NCBI RefSeq assembly: GCF_000477435.1
Contig: NC_022576.1
Coordinates: forward strand, 2,852,001 to 2,916,000
Length of the DNA stretch: 64,000 nucleotides
Reading direction: 5' to 3'
From: Candidatus Symbiobacter mobilis CR
GTDB lineage: Bacteria > Pseudomonadota > Gammaproteobacteria > Burkholderiales > Burkholderiaceae_C
Positions within the stretch are counted from its first letter, which is position 1; each line of letters opens with the position of its first letter. Made by a program: the position numbers and the translations under genes. The notes beneath the pieces are model-generated. The model was given only the letters and a program-made list of their open reading frames with translations. It was not told the origin of the DNA and did not search any database. Of this stretch, positions 1 through 64,000 are shown in pieces.

Positions 1-218
1 CAGACTGCCACCTGCAAGTGCAGCCACAGCACCGCTGGGGACGTGGGGCGCTGGCGTACACAGGATAGGTGCGCTTGCCAGTGCATCGCACGGTCTGCGC
101 CTTGCGATTCGGTGGCTTCCAGCAGTCGTGGGAATGCGGCGAGGGTGTCCACGCCTTCCATCGGAGCAAGGGCTTCGGCGGCGCGGCGCAGGTCGATGCG
201 GGGGGGGTGCTTGCTCAT
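1..218 (-). CDS. YceD-family (DUF177) protein, N-terminal part, cut by window edge
   Basis: The complement of the first 218 bases encodes 72 residues from an ATG at 218 and runs off the window. The pattern fits the N-terminal half of Burkholderiales YceD proteins: a basic start (MSKHPPRIDLRRAAEA), a LAAFPRLLEA stretch, then MHWQAHL and WLHLQVAV. The CxxC pair typical of the family would lie beyond the edge. YceD proteins are linked to 23S rRNA accumulation and are usually encoded just ahead of rpmF, so rpmF may be the next gene leftward. The gene is divergent from pgeF across 128 bases. The family call rests on residue pattern only, because the diagnostic half is missing. Confidence 0.55.
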   Translation of the reverse strand, partial: MSKHPPRIDLRRAAEALAPMEGVDTLAAFPRLLEATESQGADRAMHWQAHLSCVRQRPTSPAVLWLHLQVAV

Positions 219-346
219 ATCGACAGTGTAGAAAAGCTGTGGCGCATAGTACGGGAACAGAAGTGGATCGTGCCAGACTACGGGTTTCGGGTTCCCTGGC
301 AGGAACCCTTGTTGGCAGACTGGATGAAGACATGGGAGGTATAGGC

Positions 347-1174
347 ATGGCGATGATTTCTTTTCCCTCGGACTGGATTGTTCCCGCGTGGCAGGCTCCG
401 GCACAGGTGCGTGCTGTGTGCACGACGCGCGCCGGGGGCGTATCGCAGGCACCTTTTGATACGTGCAACCTCGCCGACCACGTGGGGGACGACCACGCTG
501 CCGTCATGGCAAACCGCGCTGCGCTGCAAGGGATGATCGCGGCCAAGCCGGTGTACTTGTCGCAAGTGCATGGGTTGGAGGTGCTAACGCTGGATGCGCA
601 AACCCCCGACGGATGCACGGCGGATGCGAGTTGGACCGCGCTGCCTGGCATGGCATGCACGGTGATGGTGGCCGACTGCCTGCCTTTGTTGTTGGCGGAT
701 CGGCAGGGGCGTTGGGTGGCGGCTGCGCACGTGGGATGGCGCGGTTTCGTCGGCAAGGACGGCGTGGGCATGGTCGATGCCAGCCTTCGCGCAGCAATGG
801 AACGCGGCGGGTGTACTGCGCAGGATGTTGTCGCGTGGATCGGCCCCTGCATCGGGCCGGAGGCCTTCGAGGTCGGCAAGGAAGTGTGCGACGACGTCTT
901 GGCCTACCACGCCGACGCTGCTGCGCACATGCGCCAGCTTTCCCCCGAGACTTGGCAAGTGGACTTGCCTGCACTCGTGCGCCAACGGTTGGGCGCGCTG
1001 GGGGTGACGCGCATCGATGGCAACGATTCGTCAAAGCCGTGGTGTACCTACGCCAACCCCGCGCGGTTTTATTCGTACCGGCGGGATGCTGTCTGCGGGC
1101 GCATCGCCGTGGCAGTGTGGATTTGCGACGTTGGCTACGCAGAGGCTGCCCGCAGCGTGCGTGGGGGCAGGTAG
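347..1174 (+). CDS. pgeF: PgeF/YfiH-family purine nucleoside phosphorylase (polyphenol oxidase or laccase-domain family)
   Basis: A 275-residue protein of the YfiH/PgeF (DUF152) family. Members act on purine nucleosides and have been linked to correction of peptidoglycan precursors; older annotations call them multicopper polyphenol oxidases. The metal-site motifs are present: SQVHG, ADCLPLL and AAHVGWRG. The ATG at 347 was chosen because GGGAGGT lies six bases upstream; longer in-frame starts have no such site. The usual family C-terminus is reached around GRIAVAVW, and about 17 further residues extend the gene 40 bases into the 3' end of the convergent metH-type gene. This suggests loss of the original stop codon. 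Confidence 0.88.
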   Translation: MAMISFPSDWIVPAWQAPAQVRAVCTTRAGGVSQAPFDTCNLADHVGDDHAAVMANRAALQGMIAAKPVYLSQVHGLEVLTLDAQTPDGCTADASWTALPGMACTVMVADCLPLLLADRQGRWVAAAHVGWRGFVGKDGVGMVDASLRAAMERGGCTAQDVVAWIGPCIGPEAFEVGKEVCDDVLAYHADAAAHMRQLSPETWQVDLPALVRQRLGALGVTRIDGNDSSKPWCTYANPARFYSYRRDAVCGRIAVAVWICDVGYAEAARSVRGGR

Positions 1175-2184
1175 GCAACGGCTTCGGCGATGGCGCGGAT
1201 GTGCTCGGGGGTCGTCCCGCAGCAGCCGCCAGCTACGTTGAGCAGCCCTTCCTGGGCAAGCTGGCCTAGCAGACGGCCTGTGTCTTCGGGCTTTTCGTCG
1301 AAGCCGGTGTCGCTCATCGGGTTGGGTAGACCGGCGTTGGGGTAGCAGCTCAAAAACACATCTGGCGCGGCGCGGTGCAGCTCTTGCAGCGAAGGGCGCA
1401 TCAGCGCGGCGCCCAGCGCGCAATTCAGCCCCACGCACAGGGGGCGTGCGTGGCGCACGCTGTACCAAAAGGCGGAGACGGTCTGCCCGCTCAGGATGCG
1501 GCCGGAGGCATCGGTCACGGTGCCACTCAGCAGCACGGGCAGGCGCTCCCCGCATTCCTCCCAGCATTCCTCGATCGCAAAGATCGCTGCCTTGGCATTG
1601 AGCGTATCGAAGATGGTTTCGATCAGCAGCGCATCGACCCCACCTTGCACCAGGGCACGCGCCTGTTCCAGGTAGGCCTGGCGCAGTTCTTCAAAGGTGA
1701 TGTTGCGTGTGGCGGGGTCGTTGACATCAGGACTGATGCTCGCAGTCTTGGGCGTAGGCCCGATGGCGCCGAGTACGAAGCGGGGCCGTTGCGGCGTAGA
1801 GAACCGGTCGCGCTGCTCGCACGCCAGGCGCGCAGCGGCAAGGTTCATCTCTATCGCCAGGTGGGCCAGCCCGTAGTCGCCCTGGGCAATCGACGTCGCG
1901 CCGAAGGTATTGGTTTCGATCAGGTCGGCACCGCTCTCCAAGTACTGGGCGTGGATCGCGGCGATGACATGGGGCTGGGTCAGGTTTAGCAACTCATTGT
2001 TGCCTTGCACGGCGCCAGCCCAATCACGCAGCAATTCCCCCCGAAATTGGGTTTCGTCGAGCTTCTGCCGCTGGATCATGGTGCCCATCGCGCCATCCAA
2101 AACCAGGATGCGCTGCTGGAGCAACTCGGGCAATGGTGTTGCGCGGGTATAGGGGGGAAAAAGGTGGTTTGGCATCCGGGGCAT
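1135..2184 (-). CDS. metH: Homocysteine S-methyltransferase domain of cobalamin-dependent methionine synthase (split MetH)
   Basis: A 349-residue protein covering only the homocysteine-binding module of MetH. The N-terminal ILVLDGAMGTMIQ and TNTFGAT motifs are typical, and the zinc ligands are visible as the upstream Cys in GLNCALGAAL plus the GGCCGTTPEHI pair. The folate, cobalamin and activation modules are absent and are not found next to it; about 1,250 residues would be needed for a whole MetH. In Comamonadaceae MetH is often encoded as two polypeptides, so this is probably a functional half and not a fragment. A second ATG at 2175 is also possible. No cobalamin riboswitch is recognisable upstream. 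Confidence 0.85.
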   Translation of the reverse strand: MPRMPNHLFPPYTRATPLPELLQQRILVLDGAMGTMIQRQKLDETQFRGELLRDWAGAVQGNNELLNLTQPHVIAAIHAQYLESGADLIETNTFGATSIAQGDYGLAHLAIEMNLAAARLACEQRDRFSTPQRPRFVLGAIGPTPKTASISPDVNDPATRNITFEELRQAYLEQARALVQGGVDALLIETIFDTLNAKAAIFAIEECWEECGERLPVLLSGTVTDASGRILSGQTVSAFWYSVRHARPLCVGLNCALGAALMRPSLQELHRAAPDVFLSCYPNAGLPNPMSDTGFDEKPEDTGRLLGQLAQEGLLNVAGGCCGTTPEHIRAIAEAVAYLPPRTLRAASA

Positions 2185-2288
2185 GGTAGGAGGTGGGGGG
2201 TGATGGGGTTGGTGGGGCTGGGGGCATCATGGAGGCTGCTGGATGGTAGTGGACGGGGTTTGTGCCCGGCGGTCACGTTCACCGGAAT

Positions 2289-2741
2289 ATGCAGTTGATG
2301 CAGCGCAAAGGCCAGCCGGGCTGGACGGCTGATGCCGTTGCACGCATCTGCGTCGAGCAGATCACAATGCGCGCAGTGATGGATGCCGAACGTGTACTGG
2401 GGAATGAGGTGCTCGACGTGTCGGCACAGAAGTGCGGCTGGGACGTGACCAGCATCCCCAAGGCTCTCGACGGTCGTCTGCCAACGTCCCGCCACATCGA
2501 AGTCAAGGGCCGCGCCAAAGGCCAGACCACGATCACGGTCACGCGCAACGAAATCCTCTACGGTCTGAATCAGGCCGGCAAATTCATCCTGGCCATCGTG
2601 ATCGTCGACGGTGAACAGTACGAAGGGCCGTTCTACATTCGTCAGCCCTTTGCGCAGGAGCCGGATTGGGCTGTGTACAGCAGCAACCTGGATATCGCTC
2701 AACTCTTGAACAAGGCCAAAAAGGTTGGAGAAGAAAGATGA
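2289..2741 (+). pseudogene. C-terminal remnant of a DEAD/DEAH helicase with DUF3883 domain
   Basis: About 150 residues match the C-terminal DUF3883 domain (also seen in NO VEIN proteins) that closes roughly 1,000-residue helicases of phage-defence islands. Recognisable parts are the [10 protein letters not shown] segment, the HIEVKGR strand, TITVTRNEI and the FYIRQPF close. The helicase core with its Walker motifs is missing upstream, where sequence passes within about 100 bases into the metH-type gene, so the 5' end was deleted. The stop codon overlaps the next ATG (ATGA at 2738-2741), as in a translationally coupled operon. The ATG at 2289 is only the first plausible start. An independent nuclease-like function for the surviving domain is possible but unproven. 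Confidence 0.65.
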
Positions 2742-4099
2742 AAATCAAGGAACTATATCTACAAAATTTCCGCTCGTTTTCGGTAGCTCATATCAAATTT
2801 GACCCTTTCCTGACGGTTATCGTTGGAGAAAACGGCATCGGCAAAACTTCCATTCTGGATGCAATCGCCATAGCCTTTGGCCGGTTGCTGACCAAATTAC
2901 CAAAAATCAAGGGTGTGTCATTCAAGGATACTGATCTACGAATGTTGGAAAATGAAAAGCGTTCACCATTCGTTCATTACTGGATACATGTAAACGGCTT
3001 TTCCGGTGAATATATTCAATGGTCGAATGGAAAAAAACGGGATTCTTCGGACAAGACAATCAAGGAAATTATTTCGTCAATTCTTGATCTTGAAAGATTC
3101 AATGCGGGCTACAAACAAATCGACAAATTTGCGGACAGCCTCATTGATAAACATAATGGCAATGAAGGTTATTCCATGCCTGTTATTGCGTATTATGGAA
3201 CAAATCGCGCTATCCTTGATGAGGTGCAGCGCAGAAGAAATTTTCGCAAGGAATATTCGCGGTTTGAAAGCCTGGTATCGGCGCTCAATCCTAACGCAGG
3301 GTTCAAGGAGGTTTTTGAATGGTTTAACGCCATGGAGGATATGGAGCGTCGTAAACAGATGGAATATAAGAACTTTGGTTATACATTGCCCGAGCTGAAT
3401 GCGGTCCGGAAGGCCATCGAATCCATGCTGCCAGGATTCAGTCGCCCTCGAACGGAAATTCGCCCTCTCAGGTTCGTCATAGACAGAACACTTGATGACG
3501 GAAGCAAGCTCACACTCCGAATTGGCCAGTTGAGTGATGGCTACCGCGTCATGTTGGGTTTGGTTATGGACTTGGCAAGACGATTAGCACAGGCCAATCC
3601 ACCTTATGAGTACGACACAGGAGTAGGCAGAGATAGTACTGACCCACTGGATTCACCTGCCATCGTACTGATAGATGAAGTGGATTTGCACCTACATCCG
3701 AAATGGCAGCAGCGGGTACTAGGCGATCTGCGACGCACATTCAGGAATACGCAATTCATCGTTACCACCCACAGTCCCCAGGTACTAACCACAATCCCTT
3801 CCGAATGCATTCGGATACTGAAAGACAACCAGATTTATTCCGCACCGCCCGGAACGGAAGGAGCGGAACCAGAGCGCATGCTCAAGCAGGTGCTGGGTGT
3901 ACATGAAGTGCGCCCCCCCGCCAATCCAGCGACTCAGGAGCTGAAGGAATATCTCGCCTTGGTCGACAAAGACCAATGGAATTCTCCGCACGCCCTGGAA
4001 TTGCGTGAAAAGCTAAATGCCCGTTACCAAGGCAACGAGCCAGCATTGTTGGAAGCTGATTTACGTATCGAAAACCGCAAGTGGGAGCTGGGAATATGA
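2738..4099 (+). CDS. AAA-family ATPase, PtuA-like component of a Septu-type defence pair
   Basis: A 453-residue ABC/SMC-type ATPase. The start [14 protein letters not shown] is followed by Walker A (GENGIGKTS, about residues 30-38), an RF/LSDGYR signature-like segment near 270, Walker B ([13 protein letters not shown], about 309-321) and the H-loop TTHSPQVL near 344. ATPases of this group pair with HNH nucleases in Septu systems, and the next gene is such a nuclease, overlapping by four bases (ATGA). The gene is visibly richer in A and T than its surroundings, consistent with horizontal acquisition. It is intact. It is shorter than many PtuA proteins, so the system may be a Septu relative and not canonical Septu. 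Confidence 0.8.
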
Positions 4100-4908
4100 A
4101 ACGGGTGCGCAGACAGCCAGAGCCTATCCAGCTCACCAACTATCGTCATGCCAACCCATTCTGCACTTGGCAACAAATGCGGGACGATGCAATGCACGAT
4201 GGTCCGGCTGCCTACGAAGAAAGCCGGAAAAAACTGATCGCAGGCCAAGGTGGAATTTGTGCATTCTGTGAAATCGATATCTGTGATAACGATCCGCTGC
4301 AATGCAGGGTGGAGCACTTCCATCCCAAGTCTGATATTACTCAGGCGCACAACTGGGCCTTGGACTGGAATAACTTATTGGCCGTTTGCGCGGGCGGCTC
4401 TTACAGGTTTGCGTCTGCGCCCTATGTCCATGAGCCATTGGCTGAAAACCTAAGCTGCGACACCCACAAGAACCGAATGATCCAGGTAGGGAGGCTGCAA
4501 GAACAATGCGAAGGATGGATTCTTGACCCTGCTGCAATCCCAGCATTCCCCAGTCTTTTCCGTCTGGAAATGAGTACTGGACGACTTCTGCCCGACCCCG
4601 ACCACTGTGCTGTCCTGCCCATCTGGCCTGGTAATCGTCATGCTGACGTGCCAACCCTGGTACAACACACGATAGATATGCTCAATCTCAACTGTGACCG
4701 ACTTTGCAATGCAAGGCTGACCATCATCAGAGATATCGAGCGCAACAAGAAAAAGCAACGTATGGCAGGATTTGCTGCGCACCAGGGCTTGGGCAACTTG
4801 GCCGCCCATTACCTGCGCCAACGCTGGCCGGGATTCTTTTCCACTATCCGTTTGTGCCTCGGTACAGCCGCCGAAACGTATTTGGCAAACCTTGGCTATC
4901 AGGGCTGA
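4096..4908 (+). CDS. HNH endonuclease, PtuB-like (TIGR02646 family)
   Basis: A 270-residue putative HNH nuclease. The CxxC knuckle ICAFCEID (Cys55, Cys58), the RVEHFHPKS core at 71-79, NNLLAVC at 92-98 and a later SCDTHKN segment give the order typical of TIGR02646 proteins found beside AAA ATPases. It starts inside the stop codon of the ATPase gene and ends two bases before the GTG of the methylase remnant, so all four genes look like one former operon. The expected role is nucleic-acid cleavage upon phage infection, controlled by the partner ATPase. Function is inferred from family and pairing. Confidence 0.8.
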
Positions 4909-4910
4909 TC

Positions 4911-5485
4911 GTGATTCCCATCAAAACCCCCAAAAAACTCATCGAAGTTGCTCTCCCGCTTGATGCCATCAACGTTGCCGCTGCGCGGGAAAAGTCCATT
5001 CGCCACGGCCCCCCGTCCACGCTGCACCTCTGGTGGGCGCGGCGGCCGCTGGCAGCGGCACGGGCGGTGATCTTTGCGCAGATGGTCAATGACCCCGGCT
5101 ACAAGCGCCACCTGGGGCGCGGGGTGAACAAGGAATAAGCTGCCATCGAGCGGGAACGTCTGTTCCAACTCATGGAAGACTTGGTGCAGTGGGAGAACAC
5201 GAACAACGAAGAGGTGCTGAAGCGTGCCCGCACCGAGATCCGCCGCTCGTGGCGCTAGACCTGCGAACTCAACAAGAACCACCTCCATGCGGCTGCGTTA
5301 TTCAACCCGGACAAACTGCCCGCCTTCCATGATCCCTTTGCCGGTGGGGGCGCGCTGCCTTTGGAGGCGCAGCGCCTAGGGCTGGAGAGCTACGCCAGCG
5401 ACCTGAACCCCGTAGCGGTGATCATCAACAAGGCGATGATCGAAATTCCGCCGCGCTTTGCGGGCCGTGCGCCGGTGGGGCCAGT
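4911..5485 (+). pseudogene. DUF1156 (COG1743) adenine-specific DNA methylase, N-terminal remnant with two in-frame stops
   Basis: From a GTG at 4911 the frame reads [20 protein letters not shown] and [15 protein letters not shown], the hallmark start of DUF1156 methylases. A TAA at 5136-5138 interrupts it, then homologous sequence continues in the same frame ([18 protein letters not shown]) to a TAG at 5256-5258, and continues again through [19 protein letters not shown] and [18 protein letters not shown]. That last part is the SAM-binding FxGxG-like motif I and its partner. Similarity ends near GRAPVGP at about 5485, after which unrelated sequence and a palindrome follow; some 700 C-terminal residues are missing. 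Two nonsense codons plus truncation make a functional product very unlikely. Confidence 0.85.
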
Positions 5486-5542
5486 GGTTTGGGAACCCTC
5501 TACCTCTGGGCTACCGTATGCACACAATTTTTGAATTCCCCC

Positions 5543-5570
5543 TCGTTCCCACGCTCCAGCGTGGGAACGA
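5543..5570. repeat. Perfect 28-bp palindromic hairpin element
   Basis: Two 13-base arms, TCGTTCCCACGCT and its exact complement, flank a CC loop. Hairpins of this sequence type occur as dispersed REP-like elements in many proteobacteria (recollection, not checked here). It lies at the breakpoint between the truncated methylase remnant and the truncated toxin gene, so it may mark a recombination scar. Confidence 0.8.
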
Positions 5571-5600
5571 GCGGAAAAGGCGCAATGGCTGCTGGCTACG

Positions 5601-5816
5601 ATGCGCGCCTATGTCCAACGTGCGTTGATGCGCTTGTGCCAATTGCATGCCGCAGCGGACGTACAGGATTTGCGCTTGCCCCCATCGAACCGGCTGGAGT
5701 TGTTGAGCGGCGACCGCAAAGACCAATGGAGCATCCGCGTCAACAACCAGTGGCGCATATGCTTCCGGTTTGAGGACGGCAATGCGTACGACGTGGATAT
5801 CGTGGACTACCACTGA
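5601..5816 (+). CDS. higB: HigB-like RelE/ParE-family toxin, N-terminally truncated
   Basis: The 71 residues from an ATG at 5601 match the C-terminal three quarters of HigB mRNA interferases: the LRLPPSNRLELLSGDRKDQW block, then SIRVNNQWRICFRF and a VDIVDYH end. Full HigB is about 92 residues, and the first 20 or so (the IKSF..K.LE.LF region) cannot be found upstream; the frame instead runs into the palindrome at 5543-5570. No clear ribosome-binding site precedes the ATG. The antitoxin gene follows after 12 bases. The toxin may be inactive, or may still fold because the conserved Arg- and Tyr-containing core remains. Confidence 0.7.
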   Translation: MRAYVQRALMRLCQLHAAADVQDLRLPPSNRLELLSGDRKDQWSIRVNNQWRICFRFEDGNAYDVDIVDYH

Positions 5817-5828
5817 GGAGCTAACACC

Positions 5829-6131
5829 ATGAAAAATTTGGACAATGGACTTCCCGCCATTCACCCAGGGGAATTTCTGCACGAAATACTTGTTGCGCTG
5901 AGGCTGACACAGACCACCTTTGCCGAAGCCATTGGTGTCTCGCCCATGCGCGTGTCGCACCTGCTCAGAGGCCAGCGCCCTGTCACAGCAGAACTTGCGC
6001 TGCGCCTGGGTCGCGCACTGGGGCAAACGCCGCAGTACTGGCTCAACCTGCAGTCGGCTTACGATTTGAAGATCGCGCAGGTGGCGTTGAAAGACAGCCT
6101 GAAAGACGTGCGGGTGCTGGAAGCAGCCTGA
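5829..6131 (+). CDS. higA: HigA-family XRE antitoxin
   Basis: A 100-residue protein beginning MKNLDNGLPAIHPGEFL, the standard HigA opening, with an XRE helix-turn-helix at about 27-80 (TQTTFAEAIGVSPMRVSHLL, then the RPVTAELALRLGRAL helices and TPQYWLNLQ). A GAGGAGC motif (5815-5821) lies seven bases before the ATG. HigA neutralises HigB and represses its own operon. The toxin-first order is the usual one for this family. Because the toxin is truncated, the antitoxin may persist alone as a repressor. Confidence 0.9.
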   Translation: MKNLDNGLPAIHPGEFLHEILVALRLTQTTFAEAIGVSPMRVSHLLRGQRPVTAELALRLGRALGQTPQYWLNLQSAYDLKIAQVALKDSLKDVRVLEAA

Positions 6132-6135
6132 ATGC

Positions 6136-6357
6136 ATGAGCAATCTTGCGCCCGTTAACTCGAACGACCCCAGCGCATGGTGCTCGCTCACACCTGCCAC
6201 GAAGCATCTGATTGATTTGATTGGCATGAACCCCAGGCCTCGCCGACTGACACCATACGAGATCGAATTGCTGCTGCAGAGCAAGCGTGAACTGGCCGAG
6301 CAAGCCTTTGCAACGCCCACGGACGCATCCACACACAAGCTCGTACCTGCAGTGTGA
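6136..6357 (+). CDS. Small hypothetical protein downstream of higA
   Basis: A 73-residue ORF starts four bases after the higA stop and keeps the same strand. It begins [15 protein letters not shown], has a helical middle ([13 protein letters not shown]) and a charged segment ending [14 protein letters not shown]. No known domain is recognised, and no membrane segment or signal peptide is visible. The tight spacing suggests it is transcribed with higBA. It could be a third member of the module, a remnant of a larger gene, or spurious. Confidence 0.45.
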
Positions 6358-6415
6358 GTTCGTTCATTCCGCTTTCCCATCACATATCAAAATTGCCCTG
6401 AGCGCCCACCACGCC

Positions 6416-7510
6416 ATGCATCCTTCCCACACCGTCACCATCGAGCTGGCCGACCGCAGCTACCCCATCGTGATCTCCTCGGGGTTGCTGGACGATCCGT
6501 CGAGCTTTGCGCATCTTCCTTCGGCCAGTGCGGCGGTCATCGTCACCAACACCACTGTTGGCCCGCTTTATGGTCAGCGGCTGGAGCGTGCGCTGGGGCC
6601 GCAGTTTCCCGTGGTGCATACCGTCACCCTGCCCGATGGCGAGCAATACAAAACGTGGGACAGCATCGCAGCGATCTTCGATGTGATGCTGCGAAACGCC
6701 TGCGATCGCAGCACCGTGCTGTTCGCGCTGGGCGGCGGCGTGGTGGGGGACATCACCGGCTTTGCCGCTGCGTGCTACATGCGTGGGGTGCCTTTCGTCC
6801 AGGTGCCGACGACGTTGTTGGCGCAGGTCGATTCCTCCGTCGGGGGGAAGACCGGGGTGAATCATCCCCTGGGCAAGAACATGATCGGCGCGTTCTACCA
6901 GCCAGTGCGCGTCGTCTGCGACTTGGACACGCTCGCGACCTTGCCACAACGTGAGCTGGCTGCAGGGCTATCCGAGGTCATCAAATATGGCCCGATTGCC
7001 GATGCGGTGTTTCTGGACTGGATCGAGCAGAACCTGGATGCGCTGGTGTCCCGCTCCCCGCAAGCCTTGGCCTATGCTGTGCGGCGCAGTTGCGAGCTGA
7101 AGGCGCAAGTGGTGGGGCAGGACGAGCGCGAATCGGGCCTGCGCGCAATCCTGAACTTTGGTCACACCTTTGCCCACGCCATCGAAGCGGGGATGGGCTA
7201 CGGCGCGTGGCTGCACGGGGAAGCCGTGGGCAGTGGGATGGTGCAGGCCGTGCGCTTGTCGCATCGGCTGGGGTACGTGGACGAGCGCTTTGTCACTCGG
7301 CTGACGGAGATGGTGCAGCGGGCGGGCCTGCCTACGGCGCTGCCCGTGCTCGACGAGGCAGACAACGCTGGGCGCTACCTGGAACTGATGCGCCGCGACA
7401 AAAAAGCTGCCGGGGGCGCGATTCGCTTTGTGCTCATCGAGCGGCCCGGCTGTGCTGTGGTGCGGCAAGCGCCGGACGCAGCGGTGCGTGCGGTGCTTGG
7501 GGGCTCGTGA
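6416..7510 (+). CDS. aroB: 3-dehydroquinate synthase
   Basis: A 364-residue AroB, which converts DAHP to 3-dehydroquinate in the shikimate pathway using NAD and a divalent metal. NAD-site motifs PDGEQYKTW and [10 protein letters not shown] are present, as are [19 protein letters not shown], the metal ligand Glu in [11 protein letters not shown] and the metal His residues in [12 protein letters not shown] and [10 protein letters not shown]. The start at 6416 ([11 protein letters not shown]) gives the normal family length; the frame is open further upstream across the small ORF, but nothing there resembles AroB. The usual neighbour aroK is absent. The gene is convergent with gmd, the two stop codons abutting at 7510/7511. 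Confidence 0.96.
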
Positions 7511-8611
7511 TTACGGCGCTTGCCGTTCCGAACTGAGGTTGACGGTGTAGCCGCTACGCCGCAACAAGGCGTTTTTGCGGGCTTCTGCCAAGTCGTTGTC
7601 GACCATTTCCTGGATCAGTACCTCAATGGGAATGTCCGGCGTCCACCCGAGTTTTTCGCGGGCGAGGGTGGGGTCGCCCAGCAGGGTTTCTACCTCGGTG
7701 GGGCGGTAGTAGCGGGTGTCTACGCGCACGACGGGGCGGTCGTTCCAGTACCCCACTTCGTCTACGCCGTTGCCTTCCCACCGCAGCGACATGCCCAGCG
7801 CCTGCGCGGCCATCTCGACAAATTGCCGCACGCTGTATTGCACCCCGGTGGCGATGACGAAGTCCTCGGGTTGTTCCTGCTGAAGCATCAGCCATTGCAT
7901 CCGCACGTAATCGCGGGCATGGCCCCAGTCGCGCAGGGCGTCGAGGTTGCCCAGGTACAGGCAGTCTTCCAACCCCTCATAAATATTGGCCAGGGCGCGG
8001 GTGATTTTGCGGGTGACGAAAGTCTCCCCGCGCCGGGGGCTTTCGTGGTTGAACAGGATGCCGTTGCAGGCGTACATCCCATACGCCTCGCGGTAGTTGA
8101 CGGTGATCCAGTACGCATAGAGCTTGGCTACGGCGTAGGGGCTGCGGGGGTAGAAGGGGGTGGTTTCGCGTTGGGGCGTCTCCTGCACCAGACCGTACAG
8201 CTCGCTGGTGCTGGCCTGGTAAAAGCGGGTTTTGGCGCCCAACCCCAGGAAGCGGATGGCCTCCAGCAGGCGCAGGGTGCCTAGCGCATCCACGTCTGCC
8301 GTGTACTCGGGGCTTTCAAAACTGACGGCAACGTGGCTCTGCGCACCGAGGTTGTAGATTTCGTCGGGCTGGGTGAGCTGGACGATGCGGGTCAGGTTGC
8401 TGCTGTCGCTCAGATCGCCGTAGTGCAGGGTGAAGCGACCGTTCCCGTGGTGGCTGTCTTGGTAGACATGATCGACGCGCTGCGTGTTGAACAGGCTGGA
8501 GCGGCGCTTGATACCGTGGACGATGTAGCCCTTTTCAAGCAGGAATTCGGCCAGATAGCTGCCGTCTTGGCCGGTGATGCCCGTGACGAGCGCGACTTTG
8601 GGTTGGGGCAT
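7511..8611 (-). CDS. gmd: GDP-mannose 4,6-dehydratase
   Basis: A 366-residue extended short-chain dehydrogenase that turns GDP-mannose into GDP-4-keto-6-deoxymannose, the first step toward GDP-L-fucose. Visible are the nucleotide-binding [15 protein letters not shown] start, the catalytic YAVAK motif and the family segment [15 protein letters not shown]. The ATG at 8611 was chosen: the frame is open to 8719, but that extension only translates a hairpin repeat ([12 protein letters not shown]) and is not part of the family. The fcl gene lies upstream on the same strand, so both enzymes of the pathway are adjacent and serve surface polysaccharide synthesis. Confidence 0.95.
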
Positions 8612-8630
8612 GGGGCTTCTCCGTGACTCT

Positions 8631-8686
8631 CCTTTCCGAGCGGGAAAGGGCGGTTCTAACATTCCCCTCTCCCACCGGGAGAGGGG
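8631..8686. repeat. Pair of hairpin repeats between fcl and gmd
   Basis: Two inverted repeats lie side by side: CCTTTCC/GGAAAGG around a 5-base loop at 8631-8649, and CCCCTCTCCC/GGGAGAGGGG around ACC at 8664-8686, followed by CAGGGGGTGAGGG. The second resembles dispersed REP-like repeats of proteobacteria. The hairpins could attenuate or protect the fcl-gmd transcript; there is no T-run to make a standard terminator. Confidence 0.75.
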
Positions 8687-8728
8687 CAGGGGGTGAGGGC
8701 AGGGTGCAGCAGCACGCAAGCAGGTTTA

Positions 8729-9718
8729 TTACACCGTGTGCGCAGGTTCACCGCAATGGCTGCGAACGAAGTCTGCATACGCCAGCGCCAGCCCTTCGCG
8801 CAGGCCCACGCGGGGGCGCCAGCCCAGGTTGTGCAGCACGCTGCTGTCCATCCATTTGCGCGGCGCTCCGTCGGGCTGGGTGGGGTCAAAGACGATGTTT
8901 CCGTTGTAGCCCACGACTTCAGCAATCGTCTGCGCCAACTCTGCAATCGGCAAGTCGCTGCCAAAGCCCACGTTCAGGTGGCTGCACATCGGCGTGGTGT
9001 GTTGCCGGTACGTGGCCAGGTCGAGCTGCATGACGAAGACGCAGGCTGCGGCCATGTCGTCGACATACAGAAACTCGCGCCGGGGAGTGCCGGTACCCCA
9101 GATGACAACCTGTGCGCTGCTTGCGATCTTGGCTTCGTGAAAGCGCCGAATCAAGGCCGGGATGACGTGGCTATGGACGGGGTGGTAGTTGTCCCCCGGG
9201 CCGTAGAGGTTCGTCGGCATCACGCTGCGGTAGTCACGCCCATACTGGCGTTGGTAGCTTTCGCAGAGCTTGATCCCGGCAATCTTGGCGATGGCGTACG
9301 GTTCATTGGTCGGTTCCAGCGTTCCGGTGAGCAGCGCGCCCTCCGCCATTGGTTGCGGGGCCATGCGGGGGTAGATGCAGCTCGACCCCAGAAACAGAAG
9401 CTGCTGCACCCCGTTCCGGTGTGCTGCGTCGAGGACGTTGGCCTCAATCATCAAATTCTGGTAAAGAAAGTCTGCGGGGTAGTGGCTGTTGGCCCAGATC
9501 CCCCCCACCCGGGCAGCGGCCAGGTACACCACGTCTGGCTTTGCTGTACGAAAGAAGTCCCCGACGGCCTGTTGGTTGCATAGGTCGAGTTCGGCGTGGG
9601 TGCGGGTCAGGATCGACTGTTGCGGCGTGCCCTGCGCCAACAGTGCGCGGACGATGGCGCTACCCGCCATGCCCCGGTGGCCGGCGACATAGATTTTGGG
9701 GTGATGTGTCGCAGTCAT
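8729..9718 (-). CDS. fcl: GDP-L-fucose synthase
   Basis: A 329-residue epimerase/reductase that completes GDP-L-fucose synthesis from the Gmd product with NADPH. It shows the N-terminal [12 protein letters not shown] nucleotide-binding loop, the LGSSCIYP strand, the catalytic YAIAK motif, the [11 protein letters not shown] segment and [11 protein letters not shown]. The start ATG at 9718 gives the usual family length; a longer frame to 9973 overlaps the upstream tolC-like gene and has no homologous content. Ten bases separate it from the tolC-like stop, suggesting co-transcription with gmd downstream. Confidence 0.95.
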
Positions 9719-9728
9719 GGGGGAAGGC

Positions 9729-11042
9729 TCAGGGCTTGGCCAGCAGCGCGTTGATGGCGTCGAGGTCGCTTTCTTGCAGCGAACCATTAGCCTGGCGCAG
9801 CCGCAGGTGCCCCAGCAGCACGTCATAGCGCGCTTGGGAGAGCTTGGTTTGCGTGTCGAACAACACGCTTTGGGCGTTGAGCACATCGACATTGACGCGC
9901 ACGCCGACTTCGTACCCGGTGCGCGTGGCATCCAGGGCGCTTTGGCCCGATGTTTGCGCGGCTTCGAGCGCACGTACCTGGCTCATGCCAGCTTGCAAGC
10001 CGAGGTAGGCCGTGCGCGTGGCCTGTTCGACCCCGATCAAGGCGGACTGCAAGTCTGCCTGCGCTTTTTCTTCGAGTGAGACGGTTTCCTGTATCCGGTT
10101 GCGGATCGAAAACCCGGCGAATACCGGCCATTGGGCTTGCAGTCCCACATAGGTCACGTTGTTGCGGTAGTCCTGCGCGGTCTGCGTGGAACCATCGTTG
10201 CGTGTCACGGAATAGCTTCCGGTCAAGTCCAAGGTAGGCAAGTCAGCGGCTGTTGCCTTGCGGTGTTCGAGTTGGGCGATCTCCAGCCCCCATTGGGCTT
10301 GGCGCACCGTCGGGTGGGTAGAGCGGGCGGTGTCGACCCACACGCCCATGTCGGCTGGCGCGATGGCGGGCAGGGTAGCTTGTGGGGATAGCGGCTGTAC
10401 GGTGGTGTCTGCCGTACCCGTCAGCTTGTCGAGCGCAATCTGGCGTATGCGCAATGCGTTTTCTGCGGCAATTTCCTGGGCGATGACGAGGTCGAAACGC
10501 GCCTGCGCTTCCCGTGTGTCGGTGATCGTCGCGGTGCCGACGTCGAAATTGCGCTGCGCGCTGGACAGTTGCTCGGCAACGGCTTTCTTCTGCGCTTGCA
10601 CCAGCGCTAGGCTATCCTGCGCGGCAAGCACGTCGAAATAGGCCTGGCTGACGCGAACGAGTAGATCCTGCGTCGCGGCCTGCCACTGCGTCTGCGCCAG
10701 TTCCTGCTGCAATTCCCCTTGGCGCGCTGTGGCGACGTTTGCGGGACGGTATAGCGGCTGGGATGCCGAGAGCGTGGCGGTGCGTGCCCCATACCCGCCC
10801 CGGTCGAAGGCAGCGACATCGCTCGACACATTCGTCCGGTTGGCGCCATAGGTCAATTGCACGGAGGGCAACACTGCCGATTGCGCTTGTGCTCCTTGCG
10901 CCACGTTGGCATCGTGCGTGGCCCGCGCAGCGCGGTAGGCGGGGTCATGAGCCTTGGCAAGGTTGTATGCCGTGGTGAGGTCGGCAGCATGCACGGAGAA
11001 GGCGGCGGTAGCCACCAAGGTCAGGGAAGAGAACCATTTCAT
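9729..11042 (-). CDS. TolC-family outer membrane efflux or type I secretion channel protein
   Basis: A 437-residue outer membrane protein with a clear signal peptide ([19 protein letters not shown], cleavage before [10 protein letters not shown]). The rest is the OEP repeat architecture of long helices and short strands: DPAYRAARA early, a central repeat beginning [13 protein letters not shown], and [16 protein letters not shown] near the end. It forms the outer membrane exit of tripartite pumps or type I secretion; the inner-membrane partners are not in the window. The start at 11042 fits the signal peptide. Genes for a PCMT-like methyltransferase upstream and GDP-fucose synthesis downstream share the strand. 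Confidence 0.88.
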
Positions 11043-11163
11043 GGCAAGGCACCCACGGTTGGGGCGAAAAAGAACAAGGACTCGGAACACCCGAGACGAG
11101 GACGAGGACCAAGGTAACGCACCGAATCTGCCCAGGCAGAAGACTGGGCGCGGCGCCCCTGGA

Positions 11164-11829
11164 TCATGCAAAACGAAACGGAGAGGCTTGGGGAAAGCGC
11201 AGCAGACGGGGGACGGAAGTTTCCCAATGCGTGATGGCGTCCCAGCGCGTATTGCCAGAGCGGGTGATGGTTTGCGCCTGCATGGCGGGTTCTTCCCCCA
11301 CGATGGCGATCAAGCGGCCATGAGGCTTGAGTTGGTTCAGCAGAACCTGGGGAACTTCGGCAACGGAACCACCCAGCACGATCAGGTCGAAGGGAGCGTC
11401 CAGCTCGGCACCCCGAGCGCCATCGGTCTGGCGGATCGTGACGTTGTGAATGCAGGCTTTTCTCAAGTTGGCTTCGGCGATGGCGGCCAGCTCGGGGTGG
11501 ATTTCCAGGCCCAGCACACTGCTGCCCATCCGCGCCAGCATGGCAGTCATGAAGCCCGTTCCCACGCCGATTTCCAGCACTTTGTCGCCGGGCTGCACCG
11601 TGGCGTCTTGCAGCAGACGGGCCTGTACGCCGGGGCGCAGCATGGTTTGTCCGCATGGCAAGGGGATATCGATGTCGGCAAAGGACAGCGAGCGGTAGGC
11701 CTCCGGAACGAAGTCTTCCCGCTTCAGGTGCGCCAACAAGTGCAGCACTTGCGGGTGCGACACCGACCAGGGGCGTACCTGCTGTTCAACCATGTTGTGG
11801 CGTGCGCGTTCAATATCGGGCAGTGGCAT
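11164..11829 (-). CDS. PCMT-like (protein-L-isoaspartate O-methyltransferase family) methyltransferase
   Basis: A 221-residue SAM-dependent methyltransferase of the PCMT superfamily. The SAM loop VLEIGVGTGFMTAML and the start ERARHNMVEQQVRPW match Burkholderiales members encoded ahead of tolC. In true isoaspartyl methyltransferases the segment after GQT reads ISQPY, with a Ser/Thr that helps catalysis; here it is MLRPG. Repair of isoaspartyl residues is therefore doubtful and the substrate is unknown. It precedes the TolC-family gene by about 120 bases on the same strand. Confidence 0.8.
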   Translation of the reverse strand: MPLPDIERARHNMVEQQVRPWSVSHPQVLHLLAHLKREDFVPEAYRSLSFADIDIPLPCGQTMLRPGVQARLLQDATVQPGDKVLEIGVGTGFMTAMLARMGSSVLGLEIHPELAAIAEANLRKACIHNVTIRQTDGARGAELDAPFDLIVLGGSVAEVPQVLLNQLKPHGRLIAIVGEEPAMQAQTITRSGNTRWDAITHWETSVPRLLRFPQASPFRFA

Positions 11830-12143
11830 CGGGTACTCCCAAAAGGGGGGATTGGGCGAGAAAAATCCCCAATAAAGCCTTGAGATTGTAGGTAGGAGGG
11901 TAGTCGATCCCTGGGTTTTCGGGTTCGGCTGACGGTTGTGCGCAAGTCTTCATGGTTGTAGGAGCAGCAGAAGCTGCGATTTGTCTGTTGCCGAAGAGCA
12001 TGGAAGACTCAAGCCCAGCAGGTTTTTTGTATGTGACGGCTCGGAAACCTCAGCTTCGTAGAATGCCACATCCCCTACGCTTCGGAACTCCAGAATCCAT
12101 ATTCCACCAATGTGCTGGAAACGGCATGTGAACATCCCTCCCC
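11830..12143. other. Divergent intergenic region with one hairpin-repeat copy
   Basis: This 314-base space separates the minus-strand PCMT-like gene from plus-strand xseB and must hold both promoters. It contains a hairpin repeat (11957-11980) framed by an imperfect inverted repeat, AGTCTTC near 11945 and GAAGACT near 12003, and a T-run at about 12023-12028. A 70-codon minus-strand ORF crosses it but its end merely translates the repeat. No riboswitch or tRNA is seen. Confidence 0.5.
11957..11980 (+). repeat. Dispersed hairpin repeat, copy 1
   Basis: It reads TGTAGGAGCAGC, then AGAA, then GCTGCGAT. The stem GCAGC/GCTGC (11964-11968 with 11973-11977) differs in sequence from the other copies but pairs perfectly, which is a compensatory change. 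Related copies lie at 15371, 18370, 32137 (minus) and 32651. Confidence 0.75.
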
Positions 12144-12401
12144 ATGCAAGCTCCCCCCCCACAGTCCCCAGCGTGCGAGCCCGTACCCCCCGGTACCCCT
12201 TATGAGGCCGCGCTAGGGGAGCTGGAGCGGTTGGTGGCGTCGATGGAATCGGGCGAGTTGCCTTTGGATCGCTTGCTCAACGAATACCGCCGTGCTTGTG
12301 CGTTGGTACACCACTGCCGGGGGCGGCTGGAAGCAGTCGAAGAACAGTTTCGCGTGCTGGATCAGGGAACGGCCAAGCCATGGACTCCGGAAGCCCTGTG
12401 A
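12144..12401 (+). CDS. xseB: Exodeoxyribonuclease VII small subunit
   Basis: An 85-residue XseB. The core YEAALGELERLVASMESGEL followed by LDRLLNEYRRACALVHHCR and LEAVEEQFRVLD is the conserved helical hairpin of the family. It combines with XseA to degrade single-stranded DNA to short oligonucleotides; xseA is not in the window. The proline-rich start (MQAPPPQSPACEP) is variable in the family. The 3' end overlaps the proposed ispA start by 22 bases, as in the common xseB-ispA-dxs arrangement. Confidence 0.93.
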   Translation: MQAPPPQSPACEPVPPGTPYEAALGELERLVASMESGELPLDRLLNEYRRACALVHHCRGRLEAVEEQFRVLDQGTAKPWTPEAL

Positions 12402-13456
12402 CCCCAGTGATTCCAGTGACTCCCATTCCAGTGCCCGTGACTGTGACTCCAGGAACCCTGGTGCCTCCTTGCGACCTTGATGCCTGGATTGCGCAGCAGC
12501 GTGACCGGGTGGAGCGTGCGTTGTACGAGTGGGTGTGCGCCCCGGCGGATCATCCTGGGCTGGTGGCTTTGGTGGATGCGATGCGCTACGCGGTGCTCGA
12601 CGGAGGCAAGCGGATTCGCCCCCTGTTGGTGCTGGCTGCCTTCGATGCCGTGCGCGGTGGGTTGGCGCAGGACTATTTGCCTGCGGAGGAATGGGAGGAT
12701 GAAGTCGCGCGGCGCGGCGCTCCCGCAGTGGGCTGGGAGCGGGAGGAAGACCCCGCCCAGTCTGCCTTGCGTGCGGCCTGTGCGGTTGAATTGGTACATG
12801 CCTATTCGCTGGTGCATGACGACATGCCTTGCATGGACGATGACACTTTGCGCCGGGGCAAGCCTACGGTCCATGTGCAATTTGGGCAAGCGCTGGCTTT
12901 GCTGGCTGGCGATGCCTTGCAGGCCCTGGCTTTCGAGCTGCTGACTCCGACGGGTTCTACCGTTCCGGTGGCGCGGCAAGCGCGCTTGTGCAGGCTGTTG
13001 GCGCGTGCGGTGGGCTGCGCGGGCATGGCGGGGGGGCAGGCCGTCGATTTGGCCAGCATCGGGCAGCCTTTGGCCGAGCCTGCTTTGCGAGCCATGCACG
13101 AGCGCAAGACTGGCACCTTGTTGCAAGCCAGCGTGCTAATGGGGGCCGCGTGCGGGGAAACGACGTCTGCCGTCGTTGCAGCGCTAGAGTCCTTTGGCGC
13201 TGCCATAGGCTTGGCGTTCCAGGTGGTCGATGACATCCTCGACACCTCCTCGGACACAGCCACTCTGGGCAAAACCGTCGGCAAGGATGCGCGGCAGCAG
13301 AAGCCGACCTACGTGTCTGTCCTCGGTGTAGATGTGGCCACGCAGTATGCGCATTCCTTGCGCGACCAGGCCTTGTCCGCGCTGGGTTCCAGCGGATTGG
13401 CCGATACCCGTCTTTTGCAGGGGTTGGCGCATCGTCTGGTCGATCGGGCGAGTTAG
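12380..13456 (+). CDS. ispA: Farnesyl diphosphate synthase (polyprenyl synthetase)
   Basis: A 358-residue IspA that condenses isopentenyl diphosphate with dimethylallyl and geranyl diphosphate to give farnesyl diphosphate. The first Asp-rich motif DDMPCMDDD and the second VVDDILDTSSD are intact, with GGKRIRPLLVL and the QAVDLASIG segment. The ATG at 12380 adds an unusual Val/Pro/Thr-rich leader of about 30 residues (VTPVIPVTPIPVPV) before the normal start near LDAWIAQQ; no closer ATG is available, so either this leader is real or an internal GTG is used. It sits between xseB and dxs in the isoprenoid cluster. Confidence 0.93.
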   Translation: MDSGSPVTPVIPVTPIPVPVTVTPGTLVPPCDLDAWIAQQRDRVERALYEWVCAPADHPGLVALVDAMRYAVLDGGKRIRPLLVLAAFDAVRGGLAQDYLPAEEWEDEVARRGAPAVGWEREEDPAQSALRAACAVELVHAYSLVHDDMPCMDDDTLRRGKPTVHVQFGQALALLAGDALQALAFELLTPTGSTVPVARQARLCRLLARAVGCAGMAGGQAVDLASIGQPLAEPALRAMHERKTGTLLQASVLMGAACGETTSAVVAALESFGAAIGLAFQVVDDILDTSSDTATLGKTVGKDARQQKPTYVSVLGVDVATQYAHSLRDQALSALGSSGLADTRLLQGLAHRLVDRAS

Positions 13457-13503
13457 CCACAGGCCAGCGAGGTGCCGCTGCGGGGCGGCTTTGGTGAACA
13501 TCC

Positions 13504-15375
13504 ATGTCCAGTTTCGGTTCCCTTCTGACCAGCATCGATAGCCCTGACGATCTGCGCAAGTTGCCGCGTTCGCAGCTCCCGGCTTTGGCTGCGGAGTTGC
13601 GGGATCTTTTGGTCGAGAGCGTTTCCCGCACTGGCGGGCACCTCAGTTCCAACCTCGGCACCGTCGAGCTGACGATTGCGCTCCACTATGTGTTCCAGAC
13701 CCCGCATGACCGGCTGGTGTGGGATGTGGGCCACCAAACCTACACCCACAAGATCCTGACCGGAAGAAAGGCGCGCATGGCCACGCTTCGGCAGCGCGGG
13801 GGGCTGAGCGGGTTTCCCCAGCGCGCTGAAAGTCCGTTCGACGCCTTTGGCACCGCGCATTCCAGTACGTCGATTTCGGCGGCGCTGGGCATGGCTCTGG
13901 CCAGCCGCTTGCGTGGGGAACAACGCCACACTGTCGCAGTGATCGGCGACGGGGCGATGACCGCCGGAATGGCCTTCGAGGCATTGAACAACGCGGGGGT
14001 GTCCAACAGCAATTTGTTGGTCGTACTCAATGACAACGACATGTCAATCAGCCCCCCCGTCGGGGCGCTCAACCGGTATCTGGCTCGCTTGCTGTGCGGG
14101 CAGTTCTACGCGGCGGCCAAGCAGGCCGGAAAGCAAGTTCTCAAAAGCGCGCCGCCCCTGTTTGAGCTGGCGCGCAGGCTCGAAGAATCTGCCGTGGGGA
14201 TGGTCAAGCCCGTCACGCTTTTCGAGAAATTCGGGTTCGACTACGTAGGCCCGATCGATGGGCACGATGTCGATGCGCTCATCGACGTGCTGGAGCAAAT
14301 CAAACAGCTCGAAGGCCCACGGTTGCTGCATGTGGTCACCCGCAAAGGGCAGGGGTACAAGCTGGCCGAGGCAGACCCCGTGGCCTACCACGGCCCCGAG
14401 CGCTTCGACCCCGCAGTCGGGGTGCAGCGCGCCGCGTCTGTTGCGCCTCCGACGTTTTCGCAGGTGTTTGGCCGTTGGCTGTGCGATATGGCCGAGGCCG
14501 ACTCCCGGCTGGTGGCCATCACCCCCGCGATGCGCGAAGGCTCGGGGATGGTCGAGTTCGAGCAGCGCTTTCCCCAGCGGTTTTTCGATGTGGGCATCGC
14601 CGAACAGCACGCGGTGACTTTTGCCGCAGGCTTGGCCTGCGAGGGGCTGAAGCCTGTGGTGGCGATGTATTCGACCTTTCTGCAGCGGGCCTACGACCAG
14701 CTCATCCACGACGTGGCGTTGCAGAATCTGCCCGTGGTATTTGCGCTCGACCGCGCCGGGATCGTTGGCGCGGACGGCCCCACGCACGCCGGAGCCTACG
14801 ACATCGCCTTTCTGCGTTGCATTCCCAACATCGCGTTGGCGTGCCCCGCAGACGAGAACGAGTGCCGCCAGCTTTTGAGCACGGCCTTTGCGCAGTCCGG
14901 CCCCGTGGCTGTGCGCTACCCGCGTGGAGTGGGGGCGGGGGTGGTGATCCAGCCAGGGTTGGAACCTTTGCCTATGGGCAGGGGCGACATTCGGCGCCAA
15001 GGCAAGGCAGTGGCCATCCTCGCTTTCGGCACCCTGCTGTACCCCGCGATGCAGGCGGCGCAGGCGCTTGATGCCACGGTCGTCAACATGCGGTGGGTCA
15101 AGCCACTGGATGTGCAGTTGTTGCGTGAGGTGGCAGCCCAGCACGACGCTCTCGTCACCGTCGAGGAAGGGTGCATCCAGGGCGGCGCGGGCAGCGCGGT
15201 GGTCGAAGCCTTGCAGGCGATGGGGCAGCCTGGTTCCATGCTCCCCGTACTGCAACTGGGCCTGCGCGACGAGTTCATCGAGCATGGCAACGCTGCGGAA
15301 CTGCTGGCGTTACAGGGGCTGGATGCGGCCGGGATCGAATCCAGCGTAAGACGCTGGCGCGGCGCGCTCGTGTAA
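13504..15375 (+). CDS. dxs: 1-deoxy-D-xylulose-5-phosphate synthase
   Basis: A 623-residue Dxs, the thiamine-diphosphate enzyme that joins pyruvate and glyceraldehyde 3-phosphate to start the MEP isoprenoid pathway. Visible are [17 protein letters not shown], the thiamine-diphosphate motif [16 protein letters not shown] with its NDN partner, the Glu-containing [15 protein letters not shown] of the second domain, and the [15 protein letters not shown] segment. It follows ispA by 47 bases, giving two steps of the same pathway in one operon. The TAA stop lies inside a hairpin repeat (15371-15395), so the element was inserted at the very 3' end. Confidence 0.97.
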
Positions 15376-15395
15376 GAGCGGACAGAAGTCGCGAT
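15371..15395 (+). repeat. Dispersed hairpin repeat, copy 2, overlapping the dxs stop codon
   Basis: The sequence TGTAAGAGCGGAC, AGAA, GTCGCGAT matches the family with one extra G bulged in the stem. The dxs TAA at 15373-15375 occupies the fourth position of the element where other copies read TAG or TAGG. Confidence 0.7.
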
Positions 15396-15409
15396 GGTTT
15401 TCCGACTAT

Positions 15410-15552
15410 GAACCAATTTCAGTAGGCAGGCGAGCCGAAGCAGTGTGCGTGGCGCCGGAGCGCAGGAACCGGAATGTACTGACAGTACATGAGGATTCCG
15501 AGCACCGCCGCCGCGTGCAATGCGATGGCGCAGCCCCTACTGGAATAGGTTC
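15410..15552. repeat. 143-bp structured element with near-perfect terminal inverted repeats
   Basis: The ends are 17-base inverted repeats that match at 15 positions: GAACCAATTTCAGTAGG at 15410-15426 and CCTACTGGAATAGGTTC at 15536-15552. Inside, CGGAAT and ATTCCG enclose a second dyad, TGTACT-GAC-AGTACA. No ORF fits within it. The layout is that of a MITE or a large folded repeat or RNA, placed in the convergent gap between dxs and the hemerythrin gene. Confidence 0.6.
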
Positions 15553-15633
15553 TACGGACTAGATGCGTGCGTACCTTGGCCTATGCCGGGCGGCCGGGCG
15601 GCGGTAGGCACCCTGCATGATTAGCCCGCACGA

Positions 15634-16125
15634 TCAGCCTGCGCGAGCCTTGCGCCGGGCCAGTTCTTCCCCGATTCTGGATTTGGCTTCGGGGTAAATC
15701 AGCGCTTCTTCCAGCGTGATGTGGTCGTGGCACAGCGTGACGAAGACTTCGACGTAATGCCGAAGCTGCTCCAGATCCGGCCAGTCTTCGTCACGGGCAA
15801 TGCCCCGCAGCATGGGCGCGAGTTCCAGCCAGTTTTGCTCGATCCAACCATGGTCTTGTTGCAGGGTCCGTACTGCATGTACCAGTTCGGCGCTCTCGCT
15901 GGTGAGCAGCGTAGGGAAGACGCTGCGCTCTTCTTCAGCGTGGTGCGCGCGGCTAACGCCGGAGAAAAAAGCCTCGATGTTGGCCACTTGCTGGCGACAG
16001 ACAGGGTCGTTCTGGATGTCGTCGAAGTGGTCGAGCAGGTCATGGAGCGCTGCCAGATGCCGCGCAATCTGCACATGGCAGGCATCAAGCGCTTCGAAAG
16101 GCTGGAGCGGGGCGACAGAGTGCAT
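15634..16125 (-). CDS. Hemerythrin HHE-domain protein
   Basis: A 163-residue four-helix protein with the iron-ligand pattern of HHE hemerythrins: an early His (CHVQIARHL), HHAEEE near residue 65, QDHGWIE in the third helix and CHDHITLEEALIYP in the fourth. Such proteins bind O2 or NO or help repair Fe-S centres. The ATG at 16125 is preceded by AGGAG at a good distance; the longer frame has no homology. It is divergent from ppk1 and convergent with dxs. Its exact ligand is unknown. Confidence 0.85.
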   Translation of the reverse strand: MHSVAPLQPFEALDACHVQIARHLAALHDLLDHFDDIQNDPVCRQQVANIEAFFSGVSRAHHAEEERSVFPTLLTSESAELVHAVRTLQQDHGWIEQNWLELAPMLRGIARDEDWPDLEQLRHYVEVFVTLCHDHITLEEALIYPEAKSRIGEELARRKARAG

Positions 16126-16255
16126 GAAAATCTCCTGGGGCGCAGACGGAATAACGGCTGGCTGGAATGGCAAGCGGGCGAAGCGATGAAGGATTATCAG
16201 CCTGTAGCCTTGTAGTCCCATTCCCCCCCTATCACGTACTTCAAGGTCTTTCCCC

Positions 16256-18334
16256 ATGGCTGCCAATGTCCCCGCACCACAGCGTCCCACCCATGTTCCT
16301 GTGGAGTGGGTGGATCGCGACCGTAGCTTGCTCGACTTCCATGCGCGGGTGTTGCATTGGGCGCAGCGTGACGATGTTCCGCTGCTGGAGCGGGTGCGGT
16401 ATCTGGCGATCGTCGCAGGCAATCTCGATGAGTTTTTCGAGGTACGCGCTGCGTTGTATGTACGGCTCTGCGAACCCCAGGCTGCGTTGGATGCGATCGA
16501 ACCCGCTGCGCAGGCCGCCTTGTCTGCGGCGGCGCACCGCCTTGTCGAGGAGCAATACGCCGTCTACCACGACCGCATCGTTCCGGCGCTGGAGCAGGCA
16601 GGCATTCATATCATCCCGCACCGCAAGCGTTCTGCGGCGCAGAAACGCTGGGTCAAGGCCTATTTCGACCGGGAGGTGCGGCCCCTGCTGCTACCCATCG
16701 GGCTGGATCCTGCGCATCCTTTTCCGCAGGTGGCGAGCCGTTCGCTCAACTTCATCGTCCGTCTTGCGGGCAAGGACGCTTTTGGGCGCGTCAACGAGGT
16801 TGCCATCCTCAAGGTGCCCAAAAACTTGCCCCGGATCGTCCGCCTGCCCAAGAGCCTCGGTGGCAAGCGCATCCTTGCCGTCACGATTTCGAGCGTGATT
16901 CGCGCCCATCTGCCGGAGTTGTTCACCGGGCGCACGGTGGTGGAGTTCGCGCAGTTTCGGGTCACGCGACATTCGGATCTCTCGATTGACGAGGCCGACG
17001 CGAGGAACCTGCGCACCGCGCTGCGCCAGGGGCTGGAACACCGCAATTACGGACAGTCCGTGCGGTTGGAGGTGTCTGCCGACTGTTCGCCGTTCTTGCT
17101 CCAGGGCTTGCTGCGTCAGTTCGCGCTGCCAGCTTCGGCGCTATACCCCATTCGAGGCCCGCTCAACCTGGTGTGGATGCATGAGCTGATCGCGCTGGTT
17201 CAGCAGCCACGGTGGCTGTTTCCGCATTACGAGCCGACGTTTCCTCGTGGGTTGTTGGGGCATGCCTCGATCTTCGAGCGACTGCGCGCTGGTGATGTGC
17301 TGTTGCACCATCCTTTCGAGAGCTTCGATGGAGTGCTGGCTTTTTTGCGCGAGGCCGTTTCCGACCCCGACGTGCTCGTCATCAAGCAGACCATCTATCG
17401 CACGGGCACTGATTCGGCGCTGATGGAACTGCTACGGCAGGCGGTGCAGCGGGGCAAGGAGGTCACGGTCGTCGTCGAGATCAAGGCGCGTTTCGATGAG
17501 GAAGCGAACCTGCACTGGGCGGAGCAACTCGAATCGATCGGCGCGCTGGTGGTGTACGGTGTCGTGGGGCTGAAGACGCACGCCAAGATGCTGCTGGTGT
17601 CTCGGCGGGAATCGCGGGGGATTCGCCGTTACGCGCACCTGTCGACCGGGAATTACAACCCCCGCACTGCTGCCGGGTACACGGATCTGGGCTATCTCAC
17701 GAGCCGCCCCGACGTGACGGCGGACGTGGAAAACGTGTTCGCCTTGCTCTCGAACCAAAGCCGCATCCCGAAACTGAACAAGCTGATCCTTGCGCCGTTT
17801 TCCCTGCAACGGTACCTGCTGGAATGGATCGACCGCACTGCGCAGGCTGCACTGTCTGGGCGGGCGGCCCGCATCATCGTCAAGGTCAATGCGCTTACCG
17901 ACGAAAAGCTCATGGACGCCCTGGTGCGCGCTGGGCAGGCCGGGGTGGGCATTGATCTTCTCGTTCGCGGGGCGTGCATGCTGCCCGCGCAGATTCCCGG
18001 CAAAACCGACCGCATTCGTGTGCGCTCGATCGTCGGGCGATTCCTGGAGCATTCCCGCATCTTTTCTTTCCTTGCCGGGGAGGAAGAAGTCCTGCTGCTT
18101 TCCAGCGCGGATTGGATGAACCGCAATATGTTGCGCAGGGTCGAACTCGCATGGCCCATCGACGATCCCGCTTTGCGCGAGCGCATCCGGCAGGAGTGCT
18201 TGCAATACTACTTGGACGACCGCGCCGATGCATGGGATCTGCAAGGCGACGGGCGCTACGTGCCGGTGCAGGCATCCGCTCCAGATGCCGAGGGTGCCCA
18301 GGCCAAGCTCATGGCGACGTACCGCGCCACCTGA
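16256..18334 (+). CDS. ppk: Polyphosphate kinase 1
   Basis: A 692-residue PPK1, close to the E. coli length (688). It makes polyphosphate reversibly from ATP. Present are the N-terminal VRYLAIVAGNLDEFFEVR, KQTIYRTG, the autophosphorylated His segment RYAHLSTGNYN, and the second His in EHSRIFSF followed by SADWMNRN near the end. The start MAANVPAPQ at 16256 fits the family. No exopolyphosphatase gene lies beside it, and no Pho-box is obvious in the 130-base upstream gap. Confidence 0.96.
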   Translation: MAANVPAPQRPTHVPVEWVDRDRSLLDFHARVLHWAQRDDVPLLERVRYLAIVAGNLDEFFEVRAALYVRLCEPQAALDAIEPAAQAALSAAAHRLVEEQYAVYHDRIVPALEQAGIHIIPHRKRSAAQKRWVKAYFDREVRPLLLPIGLDPAHPFPQVASRSLNFIVRLAGKDAFGRVNEVAILKVPKNLPRIVRLPKSLGGKRILAVTISSVIRAHLPELFTGRTVVEFAQFRVTRHSDLSIDEADARNLRTALRQGLEHRNYGQSVRLEVSADCSPFLLQGLLRQFALPASALYPIRGPLNLVWMHELIALVQQPRWLFPHYEPTFPRGLLGHASIFERLRAGDVLLHHPFESFDGVLAFLREAVSDPDVLVIKQTIYRTGTDSALMELLRQAVQRGKEVTVVVEIKARFDEEANLHWAEQLESIGALVVYGVVGLKTHAKMLLVSRRESRGIRRYAHLSTGNYNPRTAAGYTDLGYLTSRPDVTADVENVFALLSNQSRIPKLNKLILAPFSLQRYLLEWIDRTAQAALSGRAARIIVKVNALTDEKLMDALVRAGQAGVGIDLLVRGACMLPAQIPGKTDRIRVRSIVGRFLEHSRIFSFLAGEEEVLLLSSADWMNRNMLRRVELAWPIDDPALRERIRQECLQYYLDDRADAWDLQGDGRYVPVQASAPDAEGAQAKLMATYRAT

Positions 18335-18369
18335 GGCGGATCGGTAGAACCGGTGGCGGCCACAGTCTT

Positions 18370-18393
18370 TGTAGAAGCGACGGAAGTCGCGAT
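18370..18393 (+). repeat. Dispersed hairpin repeat, copy 3
   Basis: It reads TGTAGAAGCGAC, GGAA, GTCGCGAT with a perfect GCGAC/GTCGC stem, and lies in the gap between the convergent ppk and murJ genes, where it may also act as a bidirectional 3' end. Confidence 0.75.
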
Positions 18394-18413
18394 TCCCGCA
18401 ACCCGCGCAGCGC

Positions 18414-19994
18414 TCATTGGCCCTTGCCATGCACCGACCTGCGCAGCAGGGGCCGCAGATCCATCCCCAGCAGATGGAGCGCCCCAAAGTACAGCACGCC
18501 GCTGGCAAGCATGGCGGCGGCGAGCAGGGCCAGCCGCATTCCCATCGCACTGCGCAGCGCCAGCCAGTCGACATGCGCCGCAACCCCGTACAGGAACGCC
18601 GCCAACAGCCCGCAGGCGACGAGGATGCGTAGCCCAAACGCAGCCCACCCCGCAGCGGGGCGGTACGCGCCGCGCCGAACCAGTCCACCCAACAAAAAGG
18701 CCGCGTTGACGAGCGCCCCCAGTCCGATCGAGAGCGTCAGCGCAGCGTGGGCCAGCCAGCCAACGAACAGGGCGTTGCAAAGCTGGGTGAACACGAGCAC
18801 CATGATGGCGATACGCACCGGGGTGCGCGTATCCAGCCCAGCGTAGTAGGCGGGGGCGAGCACTTTGATGGCAATCAGCCCGACCAGCCCCACCCCCCAT
18901 CCGACGAGCGCGCGGGTGATCTGCTCGATATCGGTATTCGTCATCGCGCCGTAGTGGTACAGCACTGCGGCCAGCGGCAACGGAAAAACGACGAGCGCGA
19001 CGGCGCAGGGCAGGGCCAGCAGCAACACCCAGCGCAATCCCCAATCGAGCATGGCGGAATACTCGTCGCGATCGCCCCGTGCGTGCGCTGCGGAAAGCTG
19101 GGGCAACAGCACGACACCCAGCGCCACCCCCAGCAGGGCTGTCGGGAATTCCATCAACCGGTCTGCGTAGCTGATCCAGCTCACGCTGCCCGGACGCAGG
19201 TACGAGGCGATTTGTGTGTTAATCAACATCGACAGGTGCGCCACCCCCACCCCCAGCAGCGAAGGGCCCATGAGCCGCAAAATCTCCTGGGTCGAGGTAT
19301 CTGCCCATGCGCCGCGCAGCGCAGTCCATCGCCAAGCGATGCGCGGCAACAACCCTAGCCGTGCCAGCGCCATCGCTTGCATGACGAGTTGTACTACTCC
19401 CCCTAGCAGCACCCCGGCGGCCAGCGCGTGGATCGGCTCGATGCGGTGCAAGGCCAGCCACGGCGCCAGCCAGAGGGTGGCGGCGATCATGCTTAGGTTC
19501 AGTAGCACGGGGGTCGCCGCAGGTACGGCAAAGCGTTTGCGGGTGTTGAGGATTCCTGCGCACAACGCGACGAGCGACAAAAAGGCGATGTAGGGAAACA
19601 TCCATCGCGTCAGCGTCACCGCCATATCGAAACCCTGCGGGCGCATTCCGCTGGCCATGAGCCATACCAGTGCAGGAGCGGCCAATACGCCAACCACACT
19701 TAGCCCCAGCAAGGCCCAGGCCAGCACGGTAGCGACACGGTCGGTCAGGGCCTGCGTTGCGTCGTCCCCGGCCTGCTCCCAGGAACGGGCCAGCACCGGA
19801 ACGAAAGCTTGGCTGAAAGCGCCTTCGCCAAACAGGCGCCGAAACAGATTGGGAATGCGGAAAGCGACGTTGAAAGCATCGGTCATTGCCGACGCGCCGA
19901 AAGTCGAGGCAATCAACAATTCCCGCGCCAAGCCGGTGATGCGGGACAACAGCGTCCACAAGGACACCAGCGAGGCGGAACGGAACAGATTCAC
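18414..19994 (-). CDS. murJ: Lipid II flippase MurJ
   Basis: A 526-residue MurJ/MviN of the MOP superfamily that flips lipid II across the inner membrane for peptidoglycan synthesis. The start MNLFRSASLVSLWTLLSRIT, GLARELLIASTFGAS and the GEGAFSQAFVPV loop are diagnostic, and about 14 hydrophobic segments follow. The length is normal. It is convergent with ppk and lies downstream of the terminator at 20003-20032, so it probably has its own promoter in the short gap of about 70 bases before its start. Confidence 0.95.
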   Translation of the reverse strand: MNLFRSASLVSLWTLLSRITGLARELLIASTFGASAMTDAFNVAFRIPNLFRRLFGEGAFSQAFVPVLARSWEQAGDDATQALTDRVATVLAWALLGLSVVGVLAAPALVWLMASGMRPQGFDMAVTLTRWMFPYIAFLSLVALCAGILNTRKRFAVPAATPVLLNLSMIAATLWLAPWLALHRIEPIHALAAGVLLGGVVQLVMQAMALARLGLLPRIAWRWTALRGAWADTSTQEILRLMGPSLLGVGVAHLSMLINTQIASYLRPGSVSWISYADRLMEFPTALLGVALGVVLLPQLSAAHARGDRDEYSAMLDWGLRWVLLLALPCAVALVVFPLPLAAVLYHYGAMTNTDIEQITRALVGWGVGLVGLIAIKVLAPAYYAGLDTRTPVRIAIMVLVFTQLCNALFVGWLAHAALTLSIGLGALVNAAFLLGGLVRRGAYRPAAGWAAFGLRILVACGLLAAFLYGVAAHVDWLALRSAMGMRLALLAAAMLASGVLYFGALHLLGMDLRPLLRRSVHGKGQ

Positions 19995-20002
19995 CCTGGA
20001 TC

Positions 20003-20032
20003 AGAAAAAAATATGCCACCGCAGCCGGTGGC
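20003..20032 (-). terminator. Rho-independent terminator of the 20067-20498 gene
   Basis: On the minus strand the stem GCCACCG/CGGTGGC (7 bp, 4-base loop) is followed by a run of seven T after a short AT step. It stands 35 bases past the stop of the small gene at 20067 and just ahead of murJ. Confidence 0.8.
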
Positions 20033-20066
20033 AGGCGCCGCGCACGTCGACGGCGAGGGATGCGAA

Positions 20067-20498
20067 TCAGGCGGTGGTGTCGAGCAGTCGCCCAGTCATC
20101 GCATTGCCTGGGGCGGAAAGACTGGTGCGCCGGAGGGTATTGGCCCCTTCCAGAAGCTTTCCCGTTTCACTGGGAGACAGTGTGGAAGCCTTGGGGGTAC
20201 TGGAGGAAAAAGCGGCAGAGGGGGCTGAAGCAGTCATCATGGAATCTGCTTCCCCCTCTGCACTGCGAGGCGCCGACCCCTGAGGGGTATAGGTGGGGTC
20301 GCTCTGTTGGCGGGTCAGATACCCGACCGTTTCTTTGCGTTCCTGCAGCCGGTTTTCTGCGGAGGTGGCCCGTTCGCGCAGATCATCGACTTCCGTCTGC
20401 GCTTGCGCAGCTTCGCGGCGCGCAGCTTCCAACCGCTGACGCAGCATGCTGACTTGCAGCGAAGTCGATGCACCTTGGGTGGAGGTGAGGGCAGCCAT
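20067..20498 (-). CDS. Small hypothetical coiled-coil protein
   Basis: A 143-residue protein of unknown function with the start taken at 20498 (MAALTSTQGASTSLQV); an ATG six codons upstream is possible. Residues about 15-55 form a coiled coil rich in Arg, Gln and Glu (LRQRLEAARREAAQAQTEVD, then LRERATSAENRLQER). The second half is low-complexity Ser/Ala/Thr. No signal peptide or membrane segment is seen. A proper terminator follows, which supports it as a real gene. Confidence 0.6.
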   Translation of the reverse strand: MAALTSTQGASTSLQVSMLRQRLEAARREAAQAQTEVDDLRERATSAENRLQERKETVGYLTRQQSDPTYTPQGSAPRSAEGEADSMMTASAPSAAFSSSTPKASTLSPSETGKLLEGANTLRRTSLSAPGNAMTGRLLDTTA

Positions 20499-20652
20499 GA
20501 CAACAAGGCGCCGCAATAGCCCGGTGGCAGAACCATCGGCCTACACGGCTTGCATAAGCCATGCAATAGGCACAAGCCACAAGCACGAACCACAAGAACG
20601 AATTGGCGAAAAACCCCCAGTTGCTCCCATGCCGTGCAGTGAGGCTGTGCCG

Positions 20653-20859
20653 TCAAGCTGTGAAGTTCACGATCCGGCCCGTCGTTTGCCCTTGGGCGTT
20701 GACGACTGGAGCCTGGCTGCGGGCCGCCTGGGTATCGCTGTTCTGGCGATCTTGTTGCGTACGCATGTCTTGCCGGGATTCATTGGCCTGCAAGGCTTGC
20801 GTGGGTTGTATGCGCGCTGCAGCGTTGACGCTGGGAGTGGTGGAAGAAGAAACGTTCAT
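20653..20859 (-). CDS. Small hypothetical protein, Gln/Ala/Ser-rich
   Basis: A 68-residue polar, probably disordered protein (MNVSSSTTPSVNAAARIQPT, then QDMRTQQDRQNSD and a GRIVNFTA end). An AGGAG sits just ahead of the ATG at 20859, and the upstream region has a promoter-like sequence inside an inverted repeat and a triple 10-base repeat, all of which argue for expression. No domain is recognised. Its Ala/Ser/Gln bias resembles the 143-residue neighbour downstream, with which it may share a role. Confidence 0.6.
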   Translation of the reverse strand: MNVSSSTTPSVNAAARIQPTQALQANESRQDMRTQQDRQNSDTQAARSQAPVVNAQGQTTGRIVNFTA

Positions 20860-20870
20860 GGTGGTCTCCT

Positions 20871-20900
20871 TGGAATAACTGGGAATAACTGGGAATAACT
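20871..20900. repeat. Three tandem 10-bp repeats in the leader of the 68-residue protein gene
   Basis: Three copies of (T/G)GGAATAACT follow each other without gap and end next to the ribosome-binding site. On the transcript they read AGUUAUUCCC three times. They could bind a regulator or change copy number by slippage. Confidence 0.8.
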
Positions 20901-20904
20901 TGCG

Positions 20905-20933
20905 GTAATACTGTGTTATTTTGGATAACGCAA
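20905..20933 (-). promoter_or_regulatory. Probable sigma-70 promoter within an inverted repeat
   Basis: Minus-strand TTGCGT (20928-20933) and TATTAC (20905-20910) stand 17 bases apart. They are framed by the perfect 7-base inverted repeat ACTTGCG (20898-20904) and CGCAAGT (20929-20935), which overlaps the -35 box and lies just past the -10 box, a typical operator position. Confidence 0.55.
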
Positions 20934-21012
20934 GTGTACGAGTGGGATATGTCGAATGCAATTCCCTGTTGATTCCCTGGTTACCTGTTTGCGGAGCGCC
21001 TCGGGCATTTCG

Positions 21013-21948
21013 CTACAGCCTTGCCACCCCCGGTAGCGCACAGGCATGGATGGCGTTGCGCAGTGCGGCGATGGCTGCATGGCGGGGAAAACTGTGCCGC
21101 CAACACAGCACGACCCTGCGTGTGGGCGGGGCTTCGCCAAAGGGCAGATAGCGAACGTGGGGGTTGTCGTTCCAGCCGGGTTCCAGGGCGCCGGGGGGCA
21201 CGCCCAACCGGGGAACCAGGGTCACGCCAATGCCAGCGGCCACCATGTGTTGCAAAGTGTCGAGCGAAGAGCCTTCAAAGCGCCCGCGCAGCCCAGGGTG
21301 GTAGGACGGGGCGGTTTCCGGGCAGGCTTGCAGTACATGGTCGCGGAAGCAATGTCCGCGCCCCAGCAACAGCATGTTTTCGCGCTGGAGTTGCTCGCTG
21401 GTGACGTGTGGTTGCCTGGCCAGCGGATGGCCCGCAGGGACGACGGCGACAAAAGGTTCGTCGTACAGCGCAGCCACGGCCAACCCCGCATCGGCAAAGG
21501 GTTCGGCAAGGATGGCGCAGTCGATGCTGCCTTCGCGCAGCAGGTCGAGCAAGTCGGCAGTGAAGCGCTCTTGCAGCACCAGCGGCATCGTTGGAGTCCG
21601 CCGCAAGGCCTGCCGTACCAAATCGGGGAGCAGGTAGGGGCCGATGGTGTAGATGACCCCCAAGGTTAGCGGGCCGTCGAGGGGATCAAGCCCCTGGCGG
21701 GCGATGTCGCGTAGCCGGGCCACCTGGTCGAGTATCACGCGGGCTTGCTGGACGATTTCCAACCCGATCGGGGTGACGGTGGCTTCCGTCGATCCGCGCT
21801 CGAACAGGGGAATGCCCAGTTCTTCTTCGAGCTTGCGCACTGCGGTGGAGAGGGCAGGCTGGCTGACGTGGCACCCCTTGGCCGCTTTGCCAAAGTGGCG
21901 GGTGCCAGCGACGGCAACGAGATAGCGCAGCGCGGTGAGGGTCACCAT
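21013..21948 (-). CDS. oxyR: LysR-type peroxide-responsive regulator OxyR
   Basis: A 311-residue LysR-family regulator. The winged helix-turn-helix covers about 1-60 (LRYLVAVAGTRHFGKAAKGC, SQPALSTAVRKLEEELG), and the effector domain carries the OxyR redox motif GRGHCFRDHVLQAC, placing the reactive Cys at 200 and its partner at 209. Oxidation to a disulphide activates catalase and peroxiredoxin genes. None of these targets lies in the window. It is 47 bases downstream of the EAL-protein gene on the same strand, so it may be co-transcribed with c-di-GMP genes, which is unusual. Confidence 0.92.
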   Translation of the reverse strand: MVTLTALRYLVAVAGTRHFGKAAKGCHVSQPALSTAVRKLEEELGIPLFERGSTEATVTPIGLEIVQQARVILDQVARLRDIARQGLDPLDGPLTLGVIYTIGPYLLPDLVRQALRRTPTMPLVLQERFTADLLDLLREGSIDCAILAEPFADAGLAVAALYDEPFVAVVPAGHPLARQPHVTSEQLQRENMLLLGRGHCFRDHVLQACPETAPSYHPGLRGRFEGSSLDTLQHMVAAGIGVTLVPRLGVPPGALEPGWNDNPHVRYLPFGEAPPTRRVVLCWRHSFPRHAAIAALRNAIHACALPGVARL

Positions 21949-21995
21949 CTGCTTAGGGGTGGTTGGGTATGCGCTGAGGACTCAGCAAGCAGCAC

Positions 21996-24059
21996 CTAGG
22001 AATAGGCGTGTACCTGTAGCCGCTCGCCGTTGCGCACCATCTCTTCGAACCGTATCGCATCGACGGCGGGGCTAAAGAAAAAGCCTTGGAGCTGATCGCA
22101 TCCCAGGTTGCGCAGGAACACCATCTGTTCCGCCGTTTCGATGCCTTCCGCGACGATTTCCTGCCGAAGCTGTAACGCCATCGTGACGATGGCGCGGGCA
22201 ATGGCGCAGTCGTTGATGTCGTTTGGCACCCCCACGACAAAGGATCGGTCGATCTTGAGCGTGGTGATCGGAAAGCGCTTGAGGTTGGACAAGCTCGAAT
22301 ACCCCGTTCCGAAATCATCCATCGCCAGCGCCAGCCCCATGGCCACCAGTTCGTTCATGATGGGGATGACGGTATCGGGGTCGCGCATCAGCAGGCTTTC
22401 GGTGATTTCGAGCTTGAGGCGATCGGTCGGCACCCCGTGATGGTCGAGCACGCTCTGAATTTTTGCCGGAAGCTGTCTGTCGAATTGGCGGGCCGAGAGG
22501 TTGATGGCGACGGGAGGCATGTGCGCGCCACGATCCATCCAGTCTCGAATTTGGCGGCAGGCTTCATCCAGCACCCAGTTGCCCAAGTCGAGGATCAGCC
22601 CCGTTTGTTCCGCAACGGGGATAAATTTGGCGGGAGAGATCATCCCGTGTTGCGGGTGGCGCCAACGCAGCAAGGCTTCCGCGCCGACGATGCGCCCGCT
22701 GCGCAGGCTGACTTTGGGCTGGTAGTACAGCATCAACCCGCCGGAGCTGAGCGCCTGGCGCAGCTCGGCTTCGAGTTGCCATTGCTCCTTGGCGCGTTGG
22801 TTCATCTCCGGGCTGTAGAACAGATACGAAGAGATCGCTTCGGCTTGCAGGCGCTTGACGGCGACATCGGCGCAATGCAGCAGCGAAGCGGTGTCTTGCC
22901 CATCGTCGGGATAGACGGCGATGCCAATGCGGGCGCTGATATGGATGGGGTTGCCGTCGATCACGAAGGGAGGGTCGAGGACGTTGAGCAGTTTTTGCGA
23001 AACGATGCCGCTGTGCTCGCGCTTCTGGATGCTCAATAGCGCGACGATGAATTCGGTGTCCCCCACGCGGGCGAGCACGTCTTCGTCCCGCAGCGCGGTG
23101 CGCCAGCGTTGGCCGACTTGGCGCAGCAGCTCGTCGGCCACGTCATTGCCCAGCGTTTCCTTGATCGAGGAAAAACGGCTGAGTTCGAGCGCCAGCACGA
23201 CGCAGCAAGCGTTGTTGCGCCGGGCAGTGGCCAACGCTTGGCCCAGCAGTTGTGCCAGCAGCGTGCGGTTGGGCAACCCGGTCAGGCTGTCGTAGTTCAC
23301 AAGCTGTTGCATGCGTTGCTCGCTGGCGCGCAGCACGGAGATGTCTGAAAAGATCGAAAAAGCGTGCGTGATGGTGCCGGATTCCCCGCGCACCACGCTG
23401 ATCGATACCGACTGCGGAAACAGTTCCCCGTTCTTGCGCTTGCCAATGATTTCCCCCTGCCAGGGGCCTGAACCCAGCAGGGCTTTGCGCACCTGCTCGC
23501 GAAAGTTGGCGTCATGCACGCCGGAGCGCAGGATGTCCGTGGATTGGCCGACGGCTTCTTGCTGGGTGTAGCCGGTGATCCGGCTGAACGCAGCGTTGAC
23601 CGAGACGATGCGCTCGTTGCCGTCGGTGATCAGGATGCCTTGGTCGCTGTTGGCGATGATGCTGGCGTGCAGCTTGAGCAAGTCCGATTCTGCAGTCTGT
23701 AGCAGCGGCAGTACCGTTACGGTGGCAACGAATTGCACCCCGTCGCGGTCGCCATGGCGCAGGATCGCGAGGGTGAGTTCCGCCGGGAAGGTTGCACCGG
23801 ATTTGTTGCGGTGCAACACGCGGAACACAGCGTGACCGTCAATCTGGAAAAACTCTTCCATGCCGACGAACTGCCCGTCCTCCGTGCCCGTGGCATAGAG
23901 AAAGAGCACGTGCTGGCCAATGGCCTCGTTGGCGGTATACCCGTAGAGTTGTTCTGCGGAACGATTCCAGCTACCGAGGTAGCCTAGCTCATCCATCGTG
24001 AAGACAGGCGCAGGGAGCAGTTCGAGAATGCGCACGGTGTCGATGGCCGAGCTACCCAT
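21996..24059 (-). CDS. PAS-PAS-GGDEF-EAL protein, probable c-di-GMP phosphodiesterase
   Basis: A 687-residue cytoplasmic protein: PAS at about 10-125, PAS at about 130-250, GGDEF at about 260-415 and EAL at about 430-680. The cyclase signature is degenerate (ARVGDTEF in place of ARLGGDEF) although an RxxD (RDED) I-site remains, so the domain is probably regulatory. The EAL domain is complete: AEALLRW, INLSARQF, LEITES, DDFGTGYSSL, KIDRSFV and AEGIET. The start at 24059 was preferred because it follows the HDOD stop by five bases with AGGAG upstream; an in-frame ATG at 24119 would overlap it. Expected role: breakdown of c-di-GMP in response to a PAS signal. Confidence 0.88.
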   Translation of the reverse strand: MGSSAIDTVRILELLPAPVFTMDELGYLGSWNRSAEQLYGYTANEAIGQHVLFLYATGTEDGQFVGMEEFFQIDGHAVFRVLHRNKSGATFPAELTLAILRHGDRDGVQFVATVTVLPLLQTAESDLLKLHASIIANSDQGILITDGNERIVSVNAAFSRITGYTQQEAVGQSTDILRSGVHDANFREQVRKALLGSGPWQGEIIGKRKNGELFPQSVSISVVRGESGTITHAFSIFSDISVLRASEQRMQQLVNYDSLTGLPNRTLLAQLLGQALATARRNNACCVVLALELSRFSSIKETLGNDVADELLRQVGQRWRTALRDEDVLARVGDTEFIVALLSIQKREHSGIVSQKLLNVLDPPFVIDGNPIHISARIGIAVYPDDGQDTASLLHCADVAVKRLQAEAISSYLFYSPEMNQRAKEQWQLEAELRQALSSGGLMLYYQPKVSLRSGRIVGAEALLRWRHPQHGMISPAKFIPVAEQTGLILDLGNWVLDEACRQIRDWMDRGAHMPPVAINLSARQFDRQLPAKIQSVLDHHGVPTDRLKLEITESLLMRDPDTVIPIMNELVAMGLALAMDDFGTGYSSLSNLKRFPITTLKIDRSFVVGVPNDINDCAIARAIVTMALQLRQEIVAEGIETAEQMVFLRNLGCDQLQGFFFSPAVDAIRFEEMVRNGERLQVHAYS

Positions 24060-24064
24060 GGGCC

Positions 24065-25057
24065 TTACTCCTGCATTCCATGGAGGAGTTCGAGCATCCA
24101 CTGGCTGGATTCCAGACAAAGCTGATGGAAGTCGCTGCCGGAGATCGACAAGCGATCCAACCCTTCGAGCACTCCCGCAGCGTCCTGCCGTTCGTAGGAC
24201 TGCACGAGCGCGAGCAATTGGCCCAGCTCCCCCTCCTGTCGCAGCACTGCCGCGACGAGCGTTTCATGCAGCGGAAGGGTAGCCAGCACGTCCGGGAGCG
24301 GGGAACCGAACAGGAAGCCGAGCATCGAAAACATCCCGGTCATGAACGCCAAGTCTTGGTCGGATCGATCCATGCCAGCTTCGCGTGCGAGCAGTTCCAT
24401 CAACCGGGAACGCCATGTCACCCGCGTGGGGAGCATGGCCGAGCGATGATCCTCATGGCTGGCAGAAAAGAGCATCAGGTTGAGCCATCTGCGAAGCTGC
24501 TGTCTGCCCAGCATCAGAATCGCTTGCGAGAAGCTCGTGATCTGCCGACCTGCCCCCATCCCCACCGAATTAACGAGCCGCAGGAGGTGGTACGAGAGGG
24601 CGGGATCCTGGCGAAAGACGTCTTCGATGTCGCGGGTGTCTGCGTCGGCAACGACCAACTGCACCAGCCGTAGCGCCTGGCTGCGGGAGGCGCTGCGTGT
24701 GTTTCCAGGTTGCGGGGGAGGCGCCAAGTACCATTCCCCATCGAGCCACGTTGCCGTCGGCGGCAATTCCGGTTTGGCGGGACCATCCGTTCGATAGACC
24801 GAGGATGCATCGAGTGTTTTGCATCCAGCCTGCGCAAGGAACTGCTGGGTGGATTCGGAAAGCTGGGCAGCCTGGGATGCCAATATGGCCCACTGCACAC
24901 GCTGTGCAACGCCGGCAAAAGCCGGGTGATGCACCCATTCGAGCAGGGAGGTCTCGATAGCGTCGCCAGGTTCTGGCACTTCCAGCAACATTGCTGTAGG
25001 GCGTAGCGAGCGGTCGGCAAGCAGGCGCACGAACACCAAAACATGGGGAGGACTCAT
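24065..25057 (-). CDS. HDOD-domain signalling protein
   Basis: A 330-residue protein whose C-terminal two thirds (about 125-320) fit the HDOD domain: RLVQLVVADADTRDIEDVF, DPALSYHLLRLVNSVG and FSQAILMLGRQQLRRWL are the usual landmarks, and the metal ligands of true HD phosphohydrolases are missing, as normal for HDOD. The first 100 residues resemble a shrunken EAL-like region as in YuxH-type EAL-HDOD proteins, without catalytic residues. It overlaps no gene but is five bases ahead of the EAL protein start, so the two are likely coupled. A role in c-di-GMP or motility signalling is inferred. Confidence 0.8.
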   Translation of the reverse strand: MSPPHVLVFVRLLADRSLRPTAMLLEVPEPGDAIETSLLEWVHHPAFAGVAQRVQWAILASQAAQLSESTQQFLAQAGCKTLDASSVYRTDGPAKPELPPTATWLDGEWYLAPPPQPGNTRSASRSQALRLVQLVVADADTRDIEDVFRQDPALSYHLLRLVNSVGMGAGRQITSFSQAILMLGRQQLRRWLNLMLFSASHEDHRSAMLPTRVTWRSRLMELLAREAGMDRSDQDLAFMTGMFSMLGFLFGSPLPDVLATLPLHETLVAAVLRQEGELGQLLALVQSYERQDAAGVLEGLDRLSISGSDFHQLCLESSQWMLELLHGMQE

Positions 25058-25189
25058 GAGCGCTCCTGCGCAGGGTGAAGGGATCTTCTGCGCGGATGTT
25101 ACTCGAACGATTTTGGGAAGAAAATGGTAGGCCTATTCATACAAGTAGGTAGGAAGCCCCGATTTTTTTACCTAGGTGGCAGGGTTTTG

Positions 25190-25212
25190 CATTCCCAAAC
25201 TTTGGGAGAATG
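25190..25212. promoter_or_regulatory. Inverted repeat in the divergent HDOD/diguanylate cyclase promoter region
   Basis: CATTCCCAAA and TTTGGGAGAATG form a dyad with a two-base insertion in one arm, about 55 bases ahead of the cyclase start. A smaller palindrome ACCTAGGT lies at 25170-25177. Either could be an operator shared by the two c-di-GMP genes. Confidence 0.35.
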
Positions 25213-25266
25213 GCGACAAGATCGCCCCATGGTTGCGCGTCGATCATCGAATTCCTTACCGCTGCG

Positions 25267-26847
25267 ATGACTGCCAAAAAACCGTTCGAAATTGCCCGTG
25301 ACACCCTCAAGCAACTCACGGTTCGCAAGTTGCCCCCCACGCCGACGAACTATCAGCGTGTCTACAGCGAGATTGCCGGGTTGCCGATCGAACCCCCGTT
25401 CCCACTGGATCGACTACGGGACATCGCCTTGTCGTTGCCGGCCAAGACACCGGGGCAGCAAAAGCAAAAGGCTTTGCTCGAATCTGCCATTGGCAATCTC
25501 AATTGGAATGGTGTCAAGAGTGCGCTGATGGCGTATGGGGGGTTCACGCCAGCGACTTCCGCACCGGGGAGTGCGCCGGGGGAGGCGGAGACCAAGCCCT
25601 TGGTCGAATCTAAGGTTGCCGTTACCGCAGCCAGTCCCAGCGCAGGTACTTATGCGCTGACGGGGGAGTTTTTTGCCCTGATCGCTCGCTTGATCGAGTA
25701 CACCCTGCCGGCCTTGACTAGCGACGACGAACGCTTTTTGTCGCAGACGCAGGCGTTGATTGCCGCGCTGCGTGAACCCAGCCCCGACCCGACTTCGGTC
25801 AAGCTGTCGTTGGCGAATTACACCAATCGTCTGTCTTTTGCTGCCGAAGATCAGGCAGAGATCAAATCCATGCTGTTGCGACTGCTGCACCTGATCATCG
25901 ACAACATTGGCCAGCTCAGCATCGACGACAGTTGGTTGCTGGGCCAAGTCGAAGCGCTCAAGACGGTGTGTGCCCCACCGCTGACGCTACGCAGGCTTGA
26001 TGACCTGGAGCGCCGCCTCAAGGACGTGATCTTCAAGCAAGCCCAGGCCAAGGAGCGCGCCACCCAGGTGCAGGAAGACATGCGCCGCATGCTCGGCGCC
26101 TTCGTCGAACGTCTGGGCGCTATGTCTACCTCTACGGGTGTTTTCCACTCGCAGATGGAAGAAAACGCCAAACTCATTGAGCAGGCCAAAAGCCTGACGG
26201 ATATTGCTCCGGTGCTCAAGCGGGTGGTCAGCGCCACGCGCGATATTGCGCACGAAACCCTGTCTGCGCGCGACGAGCTTCAGGGCATGCGCCGCAAGGT
26301 CGAGGCCACGGAAGCAGAACTGGCTAAGCTGCACCAAGAGCTGGATCGAATCAGCGCCCAGGCCCGCCACGATCCCCTGACTGGCGCGCTCAACCGCCAG
26401 GGACTGGATGAGGCGATCAACCGGGAAGTGGCCAACCTGCGCCGCAAGGAAGCTCCGTTGAGCGTTTCCCTGCTCGACATCGACAACTTCAAGAAACTGA
26501 ACGATTCGCTCGGCCATGCAGCCGGGGACGAGGCGCTGGCGCACTTGGCCAGCGTTGCGCGGGAAGTAATGCGCCCGCAAGACACCCTGGCGCGCTATGG
26601 TGGGGAGGAATTTGTGATCTTGTTGCCGGACACGAACCTGGAACAGGGCATCGAAGCGATGACCCGCCTGCAGCGGGAGCTGACCAAGCGCTTTTTCCTT
26701 GCAGGAACGGAGAAAGTACTCATCACCTTCAGCGCCGGTGTGGCACAGGTGGCCGCCGATGAGGAAGTGCCGGAAGCCATCCGCCGCGCCGACCAGGCGA
26801 TGTACCTGGCCAAGCGCGCTGGCAAAAACAGGGTGTGCGGGGCCTGA
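25267..26847 (+). CDS. GGDEF-domain diguanylate cyclase
   Basis: A 526-residue protein with a long N-terminal region typical of betaproteobacterial cyclases (PFEIARDTLKQLTVRKLPPT, YQRVYSEIAG), a coiled coil at about 270-385, and a GGDEF domain at about 390-520. The active site is GGEEF, with the DIDNFKKLNDSLGH metal/substrate segment and an RPQD I-site five residues before GGEEF, so it should make c-di-GMP with product inhibition. The ATG at 25267 begins MTAKKPFEIA; an upstream ATG at 25210 lacks homologous residues. It is divergent from the HDOD-EAL genes, placing synthesis and breakdown under one intergenic region. Confidence 0.92.
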   Translation: MTAKKPFEIARDTLKQLTVRKLPPTPTNYQRVYSEIAGLPIEPPFPLDRLRDIALSLPAKTPGQQKQKALLESAIGNLNWNGVKSALMAYGGFTPATSAPGSAPGEAETKPLVESKVAVTAASPSAGTYALTGEFFALIARLIEYTLPALTSDDERFLSQTQALIAALREPSPDPTSVKLSLANYTNRLSFAAEDQAEIKSMLLRLLHLIIDNIGQLSIDDSWLLGQVEALKTVCAPPLTLRRLDDLERRLKDVIFKQAQAKERATQVQEDMRRMLGAFVERLGAMSTSTGVFHSQMEENAKLIEQAKSLTDIAPVLKRVVSATRDIAHETLSARDELQGMRRKVEATEAELAKLHQELDRISAQARHDPLTGALNRQGLDEAINREVANLRRKEAPLSVSLLDIDNFKKLNDSLGHAAGDEALAHLASVAREVMRPQDTLARYGGEEFVILLPDTNLEQGIEAMTRLQRELTKRFFLAGTEKVLITFSAGVAQVAADEEVPEAIRRADQAMYLAKRAGKNRVCGA

Positions 26848-26853
26848 GGACGT

Positions 26854-27381
26854 TTACCGTCCAGGCCCTCTCTTGTGGCCGCGCCCGAATGACCCCGGGC
26901 CGGGCATCGCGCTGGCGTCGAAGACCTTCTGTTGATCTGCATCCAGGGCAGCGTAGAACTTTTGCACTGCTTGCGTGTGCCGTTGCCATTGGGCGGTGCG
27001 CTCCGCCTGGAATTGTTCGTGCAGGGCCTGCATTTTTTCGATGCGCTGCGGGGTGGTCAGCGTGGCCATTTCGACGGGGTCGAAGGGCGGGCGTTGCCGG
27101 GCTTGCGGGGGTTGCATGGTCTGGGTGAATTCCTTCCACGCTGCTTCCTGCTGGGGCTGCAACTTGAGTTGCGCCTTCAGTACGGCCAGGCGCTGTTCGT
27201 GCCGGGCCTGCCGTGCTTCGGGAGTCATCTTGCCCATGCCTCTGCCGCCTGCGCCGGGCATTCCCCATGCCTGCATCGGGGGGTCGCAAGGCATGGGGGG
27301 TGCGGAGTCGGGTCGGGCTTGGGCGATGCTGGCGGCAGCCAGCGTGCAAGCAAGGGCGAAGGTGCGAAGTGTGGTGTGCAT
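26854..27381 (-). CDS. Spy/CpxP-family LTxxQ periplasmic protein
   Basis: A 175-residue protein with a signal peptide (MHTTLRTFALACTLAAASIAQA) and the all-helical Spy/CpxP fold: a first long helix with MTPEARQARHEQRLAVLKAQ, then the LTTPQRIEKM motif (LTxxQ) and a Gln-rich final helix. Spy proteins act as ATP-independent periplasmic chaperones; CpxP also inhibits the CpxA kinase. A Gly/Met-rich linker near residue 40 might bind metal. The start at 27381 fits the signal peptide. No Cpx kinase pair is near. Divergent from rdgC. Confidence 0.8.
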   Translation of the reverse strand: MHTTLRTFALACTLAAASIAQARPDSAPPMPCDPPMQAWGMPGAGGRGMGKMTPEARQARHEQRLAVLKAQLKLQPQQEAAWKEFTQTMQPPQARQRPPFDPVEMATLTTPQRIEKMQALHEQFQAERTAQWQRHTQAVQKFYAALDADQQKVFDASAMPGPGSFGRGHKRGPGR

Positions 27382-27551
27382 GAGGTACTCCTGGGTTGGC
27401 CACGCGCTGGAACAAGAAGGAAAGACAAGGTGGCGTGGCATGGAAGGCAGTGTCTCCCCGTCGTGTAAGCCGAGGTTTGCCCTACGGCGAAGCTGTGTAA
27501 AGTTTGGGCAAAGGATTACCGCGCCCTGTCGTGCGCGGGTGGAGGGTTTTC

Positions 27552-28505
27552 GTGTTCAAAAATGCTTTGGTTTTTCGGCTTGCAACGGGGTGGGAGATCG
27601 GCGCCGATGTGGTGGAAGACCACCTGCAGCGCGTTCGCTTCGTGCCCTGTGCGGGTAGCGAGGAGTTTGCGATAGGGTGGGTGGAGCCTCGTGGCATCGC
27701 CCATGGCCCCTTGTTGGAATCCATTTCCGGGCAATGGGTGCTGAAGGTGGTGATGGAACGGCGCAGCGTACCGGCTTCGGTACTGCAACGCAAGCTGATG
27801 GAACAGGTCTCGGCCATTGAGGCCAGCACGGGGCGACGCCCCGGCAAGCGCGAGCTGCGCGGCCTCAAGGACGATCTGCGGATGCAATTGCTGCCGATGG
27901 CCTTCCCCAAGCAAACTGCCGTCTGGGTGTGGATCGACCGGGAAAAGGGCTTGCTGGTGCTCGATACCTCCAGCCAGGCGCGCGCGGATGAGGTGCTCAC
28001 CCTGCTATTGCGCACCCTGCCGGATGTGACGCTGTCCAATCTGGAAACGCGGATTGCCCCTGCGCGGGCGATGGCCGATTGGTTGTTGGCGCAGGAAGCC
28101 CCATCGGGGTTCATGATCGACCGCGAATGCGAGTTGCGTGCCACGGATGAATCCGCAGCAGTGGTGCGCTATACCCGGCACGAGGTCGATACCGACGAAG
28201 TGCGCCAGCACGTGCAGTCCGGCAAAACCCCGACCAGGCTGGCCTTGACGTGGAACGGGCGCGTGTCGTTCGTGCTCACGCAGGAAGGTTCGCTGCGCAA
28301 AATCGAGTTTCTGGAAGGGGTGTTCGATCAGGCAGACGGGGACGACCGTTTCGACACCGATGTCGTGCTGAGCACTTCCGAATTGCGCGTACTCATCCCC
28401 GATCTCATTGAGGCGCTGGGTTCGCTGGCATCTGCGATTGATCCCACCACAGTACCAAGCCCCCTTCCTGTTGTGGGAGCCACGGAAAGTACGATGAGGC
28501 GGTAG
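27552..28505 (+). CDS. rdgC: Recombination-associated protein RdgC
   Basis: A 317-residue RdgC, a ring-shaped nucleoid protein that binds DNA and restrains RecA. The GTG at 27552 (reading MFKNALVFRL, the family start) is chosen over ATG codons because GGAGGG stands five bases upstream and the alignment starts here. Characteristic blocks are FVPCAGSEE, VERRSVPASVL-type text, GRRPGKRELRGLKDD and LLPMAFPK. A GC-rich hairpin (CCGCGC/GCGCGG, 27519-27538) lies directly ahead of the ribosome-binding site and could modulate translation. Confidence 0.94.
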   Translation: MFKNALVFRLATGWEIGADVVEDHLQRVRFVPCAGSEEFAIGWVEPRGIAHGPLLESISGQWVLKVVMERRSVPASVLQRKLMEQVSAIEASTGRRPGKRELRGLKDDLRMQLLPMAFPKQTAVWVWIDREKGLLVLDTSSQARADEVLTLLLRTLPDVTLSNLETRIAPARAMADWLLAQEAPSGFMIDRECELRATDESAAVVRYTRHEVDTDEVRQHVQSGKTPTRLALTWNGRVSFVLTQEGSLRKIEFLEGVFDQADGDDRFDTDVVLSTSELRVLIPDLIEALGSLASAIDPTTVPSPLPVVGATESTMRR

Positions 28506-28516
28506 CGTGCTGTAGC

Positions 28517-30268
28517 CTATGCCTGCCACCCCAGGCGTGCGCCAAGCACTTGCGCCAGCGCAATCCCATCAATGGCCGCAGATAGGATGCCCCCCGCATA
28601 ACCTGCGCCTTCTCCGCCGGGGTACAGCCCTGGTACGTTCACACTTTGGAAGTCCGCCCCACGGACGATGCGCAGCGGGGCTGAGGTGCGCGTTTCCACC
28701 CCGGTAAGGACAGCATCCGGCAAATCGAACCCACGCAGCTTGCGCCCAAAAGCGGGGAGGGCCTCGCGCAGCGCGGTGGCGACTGCTGGCGGCAGGATAG
28801 GCTCCAGGTTGGTGGGGCGAACGCCGGGCCGGTACGAAGGCAATACGTCGCCAAAACCCGTCGAAGCCTTGCCTGCCAGGTAGTCGCACAGCAATTGCCC
28901 TGGAGCCTCGTAGCTGCTTGCGCCCAAGGCAAAAGCGTCGGCCTCCATCCTGCGCTGCAAGGCAATCCCCGATAAAGGGTGTGCCCCGCGTGCATCGCCC
29001 AATCTGCCATGCAAGGCTTGCTGCGCATAGCGTTCCCCCGCCATCTCACCGAAAGCGTGGACGAAGGCGCTGCGATCCTGCGGGAAGTCTCCGGGGTCGA
29101 TTCCCACCACCAGCGCGGCGTTGGCGTTGCGCTCCTGGCGCGAATACTGGCTCATTCCGTTGGTCACGACCCCACCGGGTTCGGAAGCTGCCGCAACCAC
29201 GGTTCCCCCAGGGCACATGCAAAAGCTGTAGACAGTGCGCCCGTTGCTGGCGTGGTGGACGAGGCGATATTCCGCAGCCCCCAGTGCGGGGTGCCCGGCG
29301 TGGTGTCCCCAGCGGGCGCGGTCGATCAGGTGTTGCGGGTGCTCAATGCGCACCCCGACCGAAAACGCTTTGGCTTCGAGCCGCAGCCCATGATCGTGCA
29401 GCATGGCGTAGGTGGTGCGTGCGCTGTGGCCTGTGGCCAGAATCGCATGGTCACAGCGCAAAAAGTAGGGGGCGCCTTCGCCATCGACGCGCAGTCCGCG
29501 CAATAGGCGGGAACCGTTGGGTAGCGATTCGAGTTCGATATCGTCGACCCGGTGGCCAAAGCGCACCTCACCGCCCAGCTCGACGATGCGCGCACGTAGC
29601 GATTGCACGACCTTGACGAGCCGGAACGTGCCGATATGCGGGTGGGCGTCGACGAGGATGTCCGGTGGCGCCCCCGCCGCAACCAGATCGGCCAGCACCA
29701 GACGCCCCAGGTGCTGTGGGTCGCGAATCTGGCTGTAGAGCTTGCCGTCGGAAAACGTTCCCGCGCCCCCTTCGCCGAACTGGATGTTGCTCAACGGGTG
29801 CAAGGTGCCCTTGCGCCAGAATGCCCAGGCATCTTGCGTGCGTTCGCGCACCGCCTTGCCTTGTTCGAGCACGATGGGGCACAACCCCATCCGCGCTAGC
29901 CAGAGCGCGGCAAACATTCCGCAAGGCCCGAAACCCACGATGACGGGGCGCACCGCCGGAGCCTGCCCTGCGGTGCGGGAGGGCAGTGGGGGTAGGGGCG
30001 GGGTGGCTGCGATCTTGCTGTGCGGTGGCAGTCGACCCAGCACGATGCTTTCGTCGTTCGCGTCGGCGAGGGCAACATCCACCGTGTACACCATCCAGAT
30101 TCGGGAGGATCGCGCATCGACACTGCGGCGAAACACCTCCAAGGCAGCGATGTCGCTCGCATCAATGCCCAACGCATGCGCAGCCAGAGCGAGCAAGGCA
30201 TTCGTGGGGGTGCTGCTGGGGGCGGCAGGCTGTTCCAGAGGAACACGAAGTTCGGGAATACGGAGCAT
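28517..30268 (-). CDS. FAD-dependent oxidoreductase of the COG2509 type
   Basis: A 583-residue predicted flavoprotein. A short N-terminal domain (about 1-95) resembles the conserved leader of COG2509 proteins; the FAD-binding loop follows as VIVGFGPCGMFAALWLARMG with the acidic end at IVLEQGKAV. GEGGAGTFSDGKLYSQIRD, ATGHSARTTYAML and the final GLYPGGEGAGYAGGI are family hallmarks. The substrate is not established. The start at 30268 (MLRIPELRV) is the natural one. It is convergent with rdgC and divergent from the AAA/nuclease gene. Confidence 0.88.
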   Translation of the reverse strand: MLRIPELRVPLEQPAAPSSTPTNALLALAAHALGIDASDIAALEVFRRSVDARSSRIWMVYTVDVALADANDESIVLGRLPPHSKIAATPPLPPLPSRTAGQAPAVRPVIVGFGPCGMFAALWLARMGLCPIVLEQGKAVRERTQDAWAFWRKGTLHPLSNIQFGEGGAGTFSDGKLYSQIRDPQHLGRLVLADLVAAGAPPDILVDAHPHIGTFRLVKVVQSLRARIVELGGEVRFGHRVDDIELESLPNGSRLLRGLRVDGEGAPYFLRCDHAILATGHSARTTYAMLHDHGLRLEAKAFSVGVRIEHPQHLIDRARWGHHAGHPALGAAEYRLVHHASNGRTVYSFCMCPGGTVVAAASEPGGVVTNGMSQYSRQERNANAALVVGIDPGDFPQDRSAFVHAFGEMAGERYAQQALHGRLGDARGAHPLSGIALQRRMEADAFALGASSYEAPGQLLCDYLAGKASTGFGDVLPSYRPGVRPTNLEPILPPAVATALREALPAFGRKLRGFDLPDAVLTGVETRTSAPLRIVRGADFQSVNVPGLYPGGEGAGYAGGILSAAIDGIALAQVLGARLGWQA

Positions 30269-30285
30269 GGCGGAAGTATGGAAAG

Positions 30286-30320
30286 CGCAGGATTGTGCGG
30301 TGCATGGGCACAACCCTGCG
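30286..30320. promoter_or_regulatory. 13-bp inverted repeat in a divergent promoter region
   Basis: The arms CGCAGGATTGTGC (30286-30298) and GCACAACCCTGCG (30308-30320) pair at 12 of 13 positions around a 9-base loop. It stands 18 bases from the flavoprotein start and about 90 from the AAA/nuclease start. A dimeric repressor site or an RNA hairpin in the flavoprotein leader are both possible. Confidence 0.5.
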
Positions 30321-30408
30321 GTTTACGATCAACGGTCTTCCCCAGCGTTCGCGTTTTTCCAGCAAGGACGGGCTTTGCAAACCCTGATTCGTGGGGCCGC
30401 TACAAACC

Positions 30409-32169
30409 ATGACGAACACCACGCTACCCAAACTTCCCTACGGACTAAGCAATTTCCACAAGTTGATCTCCGAAGGTCATTGGTATGTGGATCGCACCAA
30501 CTACATCGCCCAGCTCGAAGCACACGGCAGCTACCACGTCCTGATGCGCCCGCGCCGCTTTGGCAAAAGCCTGTTTTTGTCGATGCTGGAGCACTACTAC
30601 GACCAGCTCCGCAAACCGGAATTCGATGCATTGTTTGGACAACTCCACGTCGGCAGGAATCCGACTCCGCTGGCCAATGCCTACCAAGTGCTGGTGCTCG
30701 ATTTCAGTGGGATCGACACCTCGCGGGGACAGGACATTCTGTTGCAGGGTTTTGCGCGAAAGGTCGAACACGGAGCGCTATTTTTTTTGCAGCGCTATGG
30801 CTATCCCGATGCGCTTCAACAGGCTATCCAACAGCAGACTATGCCCCAGGGCAAGCTCGAAGTATTGCTGCGCCACACTGCCCTGAACGGCCAGAAATTG
30901 CTGCTGCTGATCGACGAATACGACCACTTTGCCAATAGCCTGCTTGCCGAAGACCTTGATGCTTTTCGTTCTGCCGTTGGCAAAGGCGGGTTCGTTCGCA
31001 GCTTCTACGAAACGATCAAATCCGCCACCCAAGCGGGAACCATGGACCGGTTTTTTATTACCGGCGTCACCGCCATCATGCTCGATAGTCTGACCAGCGG
31101 GTTCAACATCGCGGAAAACCTGACTTTTGAGGAAGATTTCCATGACATCCTCGGCTTTACCCGTGAGGAAACGTCGGCGTTGATTCGGCCCTTGGTAGAG
31201 GGCTGCAAGCTGGATGCTGAGGCGGTGATGGAAGACGTAACCCATTGGTACAACGGGTATCGCTTTCACCGCAGGTGCCACACCATCTACAACTCCGACA
31301 TGGTGCTGTACTTTGCGAAGAAGTTCGACCGCAAAGCCTGCGCGTACCCGGATCGGATGCTTGACGAAAACATTGCCTCCGACTACGGAAAGCTGATGGC
31401 GCTGTTTGCTATTGGCGACCGCGAAGACAACTACCGCGTGCTCGAAGCGTTAGTCACCGAAGGCGAAGTCGTGGCCCAACAGCAGCGCCGGTTTGATCTC
31501 GATAAGACCTTTGGCCGCGATGACTTCATTAGCTTGCTCGCATACGTCGGTTTTGCTTCGCTGGTCTCCGCCCAGTCGGATCGGATGCGGTATGCGATTC
31601 CCAACCATGTGATTCGCGAGCTGTACTTTCAGTATTTCCTTGTGGAATTGGAGCGGCGCAATCAATTGGTATTGCCGATGCACGAATTGGCCGATGCGCT
31701 CTATGCCTTGTCCGGCTCCAACAATATCGAACCCCTGCGTGCCCAGTTGGAGCGCGTATTGCGCCATCTATCGAACCGTGACAGCATTCGCATGGATGAA
31801 AAGCACCTCAAAGTCATCCTGATCACGCTACTGTTTCAGACTTCCGTCTGGTTTTTGCAGAGCGAACCCGAGGTGAACCGGCGCTACCCCGATGTGTTGT
31901 TACGCGAACGCAGCCCCTTTGAACTGGCCGGACAGCATTTGATCGAACTCAAGTACGCCAAGAAACAAGATGGCGAAGCGGGGTGGGAGGCCAAGCGGCA
32001 AGAAGGGCTGGAGCAAATCGCCGCGTACCGTGCGTTGCCGGAGATTGCGGCAATGGCCAAGCTGCATTGCTGGCTGATGTTGACCGATGGAGAAAGGGTC
32101 GAGGTAATGGAGGGGGTGCGTGCCCATGCCAACGCCATTGCGACTTCTGTCGCTCCTACAGCAGACTGA
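30409..32169 (+). CDS. AAA-ATPase-like / PD-(D/E)XK nuclease domain protein
   Basis: A 586-residue protein combining an AAA-ATPase-like domain (PF09820 type, about 5-230) and a C-terminal PD-(D/E)XK domain (PF08011 type, about 490-575). The leader [20 protein letters not shown], the Walker A variant [14 protein letters not shown] and the Walker [16 protein letters not shown] mark the first part. The nuclease core shows RRYPDVLL and the [10 protein letters not shown] (E-x-K) strand. These proteins occur in many copies in Bacteroidetes and some proteobacteria, and their role is not known; mobile or defence functions are suspected. The last residues ([10 protein letters not shown]) translate a hairpin repeat, so the original C-terminus was replaced. 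Confidence 0.85.
32137..32160 (-). repeat. Dispersed hairpin repeat, copy 4, inside the 3' end of the AAA/nuclease gene
   Basis: On the minus strand it reads TGTAGGAGCGAC, AGAA, GTCGCAAT with a perfect GCGAC/GTCGC stem. It supplies the last codons of the AAA/nuclease gene, showing that these elements can lengthen or cap coding sequences. Confidence 0.8.
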
Positions 32170-32201
32170 CTACCCACCAACCCCTACCAAGGATCGCATC
32201 C

Positions 32202-32585
32202 GTGCTGCATTCCATGTTCGCCATCAGCCTGGGCGCCTCTATGGGCGCGGTAATTCGGTGGTTGTTGGGGACATCGCTCAACGCCATCTTCCCCACGATC
32301 CCACCCGGAACCTTGGCCGCGAACCTGATCGGCGGCTATTTGATTGGCGTGGCGCTCGACATTTTTGCCAACAACCCTGGCATTGCGCCCGAATGGAAAC
32401 TGTTCGTCATCACAGGGTTTCTCGGTGGAATGACAACTTTCTCGACCTTCTCGGCGGAAGTCACGTCACTCGTCCAACAAGGGCGCATCGTCTGGGCCAT
32501 GGCTGGGATAGGCCTGCATGTCGTCGGCTCCTTGGCGATGACCCTTCTGGGGCTGGCCACCATGGCCTTTTTGAAACGCTTGTGA
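32202..32585 (+). CDS. crcB: Fluoride channel CrcB/FluC
   Basis: A 127-residue four-helix membrane protein that exports fluoride as a dual-topology dimer. Signature segments are [27 protein letters not shown] and the pore motif [17 protein letters not shown] at 32202 is preferred over the ATG at 32214 because AAGGA lies eight bases ahead of it and the resulting N-terminus matches the family length. No fluoride riboswitch is recognised in the 30 bases between it and the upstream gene. Confidence 0.93.
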
Positions 32586-32650
32586 AGGATGCAGTAGCCG
32601 CTACGGCGACTGCCGCTGCTCTTGCACCCGCGCCATGCTTCCGTCCCCGT

Positions 32651-32674
32651 TATAGCAGCGGCCGAAGCCGCGAT
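32651..32674 (+). repeat. Dispersed hairpin repeat, copy 5
   Basis: It reads TATAGCAGCGGC, CGAA, GCCGCGAT. The stem GCGGC/GCCGC differs from the other copies on both sides yet pairs perfectly. It sits between the convergent crcB and serC genes. Confidence 0.7.
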
Positions 32675-32726
32675 GCGCAGTGGCCTAGGGCTGCGCAGCC
32701 TACGGATAGAAGCGTCTATCCCCGGT

Positions 32727-33824
32727 CTATCCCCGGCGAGCCTGAAAGTCGCGCAGAAAGTCGACCAAGGCCTCGACGGCGGGCAAAGTGAGCGCGTTGT
32801 AGAGGGAGGCGCGCAGCCCCCCGATGGCGCGGTGGCCTTGGAGGCCGGAAAACCCCGCGCGTGCGGATTCTTCGAGCAGCAAAGGCTCTAGGGCGGGGTC
32901 GGCCACGTTGAAGGCCACGTTCATGACCGAACGGTCTTGCGGCTCTGCGCGGCCTACGTAGAACCCGTGGCTGTCGTCGATGGCACGGTACAGCAGGCGG
33001 GCCTTGCGCTCGTTGATCGCAGCCATGTTGTTCAGGCCGCCGATGTCGTCGCGAAGCCACCGCAGCACCAGTAGGGTGGCGTAGATTGCAAATACCGGAG
33101 GCGTATTGAGATTGGAATGCGCGGCGATTTGCTTGCGGTAGTCCAGAAACGCGGGCAGGTCATTCGGGGCATCGTCCAGCCATGATTCCTGGATCACGAC
33201 GACCGTCACCCCAGCCGGGCCGATATTCTTTTGCGCATGGGCGTACAACAGCGCAAAGCGCTCCGGCTCGCAGGGGCGGGAGAGGAAGTCCGAGGACATG
33301 TCACACACGCGGGGCACGTCGTCCCTTCCCAGCACGCGGGTGAACTGGACACCCTCCACCGTCTCGTTCGATACATAGTGCAGATACGGAGCGTCCGGCG
33401 AATAGGCAAGCTCGTCCTCGCGCGGCAGGCGGCGGAACCCGCTGGATTCCCCGCTCCACATCACGTCCACTGGCCCCTGCAACTGTGCTTCGGGGATCGA
33501 CTTGCCGCTCCAGTAGCCCGTGTGCAAGTACTGCGCGGGGTGCTTTTTCCCGCGCAGGAACGTCATCGGGATCATCGAAAACTGCTGGGTGGCTCCGCCT
33601 TGCAGGAGCAAAACCCGGTAGCCTTTGCCCAGCCCGAGCAGCGAGAGGACGACGGCTTCCGTCTCGGCCAGGATCGACTCGAACCAAGCGCTGCGGTGGC
33701 TGATTCCGAGGATCGACAGCCCGACATCGGGCACTTCGATCATCGCATCCCGTGCTTGCAGCAGCACTTTCTCGGGCAATGCGCCCGGGCCACCGGAAAA
33801 ATTGCGGTCGTTGCGCAAGCTCAT
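32727..33824 (-). CDS. serC: Phosphoserine aminotransferase
   Basis: A 365-residue PLP-dependent aminotransferase of serine (and pyridoxine) biosynthesis that makes 3-phosphoserine. The start FSGGPGALPEKVL, the QGGATQQFSMIP phosphate-binding segment, the DMSSDFLSRP strand and the PLP-lysine segment AHAQKNIGPAGVTVVV are all present. The length and start at 33824 are normal. It is preceded on the same strand by the ATP-grasp-like gene at a gap of 54 bases. SerC of this lineage is often near pheA and serA, but not here. Confidence 0.95.
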   Translation of the reverse strand: MSLRNDRNFSGGPGALPEKVLLQARDAMIEVPDVGLSILGISHRSAWFESILAETEAVVLSLLGLGKGYRVLLLQGGATQQFSMIPMTFLRGKKHPAQYLHTGYWSGKSIPEAQLQGPVDVMWSGESSGFRRLPREDELAYSPDAPYLHYVSNETVEGVQFTRVLGRDDVPRVCDMSSDFLSRPCEPERFALLYAHAQKNIGPAGVTVVVIQESWLDDAPNDLPAFLDYRKQIAAHSNLNTPPVFAIYATLLVLRWLRDDIGGLNNMAAINERKARLLYRAIDDSHGFYVGRAEPQDRSVMNVAFNVADPALEPLLLEESARAGFSGLQGHRAIGGLRASLYNALTLPAVEALVDFLRDFQARRG

Positions 33825-33878
33825 GGGATCGTTCTCTTGGCTATAGGTATATAGGACAGGTACAGGCTGTCGGGGCGA

Positions 33879-35282
33879 TCAGGGTTGGGCGGCAGTGGCC
33901 AAGAATGCCTCTTGCCTGCGCAGCAGCATGTCCCGAAAGGCATCGCGCACCTTTTGCATGTGAATCTGCTTGTAGGGGAATAGCTCCTCGCTGTCCATCG
34001 CGTGGACGATCATCGCGTGGTCAAGCTCGAACACCAGCAGCCTGCCGTCCGGGGTTTCGGCGCAGTCGATGCAAACGTAGTCCAGATCGACTGCGCGGGC
34101 TATGGCAGCCAGCGCTTCGTGGTGCCGGGTCTGAAAACGCTCGAACTGCTCCATGAACGCCAATTCCTGTTCACGCTTCCATGCCTCTTGGTACATGCCG
34201 GCGTTGATGTAATGCACCATCCAGTGGTCGGAAACGGCCATGTGGCAGGCGTAAGTCTGGCCCTCGATCAGCGCGATGCGCATCTTGCGGTACGTTCCAT
34301 CGGCGTGGCGGTAGTCGACGAAGGGTGACAGAAAAAAATGCGTGTCGGCAACGCGATCCAGGTAGGCAGGAATCTCCTCCACAGCAGTGAACCGCTCCAG
34401 ATCCTTGCCTGCCTGCGAACCCACCGGACGCAGAATGATCGGGAAAGCCATCCCTCCTGCCGCAGACCCCGACCCAGCTTGGTCGACAAGGTCGCCCAGG
34501 TCGGGCAACGCACAGCGCCCTTGGCACAGATCGACCAGCCGTTCGCGGGGCACGCGCAGCGTAGGCGGCATCAGTAAGCCGGGGATGCCTTGCAGCAAGT
34601 TGCTGGCGAGGGCGCGATCCACCCTAGGGATATGGCGCGGCAAGTTGAGTACGGGCCGGGGCCATTGCGCCAGCGCCCCTTCCAGAAACTCCAGGTGGGC
34701 CAGGTTCTCGTCACTCTCGCTCATTGCCACGAGCAAGGCATCGTGGTCGGGCAAAGGTTCGGGGAACGGTTCCTCGATACCCAGAAAGTAGTAGATCAGG
34801 TCGACGTCGCTGTGTTCGAGCAGGCAGTCCAGGGGGGTATTCGCCGCCAAGTCGCCGGGCATCATCAACATCAGCAGACGGTACCGCGCAGGGCGAATCT
34901 TGGCAGGAAGAAAATAGATGCGTTGCAGTTGCAGCGCCTGCTTTTGCAGGGTCAATCCCAATTCCTGCTGCCCCAGGCACAGCATGATGGTCGAGAGGTT
35001 CATCCACCGGTCTGCCCGCGTAGGGTCGGCTTGTACCTGCGTCAGCGCATCCTCACCCAGGGGGCGCAAATCCACGCCGGCGATGCTGGCGCGCAGGAAT
35101 GGCGCCAGCCCGACGAATTCCGCTCTGAAAGATGTGGCAGATTCCGCAGATGCTGCAGGCCCGGTAGCCTTGGCGGCTGCGGTACAACCCGTAGAACAGG
35201 GGGCTTCTGCTCCATCCGTGGGATCAAACGTGTCAGTCGGTACAGAATCCACGGTTATTGCGTCGGGAGAGGTTTCGTTCAT
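33879..35282 (-). CDS. RimK-like ATP-grasp-fold protein of unknown substrate
   Basis: A 467-residue protein. After a disordered Ser/Thr/Ala-rich start of about 55 residues comes a helical region (RADRWMNLSTIMLCLGQQ, TPR-like, about 85-130) and then an ATP-grasp-like half: PIILRPVGSQAGKDLERF near 290, LSPFVDYRHADGTYRKMR near 340, and VCIDCAETPDGRLLVFELD near 420 holding likely Mg-binding acids. Similar TPR/RimK-type proteins exist in proteobacteria without known function; ligation of an amino acid or peptide is a guess. The ATG at 35282 is used. It is divergent, across 75 bases, from the first signalling gene of the large cluster, so the two may share control. Confidence 0.6.
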   Translation of the reverse strand: MNETSPDAITVDSVPTDTFDPTDGAEAPCSTGCTAAAKATGPAASAESATSFRAEFVGLAPFLRASIAGVDLRPLGEDALTQVQADPTRADRWMNLSTIMLCLGQQELGLTLQKQALQLQRIYFLPAKIRPARYRLLMLMMPGDLAANTPLDCLLEHSDVDLIYYFLGIEEPFPEPLPDHDALLVAMSESDENLAHLEFLEGALAQWPRPVLNLPRHIPRVDRALASNLLQGIPGLLMPPTLRVPRERLVDLCQGRCALPDLGDLVDQAGSGSAAGGMAFPIILRPVGSQAGKDLERFTAVEEIPAYLDRVADTHFFLSPFVDYRHADGTYRKMRIALIEGQTYACHMAVSDHWMVHYINAGMYQEAWKREQELAFMEQFERFQTRHHEALAAIARAVDLDYVCIDCAETPDGRLLVFELDHAMIVHAMDSEELFPYKQIHMQKVRDAFRDMLLRRQEAFLATAAQP

Positions 35283-35357
35283 GGTGCAATCCCGGTACGA
35301 AAAGGGTGCCGGAGTGTATCGACCGCCCCCACGGAAACCCTGCATCCCGCCCATGCC

Positions 35358-36893
35358 ATGAGTACACCTGACCTTCCCATCTCCCTGTGCAGGGATCTCG
35401 ATCCGTTTTCGCGTCGCTGTTCGGAGTCTTCGGCGGGGCTGGCCGTGCTCGTCATCGAAGACGAGCCGGGAGACTATGCGTTGATCGCTTCGTACTTGCG
35501 GCATTTGTGCGGTCCCAACCATAGCGAGCCGCGCATCGAATGGGCCAAGACCCTTGCCCAGGGGGTTGGCGCCGCAACGCGAACGCGCTTCGATGTCGTA
35601 CTTCTCGACCTTTCTTTGACCGATTCCAGCGGTTTGACCACCGTGGCGACTGTCACGGCAGCCGTTGCGGGCACGCCTGTCGTGGTGTTGACGGGCCACG
35701 ACGACGACGCCCTTGCCATGGCGGCCATTGCGGCAGGGGCACAGGACTACCTGGTCAAGGGCGAAATCGATTCCCGGTCACTCGGCCGTGCTGTGCGTTA
35801 TGCGCTCGCACGCAGTGGCTTGGAATCGCAATTGCAACTCTTTGAGGTCGCGCTGCACTCTGCCGCCAACGGCGTCATCATCACCGACATTGATGGGCGC
35901 ATCGAATGGGTCAACCGCGCTTTCATCGACATGACGGGGTATGACCTCGACGAATCCTTGCACCATCGCCCGGGGGAGCTGTTGCATTCGGGCAAGCAGC
36001 CGACTGTGTTTTATGAGCGGATGTGGAACACGATCCTTGCCGGGAAAGTGTGGTCGGAAGAGCTTGTCAATCGGCGCAAGAATGGGAGTTATTACGACGA
36101 GCACATGGCCATTTCTCCCGTGCGGATGCACGATGCAAGCATTCGGTACTTTGTCGCGATCAAGCAGGATGTCACCGCACGCCGTCAGGCCCAGCAGCGC
36201 TTGGAGCAGAGCGAAGAACGGCTGGATTTGGCGCTCCTTGGGTCGGATTTGGGGATGTGGGATATGTACCCTGCCACAGGCACGCTGTATCTCAGCGCCA
36301 AGGCTTACGAAATTCTGGGCTTGCCCCCCAATGGCGCGAGGGAAGACGCAGGTTGGTTCGAAGACTTGCTACACCCTGACGACGCAGGGCCACGTCGCGA
36401 TGCCCTCGAAGCCCACTTGCGCGGCGATACCCAGGATTACCACGTGGAATTTCGCATGCACCACCAGAATGGGCACTGGGTCTGGTTGCGCTTGCGCGGC
36501 AAGATCGTTGCGCGCAACGCCGACGGTACTCCGCTGCGCGTGGCCGGCACGATGCAGGACATCAGCCTGGAAAAGCGCCTCAAATTGGAAGGCAGCGATT
36601 TGTTGTTGCGCATCGAATCGATGATCGGGCAGCTCGGTTCGCACGCTGCAATGCGTCCCGTGGAACCTGGGCCACCCATTGCCCTCAGCCGCCGTCAGCG
36701 CGACGTACTTGCCTTGGTAGCACGGGGAATGACCTCAATGCAGATCGCCAGCCAGCTCCACATCAGCACGGCCACCGCAGCCACGCATCGGCGCGACCTC
36801 ATGCGCAAGCTCGATTTGCACAGTGTGGCAGAGCTGACACGCTACGCCATCGACCACAAAATCGTCCCTCCCATCGCTCCGCGCAAGCGCTAG
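35358..36893 (+). CDS. Response regulator: REC-PAS-PAS-LuxR HTH
   Basis: A 511-residue protein: REC at about 28-150 (VLVIEDEPGD, VVLLDLSLTDSSG, VVLTGHDDD, KGEID), PAS at about 160-280 (ITDIDGRIEWVNRAFIDMTG), a second PAS of the fold-3 type at about 285-410 (GSDLGMWDMYP) and a LuxR/GerE helix-turn-helix at about 440-505 (LSRRQRDVLALVARGMTSMQ, STATAATHRRDLMRKL). It is the only DNA-binding output in the signalling run, so it may set transcription for the cluster or for remote genes. The start ATG at 35358 has no strong ribosome-binding site. Its REC belongs to the same subtype as those at 43834 and 48615. Confidence 0.88.
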   Translation: MSTPDLPISLCRDLDPFSRRCSESSAGLAVLVIEDEPGDYALIASYLRHLCGPNHSEPRIEWAKTLAQGVGAATRTRFDVVLLDLSLTDSSGLTTVATVTAAVAGTPVVVLTGHDDDALAMAAIAAGAQDYLVKGEIDSRSLGRAVRYALARSGLESQLQLFEVALHSAANGVIITDIDGRIEWVNRAFIDMTGYDLDESLHHRPGELLHSGKQPTVFYERMWNTILAGKVWSEELVNRRKNGSYYDEHMAISPVRMHDASIRYFVAIKQDVTARRQAQQRLEQSEERLDLALLGSDLGMWDMYPATGTLYLSAKAYEILGLPPNGAREDAGWFEDLLHPDDAGPRRDALEAHLRGDTQDYHVEFRMHHQNGHWVWLRLRGKIVARNADGTPLRVAGTMQDISLEKRLKLEGSDLLLRIESMIGQLGSHAAMRPVEPGPPIALSRRQRDVLALVARGMTSMQIASQLHISTATAATHRRDLMRKLDLHSVAELTRYAIDHKIVPPIAPRKR

Positions 36894-37207
36894 GCGCTGC
36901 ACAGCCGTTGCGTGGGGCGACGGGTATGCCCATGCTACTGGCTGTGGACTACTGGTTACTCGCCGCAACGAAGCTGGGTACGTTATTACTGTTTCTCTGG
37001 TATTTCTATCCTGCATATAAGGTAGGGCACAGGGACTTTGCCTTGCTATAGTGCTGTGTAGCCACGGCGATTGCAGCGTGTAGTACGCATCTAGGCGCTA
37101 TGCCGGGCCGTTGGTTGTGGGGGCGGCGTCTGGCGCTCCTTTTTTTTCGAGCAATGGAGCAATGGCGCAATGGCGTATTGGTGCATTGATGCATTGGTGA
37201 TGTCGCG
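36894..37207. other. 314-base intergenic region with octamer repeats before the large kinase gene
   Basis: No ORF or RNA gene is recognised. The left half is AT-richer than its surroundings (TATAAGG at 37016-37022 and TATAGT at 37048-37053 are possible -10 boxes, without convincing -35 partners). The right end has a T8 run at 37140-37147 and the octamer array at 37149-37196. It separates the LuxR-type regulator from the kinase run, so a promoter here is likely. Confidence 0.5.
37149..37196. repeat. Six degenerate tandem octamers upstream of the Cache/PAS kinase
   Basis: Consecutive 8-base units read GAGCAATG, GAGCAATG, GCGCAATG, GCGTATTG, GTGCATTG and ATGCATTG, ending 11 bases before the kinase ATG. 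The strict 8-base period is not codon-like. Confidence 0.75.
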
Positions 37208-40200
37208 ATGAAAGTTCCTGCCGGACGGACCGGGTATTGGGATGAGGGGGCGCGTCTTCCCGTGCCAAAGGCTTCCATGGTGATGTTGGTCGGTGCGCTG
37301 GTTTGCCTGCTGGTCATGCTGGGCTACTTCGCGCAGTTCAGCTACCGCAACGCTGTCGAGGCTGTCGAGGTGGAAACACGCAACCTGACAGCCGTCATCG
37401 AGTCCCGGTTGTCGAGCGAGTTTTCCCGCGTCGATGGGATGCTGGCCTTTGTGGTGCGCGAGATTCGCGCTCGGCCTGCTTTGCTCCAATCCCCCCAGGA
37501 CTTGGAAGAGCAATTGGCGCCGCGCATCGGTCAGATGGTGCGTACTTTTCCCGAGCTGTGCGGCATTTACATTTTTGATGCTGCCGGGGAGATGCGGCTG
37601 GCATCCACTCCCGGACAAGAGGCCTTCAATATTGCCGACCGTCCGCACTTTTTGGCGCTGCGGGACGATTCCCATGCCACCATTTCGTTTTCGGATCTCG
37701 TCGTTTCCCGGGCCACGCACCTGTGGTCGCTGGTGCATATGCGCAGCATCCGCGATGAGCAAGGTCGTTTTCTTGGTGTCGTTGCAGCGTCGATTCAGCT
37801 TGAGCGGCTCACTGTCATGTTCCGCACCCTCAATGTCGGTTCCACGGGGGTGACACAGCTTCGACGCAGCGACAACTTTCGGCTGATTGGGCAGATTCCG
37901 CAATTCGAGGCTGACCAGTACAACCAGGTCATTCCTCCCTCGCATCCCGTGCGCCAGCGCATCGAATCCGGTGAGAAAGGCGGAACACTCACCCTCATTG
38001 ACCCTGCCGACGGCAAGAGCCGCATTGCCAGTTTTTTGCTACTGCCCCGCTTTCCTTTGTACGTCCAGGTTTCCATTTCCGAAGAAGATTACCTGGCGGG
38101 CTGGCGCCAACAGGCGACCATTGCAGCAGGGGTGGCGATAGTCCTGTTGTTTGTATTTGGCGCTGCCATTTGGCATTTGCACCGCACCACCAGCATCGCA
38201 GGCACTGCAGCGCGAAATTTGCGGTTGAGCGAAGCGCGGTTCCGGCATTTGGCGGAAAGCTCCCCTTCCGGCATTTGGCAGGCCGACAGCGAAGGCAGGC
38301 TTGCATACGTCAGCCCACGCTGGAGCGTCATTACGGGGATCGGCATTGAATCTGCGCGACAGTGGGGGTGGAATCGTGGCATCCATCCGGCGGATAGGGA
38401 TCGGGTCGAGCTGGCATGGCAAGATACCGTGGCGCATAACGCGCTGTCGTTCCAGATGGAATTTCGCCTGCTACGCCCGGACGGCAGCGTAGTGTGGGTG
38501 CTGTGCCTGGCCACGTCGATCCGCGAAGAGGGGGATATCGCCCCGAGCTGGATCGGCACGTTCACCGACATCAGCCACCAGATTGCGATGCGGGAAGCCC
38601 TGCGCGCCAATGAGGATCTCAAAACCTCGATCCTTGATGCCGTTCCTGCGACGATCGCCGTGCTCGACTTTACCGGCAGGATCATCGAGACCAATGCGTG
38701 GTGGAGGCGCTACGCCAGCGACAACAGCCCGATGCCCACCGGTGCGGCCCCCAATACGCAGACGGGCGCCAACTATCTTGCCGTCTGCGACGCTGCCGGA
38801 AAAACCGATGACAACGCTGCCGCAGCCGCGCAGGGCATTCGCGATGTGATCGACGGGCGACAGGCGCGTTTCGACCTCGAATACCCCTGCCCCACACCTA
38901 CCAAACAGCTTTGGTACGCCATGTGCGTCACTCCCCTGGGGACAGGGAGCCAGGGCGTAGTCGTATCGCACACAGACATTACCGAACGCCACGATGCCCA
39001 TGAACGGCTGCGCAAAATTGCCTCGCACGTCCCCGGCATGGTGTACCAATACCAACGGTGGTCCGATGGGCGTCATGCCATGCCATACGCCAGCGATGGC
39101 ATCGAGTCGGTTTTCGGGGTGTCTGCGCAGAGTGTGGTCGAGGACGCTACGCCGGTCTTCCGGTCCATCCATCCCGACGATTTGTCTATCCTGCAAGAGT
39201 CCATCGGCATATCGATGCGCGATTTGTCCCTCTGGCGCTCGCTGTTCCGCGTCCACCATCCCGATGGGCGGATGCTCTGGGCCGAGGGCGAATCCACGCC
39301 GGAGCTACAACCTGATGGCAGCGTAGTTTGGCATGGTTATATCCGCGACATCAGCGAGCGCAAACAGCTCGAAGACGCGTTGACCGCCGAGAGGGAACTC
39401 TTCGTCGGTGGGCCGGTGGGGGTGCTCGTCTGGCGTGCTGATGAACACTGGACTCTCGAATATGCCTCCGCCAATATCCATATCGTCATGGGGTACCAGG
39501 CTACCGAGATGACCGACACCGACTTCCGGTATGTCCGTTGCGTTCACCCGGACGATCTGGAACAGGTGGGGCAAGAGGTAGCCGGGTACTTGGCCGACCC
39601 CCAGTGCAAGACTTGGGAACAGCGTTACCGCATCGTCTGGCCGGATGGCAGCGTGCATTGGCTGTATGACTTCACCGTTGCAGAGCGGGACGCCAGCGGT
39701 CATCCGCTGCGCTTGCGTGGCTACGTTACGGATCAGACCGAACAACACAGGGCTTCACGTGCGCTAGAAGAGAACATGGCCACCCTGCAACTCGTCGTCG
39801 ACACGATTCCCCAGGGCATTTTCTGGAAAGATCCCCATGGCCGTTATTTGGGATGCAACAGGGTTTTCTCCCACTTTGCGGGGATGACCGATCCCATCGA
39901 CATCATTGGGCAGACCGACGCCGACCTTCGCTGGCCACCAACGATCGCCCAGGCGAACCGGGCGGACGACTACATCGTCCTCACGACGAACCGGCCCAAA
40001 ATCAACGCAGTCGAACAATTTCCCACGGAATCCGGGGGATGCCGTTGGGTGCAGTCTTCGCGGCTTCCGTTGCGGGATCCTTCGGGACGCCCTTTCGCCG
40101 TGCTGGGGGTGTTCGAAGACATTACCGAACGGCAGCAGGCCGAGGCAGCCATCCGCCACAGCGAGCAACGGCTCAACCAGGCGCAACGCATGGCGCAGGT

Positions 40201-41662
40201 TGGCAATTGGGAGCTTGACGTACAGACCAATATCCTGACTTGGTCCGACGAAATCTTCCGCATCTTCGAGATCGATAAAGCGCGTTTCGGCGCGAGCTAC
40301 GAGGCCTTTCTCAACATCATTCACCCTGATGACCGGGATCGAGTCCATGCTGCCTATACCCGCTCGCTCCAGACCAGGGAACCATACGGCATCGTCCATC
40401 GCCTGTTGTTGCCAGATGGGCGGGTCAAGCACGTTCGCGAACAGTGCGAAACCTACTTCGATAGCGACGGGAAAGCTTTGCGTTCCGTTGGCACGGTACA
40501 GGATGTCACCGACCGCACGCTGCTCGAACAGCAGCTTGTCGATGATCGGCAGCGGCTGACCAACATCCTCTGGGGTACCGGTGTGGGGACGTGGGAATGG
40601 AATGTGCAAACTGGGGAGATGCGATTCAACGAACGCTGGGCAGCGCTCATTGGTTACAAGCTGGAAGAGGTCGGCCCGCAAGACATCAATGCTTGGTTGC
40701 GGTTCGTGCATCCCGACGATCTGGCCGACAGCCAGCAAGCTTTGGACAGGCACTTTCGGGGCGAAAGCGAAGCCTACGAACACGAAGCGCGGATGCGCCA
40801 CAAGGATGGCCGCTGGGTCTGGGTGCTCGACCGGGGGCGGGTCAACACCTGGACGCAAGACGGTCGTCCCCTGTGGATGGCGGGCACACACTACGACATT
40901 ACGGCGCGCAAGGATGCGGAGGCGGCAATTCATGATTACGCCCAAGCATTGCTCCGCTCGAACAAGGAGCTGGAACAGTTCAGCTACAGCATTTCCCACG
41001 ATATGCGCCAGCCGCTGCGGATGATTTCCAGCTATCTGCAATTGCTGCAACTAAGCCTGGGCGATTCCCTTGACGAAGAGAAGCGCACCTATTTCGGTTT
41101 CGCCGTCGATGGCGCCAAGCGCCTGGATTCGATGCTGATGGGGTTGCTCGAATACTCGCGCGTGGGGCGCAAAAGCGACCAGCGTTCGTGGGTCGATAGC
41201 CGCACTGTGCTGGACGATGCACTCCTCTTCTTGCGCCCGCTTATCGCGGAAGCGCAAGCGCACGTGCATATCGAAGGCGATTGGCCCAGGCTCTACACCA
41301 ATCCGGACGAAATGCTGCGCCTGCTGCAGAACCTCGTTGCCAACGCCCTCAAATTTCGGATCGCCGAACGCCCGCCTGTCGTGGACATCGAAGGTACGGT
41401 GCGCGATGGGGTGTGGAAGCTGTGCGTGACCGATAACGGCGTCGGCATCGCGCCGGAACAGATCGGGCGGCTCTTCCAGGTCTTTCAGCGTCTGCAAAGC
41501 CGCGCCGATTACGAAGGCACGGGCATCGGGCTGGCGTTGTGCCGCAAGATCGTCGAACACCATGGGGGGCGTATCTGGGTTAGTTCCCCTGGGGAACGGC
41601 AAGGCAGCTCCTTCTGTTTTGACATTCCTCTGGCCGCCATGGAAGAGCAGGAGGCCGCGTGA
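37208..41662 (+). CDS. Cache-domain histidine kinase with seven PAS domains
   Basis: A 1484-residue inner-membrane sensor kinase. TM1 is at about 24-42 (MVMLVGALVCLLVMLGYFA), an extracytoplasmic dCache-like domain at about 46-298 (NIADRPHFLALRDD), and TM2 at about 302-323. Seven PAS domains follow at about 335-460, 465-590, 595-720, 722-850, 852-975, 978-1100 and 1103-1235. HisKA contains FSYSISHDMRQPLRMISSY, and the ATPase has LLQNLVANALKF, DNGVGIAP and GTGIGLALC. The phytochrome-type kinase core is intact, and there is no receiver domain, so phosphoryl transfer to the separate regulators nearby is expected. PAS signals are unknown; none shows an obvious cofactor residue. Confidence 0.9.
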   Translation: MKVPAGRTGYWDEGARLPVPKASMVMLVGALVCLLVMLGYFAQFSYRNAVEAVEVETRNLTAVIESRLSSEFSRVDGMLAFVVREIRARPALLQSPQDLEEQLAPRIGQMVRTFPELCGIYIFDAAGEMRLASTPGQEAFNIADRPHFLALRDDSHATISFSDLVVSRATHLWSLVHMRSIRDEQGRFLGVVAASIQLERLTVMFRTLNVGSTGVTQLRRSDNFRLIGQIPQFEADQYNQVIPPSHPVRQRIESGEKGGTLTLIDPADGKSRIASFLLLPRFPLYVQVSISEEDYLAGWRQQATIAAGVAIVLLFVFGAAIWHLHRTTSIAGTAARNLRLSEARFRHLAESSPSGIWQADSEGRLAYVSPRWSVITGIGIESARQWGWNRGIHPADRDRVELAWQDTVAHNALSFQMEFRLLRPDGSVVWVLCLATSIREEGDIAPSWIGTFTDISHQIAMREALRANEDLKTSILDAVPATIAVLDFTGRIIETNAWWRRYASDNSPMPTGAAPNTQTGANYLAVCDAAGKTDDNAAAAAQGIRDVIDGRQARFDLEYPCPTPTKQLWYAMCVTPLGTGSQGVVVSHTDITERHDAHERLRKIASHVPGMVYQYQRWSDGRHAMPYASDGIESVFGVSAQSVVEDATPVFRSIHPDDLSILQESIGISMRDLSLWRSLFRVHHPDGRMLWAEGESTPELQPDGSVVWHGYIRDISERKQLEDALTAERELFVGGPVGVLVWRADEHWTLEYASANIHIVMGYQATEMTDTDFRYVRCVHPDDLEQVGQEVAGYLADPQCKTWEQRYRIVWPDGSVHWLYDFTVAERDASGHPLRLRGYVTDQTEQHRASRALEENMATLQLVVDTIPQGIFWKDPHGRYLGCNRVFSHFAGMTDPIDIIGQTDADLRWPPTIAQANRADDYIVLTTNRPKINAVEQFPTESGGCRWVQSSRLPLRDPSGRPFAVLGVFEDITERQQAEAAIRHSEQRLNQAQRMAQVGNWELDVQTNILTWSDEIFRIFEIDKARFGASYEAFLNIIHPDDRDRVHAAYTRSLQTREPYGIVHRLLLPDGRVKHVREQCETYFDSDGKALRSVGTVQDVTDRTLLEQQLVDDRQRLTNILWGTGVGTWEWNVQTGEMRFNERWAALIGYKLEEVGPQDINAWLRFVHPDDLADSQQALDRHFRGESEAYEHEARMRHKDGRWVWVLDRGRVNTWTQDGRPLWMAGTHYDITARKDAEAAIHDYAQALLRSNKELEQFSYSISHDMRQPLRMISSYLQLLQLSLGDSLDEEKRTYFGFAVDGAKRLDSMLMGLLEYSRVGRKSDQRSWVDSRTVLDDALLFLRPLIAEAQAHVHIEGDWPRLYTNPDEMLRLLQNLVANALKFRIAERPPVVDIEGTVRDGVWKLCVTDNGVGIAPEQIGRLFQVFQRLQSRADYEGTGIGLALCRKIVEHHGGRIWVSSPGERQGSSFCFDIPLAAMEEQEAA

Positions 41663-43317
41663 CCCCCAGCCAGCGCAACACCCTGGCCAACCTTGGCGTG
41701 GCCGTGGCCTACGCGGGTTCCGGCGCGGTGGGCTTGTGGCTGGGTGGGATGGTGCAGGGCAACGTCACCTTGTTGTGGCCTCCAGCCGGCGTGGCCCTTG
41801 CGTGTGCCTGTCTATACGGTATGCGTATTTGGCCTGGTCTTGCGCTGGGTGCCTTTGCGGCCACGGCATCGACAGCGGCACCGTTGTCTTTCGCACTGTG
41901 GACGGCGGTGACCAACCCTCTGCCCGCCATCGCAACCGGATGGATCGTTCGACGCTTCCACGGCGGGAAAGCTCCGGAACTGGATCAGGTCGGTATGGCG
42001 ACTTTGCTGCTGGGCTTGGGCGCGCTGGTTACCCCGGCATTGGGTGCGCTGCTTGGCACTTGGGGCTTGTGGGTACATCACATGGTGGACGCAACGAATG
42101 GTTTCGGCGCGTGGGCATCCTGGTATGTCGGCGATGCCGTAGGGGCTGCATCCATCGCTCCCCTGCTGATATTGCTGTTACAACGGCGCTATGTGACCTG
42201 CCCCTGGCGCGAGCGCTTTGTGGAGATGTCGGTGTTCGGCCTGTTGCTGGCAGGGTTGGGGTACTGGATGGTCACGCACGACCTTGCCAACAGCCCCATG
42301 TTTGTTTTCGCTTTCGTTCTGACCGTCTGGGCGGCGCTGCGTTTTGGGGTGTTTGCCACCGTCATGCTGTCCGTGGTCATCAACGCATCTGTGATTGCCT
42401 CGACGCTGTCGCAGTCTGCAATGCTATTGCCGACTGCGCTGCTGCTGGGAACCTTGGGATTGACGCTGGAAATGTTGACGGTCAGCCTCACGGGGCTGAT
42501 TCTTTCTATCGCCGTTTCCGAACGGGACCATGCGCAGCGTGCCCAGGCTGCCACCATCGAATCCTTGCGTCAAGATGCCGATGCGCTGGCGCAAACCAAA
42601 GAAGCGCTGGCCCAGGCCCACCAGGATTTGCGGCGCTTTGCCGAAGTCACCGCGCACCACCTGCAGGAACCTGCGCGCAGACTGGGGAGTTATGCGGCAC
42701 GCCTGCAATCCCGTCTGGACGGAAAGATTGCTGACCCAGAAGTCGACATCAGCCTGCGATTCATCGTCGAACAGTCCACACGGCTGCAAGCACTGCTGCG
42801 GGATGTGGAACGGTACCTGGCTGCGGGAATGCCGCGTGGCGCGGTGGGGCGTTGTGAAGTTGCTCCCGTTCTCTCTCGCGTGCTCCAACGCATGGCGAAT
42901 GCCATTGCCGCCGCCGGGGCTGCCGTGCATACCGTCGGCGCGCTGCCACCGGTGTGGATCGACGCGCCACGACTGGCCGATTTGTTTGAGGTCTTGCTCG
43001 ACAACGCCTTACTACATGCTGGGTCAGTGCATGATCCCGTGCGTGCTACATTGCGCGTCACCATCGAAGGCGTGCTCGTCCAGGATGGTATGGCCCGCTA
43101 CCACGTCAGCGACAACGGCCACGGCATTGAAGCGCAGTACCGGGAGCGCGTGTTTACGCCCTTCGAGCGGTTGTGCGCACACAGCAGTAGCACCGGCATC
43201 GGCCTCGCCATCGTTCGGCGCATTGCCGAAAACTGCGGAGGTCGGAGCTGGATCGAAGAATCCCCCGGCGGCGGCTGCCGCGTCGTATTCGAACTTCCTG
43301 CCCAATCCATTCCATGA
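41659..43317 (+). CDS. MASE1-domain histidine kinase
   Basis: A 552-residue membrane kinase. About 290 N-terminal residues form the MASE1 sensor with eight or nine membrane helices (LLWPPAGVALACACLYGMRI, GGMVQGNVTLLW); a coiled coil at about 295-325 leads to HisKA with a variant H-box (VTAHHLQEPARRL, His retained), then an ATPase with LLDNALLHAG, VSDNGHGIE and STGIGLAIVRR. It starts with GTG, preceded by AGGAGG, within the stop of the upstream kinase (GTGA overlap), and its stop overlaps the next gene (ATGA), so translation is coupled on both sides. The ligand of MASE1 domains is generally unknown. Confidence 0.88.
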   Translation: MTPSQRNTLANLGVAVAYAGSGAVGLWLGGMVQGNVTLLWPPAGVALACACLYGMRIWPGLALGAFAATASTAAPLSFALWTAVTNPLPAIATGWIVRRFHGGKAPELDQVGMATLLLGLGALVTPALGALLGTWGLWVHHMVDATNGFGAWASWYVGDAVGAASIAPLLILLLQRRYVTCPWRERFVEMSVFGLLLAGLGYWMVTHDLANSPMFVFAFVLTVWAALRFGVFATVMLSVVINASVIASTLSQSAMLLPTALLLGTLGLTLEMLTVSLTGLILSIAVSERDHAQRAQAATIESLRQDADALAQTKEALAQAHQDLRRFAEVTAHHLQEPARRLGSYAARLQSRLDGKIADPEVDISLRFIVEQSTRLQALLRDVERYLAAGMPRGAVGRCEVAPVLSRVLQRMANAIAAAGAAVHTVGALPPVWIDAPRLADLFEVLLDNALLHAGSVHDPVRATLRVTIEGVLVQDGMARYHVSDNGHGIEAQYRERVFTPFERLCAHSSSTGIGLAIVRRIAENCGGRSWIEESPGGGCRVVFELPAQSIP

Positions 43318-43760
43318 GCATTTCTGCACATTCTTTCGTCATCCTGCTTGCGGAGGATGAACCCGCCGACGCGCATCTCGTTCGCGCAGCGTTGATCGAA
43401 AACCGCATCCTGGCGACCTTGCAACATGTCGTCGATGGCAGGCAGGTGCTGGAATATTTGCGGCAGGAAGGCGCCCAGTTCGCCAATGCTCCGCGACCCG
43501 ATCTGATCTTGCTCGACTTGAATATGCCGAGGATGAACGGGCGCGAGTGCCTCGCCGCGATCAAGCAAGACCCTGCCTTGCGTGACATCCCGGTCGTCAT
43601 CCTCACCACGTCCACCGTGGAGCGCGACGTCCTTGTCTCGTATGACTTGGGCGCGGCCGGGTACGTGACCAAGCCCGTAGACATTTCCCAATTCATCGAT
43701 GCCGTCCGCAACCTGGGCGATTACTGGATCAAGCTCGTTCGTCTGCCACGACAACTGTGA
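43314..43760 (+). CDS. Single-domain response regulator, Rcp1-type
   Basis: A 148-residue stand-alone receiver: acidic pocket LLAEDEPADAHL, phospho-acceptor Asp in LILLDLNMPRMNG, Thr in VVILTTSTVERD and Lys in VTKPVD. Small receivers of this sequence type (Rcp1-like) are classical partners of phytochrome kinases. The start overlaps the MASE1 kinase stop by four bases. A close relative (46283) occurs further on; both end with a similar YW..LVRLP tail, pointing to duplication. It may act as a phosphate shuttle between the separate kinases and the REC-containing hybrids. Confidence 0.93.
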   Translation: MSISAHSFVILLAEDEPADAHLVRAALIENRILATLQHVVDGRQVLEYLRQEGAQFANAPRPDLILLDLNMPRMNGRECLAAIKQDPALRDIPVVILTTSTVERDVLVSYDLGAAGYVTKPVDISQFIDAVRNLGDYWIKLVRLPRQL

Positions 43761-43762
43761 TT

Positions 43763-43801
43763 TGCGATTCGTGCCTGCGATTCGTGCTTGCGATTCGTGA
43801 T
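43763..43801. repeat. Three tandem 13-bp repeats
   Basis: Units TGCGATTCGTGCC, TGCGATTCGTGCT and TGCGATTCGTGAT follow one another right after the response-regulator stop, in the 73-base gap before the REC-GGDEF-EAL gene. The period is not a multiple of three. Confidence 0.85.
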
Positions 43802-43833
43802 TACCACGGTGCCTTTCCCACGATGTATTCCTC

Positions 43834-46293
43834 ATGAGTGCTGCAACCCCCAACCTCCTCAATCCCCACCCCACGGTACTCGTCATTGAAGACGAACCCG
43901 GGGATGCGCACCTGATACGCAGGCAGCTCTTGGCCCTTGCGCAGGATGCGTACCTGGTGCATCTGGCCCGCTCGATGGCGGAGGCACGTGCGCTGATTGA
44001 CCAGCAAGGGCTGCGCCCCGACGTGGTGTTGTTGGATCTGAACCTGCCGGATTCGCACGGTATCGACACCGTGGAGAGTTGCCGGTTGCTTGTCGAAGCG
44101 CCGATCATCGTGCTCACCGGCCTCGATGACACCTTGGCTACGCAGTCGGCCATCCAGTCTGGCGCAGAGGACTATCTCACCAAAGGTTGCGAGGTACATG
44201 CATTGCATCGTGCAGTGCGCTATGCCATGTTGCGCCACCTGCGCGATGCCGATGCCCGCCTTGCCGCAACGGTCTTTGCCCACGCCCGCGAGAGCATCGT
44301 CATTACCGACACGCAGGGAATGATCGTCGATGTGAACGCCACCTTCACGCAAGTCACCGGGTTTTCCCGCGAGGAAGCCTTGGGCCGCACTCCGCGCATC
44401 CTCAAATCCGGGTGCCACGGTCCGGATTTTTATGCGGTGCTTTGGGGCCGTTTGCTGGAGACAGGACATTGGGTCGGCGAGGTATGGAACCGGCGCAAGG
44501 ATGGCGTGGTGTACGTTGCCTCGCTCACGATCAGCGCGGTATATGACGGGCGAGGCAAGGTGCGCCATTACGTGGGTTTGTCCGCCGACATCACTTTGCA
44601 AAAGGAAAACGAAAAACAGCTCAAGTACATCGCACACCACGATGCGCTCACGCGCATGCCCAACCGGGTGTTGCTGGCAGACCGGATGCAGTTGGCCATG
44701 GCCCAATCCCAGCGCCGCAAGCTGGAGCTTGCCGTTGTGTACATCGATCTCGACGGGTTCAAGGCCATCAACGATCAGCGTGGGCACCAGGCTGGGGATC
44801 AATTGCTCATCACCGTAGCCGACCGGATGAAGCTTGTATTGCGAGAGGGGGACACACTCGCCCGGCTGGGAGGGGACGAATTCGTTGCACTGTTGACCGA
44901 CTTGAGTGATCGCAGCGGCTGCGAATCCCTGACTGCACGCCTGCTCCAGGTCGCGGCAGAACCGGTGTTGCTTGATGGGGTCACGCTGCAAGTCACGGCC
45001 AGCGTGGGAGTCACGTTCTTTCCCCAGCCTGAAGACGTCGATGCAGACCAACTGCTTCGTCAGGCTGATCAAGCGATGTACCAGGCCAAGCTCAGTGGCA
45101 AGAACAGGGTTCACTACTTTGATATCACCTCGGATTTGGTGGCCCGTGGCCACTACGCGGGGATTGATCGCATCCGTGAAGCGATGACTTCCAACGAGCT
45201 GGTGCTGTACTACCAGCCCAAGGTGGATATGCGTACAGGCGTCGTCGTTGGCATCGATGCGCAGCCGTTCTGGAAGCATCCACAGCGTGGCTTGTTGCCG
45301 TATGGCTCTTTCCAGGGCGTCATTGAAGACCATCCTTTGGCGGTATCTCTCGGTGAATGGGCCATCGGCGGCGTGCTACAGCAGTTGCAGACATGGCAGG
45401 AGCAGGGGGTGGAGCTGCCCATCAGCGTCAACGTCGGCGCACGCCAGTTGCAACAGTCGTACTTTGTCGATCGGCTCAAACGCTTGCTGGCCGCGTACCC
45501 GGACGTTCCAGCGCACCGCCTGGAACTCGAAGTGCTGGAAAGCGTGGCCTTGCTCGACCTGCAGCAGCTCTCCGATGTGATGCAAGGCTGCCGTGCGTTG
45601 GGCGTGTCGTTTGCGCTCGATGACTTTGGTTCGGGGTACTCCTCGTTGACGTACCTCAAACGTTTGCCCATCGCGATGATCAAGGTCGATGCCAACTTTG
45701 TGCGCGATATGCTTTTCGATGCAGAAGACCTTGCCATCCTGGGTGGGCTGATGGCGCTGGCGCGCGCATTTCGTCGCCAAGTCGTTGCCCAGGGGGTTTC
45801 CACGGTGGAACAGGGAACGATGCTGCTGTTGCTGGGCTGCGAAGTCGTCCAGGGCGACTTCATCTCTTCCCCTCTGCCAGCAGATGCAGTACCCGGATGG
45901 ATCGCCCAGTGGCGAACCCCGCCGGTCTGGGCGAACCATCCCAATGCGGGGTGGGACAAACTTCCCCTCGTTTGTGCCGACGTCGAACATCGTTCTTGGG
46001 TGCGGGCCATCGAAGAAGGGTTGGCGGCAAAACGAGCCTTGCCTGACACGATCGATGTGCATTCCTGTCGTCTGGGCGGTTGGCTCGAAGAACGCAAGCG
46101 TGCCGGGTATAGTGCTTTCGCTCTCCTCGACGTGATCGGTGGGATGCACGAGGAGTTGCACCGCATGGCCAACGAGATCATCTCCAGACCCGTGTTCGAT
46201 TCCCAGGATCAGCTCGACGAGCGGCTTGCCGCGCTGCACCAGCTCAGCGCGGAACTGGGTGCCCACGTGCTGGAATTGCTCCATGAGTTTTGA
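43834..46293 (+). CDS. REC-PAS-GGDEF-EAL-CZB protein; active-looking cyclase, degenerate EAL
   Basis: An 819-residue protein: REC at about 15-130 (VLVIEDEPGDAHLI, VVLLDLNLPDSHG), PAS at about 145-265, GGDEF at about 275-435 with intact RLGGDEF and RxxD (REGD) I-site, and EAL at about 445-690. The EAL motif is DAQ, KVDANF replaces KxDRSF and EGVET is QGVST, so phosphodiesterase activity is unlikely. The last 100 residues carry a CZB-like zinc-binding pattern: HRSWVRAIEEGL, CRLGGWLEE and MHEELHRMA. CZB domains inhibit cyclases such as E. coli DgcZ when zinc is bound, so this may be a zinc- or redox-gated, phosphorylation-gated c-di-GMP synthase. Confidence 0.87.
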   Translation: MSAATPNLLNPHPTVLVIEDEPGDAHLIRRQLLALAQDAYLVHLARSMAEARALIDQQGLRPDVVLLDLNLPDSHGIDTVESCRLLVEAPIIVLTGLDDTLATQSAIQSGAEDYLTKGCEVHALHRAVRYAMLRHLRDADARLAATVFAHARESIVITDTQGMIVDVNATFTQVTGFSREEALGRTPRILKSGCHGPDFYAVLWGRLLETGHWVGEVWNRRKDGVVYVASLTISAVYDGRGKVRHYVGLSADITLQKENEKQLKYIAHHDALTRMPNRVLLADRMQLAMAQSQRRKLELAVVYIDLDGFKAINDQRGHQAGDQLLITVADRMKLVLREGDTLARLGGDEFVALLTDLSDRSGCESLTARLLQVAAEPVLLDGVTLQVTASVGVTFFPQPEDVDADQLLRQADQAMYQAKLSGKNRVHYFDITSDLVARGHYAGIDRIREAMTSNELVLYYQPKVDMRTGVVVGIDAQPFWKHPQRGLLPYGSFQGVIEDHPLAVSLGEWAIGGVLQQLQTWQEQGVELPISVNVGARQLQQSYFVDRLKRLLAAYPDVPAHRLELEVLESVALLDLQQLSDVMQGCRALGVSFALDDFGSGYSSLTYLKRLPIAMIKVDANFVRDMLFDAEDLAILGGLMALARAFRRQVVAQGVSTVEQGTMLLLLGCEVVQGDFISSPLPADAVPGWIAQWRTPPVWANHPNAGWDKLPLVCADVEHRSWVRAIEEGLAAKRALPDTIDVHSCRLGGWLEERKRAGYSAFALLDVIGGMHEELHRMANEIISRPVFDSQDQLDERLAALHQLSAELGAHVLELLHEF

Positions 46294-46789
46294 AAGAAAT
46301 ACGCCCCCTGCGGCCAGGGGATATTCAGCCAGGGGAGCGAGAACCAAGGGGCATCGGGTCGTTCGCATTCTCCTGGTGGAAGATGAACCCGGTGATGCCC
46401 ACCTCATGCATTTGGCCTTGCGCCAGAGCGGGTTTGGCCCGGAGCTACATTGCGTGCATGATGGGCGTGCGGCCCTCGAATGGCTACAAGGGCACCTTCA
46501 GGGACGCGCAGGGTGCTTTCGGCCCGACTTGGTCTTGATCGACCTCAAAATGCCTGGGATGGGCGGCCTGGATACCTTGCGGGAAATCAAGGCAGTCGAT
46601 GCGTTGCGTGCCATTCCTGTGGTGGTCGTCACTACCTCGGGGTTGGAATCCGATGTCCATGGCGCTTACGCGTTGGGTGCAGCCGGCTACGTGGCCAAGC
46701 CGGTGGACATGGGTGCTTTCGTCTCAGCGATGGCGACGTTGTGTGCCTACTGGTGTCAACTCGTACGCCTGCCGGAGTACACCGCATGA
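46283..46789 (+). CDS. Single-domain response regulator, Rcp1-type, second copy
   Basis: A 168-residue receiver with a basic leader (MSFERNTPPAARGYSARGAR) and core motifs ILLVEDEPGDAHLMH, LVLIDLKMPGMGG, VVVTTSGLESD and VAKPVD. The ATG at 46283 overlaps the preceding gene by 11 bases; it could begin later, since the receiver itself starts near residue 28. The stop overlaps the CHASE kinase ATG. It is related to the receiver at 43314, so the cluster contains two kinase/receiver pairs in opposite order. Confidence 0.88.
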   Translation: MSFERNTPPAARGYSARGARTKGHRVVRILLVEDEPGDAHLMHLALRQSGFGPELHCVHDGRAALEWLQGHLQGRAGCFRPDLVLIDLKMPGMGGLDTLREIKAVDALRAIPVVVVTTSGLESDVHGAYALGAAGYVAKPVDMGAFVSAMATLCAYWCQLVRLPEYTA

Positions 46790-48564
46790 CAGACCGTGCG
46801 ACGTGGGCAGCACTGCGCCGCGTAGGCACCCGTACCTTGCAGCATCCGGCGGCTGCATGGGTCATCTTGCTGAGTTCCCTGGTGCTGACTGTGGTGGCGT
46901 GGTACACGTCCGACCATTTCATGCGCCAGAAGGCAGCAGACCGGTTCCAGTTCCAGGTGCTCGACCTCAAGACGGCCATCGACCGGCGCATGCTCGAATA
47001 CCAGACGGCCTTGCGCGCCGGTTTGGGGCTGTTCCTTGCATCCGAGCATGTAGCGCGCCAGGAATGGAAGGTGTTCACGCATGCGCTGCAAGTCACCAAC
47101 ATCTTTCCCGGCATCCAGGGGTATGGGTATTCGGAGGTCGTTCACCATCGGGAACGCAGGTTGCATGAAGCCGCCGTCCGCTCCGACGGCTTTCCCGATT
47201 ACCGGATCATCCCCGAAGGGGAACGCGATTTCTACACGTCGATCGTCTATCTGGAACCCTTCAACCCCCGGAACCAGCGTGCGTTTGGCTACGACATGTT
47301 TACCGAGGAAGTTCGCCGTAACGCGATGGAACGTGCGCGCGATACGGGTCGTCCAGCCCTGTCCGGCAGGGTGCGCCTGCTGCAGGAGACCGAGAGCGAT
47401 GTGCAGCACGGGGTGTTGATGTACTTGCCTGTCTACCGCACAGGCTTGGAACACGATACCGTGGCCCAGCGGCGCAACGCCTTGCAAGGGTTCGTCTACG
47501 CGCCCTTTCGGATGCGTGACCTGATGCAAGGCATTTTGGGCCCGCACCAGGTCGAGACCGAGTTCGCAATCTATGACGGAATGACGCAAACGGCTGCAAC
47601 GGTGTTGTACCAGTCCAATGCAGAACCTGTCCCGCCCAGCTTGCAGTTCGATCAGACCATTCCCCTCGAAGTTGCCGGGCGCACTTGGACGCTGCGCGTC
47701 TATGCCAGCGACCGCTTTATCTCACAAGCCGAAGAGAGCCAGCCGCTGATCATCGCGGCCTGCGGGGTCGTCGTCGATTTGCTGCTTTTCTTGACCATCG
47801 GGTCGATTGCCCACCAGCACAAGCGTGCTGTGGCCTTGGCTGACGCGATGACGGTCGATTTGCGACGCTCGAACGCTGATCTGACGCAGTTTGCCTATGC
47901 AGCGTCGCACGATCTGCGCCAGCCCTTGCGCATGGTGTCAAGCTACCTGCAACTGTTGGAATCCGACCTGGCTCCCCTGATGACCGACCGGGTGCGTGAT
48001 CACCTGCACTTTGCCATCGACGGATCGCATCGCATGGATCAAATGTTGCGCGCCCTGTTGGACTATGCCTGCGTGGGGCAGCAACCCTTTCCCACCACGA
48101 CTTTCGATAGCCGTTCCTTGCTGGAAGAAGCGCTGCGGTACCTGCAACCGGATATTGACGATGCCCACGCCGCCGTGCGTATCGAAGGGGTATGGCCTAC
48201 TGTCTTGGCGCGGCGGGACGATATCGTTCGCCTCTGGCAAAACCTGGTCGGCAATGCGGTGAAATATCGTATTGCTGGGCGCGCGCCATCCATCGTCGTG
48301 TCCGCAGCCATCGAAGGCGTCACGGCGCATTTCCGTGTCCAAGACAACGGCGTCGGGCTGCTGCCCGGCCAACAGGATCGCCTATTCAAAGTGTTCGAGC
48401 GCATGCATTCGCGAGAAAAATACCCCGGAATGGGCATGGGATTGGCGCTATGCCGCAAGATCGTCGAGTACCACGGCGGTGCGATTTGGGTAGAGTCTGC
48501 GGGCGAAGACCAAGGCTCCACCTTCCATTTCACGTTGCCAATGCGTGCTGCCAGCATGGCGTAA
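46786..48564 (+). CDS. CHASE-domain histidine kinase
   Basis: A 592-residue membrane kinase: TM1 at about 25-43, a periplasmic CHASE domain at about 70-290 (FPGIQGYGYSEVV, DYRIIPEGERDFYTSIVYLE, FGYDMFTEEVRRNAMERARD), TM2 at about 318-340, HisKA with AYAASHDLRQPLRMVSSYLQ, and ATPase motifs LWQNLVGNAVKY, DNGVGLLPG and GMGMGLALC. CHASE domains bind small ligands such as adenine derivatives or peptides in various systems; the ligand here is unknown. The kinase core is very like that of the Cache/PAS kinase at 37208, again suggesting duplication. ATGA overlap with the upstream receiver. Confidence 0.9.
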   Translation: MTDRATWAALRRVGTRTLQHPAAAWVILLSSLVLTVVAWYTSDHFMRQKAADRFQFQVLDLKTAIDRRMLEYQTALRAGLGLFLASEHVARQEWKVFTHALQVTNIFPGIQGYGYSEVVHHRERRLHEAAVRSDGFPDYRIIPEGERDFYTSIVYLEPFNPRNQRAFGYDMFTEEVRRNAMERARDTGRPALSGRVRLLQETESDVQHGVLMYLPVYRTGLEHDTVAQRRNALQGFVYAPFRMRDLMQGILGPHQVETEFAIYDGMTQTAATVLYQSNAEPVPPSLQFDQTIPLEVAGRTWTLRVYASDRFISQAEESQPLIIAACGVVVDLLLFLTIGSIAHQHKRAVALADAMTVDLRRSNADLTQFAYAASHDLRQPLRMVSSYLQLLESDLAPLMTDRVRDHLHFAIDGSHRMDQMLRALLDYACVGQQPFPTTTFDSRSLLEEALRYLQPDIDDAHAAVRIEGVWPTVLARRDDIVRLWQNLVGNAVKYRIAGRAPSIVVSAAIEGVTAHFRVQDNGVGLLPGQQDRLFKVFERMHSREKYPGMGMGLALCRKIVEYHGGAIWVESAGEDQGSTFHFTLPMRAASMA

Positions 48565-48614
48565 CCGCACACGTGCAGCACATTTTTTCCCCCGTATTGC
48601 CACCAAGGATCGCC

Positions 48615-50999
48615 ATGAAGGCCTGGACAGGAGCATCCCGAGATCGCTGGTCAATCCTCGTCGTAGAGGATGACCCTGGAGACTTCGAACTGCTGCGCAC
48701 GGCGCTGACAGCTCCTGGCGCACTGGTCGTGCTGCGGCCCGACGCCATCGTCTGGGCGCGTACCCTCAAGGAAGCCATCGCCGCAGCACGCCAAGCTCCT
48801 CCCAGCGCGGTGTTACTCGACCTTTCGCTGCCGGATTCTGCTGAGGGACATACGGTGCAGCTCATGCGCGCTGCGGCCCCGGAATTGCCCATCGTCGTAC
48901 TCACCGGCCATGATGATCTCAGCCTCGTGGCCCAGGCGCTCGAAGCTGGCGCGCAGGATTACCTGGTCAAGGATCACTATCACGGCGATACCTTGCACCG
49001 GACGATCCGCCACGCCATCATTCGCCACGAACTCGAACGCAAGGTGTCGCTGGATCAAGAACGCTTCCGCGACTTTGCCAGCGCCAACTCGGACTGGTGG
49101 TTCTGGGAGATCGACGCGCAACTGCGTTTCACATGGTTCTCTCCGAATGTGGAGCAGGTGGTAGGCCGCCCGATCGACAGGATGTTGGGCAAACAGTTTC
49201 AGGAACTGGCGCAGCCCATTTCGGACGACGAGCGCAAAGTGTGGGAACGGCACCGGCTGGACTTGGCCCATCAGCGGCCATTCAAGCAATTCGAGTATTG
49301 CGTGGCGCTGCTTGATGGCTCGCTACAGTGGTTGAGCATCAGCGGCGTGCCGATCTTCGACCACACCGGCGCATTTCGGGGATACCGGGGAACAGGGATC
49401 AACGTTACCCGGCGCAAACTGGCCGACGAAGAACTCCACCGCAACGAGCGCACCTTGGTGGCTGCCATCGAAGCCGTCGACGAAGCGTTTGTGCTCTACG
49501 ACGCAGAAGATCGCATGATCTTCTGCAACGAGAAATTCCGTGCCCTGCATGCAGCTTCTGTCGATCTCATCGCCCCTGGCGTGCGGTATGAAGACTTCTT
49601 GCGCGCGGGAGCCTGGCGCGGCCAGTACCCCGAAGCCATCGGAAGGGTCGACGCCTGGGTGGCCGAACGCATGGCCGAGCACCGGCAGCCGGAGCTGGAT
49701 CAAATCCAGCGCACCTCTGCGGGCCGGTGGATGCGCACCATCGAACGCAAGACGATCGACCGGCACACCGTGGGTTTCCGCATCGACGTCACTGCGCTGT
49801 ACCACGCCAAGGAAGCCGCCGAAGCCGCCAACATTGCCAAGAGCCGATTTTTGGCAACGATGAGTCACGAGATTCGCACCCCGATGAACGGCATCATGGG
49901 CATGGCGCAGCTCCTGCTCAAGTCTGACCCCGACAAGGATCAGTGGCGCAGCTATGCGCGTTCGATCCTTTCTTCGGGGCAGGCGCTGTTGATGTTGCTC
50001 AACGACATTCTCGACCTCTCCCGCATTGAGGCAGGCCGCCTGACTTTGGAGTCGGTCGTCCTCCAGCCCGAGATCATCTTGCGTGAAACGCGCGACCTGT
50101 TTGGCGCGGCAGCGATGGGCAAGCGCCTACGGCTGCAATACCGCTGGAATGGCCCCGAAAGGCAACTCTATCGCTCTGACGCATACCGCATCCAGCAAAT
50201 GCTCTCCAACCTGGTGGGGAACGCGATCAAATTCACCCAGCATGGCTTTATAAGCATTGAGGCAACGGAAGCCGAGCGACACGCTGACATAGCCGTCCTG
50301 GAGTTTGCGGTGAGTGATTCGGGCATTGGTGTTCCTGCCGACAAACTGGGCCTGCTTTTCAAACCCTTTTCGCAGGCCGATAGCACCACGACGCGCCAGT
50401 TTGGGGGGGCAGGTCTGGGGCTTTCCATCGTCTCCAATCTGGCCAAGGCCATGGGTGGGGATGTGGGCGTGCAAAGCGCCCCCGGGCAAGGCTCGCGCTT
50501 CTGGTTCCGGTTGCGCATGCAGGTCGTCGGCGAAGCCGAAGAGACTGCCTGGTATACGCAGCTTGCGGCCCACGACTCGCAGGAGGTATCAGGGTCGTTG
50601 CGCGGCTATGTCACCGTGGTGGAAGATAACCTCGTCAACTGCATGGTGATCGAGGAAATGTTGGTGCTGCTGGGCGTCAACGTCGCCGTGTACCACGATG
50701 GGCAGCAGGCCGTGGAGGCCATCCGCCAAGGTACGCAAACCGACGTCATCCTCATGGATTTGCAAATGCCCATTCTCGACGGGTACGAGGCTACCAAACA
50801 GATTCGGGAATGGGAACAGGAACATGACTTACCCCGGCGGCCCATCGTCGCGCTCACTGCCGATATCTTCGCTGGGGAGGAACGCCGGTGCTTTGACTGC
50901 GGCATGGATGACCTCCTTACCAAACCCTTGGGTTTGGACGGATTGGCTACGGCGCTGCGCCGCTGGCTACCGCTACGGTCTTTGGCGGATGAAGACTGA
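48615..50999 (+). CDS. REC-PAS-PAS-histidine kinase-REC hybrid
   Basis: A 794-residue soluble hybrid kinase. REC1 at about 12-140 (ILVVEDDPGDFELL, VLLDLSLPDSAEG), PAS at about 150-275, a second PAS of the PAS-7/12 type at about 285-400 (AIEAVDEAFVLYDAEDRMIF), HisKA with FLATMSHEIRTPMNGIMGMA, ATPase at about 515-635 (MLSNLVGNAIKF, SDSGIGVP, GAGLGLSI) and REC2 at about 665-785 (TVVEDNLVNCMV, VILMDLQMPILDG, IVALTADIF). AAGGA lies ahead of the ATG at 48615. With receivers at both ends it can both accept phosphate from and feed the other kinases. It has no membrane segment and no HPt domain; an HPt protein is not found in the window. Confidence 0.9.
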   Translation: MKAWTGASRDRWSILVVEDDPGDFELLRTALTAPGALVVLRPDAIVWARTLKEAIAAARQAPPSAVLLDLSLPDSAEGHTVQLMRAAAPELPIVVLTGHDDLSLVAQALEAGAQDYLVKDHYHGDTLHRTIRHAIIRHELERKVSLDQERFRDFASANSDWWFWEIDAQLRFTWFSPNVEQVVGRPIDRMLGKQFQELAQPISDDERKVWERHRLDLAHQRPFKQFEYCVALLDGSLQWLSISGVPIFDHTGAFRGYRGTGINVTRRKLADEELHRNERTLVAAIEAVDEAFVLYDAEDRMIFCNEKFRALHAASVDLIAPGVRYEDFLRAGAWRGQYPEAIGRVDAWVAERMAEHRQPELDQIQRTSAGRWMRTIERKTIDRHTVGFRIDVTALYHAKEAAEAANIAKSRFLATMSHEIRTPMNGIMGMAQLLLKSDPDKDQWRSYARSILSSGQALLMLLNDILDLSRIEAGRLTLESVVLQPEIILRETRDLFGAAAMGKRLRLQYRWNGPERQLYRSDAYRIQQMLSNLVGNAIKFTQHGFISIEATEAERHADIAVLEFAVSDSGIGVPADKLGLLFKPFSQADSTTTRQFGGAGLGLSIVSNLAKAMGGDVGVQSAPGQGSRFWFRLRMQVVGEAEETAWYTQLAAHDSQEVSGSLRGYVTVVEDNLVNCMVIEEMLVLLGVNVAVYHDGQQAVEAIRQGTQTDVILMDLQMPILDGYEATKQIREWEQEHDLPRRPIVALTADIFAGEERRCFDCGMDDLLTKPLGLDGLATALRRWLPLRSLADED

Positions 51000-51243
51000 G
51001 TCGGCGTGACGAATCGTTGCGCCTGTGTACGCTTGTCAGGTTTTCGGGGGCTACACGTATACTCATTCGATGCCCGACGCCCCATCCTGAACGCTTACTG
51101 TTTGGGTGGACGCTGCGCAGAACCACTGTGTGTCATGACCCTCCTTTCCAGCTTTTGTGGTTCCCCAGTCGGCGCTTTCGGTGCGATGGGGCCGTGGGTC
51201 GCCGTGGTTCTTTGGGCGGGCTGTTCCCCGTGATGGTGTCGTG

Positions 51244-54200
51244 ATGGATTCCGTCGCGCTTCAACGTCGCTACGTCATCGGCATGGGGGCTTCTGCCGGT
51301 GGGCTGGAAGCCTTGACGCAGCTCGTTGCCGAACTTCCTACCGAATCCGGGTCGATCTTCGTCGTTGCGCAGCATTTGTCTGCGTCGCACCGCAGCATGA
51401 TGTCGGAATTGCTTGCGCACCAGACAACGCTGGCTGTGCGCGAGATCGTCGCCGACGAAATTCCCCTTCCCAACATCGTTTACACCGTTCCTGCCGGGAC
51501 GAACCTGGTGTTTCGCGAGGGACGTTTCCACCTGGAAACCCCGCCTCCGGAAGTCGTCCCCAAGCCATCGATCAACCTGCTCTTCGAATCGATGGCGCAG
51601 GAGTTTGGCGCAGGCGCCGTCGGCATCGTCCTTTCGGGAACGGGGTCGGACGGTACTGCCGGTTTGCAAGCCATCAAGGCGGCGGGAGGCATGACTTTCG
51701 TCCAGACCCCGGAATCCGCCAAGTACGACGGCATGCCGAGGTCCGCCATCGAAGCTGGCGTCGCGGACTACGTGGCGCCGCCGGTCGAAATCAGCCACGT
51801 GCTCGATCACTTGCTCCGGCTTCCCGCAGAATCGACCTTCCCGGCGGGCAAGCCTGAAGAGCATCGCGTCACCTTCGCTGATCTGCTCGAAAAGGTCCGC
51901 CAGCATACGCAAATCGATTTTTCGAGCTACAAGCCGGCAACGGTGCAGCGGCGCCTGCAACGCCGGATGAACACCACCAAGACCTTCACGCTGGAGGCCT
52001 ACCTGGCTTACGTCGATACGCACCCCGACGAGCTGGACGCCCTTGCGCACGAAGCCTTGATTTCTGTCACCGAGTTCTTCCGCAATCCTGAGGCGTTTCG
52101 CGCCCTGCAGCCGCATCTGTTGGACATCGTCGAGCAAAAGGTGCCGGACGACGAACTGCGGGTGTGGGTGGTCGGTTGCGCATCCGGGGAAGAGGCCTAC
52201 TCCATGGCCATTCTCTGCATGGAAGTGATCGCGGCTGTGGGCAAGCCCCTGCGGCTCAATGTTTTTGCCACCGATATTGATAACGATGCGCTGGCGTTGG
52301 CGCGGCGTGGGTACTACGGAAAGAGTGCCTTGGCAGAACTGCCCGGTCCCTATCTGGAACGCTACTTCCAGCCGCACAACAAGGGTTACGAGGTGTCCAA
52401 GGCGCTGCGGGACTGTGTTGCCTTCGCCAGGCAGGACATCACGACCGACCCCGCCTTTCCCAAGCTCGACCTCGTCTCGTGCCGCAATGTCCTGATCTAT
52501 TTCAACAACGACCTGCAAGCCAAGGTGCTGGCCAATATCCACCGGTGCTTGTTGGAGCACGGGCTGCTGTTTCTCGGGCACTCCGAGACGATCCATCAGC
52601 AGGAAACGCTGTTTTTGACTATTGACAACTACGCCAAGATCTTCCGTTCGCGCGGTGCCGTTGCGGTTCCGACGACGTCCAAGATCATCCGTGGTCAGCT
52701 CAAGCGTAGTGCTGATAGCCTACGCAACTATGCGTCGTCGCAAGAATCGGCTTTTTTGGGGGCATTGTCCGAGCGAGTCGGCACGTTGCTGCTCATCGAC
52801 GGCAGCTTCAAAATTTTGCACACCCATGGGGATGTCGGCCATTTCATCAGCTTTCCCAGTGGTACCCCGGAGCTGCATCTTGCCCGCCTGATCGTCCCGG
52901 AGTTCAGCGCGGAGGTATCGACGACGTTGTACCGTGCGCAGCGCCGCAAGGTCACGGCGTTTAGCCGCAGTTGCGCGATTTCTTCGCTGGATGATGCGGT
53001 ATGGCGGCTCGTGATCCATCCACTGGGGCTGCGCGCAGACCAGGAGCTATTCCTCGTCGTCTTCGAGCCTGCGGATCACCCCTCGCCGCCCATTTCCGAG
53101 GAAGATGCCGAAGTGGGCGATGCGGCCATGCAGGCAGAGCAGTCCATGGCCTACGAATTGGCCCTGGCCCGCGAGCGCTTGCAGACGATGGCCGAGGACT
53201 TGAGCGCGTACAAGGAGGAAATGTCCGCGCTCACCGAGGAATTGCAGACCTCCAACGAAGAGCTTCAGGCATCGAACGAAGAGCTGATCAGCGCCAACGA
53301 CGAAAGTCAGCACAAGTCTGCCGAACTCGCTGCGATCAACAGCGACTTTGAAAGCCTGTTCAATACCTTGGAATTCCCCGTTCTGCTGCTGGACAACCAG
53401 CTCCAGCTCAAGCGTGCCAACGGGGCAGCCATGCGGCATTACGCCTTGTCGATGTCATCGACGGGGCAGCATTTTGCGCAGCTTGATTTGCCTTACCACC
53501 TGCGCCAGCTTGAAACCCAGATCGGCAACGTCGTTTTTCATGCCGCTCGGGAGAGCATCACGGTAGATGGGGAAGATCGTGTCTACCAAGTCTTCATCAC
53601 TCCGGTGGTGACGGGTTATCCACCCATAGCGCAGGGGGTGGTATTGGCCGTGGTGGACGAAACGGAACTGGTGACCGCGCAGCAAAAAACCACGGAGAGT
53701 GAAGAACGTCTGCGTTCGATCATGCATCACTCGATGTCGCTGGTCTCGGTCAAGGATGCCACCGGGTGCTACGAATTTATCAACCACCGTTTTGAAACGA
53801 TCTTCGGCCTGCATGCCGAAGACGTGTTGGGCAAAACGGATCAGCAGATCTTTGGCTTGGAACTCGGTCAGAAACTGCGTGCGGGCGATCTGGACGTCAT
53901 GCTCAAGCTGGCCGCGATCGAAACGACCGAGGAGATCGCCTTGCCAACGGCGACGCTGTGGCTCAACAGCATTCGCTTCCCCATCTTCGATGCTGGTGGC
54001 AACCTCCGTTCGGTATGCACCCAGTCCCAGGACATTACCTACCGGCACGACGCGGACTTGCAGTTGCGACTGGCTTCGAGCGTCTTCGAACGCGCCGGGG
54101 AAGCCATCGTCATCACCGACGCCAAAGCCCGCATCTTGCGCGTCAACGAGGCTTTCACCAAAATCACGGGCTATGCGGCCGAAGAGGTGGTGGGACAAAA

Positions 54201-55743
54201 TCCCCGCGTCCTCAAATCTGGCAGACATCTGCCACAGTTTTACGAGTCCATGTGGCACAGCCTGACCGAGCAAGGTTCCTGGCAAGGGGAAATCGTCAAC
54301 CGGCGTCGTAGCGGGGATGTCTACCCTGAATGGTTGACGATCAATGCGGTCAAGAACGACCAAGAGCAGATCGTCCACTTCGTCGCCATATTCAGCGACA
54401 TCTCTGCGCTCAAAAGTTCGCAGCAACGCATCGAATTCCTGGCAACCCACGACGAGCTTACGGGCTTGCCCAATCGGAGCTTGCTCAATGATCGGCTCCG
54501 GCAAGCCTTGTTTTTGGCGCAGCGCCAGACGCATAAGCTCGCCGTGCTGTTCATCGACCTCGACAATTTCAAGACGATCAACGATGGGCTGGGGCACGAT
54601 GTGGGCGATGGCCTGCTCAAACAGGTGGCGCAGCGCTTGCGGCAGTGCATTCGCGAGGCCGACACGCTGGCGCGCCTGGGTGGCGACGAGTTCGTTGCGC
54701 TGTTGCCTGCCGTACATCTTGAAGAAGTCAACCAGATCGCAGCACGCATCATCGACAACATGGCTACCGCCTTCACCGTCGATGCCAATGTGTTGCACGT
54801 ATCCGCCAGCATTGGCATCAGCGTCTACCCCGAGGACGGGGACGACACCGTCAGCCTGCTGCGCAATGCCGATACGGCCATGTACCGCGCCAAAGATCGG
54901 GGGCGGAACCAGTACCAGTTCTTCGTCGAAGAAATGAAAGTGCTGGCCCTGCAGAGGATGGCGATGGAAACAGGCTTGCGCTCTGCGTTGGAACACGACC
55001 GGCTGTATATGGTCTACCAGCCCAAAGTGGACCTGCGTACCGGTCAGGCGATTGCTGCCGAGGCGTTGTTACGGTGGAAAGATCCCATACTGGGCGATGT
55101 GCCTCCCTCGCAGTTCATCCCCATCGCAGAAAACTGCGGGCTGATCGATGCCGTGGGGAACCGTGTCCTTGACATGGTCTTGCGGCAAATCGCACGCTGG
55201 CGCGAGCAAGGTCTGCAAGTTCCGCGCATCTCGATCAACGTTTCCGCGCACCAGTTGCGTGATCCAGACTTCGTGCAGCACCTCATCGCCCGTCTGGAGT
55301 ACCTCCACGTTCCTGCATCGAATATCGGCATCGAACTCACGGAAAGCGTGTTGATGCAGCGTATTGATGTCGTGCGTGAACGGCTCATCCAACTGGCCGC
55401 ACTGGGTACGACCCTGAGCGTCGATGACTTTGGCACGGGGTATTCCTCGCTTGCGTACCTGCGTAAGCTCCCCTTGCACGAGCTGAAGGTGGATCGCAGC
55501 TTCGTGGATGGCATCGCCGTCGAACGCGATGACCGGTCTATCGCCAAGACGATCATCGACATGGCGCACGCGCTGGGGTTGCAGGTCGTTGCAGAGGGTG
55601 TGGAAACGCAGGAGCAGCTCCAAGTCCTCGAACAGGATGGTTGCGATGTCGTCCAAGGCTATCTGTATCACCGGCCCATGGGGGCGGCAGAATTCGAGAA
55701 GCTCCTTGCTGCTCCCAGCGTGTCCTTCGATACCGAGGCCTGA
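51244..55743 (+). CDS. CheB-CheR-PAS-PAS-PAS-GGDEF-EAL fusion protein
   Basis: A 1499-residue protein. CheB methylesterase at about 8-195 keeps its triad segments GASAGG, AQHLS and LSGTGSDGTAG. The CheR methyltransferase follows at about 205-465 (VTEFFRN, VVGCASGEEAYSMAI, FATDIDNDAL, SCRNVLIYFNN). A long coiled coil at about 632-700 (EELQTSNEELQASNEELISA) leads to PAS domains at about 697-815, 817-935 and 937-1058, then GGDEF (RLGGDEF, READ I-site) and EAL (AEALLRW, LTES, DDFGTGYSSL, AEGVET) to the end. Every catalytic signature is intact. No CheA, CheW or receptor gene is nearby, so it likely acts in a non-flagellar or sensory pathway. The start lacks a good ribosome-binding site; a weak promoter (TTGTCA-19-TATACT, 51033-51063) lies in the 244-base gap upstream. 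Confidence 0.93.
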   Translation: MDSVALQRRYVIGMGASAGGLEALTQLVAELPTESGSIFVVAQHLSASHRSMMSELLAHQTTLAVREIVADEIPLPNIVYTVPAGTNLVFREGRFHLETPPPEVVPKPSINLLFESMAQEFGAGAVGIVLSGTGSDGTAGLQAIKAAGGMTFVQTPESAKYDGMPRSAIEAGVADYVAPPVEISHVLDHLLRLPAESTFPAGKPEEHRVTFADLLEKVRQHTQIDFSSYKPATVQRRLQRRMNTTKTFTLEAYLAYVDTHPDELDALAHEALISVTEFFRNPEAFRALQPHLLDIVEQKVPDDELRVWVVGCASGEEAYSMAILCMEVIAAVGKPLRLNVFATDIDNDALALARRGYYGKSALAELPGPYLERYFQPHNKGYEVSKALRDCVAFARQDITTDPAFPKLDLVSCRNVLIYFNNDLQAKVLANIHRCLLEHGLLFLGHSETIHQQETLFLTIDNYAKIFRSRGAVAVPTTSKIIRGQLKRSADSLRNYASSQESAFLGALSERVGTLLLIDGSFKILHTHGDVGHFISFPSGTPELHLARLIVPEFSAEVSTTLYRAQRRKVTAFSRSCAISSLDDAVWRLVIHPLGLRADQELFLVVFEPADHPSPPISEEDAEVGDAAMQAEQSMAYELALARERLQTMAEDLSAYKEEMSALTEELQTSNEELQASNEELISANDESQHKSAELAAINSDFESLFNTLEFPVLLLDNQLQLKRANGAAMRHYALSMSSTGQHFAQLDLPYHLRQLETQIGNVVFHAARESITVDGEDRVYQVFITPVVTGYPPIAQGVVLAVVDETELVTAQQKTTESEERLRSIMHHSMSLVSVKDATGCYEFINHRFETIFGLHAEDVLGKTDQQIFGLELGQKLRAGDLDVMLKLAAIETTEEIALPTATLWLNSIRFPIFDAGGNLRSVCTQSQDITYRHDADLQLRLASSVFERAGEAIVITDAKARILRVNEAFTKITGYAAEEVVGQNPRVLKSGRHLPQFYESMWHSLTEQGSWQGEIVNRRRSGDVYPEWLTINAVKNDQEQIVHFVAIFSDISALKSSQQRIEFLATHDELTGLPNRSLLNDRLRQALFLAQRQTHKLAVLFIDLDNFKTINDGLGHDVGDGLLKQVAQRLRQCIREADTLARLGGDEFVALLPAVHLEEVNQIAARIIDNMATAFTVDANVLHVSASIGISVYPEDGDDTVSLLRNADTAMYRAKDRGRNQYQFFVEEMKVLALQRMAMETGLRSALEHDRLYMVYQPKVDLRTGQAIAAEALLRWKDPILGDVPPSQFIPIAENCGLIDAVGNRVLDMVLRQIARWREQGLQVPRISINVSAHQLRDPDFVQHLIARLEYLHVPASNIGIELTESVLMQRIDVVRERLIQLAALGTTLSVDDFGTGYSSLAYLRKLPLHELKVDRSFVDGIAVERDDRSIAKTIIDMAHALGLQVVAEGVETQEQLQVLEQDGCDVVQGYLYHRPMGAAEFEKLLAAPSVSFDTEA

Positions 55744-55817
55744 CTCCGCTACTTTCTGCACTCCTTGCATCGTTTCGTTTTCCCTGTCCTTCCACTTTTT
55801 ATGGAGAGCACCCTGCC

Positions 55818-57308
55818 ATGACCGACATGATCCTGATCGAGAAAATGCTTCGTGGTTGCGAGGCAGAAAAACTGCATCTTTCCGGCGCGATCCAGCCTTT
55901 TGGCGCGCTTCTTTGTTTGCAGAGTGAGGGGGGCACCATTAGCCATGCCAGCGCGAACCTTGCGGAATTTCTCTCCCTGGATCCGCAGGCCGTCATTGGT
56001 CGCACGCTCGATCAGGTCGTCCCCTCGCTGTCTCGTGCCATTTCTGTGCTCGCCACGACACCGGGGGAGACCGCCGTCGTTCGCAACGTGATGCAGAACG
56101 CACAGGGCCATATCGATGCGCTCCTGATACGTGGCGAGGATTTCGTCGTTGTTGAGCTTGAATACAACACCCCGCCCGCAGAGCCGATCCCCGTACAGCA
56201 CTTGCAGCAGCCTTTTCTCAGCGCGCCCCAGAGCGCCGAGGACTGCGACCGCTACCACCAGCATTTGGTGGAATCTTTCCGCAAGGTCATCGGCTATGAC
56301 CGGATCATGATGTACCGATTCACGCCGGATTGGTCCGGCGAGGTCGTCGCCGAGGCCACCGCCCCCGGGGTAGGGAGCTATATGGGGCTGCGCTTTCCGG
56401 CCAGCGACATCCCGGCCATTGCGCGCAACATTTACATGCTCAATCCCGCACGCATGATCCCTGACACCCAGGCTATGCCGGTGCCGGTACTCGGTTCGGA
56501 AGAACGTGTCCCGGATCTGACCCGCTCGGATGTGCGCAGCGTCTCGCCTGTCCATCTGGAATATCTGGCGAACATGGGGGTGCGTGCCTCGTTCTCCGTC
56601 CCTATCCGGATTGCCGGGCGGCTGTGGGGCCTGGTTGCGTGCCATCACCGTACCCCTTTGCCGCTCACTCCCGATCATCGCAACGCTTGCGTGATGCTCG
56701 CCAGCACCTATACCTTGGGCTTGTCGACCTATATCTCCAGCCACCGGCTCAAGGTCATCGACAGCCTCGACCGCAAGATCGATGCAGTCTTGGAAAAATT
56801 GGGTACCTACACCGACCCGCTTGACGGCATTGAAATCAACGGCCAAGCCTTGTTGGACACCGTAGGCGCCAACGGTTTCGCCATGGCGATCAAAGAAGAT
56901 GTCGTCATCAATGGCGACGGCCCGGGGGTGGATGGCCTGAGCGTGATCGATGACTGGTTCGTCAACCACTGCAATGAGCTGGTGCTGAGTTCGGATCATT
57001 TGTCCGACCTGTTCCCCGATCGGCCCGAAGTGCTCCATGCAGCCAGCGGCATGCTCGCGATCAAGGCCCAGTCCCCACGCTCGGGCTGGGTGCGGTTTTA
57101 TTGGTTCCGCGAAGCCGAGCCTCAACACGTGGCATGGGCTGGAAATCCCAACAAGCCCATGATCGAAAATGCTGGTGCCATGGCACTCTCCCCCCGCCGC
57201 TCTTTCGAGCGCTGGGTGGAAATCAAGAGCGACTACAGCCGTCCATGGTCCCGCGAAGAGCAGATCGTGGCCGCCAAGTTCCGTAACAACCTTCTACGCT
57301 GGCTATGA
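55818..57308 (+). CDS. bphP: Bacteriophytochrome photosensory module (PAS-GAF-PHY) without output domain
   Basis: A 496-residue protein that ends right after the PHY domain, where most bacteriophytochromes continue into a histidine kinase. Biliverdin should attach to Cys14 (RGCEAEKLHLSGAIQPFG, matching the N-terminal Cys of BphPs). The PAS domain spans about 20-120 and GAF about 135-310, with FPASDIPAIAR and SPVHLEYLANMG chromophore-pocket motifs. PHY covers about 320-495, with the tongue segment GWVRFYWF and PRRSFERWVE. All key residues are present, so it should be photoactive; signal output must pass by protein contact. GGAG stands 11 bases before the ATG. The heme oxygenase gene overlaps its stop. 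Confidence 0.92.
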   Translation: MTDMILIEKMLRGCEAEKLHLSGAIQPFGALLCLQSEGGTISHASANLAEFLSLDPQAVIGRTLDQVVPSLSRAISVLATTPGETAVVRNVMQNAQGHIDALLIRGEDFVVVELEYNTPPAEPIPVQHLQQPFLSAPQSAEDCDRYHQHLVESFRKVIGYDRIMMYRFTPDWSGEVVAEATAPGVGSYMGLRFPASDIPAIARNIYMLNPARMIPDTQAMPVPVLGSEERVPDLTRSDVRSVSPVHLEYLANMGVRASFSVPIRIAGRLWGLVACHHRTPLPLTPDHRNACVMLASTYTLGLSTYISSHRLKVIDSLDRKIDAVLEKLGTYTDPLDGIEINGQALLDTVGANGFAMAIKEDVVINGDGPGVDGLSVIDDWFVNHCNELVLSSDHLSDLFPDRPEVLHAASGMLAIKAQSPRSGWVRFYWFREAEPQHVAWAGNPNKPMIENAGAMALSPRRSFERWVEIKSDYSRPWSREEQIVAAKFRNNLLRWL

Positions 57309-57913
57309 CTGAAGAAACCACTCCTCCGGCCAAGACTGAGCTGCACCGCCGTATGCGGCAAGCAAGCAAGTTGGAGCACCGTACTATCGACCACCACCCT
57401 CTGCTGGCCCCGATGCTCAAGGCATCCCTGACCAAAGAACAGTATGCCCAGGCACTGGGAGCGCTGCACAGCGTGCATGCGGAAGCAGAGTCGCACATCC
57501 ATGCCACGCTGGACGCGCATCCCGAATGGGCGGGGTTCCGGCCCCGGCGCAGGCTGCATCTGCTCGAAGCCGATTTGCAGGCGCTGGGTGCGCAGCCTTT
57601 TGCCAGCCCGGTGGGTTTTTCGGCCCCGCGCAGCATTGGCGAGCTTGTCGGCTTGCTGTACACGGTCGAAGGGTCGAACCTGGGTGGGCAGGTGATTGCA
57701 CGCACTGTGCGCGATTTGGGCCATGGGGATCTCCCCATGCAATTCTTCGATGGGCACGGCGAAGCAGCGCGGGAACTGTGGGAGCAATTCCTGCAGTACG
57801 CCAACCGAATGTGCCCGGAGGAAGAATACGACGTAGCAGCCGCGACGGCCTATAAGCTGTTCAAAAGCATCGAAGCCCATCTCGACAAGGCTTGGGCAGC
57901 AGCGGGGCAGTGA
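57305..57913 (+). CDS. bphO: Biliverdin-producing heme oxygenase
   Basis: A 202-residue heme oxygenase that opens heme to biliverdin, the phytochrome chromophore. The proximal heme ligand is His25 (SKLEHRTIDHHPLL), and the distal helix motif reads YTVEGSNLGGQVIA. Its ATG lies in the stop region of the phytochrome gene (ATGA overlap) and no separate ribosome-binding site is seen, so expression is coupled to bphP. Length and motifs fit BphO of proteobacteria. A terminator follows about 80 bases later, closing the signalling run. Confidence 0.93.
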   Translation: MTEETTPPAKTELHRRMRQASKLEHRTIDHHPLLAPMLKASLTKEQYAQALGALHSVHAEAESHIHATLDAHPEWAGFRPRRRLHLLEADLQALGAQPFASPVGFSAPRSIGELVGLLYTVEGSNLGGQVIARTVRDLGHGDLPMQFFDGHGEAARELWEQFLQYANRMCPEEEYDVAAATAYKLFKSIEAHLDKAWAAAGQ

Positions 57914-57995
57914 CGCAGGACTGGTCACTGCGCCTTGCCGAAACCCCAGTCTGAATGCTGGTTCTGGTTGGTTGCTGTGAGCATCAAAGGATTGG

Positions 57996-58022
57996 CGCGC
58001 CCTTGCTGGGCGCGTTTTTTTT
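57996..58022 (+). terminator. Rho-independent terminator after bphO
   Basis: The stem CGCGCCC/GGGCGCG (57996-58002 with 58008-58014) has a TTGCT loop and is followed directly by eight T. It is the only standard terminator seen on the plus strand after the signalling genes. Confidence 0.92.
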
Positions 58023-58069
58023 GGTGCGTTTGCCTATGCGGGGCGCGTGGCTTGGCGCAGGCAGGATAT

Positions 58070-58097
58070 GGCAGACGGCAGACGGCAGACGGCAGAC
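58070..58097. repeat. Four perfect tandem 7-bp repeats (GGCAGAC)
   Basis: Four units of GGCAGAC stand without interruption between the bphO terminator and the fapA-type stop. They lie outside any gene. Confidence 0.9.
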
Positions 58098-58127
58098 GCT
58101 AACGGCATCACCCAAGCTCTGACCAGA

Positions 58128-59738
58128 TCAGCGGCGTGCAGACACCGGTACTGGCGCACCGCCTGGCGGGGTGAAGACGATGCCTTGCGTAGCGTCGAGT
58201 GCAAAAGTGCCCTGGCTGAAGTCCTGGGGCATCGTCGCAGTGTATTTTCCGAAGGTCAAAACGACGGATCCTTCCACGCCTTGTTTGACTTCGATCCTTG
58301 CCAACTGGGCTGCGGCGATTTCTCGTTTGAGTTCTACCTCCTCGGCCAAAGAATCCCCCCAGACTTTGATCGCATGTTTTTGCGACTCCTTCACGCGCGC
58401 GAGCATTCCTCTGGGGTCACCCGATGCCTGTAACTGCCGCACCAACTTGGCCAGGTTGGACGCGCTGGCTTTTTCCTCCTCGATGCGATGTAACAGCAAG
58501 GCATACTTTTCATCGAGAGCGGAGTGATCCCCGACGATTACCCGCGTCTTGGAAGACTGTGTAGAACCCAACCAGGGAACCTGCAACAGCATGGCAGCCG
58601 TTGCCAACCCGCCCAACAGTCTGCCGCGCTGCGGGGCATTGGCCCCAATCACAATTTGATACAGCGAATGCAGGGTGCAATCGAGGGCAGATTCCGCGAC
58701 CGCAATCACCGTCCCTGCGTCGATCTGGGCAGATTGGGCAAAGCGCACATGCACTGACCCCGCAGCGTGTAGATGCGAGTGGGCCACTACCCCTCCGGCC
58801 ACGACGACATTCCCGCCAGCGTCCAATGAGCCGCCTTCGACCATGCCATCGACGACGATGTCCCCGCTGGCCCGCACGAGCATTCCTTGCAGCACATCCC
58901 CAGCAACATGCACCGTGCCGTCAAAGCGGACATTCCCGGTAGCCATGTTGACTTCTTTGAGGCGCAATATCGGCTCGACGATCACGCCGTTATCAACCCG
59001 TACAGGCTGCCCGTTGACATTCGCCACCAGCACATTGGGGTCATCGGCGGAGCATTCGGTACCCTGCAAATGGGGCGCGAAGTGGACATCCTTGCCTTCT
59101 CGGGCGGCCAAAACCACACCATGCACGGTGTATCCAGGGATACCCGGCACAGGCGGAATGCGCCGCATCAGAGGATTGGTGGGCATGACGGTGGGAATTT
59201 CCCCATGCTCACGGTAGTCGATCAAACCGTTGGAATCCAGACTCGGGGCGCGATCCACCGTGTCCGTCACCAGCAGCTCCAGCATGCCGTCCGTACCATG
59301 TTCGGGCGCTTTGCCTAGGGCGACGACATGACCAAGGCAGCCGTTTTCTTGGCAAGCAGCTTCGATGGCATCTTTGTCGATGCCCCGCACCACACCGGCT
59401 TGCATCAGCGCCCCCACCACGTCGGACACTGCTGCAGGCTTACCACCACGGGGGGCAATGATGTCGACGGTCGCACTCATTGCATCGGCAGCGATGGCTA
59501 TGGACACCATCGCATTGACCTTGCGCGCCACCGTGGTCTTGAACTGCGCCTGCTGGATGGCGCACATGCTGGCTGTTTTGTTTAGCGCTTCATCGTCTAT
59601 CTGGCACTTCCCATACCCCGCACTACACAGAAAGGCGCGTAGCGCAGCACCATCGAAAGGCTCCCGACCAGCGACAGGCTCGCTCACGAGGACGACGGTG
59701 TCCTCCACTTCTTCCAAAGAAAGTCCTGAGAGTTCCAT
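58128..59738 (-). CDS. FapA/DUF342 family protein
   Basis: A 536-residue protein of the DUF342 (FapA) family. The middle (about 190-400) is the right-handed beta-helix repeat (NMATGNVRFDGTVHVAGDVL, VRASGDIVVDGMVEGG, LDAGGNVVVAGGVVAHSHLH), flanked by an N-terminal alpha/beta domain and a C-terminal coiled coil at about 410-490. FapA-type proteins have been linked to polar positioning or activation of signalling and motility machinery in Vibrio and relatives; the role here is not shown. The tail (VFTPPGGAPVPVSARR) is flexible. No cognate chemotaxis genes lie next to it. Confidence 0.83.
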   Translation of the reverse strand: MELSGLSLEEVEDTVVLVSEPVAGREPFDGAALRAFLCSAGYGKCQIDDEALNKTASMCAIQQAQFKTTVARKVNAMVSIAIAADAMSATVDIIAPRGGKPAAVSDVVGALMQAGVVRGIDKDAIEAACQENGCLGHVVALGKAPEHGTDGMLELLVTDTVDRAPSLDSNGLIDYREHGEIPTVMPTNPLMRRIPPVPGIPGYTVHGVVLAAREGKDVHFAPHLQGTECSADDPNVLVANVNGQPVRVDNGVIVEPILRLKEVNMATGNVRFDGTVHVAGDVLQGMLVRASGDIVVDGMVEGGSLDAGGNVVVAGGVVAHSHLHAAGSVHVRFAQSAQIDAGTVIAVAESALDCTLHSLYQIVIGANAPQRGRLLGGLATAAMLLQVPWLGSTQSSKTRVIVGDHSALDEKYALLLHRIEEEKASASNLAKLVRQLQASGDPRGMLARVKESQKHAIKVWGDSLAEEVELKREIAAAQLARIEVKQGVEGSVVLTFGKYTATMPQDFSQGTFALDATQGIVFTPPGGAPVPVSARR

Positions 59739-59956
59739 ATTGGCAGTATCTCCCCTATGACAGATGGGTGTGTACCAAGCACCGATTTGTACAACATGGG
59801 CGTGCGGTGCGGCACGGTCACGCTATCCATCGTAAAAGGGGCTGTTGTGCTGCCAAGGTGTCGGCTGGACCGGCGAGTCGCCCAGATTGAGCGGAAGAGG
59901 TACCCCGCCCCATCTGGGGACTATGCACGCGCTATACCAAGTACTGTCAAGTACCG

Positions 59957-61969
59957 TCAAGCCAGGAAGGCGTTGACACGCTGGACGTAGGCGGCAGGGT
60001 CTTCCGGCAGCCCGCCTTCGGCCAGCAGTGCCTGGTCGAAGAGGATATGCGCCAGATCATCGAAACGGTCGGAGCCTTCGAGCTTCTTGACCAGCGCGTG
60101 CCCGGCGTTGACTTCCAGAATCGGCTTGGTCGTCGGGGCAGTCTGCCCGGCTTGCTTGAGCATGCGGGCGAGCTGGGTGCTCATGCCGTGGTCTTGCACG
60201 ACCAGGCACGCGGGGGAATTGACGAGCCTCGTTGTCACACGCACGTCTTCGGCCTTGTCCTTGAGCACGTCCTTGAGCCGCGCCAATACCGGCTTGAAGG
60301 ATTCCGCCGCTTCCTCGGCAGCCTTTTTCTCGGATTCGTCTTGGAGCTTGCCCAGGTCGACCGCGCCTTTGGCCACGCTCTGCAGCGGCGTGCCGTCGAA
60401 GTCGTGCAAAAAGGTCAGCGCCCATTCGTCGACGCGGTCGGTCATCAGCAGGACTTCGATACCTTTCTTCTTGAAAATTTCGAGCTGCGGGCTGTTTTTG
60501 GCTGCGGCCAGCGTTTCGGCGGTGATGTAGTAGATGGCTTCTTGCCCTTCTTTCATGCGCGCCTTGTAGTCGGCCAGGCCCACGCTGACGGCGTCCGTCG
60601 TGGACGAAGCAAAGCGCAGCAGCTTGGCGATGCGATCCCGGTTGGCAAAGTCCTCGCCCAGGCCTTCTTTGAGGACGGCGCCGAATTCCTTGTAGAACTT
60701 GGTGTATTTGCCGTGCTTGGCCTTGTCTTCTTCGGTTTCGACGTCGGTGACTTCCTTGCCGACTGTGGCATCGCCTTCCGTGGTGTCAGGCTTGTCGGCA
60801 GGCGGCTGGTCATTGCGGGCCAGGTCTTCGAGCATTCCCAGCACCCGCTTCGTACACCCTTCGCGGATGGCTTTCACGTCGCGGCTTTCCTGTAGCAGCT
60901 CGCGGCTGACGTTGAGCGGGAGGTCGTTGGAATCGACGATCCCCTTGACGAAGCGCAGGTACGCCGGTAGCAGGGCTTCGGCGTCGTCCATGATGAACAC
61001 GCGCTTGACGTAGAGCTTGACCCCTGCGGCTTTATCCCGGTTGTAGAGGTCGAAGGGCGCTTTGGAGGGGATATAGAGGAGCTGGGTGTACTCGGTGCCC
61101 CCCTCGACGCGGTTGTGCGTGTAAGCCAGCGGGAGGTCGAAGTCGTGGCTGATTTGCTTATAGAACTCGTGGTATTGCTCGACCGTGATGTCCTTTTTGG
61201 AACGTGCCCAGATCGCGTTGGCCTTGTTCACCGTCTCCCATTCGCCGGTCTTGACCATCGAGCCAGGGTTGCGGCCTTTTTTCTCGTCGCTGGGGTCAAT
61301 CAGCTCGCCATCCTTCCACTCTTCCTTTTCCATCAGAATCGGCAGGCTGATGTGGTCGGAGTATTTGCCCAGGATGCTCTTCAGCTTCCATCCGTTGCAG
61401 AACTCCAGCGCATCGTCGCGGAGGTGCAGGATGACCGAAGTACCCCGTGCCGCGCGTTCGGTGGGTTCCACTTCAAAGTCGCCCACGCCTGCGCTGACCC
61501 AGCGCACCCCCTGCGCCGGACTCAGCCCGGCGCGGCGGGTTTCGACGGTGATGCGGTCTGCAACGATAAACCCCGAGTAGAACCCCACGCCGAATTGGCC
61601 GATGAGTTGCCCATGCTGGGTAGCGCTGGCGCGCTGGTCGTCGTTGAGCTTCTGGACGAAGTCCCGGGTTCCACTTTTGGCGATGGTGCCCAGGTGCTCG
61701 ATGGTGTCCGCCTCACTCATCCCGATGCCGTTATCGGTGATGGTGATCGTCTGTGTGCCGGGATCAAAAGATATGCGCACTTCCAAATTGGGCGCATCTT
61801 CGTAGAGGGCTGCGTCGTGCAGGGCCTCGAAACGCAATTTGTCGCAAGCGTCGGAAGCATTGGAAATCAGCTCGCGCAGAAAAATTTCCTTGTTGGAATA
61901 CAGCGAGTGGGTGACGAGGTGCAACAACTGCGCGACCTCGGCTTGAAAAGAATGTGTATGTTTGCCCAT
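59957..61969 (-). CDS. htpG: Chaperone HtpG (Hsp90)
   Basis: A 670-residue HtpG, the bacterial Hsp90 that assists late folding using ATP. GHKL-type motifs are present: [23 protein letters not shown] and [11 protein letters not shown], with the middle-domain segment [11 protein letters not shown]. There is an acidic insertion near 405-425 ([20 protein letters not shown]), longer than in E. coli (624 residues). Divergent from the PhnD-like gene; a 30-bp palindrome stands between them. No convincing sigma-32 promoter could be assigned. Confidence 0.96.
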
Positions 61970-62078
61970 GGTTCTTCAAGTGGATGATGAAAACAACGGT
62001 GCGAACCACGTTCGCACGCCTACGACAAACTGGGGATGAACGCATCCCTTTCAAGGGCTATAGGGCGTGGAGCACATG

Positions 62079-62108
62079 TCGAGATATACCCCATGGGGAA
62101 TATCTCGA
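62079..62108. promoter_or_regulatory. Near-perfect 30-bp palindrome in the htpG/phnD-like divergent region
   Basis: The outer arms TCGAGATAT and ATATCTCGA are exact complements, and the centre CCCCATGGGG is itself palindromic; only the base pair between arm and centre mismatches (A opposite A), so 28 of 30 positions agree. A further dyad CGATTG-CCCA-CAATCG lies at 62106-62121. It is well placed to be an operator for either divergent gene. Confidence 0.65.
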
Positions 62109-62140
62109 TTGCCCACAATCGATAGCGGCCCAATAAAACC

Positions 62141-62162
62141 ATGCAATTGCTATGCAATTGGT
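62141..62162 (+). promoter_or_regulatory. Two direct 11-bp repeats upstream of the phnD-like gene
   Basis: ATGCAATTGCT (62141-62151) and ATGCAATTGGT (62152-62162) are in tandem with one difference. An 11-base period, one helical turn, is the usual spacing for OmpR/PhoB-family regulators. They are about 100 bases from the start of the phnD-like gene. Confidence 0.45.
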
Positions 62163-62262
62163 AGTTAAAAAGGCTATGGGAGTTTTTGGGTTCAGAATAG
62201 GGGGTCGTTAAAATTCATTCTTTTTCAAAGCGGCGCGACGCAAGTTTTTGGGGCGTTTACCT

Positions 62263-63123
62263 ATGCGACTTCTGGCCGTTCTGCTAGGCTTTTCGTGGGC
62301 CTGTTGTGCTGTAGCAGCAGATTCCATTCGAGATACCGTTCGAGACTCCATCCGTTTCGCCCCGCTGCCGATGGAAAACCGGGAGACCACGGTCAAGGCG
62401 ATGGCGCCGATGGTTCACTACCTTTCGGCGCAGCTCGGCAAACCGGTGGAAATCGTGTATTTCGACCGCAATAGCGACATCGTCGATGCCCTAGTCGTCG
62501 GCAAAGTCGATCTGGCGCATGTGGGGTTATTGCCGTATGTGGATAGCCATCAGCGCAACCCGCTCGTCCATCCTCTGATCTTTTTCCGGGAATCCGATGG
62601 CAATACCCACTACCGATGCGTGCTGGTCGGGGTCACGACGGGTTCCACCCCCAAGCTGGCGGATGTGCGCGGCAAGCGTATCGGGCTGACGCAGCGCATG
62701 TCCACCTGTGGGTACCTGGGAGCCAACGCCATCGTCCGCAAGGAATTGGGCATTCCCTTGGACAAATTCCCCTACAAGTACTTAGGCTCGCATGAAGCCG
62801 TCCTGCGTGGCGTGCTGGGGGGGACGGTTGACTATGGCGTAGTCAAGGAAGAATTCGCGAACAAGTACGCCAACCTTGGCGTCACGATTCTGGCCCAGTC
62901 GTTGCCTGTCCCATCCTTGGGCATTGCAGGCAACCGCAGGACACTCGGCGATGTGTTGTTCGAACGCATTCGCACGGTGCTGTTGGCTACCCACGCAGCG
63001 GAATACGAGCGCTGGGGCTTGACGATCCGCTATGGCATGGCGGCAGCGTATGACACCGACTTCGACGCATCGCGTTCCTTCGGTGACCCTGCGTCCATCC
63101 CTCCTGAGCCTATATCTCACTAA
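62263..63123 (+). CDS. PhnD-like phosphate/phosphonate-type periplasmic binding protein
   Basis: A 286-residue periplasmic binding protein with a signal peptide (MRLLAVLLGFSWACCAVAA, cleaved before DSIRDT). The fold landmarks are FAPLPMENRETTVKAMAPM, YFDRNSDIVDALVVGKVDLAHVG, RIGLTQRMSTCGYLGA and LGSHEAVLRGVLGGTVDYGVV. The ATG at 62263 fits the signal peptide; a TTG five codons upstream is possible. No ABC transporter permease or ATPase is visible, and the next gene, overlapping by one base, encodes a Cache-type sensor. It may therefore serve as the ligand-binding partner of a sensor and not in uptake. Confidence 0.85.
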   Translation: MRLLAVLLGFSWACCAVAADSIRDTVRDSIRFAPLPMENRETTVKAMAPMVHYLSAQLGKPVEIVYFDRNSDIVDALVVGKVDLAHVGLLPYVDSHQRNPLVHPLIFFRESDGNTHYRCVLVGVTTGSTPKLADVRGKRIGLTQRMSTCGYLGANAIVRKELGIPLDKFPYKYLGSHEAVLRGVLGGTVDYGVVKEEFANKYANLGVTILAQSLPVPSLGIAGNRRTLGDVLFERIRTVLLATHAAEYERWGLTIRYGMAAAYDTDFDASRSFGDPASIPPEPISH

Positions 63124-64000
63124 TGCCGTCATCGGCCCCGCTCCGTTCCCCCGGCTTGCTACGCCGCGTGGGAATCCTTTTTTTGGTGACGGCGGTTGCG
63201 CTGTTTGCATTGGCGTGGCAGTTCACTGGGCAGCAGTACCGTGACGAAAGTAGGCATGTCGCCGCGCAGCACCTCGTTGCGCTCGACGTGGCATACCGTG
63301 CCAGCATCGAGTCCTACCGCCTCGGTGTCGAAACGCATCTGCGCACCCAAATCGACCAGCCTGCGGTAACGGAGCTGCTTGCGCAGGCGCTGGATACCCC
63401 CAATGACCTCATGCCTCCTCTGCGGGCCAAGCTGTACCGGTTGCTTGGCCAGGTCTACGATGTACTGCAACAGGAGGGGGTGCCCAGGCTCCAATTCCAC
63501 CTTGCCGACGACCGCGTGTTTTTGCGATTTCATCAGCCGGAAATGGCCGGCGATGCACTGGAAGCGATTCGTCCCTCGCTGCGCATCGTCCAAGCGGAAC
63601 GGCGTCCTGTATCGGGTCTCGAAGTGGGCAAAACTTTGCCTGCGTACCGGTTCGTTTTTCCCCTCAGCCATGCGGGGCGCTTCGTCGGCAGCGCCGAGCT
63701 TGCCTTGTCTTTCGAGCAGATACACGACCACCTCCGGCTGCTTCTGCGCAGCCCGGACTGTGCGCTGTTTCTGCGCAACGAAGGGTTGCTGGATCGCATT
63801 GCCATGGAGCACCGCGAGAAGTATGTTCCTGCGTCGATCCACCCCAATTTTTTGATTGAAAACCCGCTCGTGTCGCGTATCGTCCGGGACTTCACCCTGT
63901 CGGAACTGGTCGTACGTCTGAATCCGATCCTGCGGCGCGATCCACAGGTGCAGCATGCGATGGCTTCGGGGCAGAGTTTTGCGGTACCCATGCTCCATGA
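63123..64000 (+). CDS. Cache-domain membrane sensor, N-terminal part, runs off the window
   Basis: From the ATG at 63123 (overlapping the previous stop by one base) the frame stays open for 292 codons to the window end. An early membrane helix (GILFLVTAVALFALAW) is followed by an extracytoplasmic region of the dCache_3 kind, with ASIESYRLGVETHLRTQ, LQFHLADDRVFLRFHQPE, GLEVGKTLPAYRFVFPL and FVGSAELALSFEQI. The second membrane helix and the output domain lie beyond the edge, so it could be a histidine kinase, a cyclase or a chemoreceptor. Pairing with a PhnD-like binding protein suggests a two-protein sensor. Confidence 0.8.
   Translation, partial: MPSSAPLRSPGLLRRVGILFLVTAVALFALAWQFTGQQYRDESRHVAAQHLVALDVAYRASIESYRLGVETHLRTQIDQPAVTELLAQALDTPNDLMPPLRAKLYRLLGQVYDVLQQEGVPRLQFHLADDRVFLRFHQPEMAGDALEAIRPSLRIVQAERRPVSGLEVGKTLPAYRFVFPLSHAGRFVGSAELALSFEQIHDHLRLLLRSPDCALFLRNEGLLDRIAMEHREKYVPASIHPNFLIENPLVSRIVRDFTLSELVVRLNPILRRDPQVQHAMASGQSFAVPMLH

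Follow-up and report, generated by a model that had tools for sequence, protein, structure and literature searches.

A probable output partner for the output-less bacteriophytochrome of 'Candidatus Symbiobacter mobilis': a CheB-CheR-PAS-GGDEF-EAL protein encoded beside it

Introduction

How a bacterium that does not photosynthesise might turn light into swimming is the question raised by this locus. Symbiobacter mobilis is the flagellated, motile, non-photosynthetic rod of the phototrophic consortium 'Chlorochromatium aggregatum', and the only one of its phytochromes with a measured photocycle has no output domain. The genome of 'Candidatus Symbiobacter mobilis' was found in 2013 to encode four phytochromes, which were proposed to be light sensors for taxis (PMC4053972). 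In the available text of that study, one of them, Cenrod_2641, is described as lacking output domains and as belonging to an apparent operon with a heme oxygenase gene, Cenrod_2642; the expressed phytochrome had a 706/754 nm red/far-red photocycle with fast dark reversion and the heme oxygenase was active in E. coli (PMC4053972). With the sequences then at hand, the same study placed Cenrod_2641 among the Gammaproteobacteria (PMC4053972).

We analysed the stretch of 64,000 nucleotides that contains these genes (the window; positions are counted from its first letter). The gene immediately upstream of the phytochrome encodes a large protein, here called the hub, that on sequence grounds is probably the missing output of the phytochrome. 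The three genes together form a small module that offers a testable path by which light could steer the swimming of a partnership that seeks it.

A phytochrome that ends with its photosensor

The module and its candidate signals are as follows.

51033 to 51063, plus strand: candidate sigma70-type promoter for the module, in a 244-nt gap, spacer 19 nt, picked by eye
51244 to 55743, plus strand: CheBR hub, 1499 aa, CheB-CheR-PAS-like (predicted)-long helix-three PAS-GGDEF-EAL (Pfam, active-site residues, predicted structure)
55818 to 57308, plus strand: output-less bacteriophytochrome PAS-GAF-PHY, 496 aa, Cenrod_2641 (Pfam, primer match, tree)
57305 to 57913, plus strand: heme oxygenase, Cenrod_2642 (Pfam), overlapping the phytochrome gene by 4 nt
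57994 to 58016, plus strand: intrinsic terminator closing the three-gene module, -29.9 kcal/mol, z -5.5

The published Cenrod_2641 primers match exactly and span 55818-57308, and those for Cenrod_2642 span 57353-57913. A first-pass annotation of this DNA had read an output-less phytochrome and a heme oxygenase at the end of a 22-kb run of signalling genes, followed by a strong terminator; Pfam confirmed both proteins, which had already been published (PMC4053972), and the terminator was found 3' of the heme oxygenase gene. At the other end of the module, a promoter scanner that allows spacers of 16-18 nt did not report the 51033-51063 pair, and a search for an upstream regulatory motif conserved in five sequences found none.

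The phytochrome ends with its PHY domain and has no HisKA/HATPase output, so it is not a histidine-kinase bacteriophytochrome. Its best Foldseek match is a phytochrome module (TM 0.87) and its closest relatives come from uncultured betaproteobacterial genomes, at 73% identity. Bacteriophytochromes are marked by an N-terminal Cys, the sequence P-x-S-D-I-P and the PRxSF tongue; the Cys and PRxSF are present in all 23 aligned output-less rows, with PASDIP in 21 of them and PDSDIP in two. The C-terminal ends of these 23 proteins lie within six residues of one point. In a tree built without L098 and L102, the 23 rows make up one side of a branch with 100/100 support that separates them from 11 longer phytochromes.

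Architecture of the hub protein

The CheB-CheR fusion reported in the first-pass annotation is real, but the second GGDEF-EAL protein that it listed is not a separate product: a single chain, 51244-55743, runs from CheB through CheR and PAS to GGDEF-EAL. By its Pfam matches it belongs to the CheB-CheR fusion family, since its chain carries a CheB methylesterase and, after that, CheR_N and CheR. In canonical CheB an N-terminal receiver domain controls the esterase; the hub differs in having no Pfam match to Response_reg. The genome holds eight other CheR matches, so the hub is not its sole methyltransferase.

The central part of the hub was modelled as residues 463-1065, which contain a predicted helix of 77 residues. 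The PAS-like reading of residues about 499-609 comes from predicted secondary structure alone, and the structure search used the model whole, so that only the last PAS domain was well tested. That domain, which precedes GGDEF (residues about 946-1065), is 37% identical to the FAD-binding PAS of NifL, a resemblance also given by NCBIfam, with Aer and LOV domains matching equally well. Redox may be a further input to the hub.

The CheB, CheR, GGDEF, I-site and EAL motifs hold residues with catalytic or regulatory roles, and these are kept in nearly all of the 19 aligned hubs, from which the partial or split hubs L016, L049 and L052 were left out (the hub tree also omits L012). The CheB Ser/His/Asp residues are retained in 17 of the 19 and the CheR motifs in 18. 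The GGDEF, I-site and EAL motifs and their catalytic residues are likewise present in 18, the exception being L021, which has a kinase in their place. The hub of S. mobilis carries the motifs of a GGDEF-EAL enzyme and is predicted to be active. Solved structures near its GGDEF-EAL half include a motility regulator, 4rnh, which we take to be MorA, and the best NCBIfam model over that half is the phosphodiesterase DibA, with a score of 663 that lies below the cut-off of 980. MorA and DibA are GGDEF-EAL regulators that resemble this half of the hub; they have no CheB-CheR in the matched part.

The phytochrome and the hub are neighbours across the Proteobacteria

The output-less phytochrome adjoins a CheB-CheR-PAS hub in 22 of 22 informative loci from alpha-, beta- and gammaproteobacteria (window included), and the hub beside it usually ends in GGDEF-EAL. 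With the phytochrome as the sole query, a scan of named genome contigs found 15 loci. A hub gene is its neighbour in 14 of them, although the L016 hub is interrupted by the end of the contig, the L012 hub has an internal deletion and the L021 hub has a kinase output. The fifteenth (L023:9572-10333) is a remnant that joins the beginning of CheB to PHY sequence, apparently through a deletion within this gene pair.

Searches of four genome samples that overlapped in part (100 relatives, 369 genomes of the class, 398 of the phylum and 399 of the order, the last three including the S. mobilis genome) yielded nine further output-less loci. One repeats L013 and one has no upstream sequence; a hub is present in all seven others. 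Left out of the adjacency count were L047, with the same match values as L013, the L023 remnant, and L048 and G474:C6, whose contigs start in or just before the phytochrome. At E<=1e-75 the module is rare, being found in at least 2 of 368 other genomes of the class, at least 2 of 397 of the phylum and at least 2 of 398 of the order; these are lower bounds, since only the best 3-4 phytochrome and two hub candidates per genome were scored. The pair is present in named isolates, namely Skermanella aerolata and two Paramagnetospirillum.

As a control we looked beside 13 longer phytochromes, three of them from the S. mobilis genome itself, and found a CheB-CheR neighbour in none; these were classed as output-bearing by frame length (824-1752 aa), and two, L096 and L103, lie near contig ends with one flank short. 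The difference between 22/22 and 0/13 has a Fisher p of 7e-10, uncorrected for kinship. Plasmid records added one Deinococcus phytochrome annotated as a histidine kinase (E 2e-75), which is outside the 13 controls.

The hub gene precedes the phytochrome gene in 21 of the 22 loci; the order is reversed in L020 (Skermanella), with about 200 nt between them. Measured from the stop codon of the hub, the phytochrome has its first in-frame ATG at -8 to +76 nt in 20 of 21 listed loci (L049 has none in range and L020 is outside the list). The genes overlap by 4 nt in L009, L010, L013 and L055 and are 74 nt apart in S. mobilis. Photosensor and GGDEF-EAL are encoded by separate genes in all 22 loci, so the system is not of the covalent BphG type.

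Several features of individual loci were also noted. The gene for HtpG is near the module in both L011 (1292-3505) and the window (59957-61969), at 76% identity, and is the sole common flanking gene that we noticed. In Paramagnetospirillum marisnigri (L018:8463-12036) the genes 3' of the pair encode a hybrid kinase and a protein with REC and HD (HD_5) domains; the latter may be a further c-di-GMP enzyme. In L021 (11495-14290) the output-less phytochrome is followed at once by another phytochrome, this one with a fused histidine kinase, and by a partial match to heme oxygenase. One genome of the same genus, G011, has two output-less phytochromes (L048 and L049).

Variant hubs and parallel divergence

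Natural variants of the hub lose or exchange large parts. The L021 hub retains residues 1-947 and has GAF-HisKA-HATPase-REC as its output, the L012 hub has an in-frame deletion of most of CheB and all of CheR, and the L054 hub has lost CheB; L012 and L054 are draft assemblies in which such deletions could be assembly faults. In L049 the hub is split into CheB-CheR-PAS and PAS-GAF-PAS-GGDEF-EAL, the CheB-CheR gene lying one gene away. The L052 hub is read as two ORFs, through a frameshift or a split. Because these variants lose or swap them, neither the methylation enzymes nor GGDEF-EAL appear to be indispensable to the partnership.

What L012, L021, L054 and the rest have in common is residues about 641-947, a coiled coil and two PAS domains, and for this reason our best guess, less sure than the interaction itself, is that the phytochrome would dock there. 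Against this segment stands its low identity to the window hub, 31% in L054 and 23-30% in L055, compared with 55-56% for GGDEF; in L049 it aligns only to about residue 820 and the second PAS fails to align.

The distances among phytochromes and those among hubs run in parallel (r=0.90, with none of 999 permutations as high; 16 of the 19 pairs). We considered divergence of the separate domains as a guide to the interface. A first run over 19 pairs gave low correlations for PAS9, GGDEF and EAL (0.28-0.39), where the output of L021 differs. When this was rerun with 16 pairs, L021, L012 and L054 having been dropped, every r fell between 0.74 and 0.94 and the lowest values belonged to the coiled coil/PAS10 (0.738) and to PAS4 (0.755). 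Per-domain divergence therefore lends the docking site no support, and this guide was set aside; it is the natural deletions alone that point to the segment.

A proposed light sensor acting in trans

The phytochrome ends with PHY and therefore cannot relay a signal down its own chain. We think it likely that it serves instead as a detachable light sensor for the adjacent hub, acting in trans, with the heme oxygenase supplying its biliverdin. The heme oxygenase would provide the chromophore, the photosensor would act on the hub through physical interaction, and the light-switched phytochrome would then alter the synthesis or breakdown of c-di-GMP by the hub. In S. mobilis the resulting change in c-di-GMP would bias swimming according to light intensity, which would be one candidate route to the gathering of the consortium in light. 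Perhaps the pair also sets receptor methylation. The parts of this scheme that are established are the published photocycle and heme oxygenase activity, the adjacency of the genes, the grouping of the output-less phytochromes, the parallel divergence, and the retention of the photochemical and catalytic residues in nearly all of the proteins. Adjacency and parallel divergence can arise from co-transfer and co-expression alone.

In a bolder form of the proposal, the phytochrome would be a separate, transferable unit for which one CheB-CheR-PAS hub can stand in for another. It would control c-di-GMP and receptor methylation alike, and light would thereby reset chemotactic adaptation directly. 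We consider this version doubtful; if true, it would mean a direct light input to S. mobilis swimming within the phototrophic consortium.

An unlikely alternative explanation is that the two genes are co-inherited and co-expressed for adaptation to light while each protein works elsewhere: the phytochrome would signal through another, unlinked protein, much as PixD does via PixE, and the hub would answer to a ligand of its own, perhaps sensing flavin redox state through its NifL-like PAS. Against this, no other gene was seen to be constant beside the phytochrome in the fetched neighbourhoods; those of L013, L020 and L053 gave no heme oxygenase match. The hub, moreover, is retained even where its catalytic parts change. 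If action of the phytochrome on the hub in trans proves to work, nature would have provided a c-di-GMP system under red light that is already split in two, which optogenetics could use. A probable partner with a candidate docking segment reduces the larger question to a two-protein experiment.

The upstream signalling genes

The module is the end of a run, 35358 to 57913, in which the first-pass annotation had counted eleven plus-strand genes. All eleven are present, and Pfam agrees with the domain calls then made, subject to the refinements given here. The other eight are these.

35358 to 36893, plus strand: REC-PAS-PAS-LuxR (GerE) regulator (Pfam), 314 nt from the next gene, outside the conserved module
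37208 to 41662, plus strand: dCache-multi-PAS histidine kinase (Pfam, dCache_1 slightly below cut-off), not with the module elsewhere
41659 to 43317, plus strand: MASE1 histidine kinase (Pfam; His segment by eye)
43314 to 43760, plus strand: single receiver RcpA, presumably Rcp1-type (Pfam)
43834 to 46293, plus strand: REC-PAS-GGDEF-EAL-CZB (Pfam), GGDEF intact, EAL degenerate
46283 to 46789, plus strand: single receiver RcpB, presumably Rcp1-type, 50% identical to RcpA over the receiver
46786 to 48564, plus strand: CHASE histidine kinase (Pfam)
48615 to 50999, plus strand: REC-PAS-PAS-HisKA-HATPase-REC hybrid kinase, start set by eye from its ribosome site, with GTG 48573 as an alternative

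The Cache, MASE1 and CHASE kinases have one type of His segment in common, which we take to resemble that of phytochrome kinases; in the MASE1 protein, called a kinase from the outset, this segment is visible by eye but has no Pfam HisKA match. The upstream kinases and receivers look like an ordinary branched phosphorelay. In the REC-PAS-GGDEF-EAL-CZB protein the EAL and EGVE motifs are both altered and GGDEF is intact, and for that reason it is more likely to be a cyclase than a phosphodiesterase.

The first-pass annotation saw in all eleven genes one likely operon and an integrated light or redox decision module. The genes do share a strand, the three kinases with their common His segment and the Rcp1-like receivers would suit a local phosphorelay, and terminator-like sites in 34500-54400 are in no excess over shuffled sequence (12 versus 17.2); one such site in the 314-nt gap folds no better than shuffles (z 0.26). 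The overlaps of 4-11 bases that had been described are found at five of the ten junctions (-4, -4, -11, -4, -4), but the other five are gaps of 314, 73, about 50, 244 and 74 nt; with half of its junctions gapped, and those of 314 and 244 nt breaking it, the run is therefore only uncertainly one operon.

Density does not set the run apart. HATPase_c has 76 matches in the genome and GGDEF 48, and when 70 of the former, kinase-type, and 47 of the latter were placed at random (the others being omitted or merged), 16% of 2000 placements reached six kinase/GGDEF genes in 22.5 kb and 59% reached four kinases. The test covers kinase and GGDEF positions and ignores receivers, strand and overlaps; by itself the clustering of these genes is within chance expectation in a signalling-rich genome.

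Nor is the gene order conserved as a whole. Orthologues of the eight upstream genes were absent from the fetched flanks of module relatives (at most 10 kb, less where a contig ended), where matches amounted to generic kinase/receiver similarity, the best being 44% over about 230 kinase residues (L019). Two of the four upstream kinases were sought at strict thresholds in 59 other genomes of the same genus, with at most the best 22-23 candidates per genome scored. At E<=1e-100 nothing matched the CHASE kinase; for the MASE1 kinase a cut-off of E<=1e-60 gave matches in 3 of the 59, in the kinase half only, so neither has a full-length counterpart there. The joining of light input, receptor-methylation enzymes and c-di-GMP turnover thus holds for 51244-57913, where it is conserved across the Proteobacteria, and not for the rest. 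On density, conservation and spacing we rejected the 22-kb operon as a functional unit, and consider the integrated eleven-gene reading highly improbable; for the most part the run is a local accumulation of signalling genes, of which the last three are a small module. That the output-less phytochrome is decayed or passive, a biliverdin sink or the leftover of a kinase phytochrome, as its lack of an output domain might suggest, is scarcely credible for a protein that photocycles (PMC4053972) and whose truncation point and photosensor residues are common to all 23 aligned rows.

No RNA families were found in window positions 34000-59000. A minus-strand ORF of 606 aa (33879-35699) matched nothing in Pfam or NCBIfam; it lies opposite the LuxR-type gene and overlaps its 5' end. 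Short imperfect direct repeats between genes were seen by eye at 37150-37205, 43757-43800 and 58065-58100.

Relation to known systems

The c-di-GMP phytochromes resemble the pair described here in tying a PAS-GAF-PHY photosensor to GGDEF or GGDEF-EAL. They differ from it in that S. mobilis makes sensor and enzyme as two proteins, the second of which has CheB and CheR in addition. We take BphG1 of Rhodobacter and PadC of Idiomarina to be examples of that class; an Idiomarina phytochrome structure, 5llw, was among our structure-search matches. PixD-PixE of Synechocystis, in which an output-less photoreceptor acts through a separate protein, is like our proposal in that respect (PMC4053972); it pairs a BLUF protein with a receiver protein, whereas S. 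mobilis would pair a phytochrome with a CheB-CheR-GGDEF-EAL hub.

The published Cenrod_2641/2642 are the same phytochrome and heme oxygenase, and the CheB-CheR gene goes unmentioned in the available text of that report (PMC4053972). The full-text literature searched, most subscription journals and preprints being outside its scope, gave no description of the phytochrome-hub pair, nor is the pair described in the available parts of PMC5812497, PMC8846402, PMC2890560, PMC8396549, PMC6532209 and PMC4618731. What is new is probably a partner for a published phytochrome and, with it, an in-trans c-di-GMP phytochrome with receptor-methylation domains.

Hubs also occur without a phytochrome neighbour. 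L089, L090 and the Shewanella plasmid pSX1_LC6 have the hub architecture of the window, and L091 has CheB-CheR-PAS with a kinase. Only two hubs of this unlinked kind are in the hub tree, where each sits on a long branch. The pSX1_LC6 plasmid is conjugative, and its whole-hub relative (L109:7974-12524) lies near transposases and a PAS chemoreceptor.
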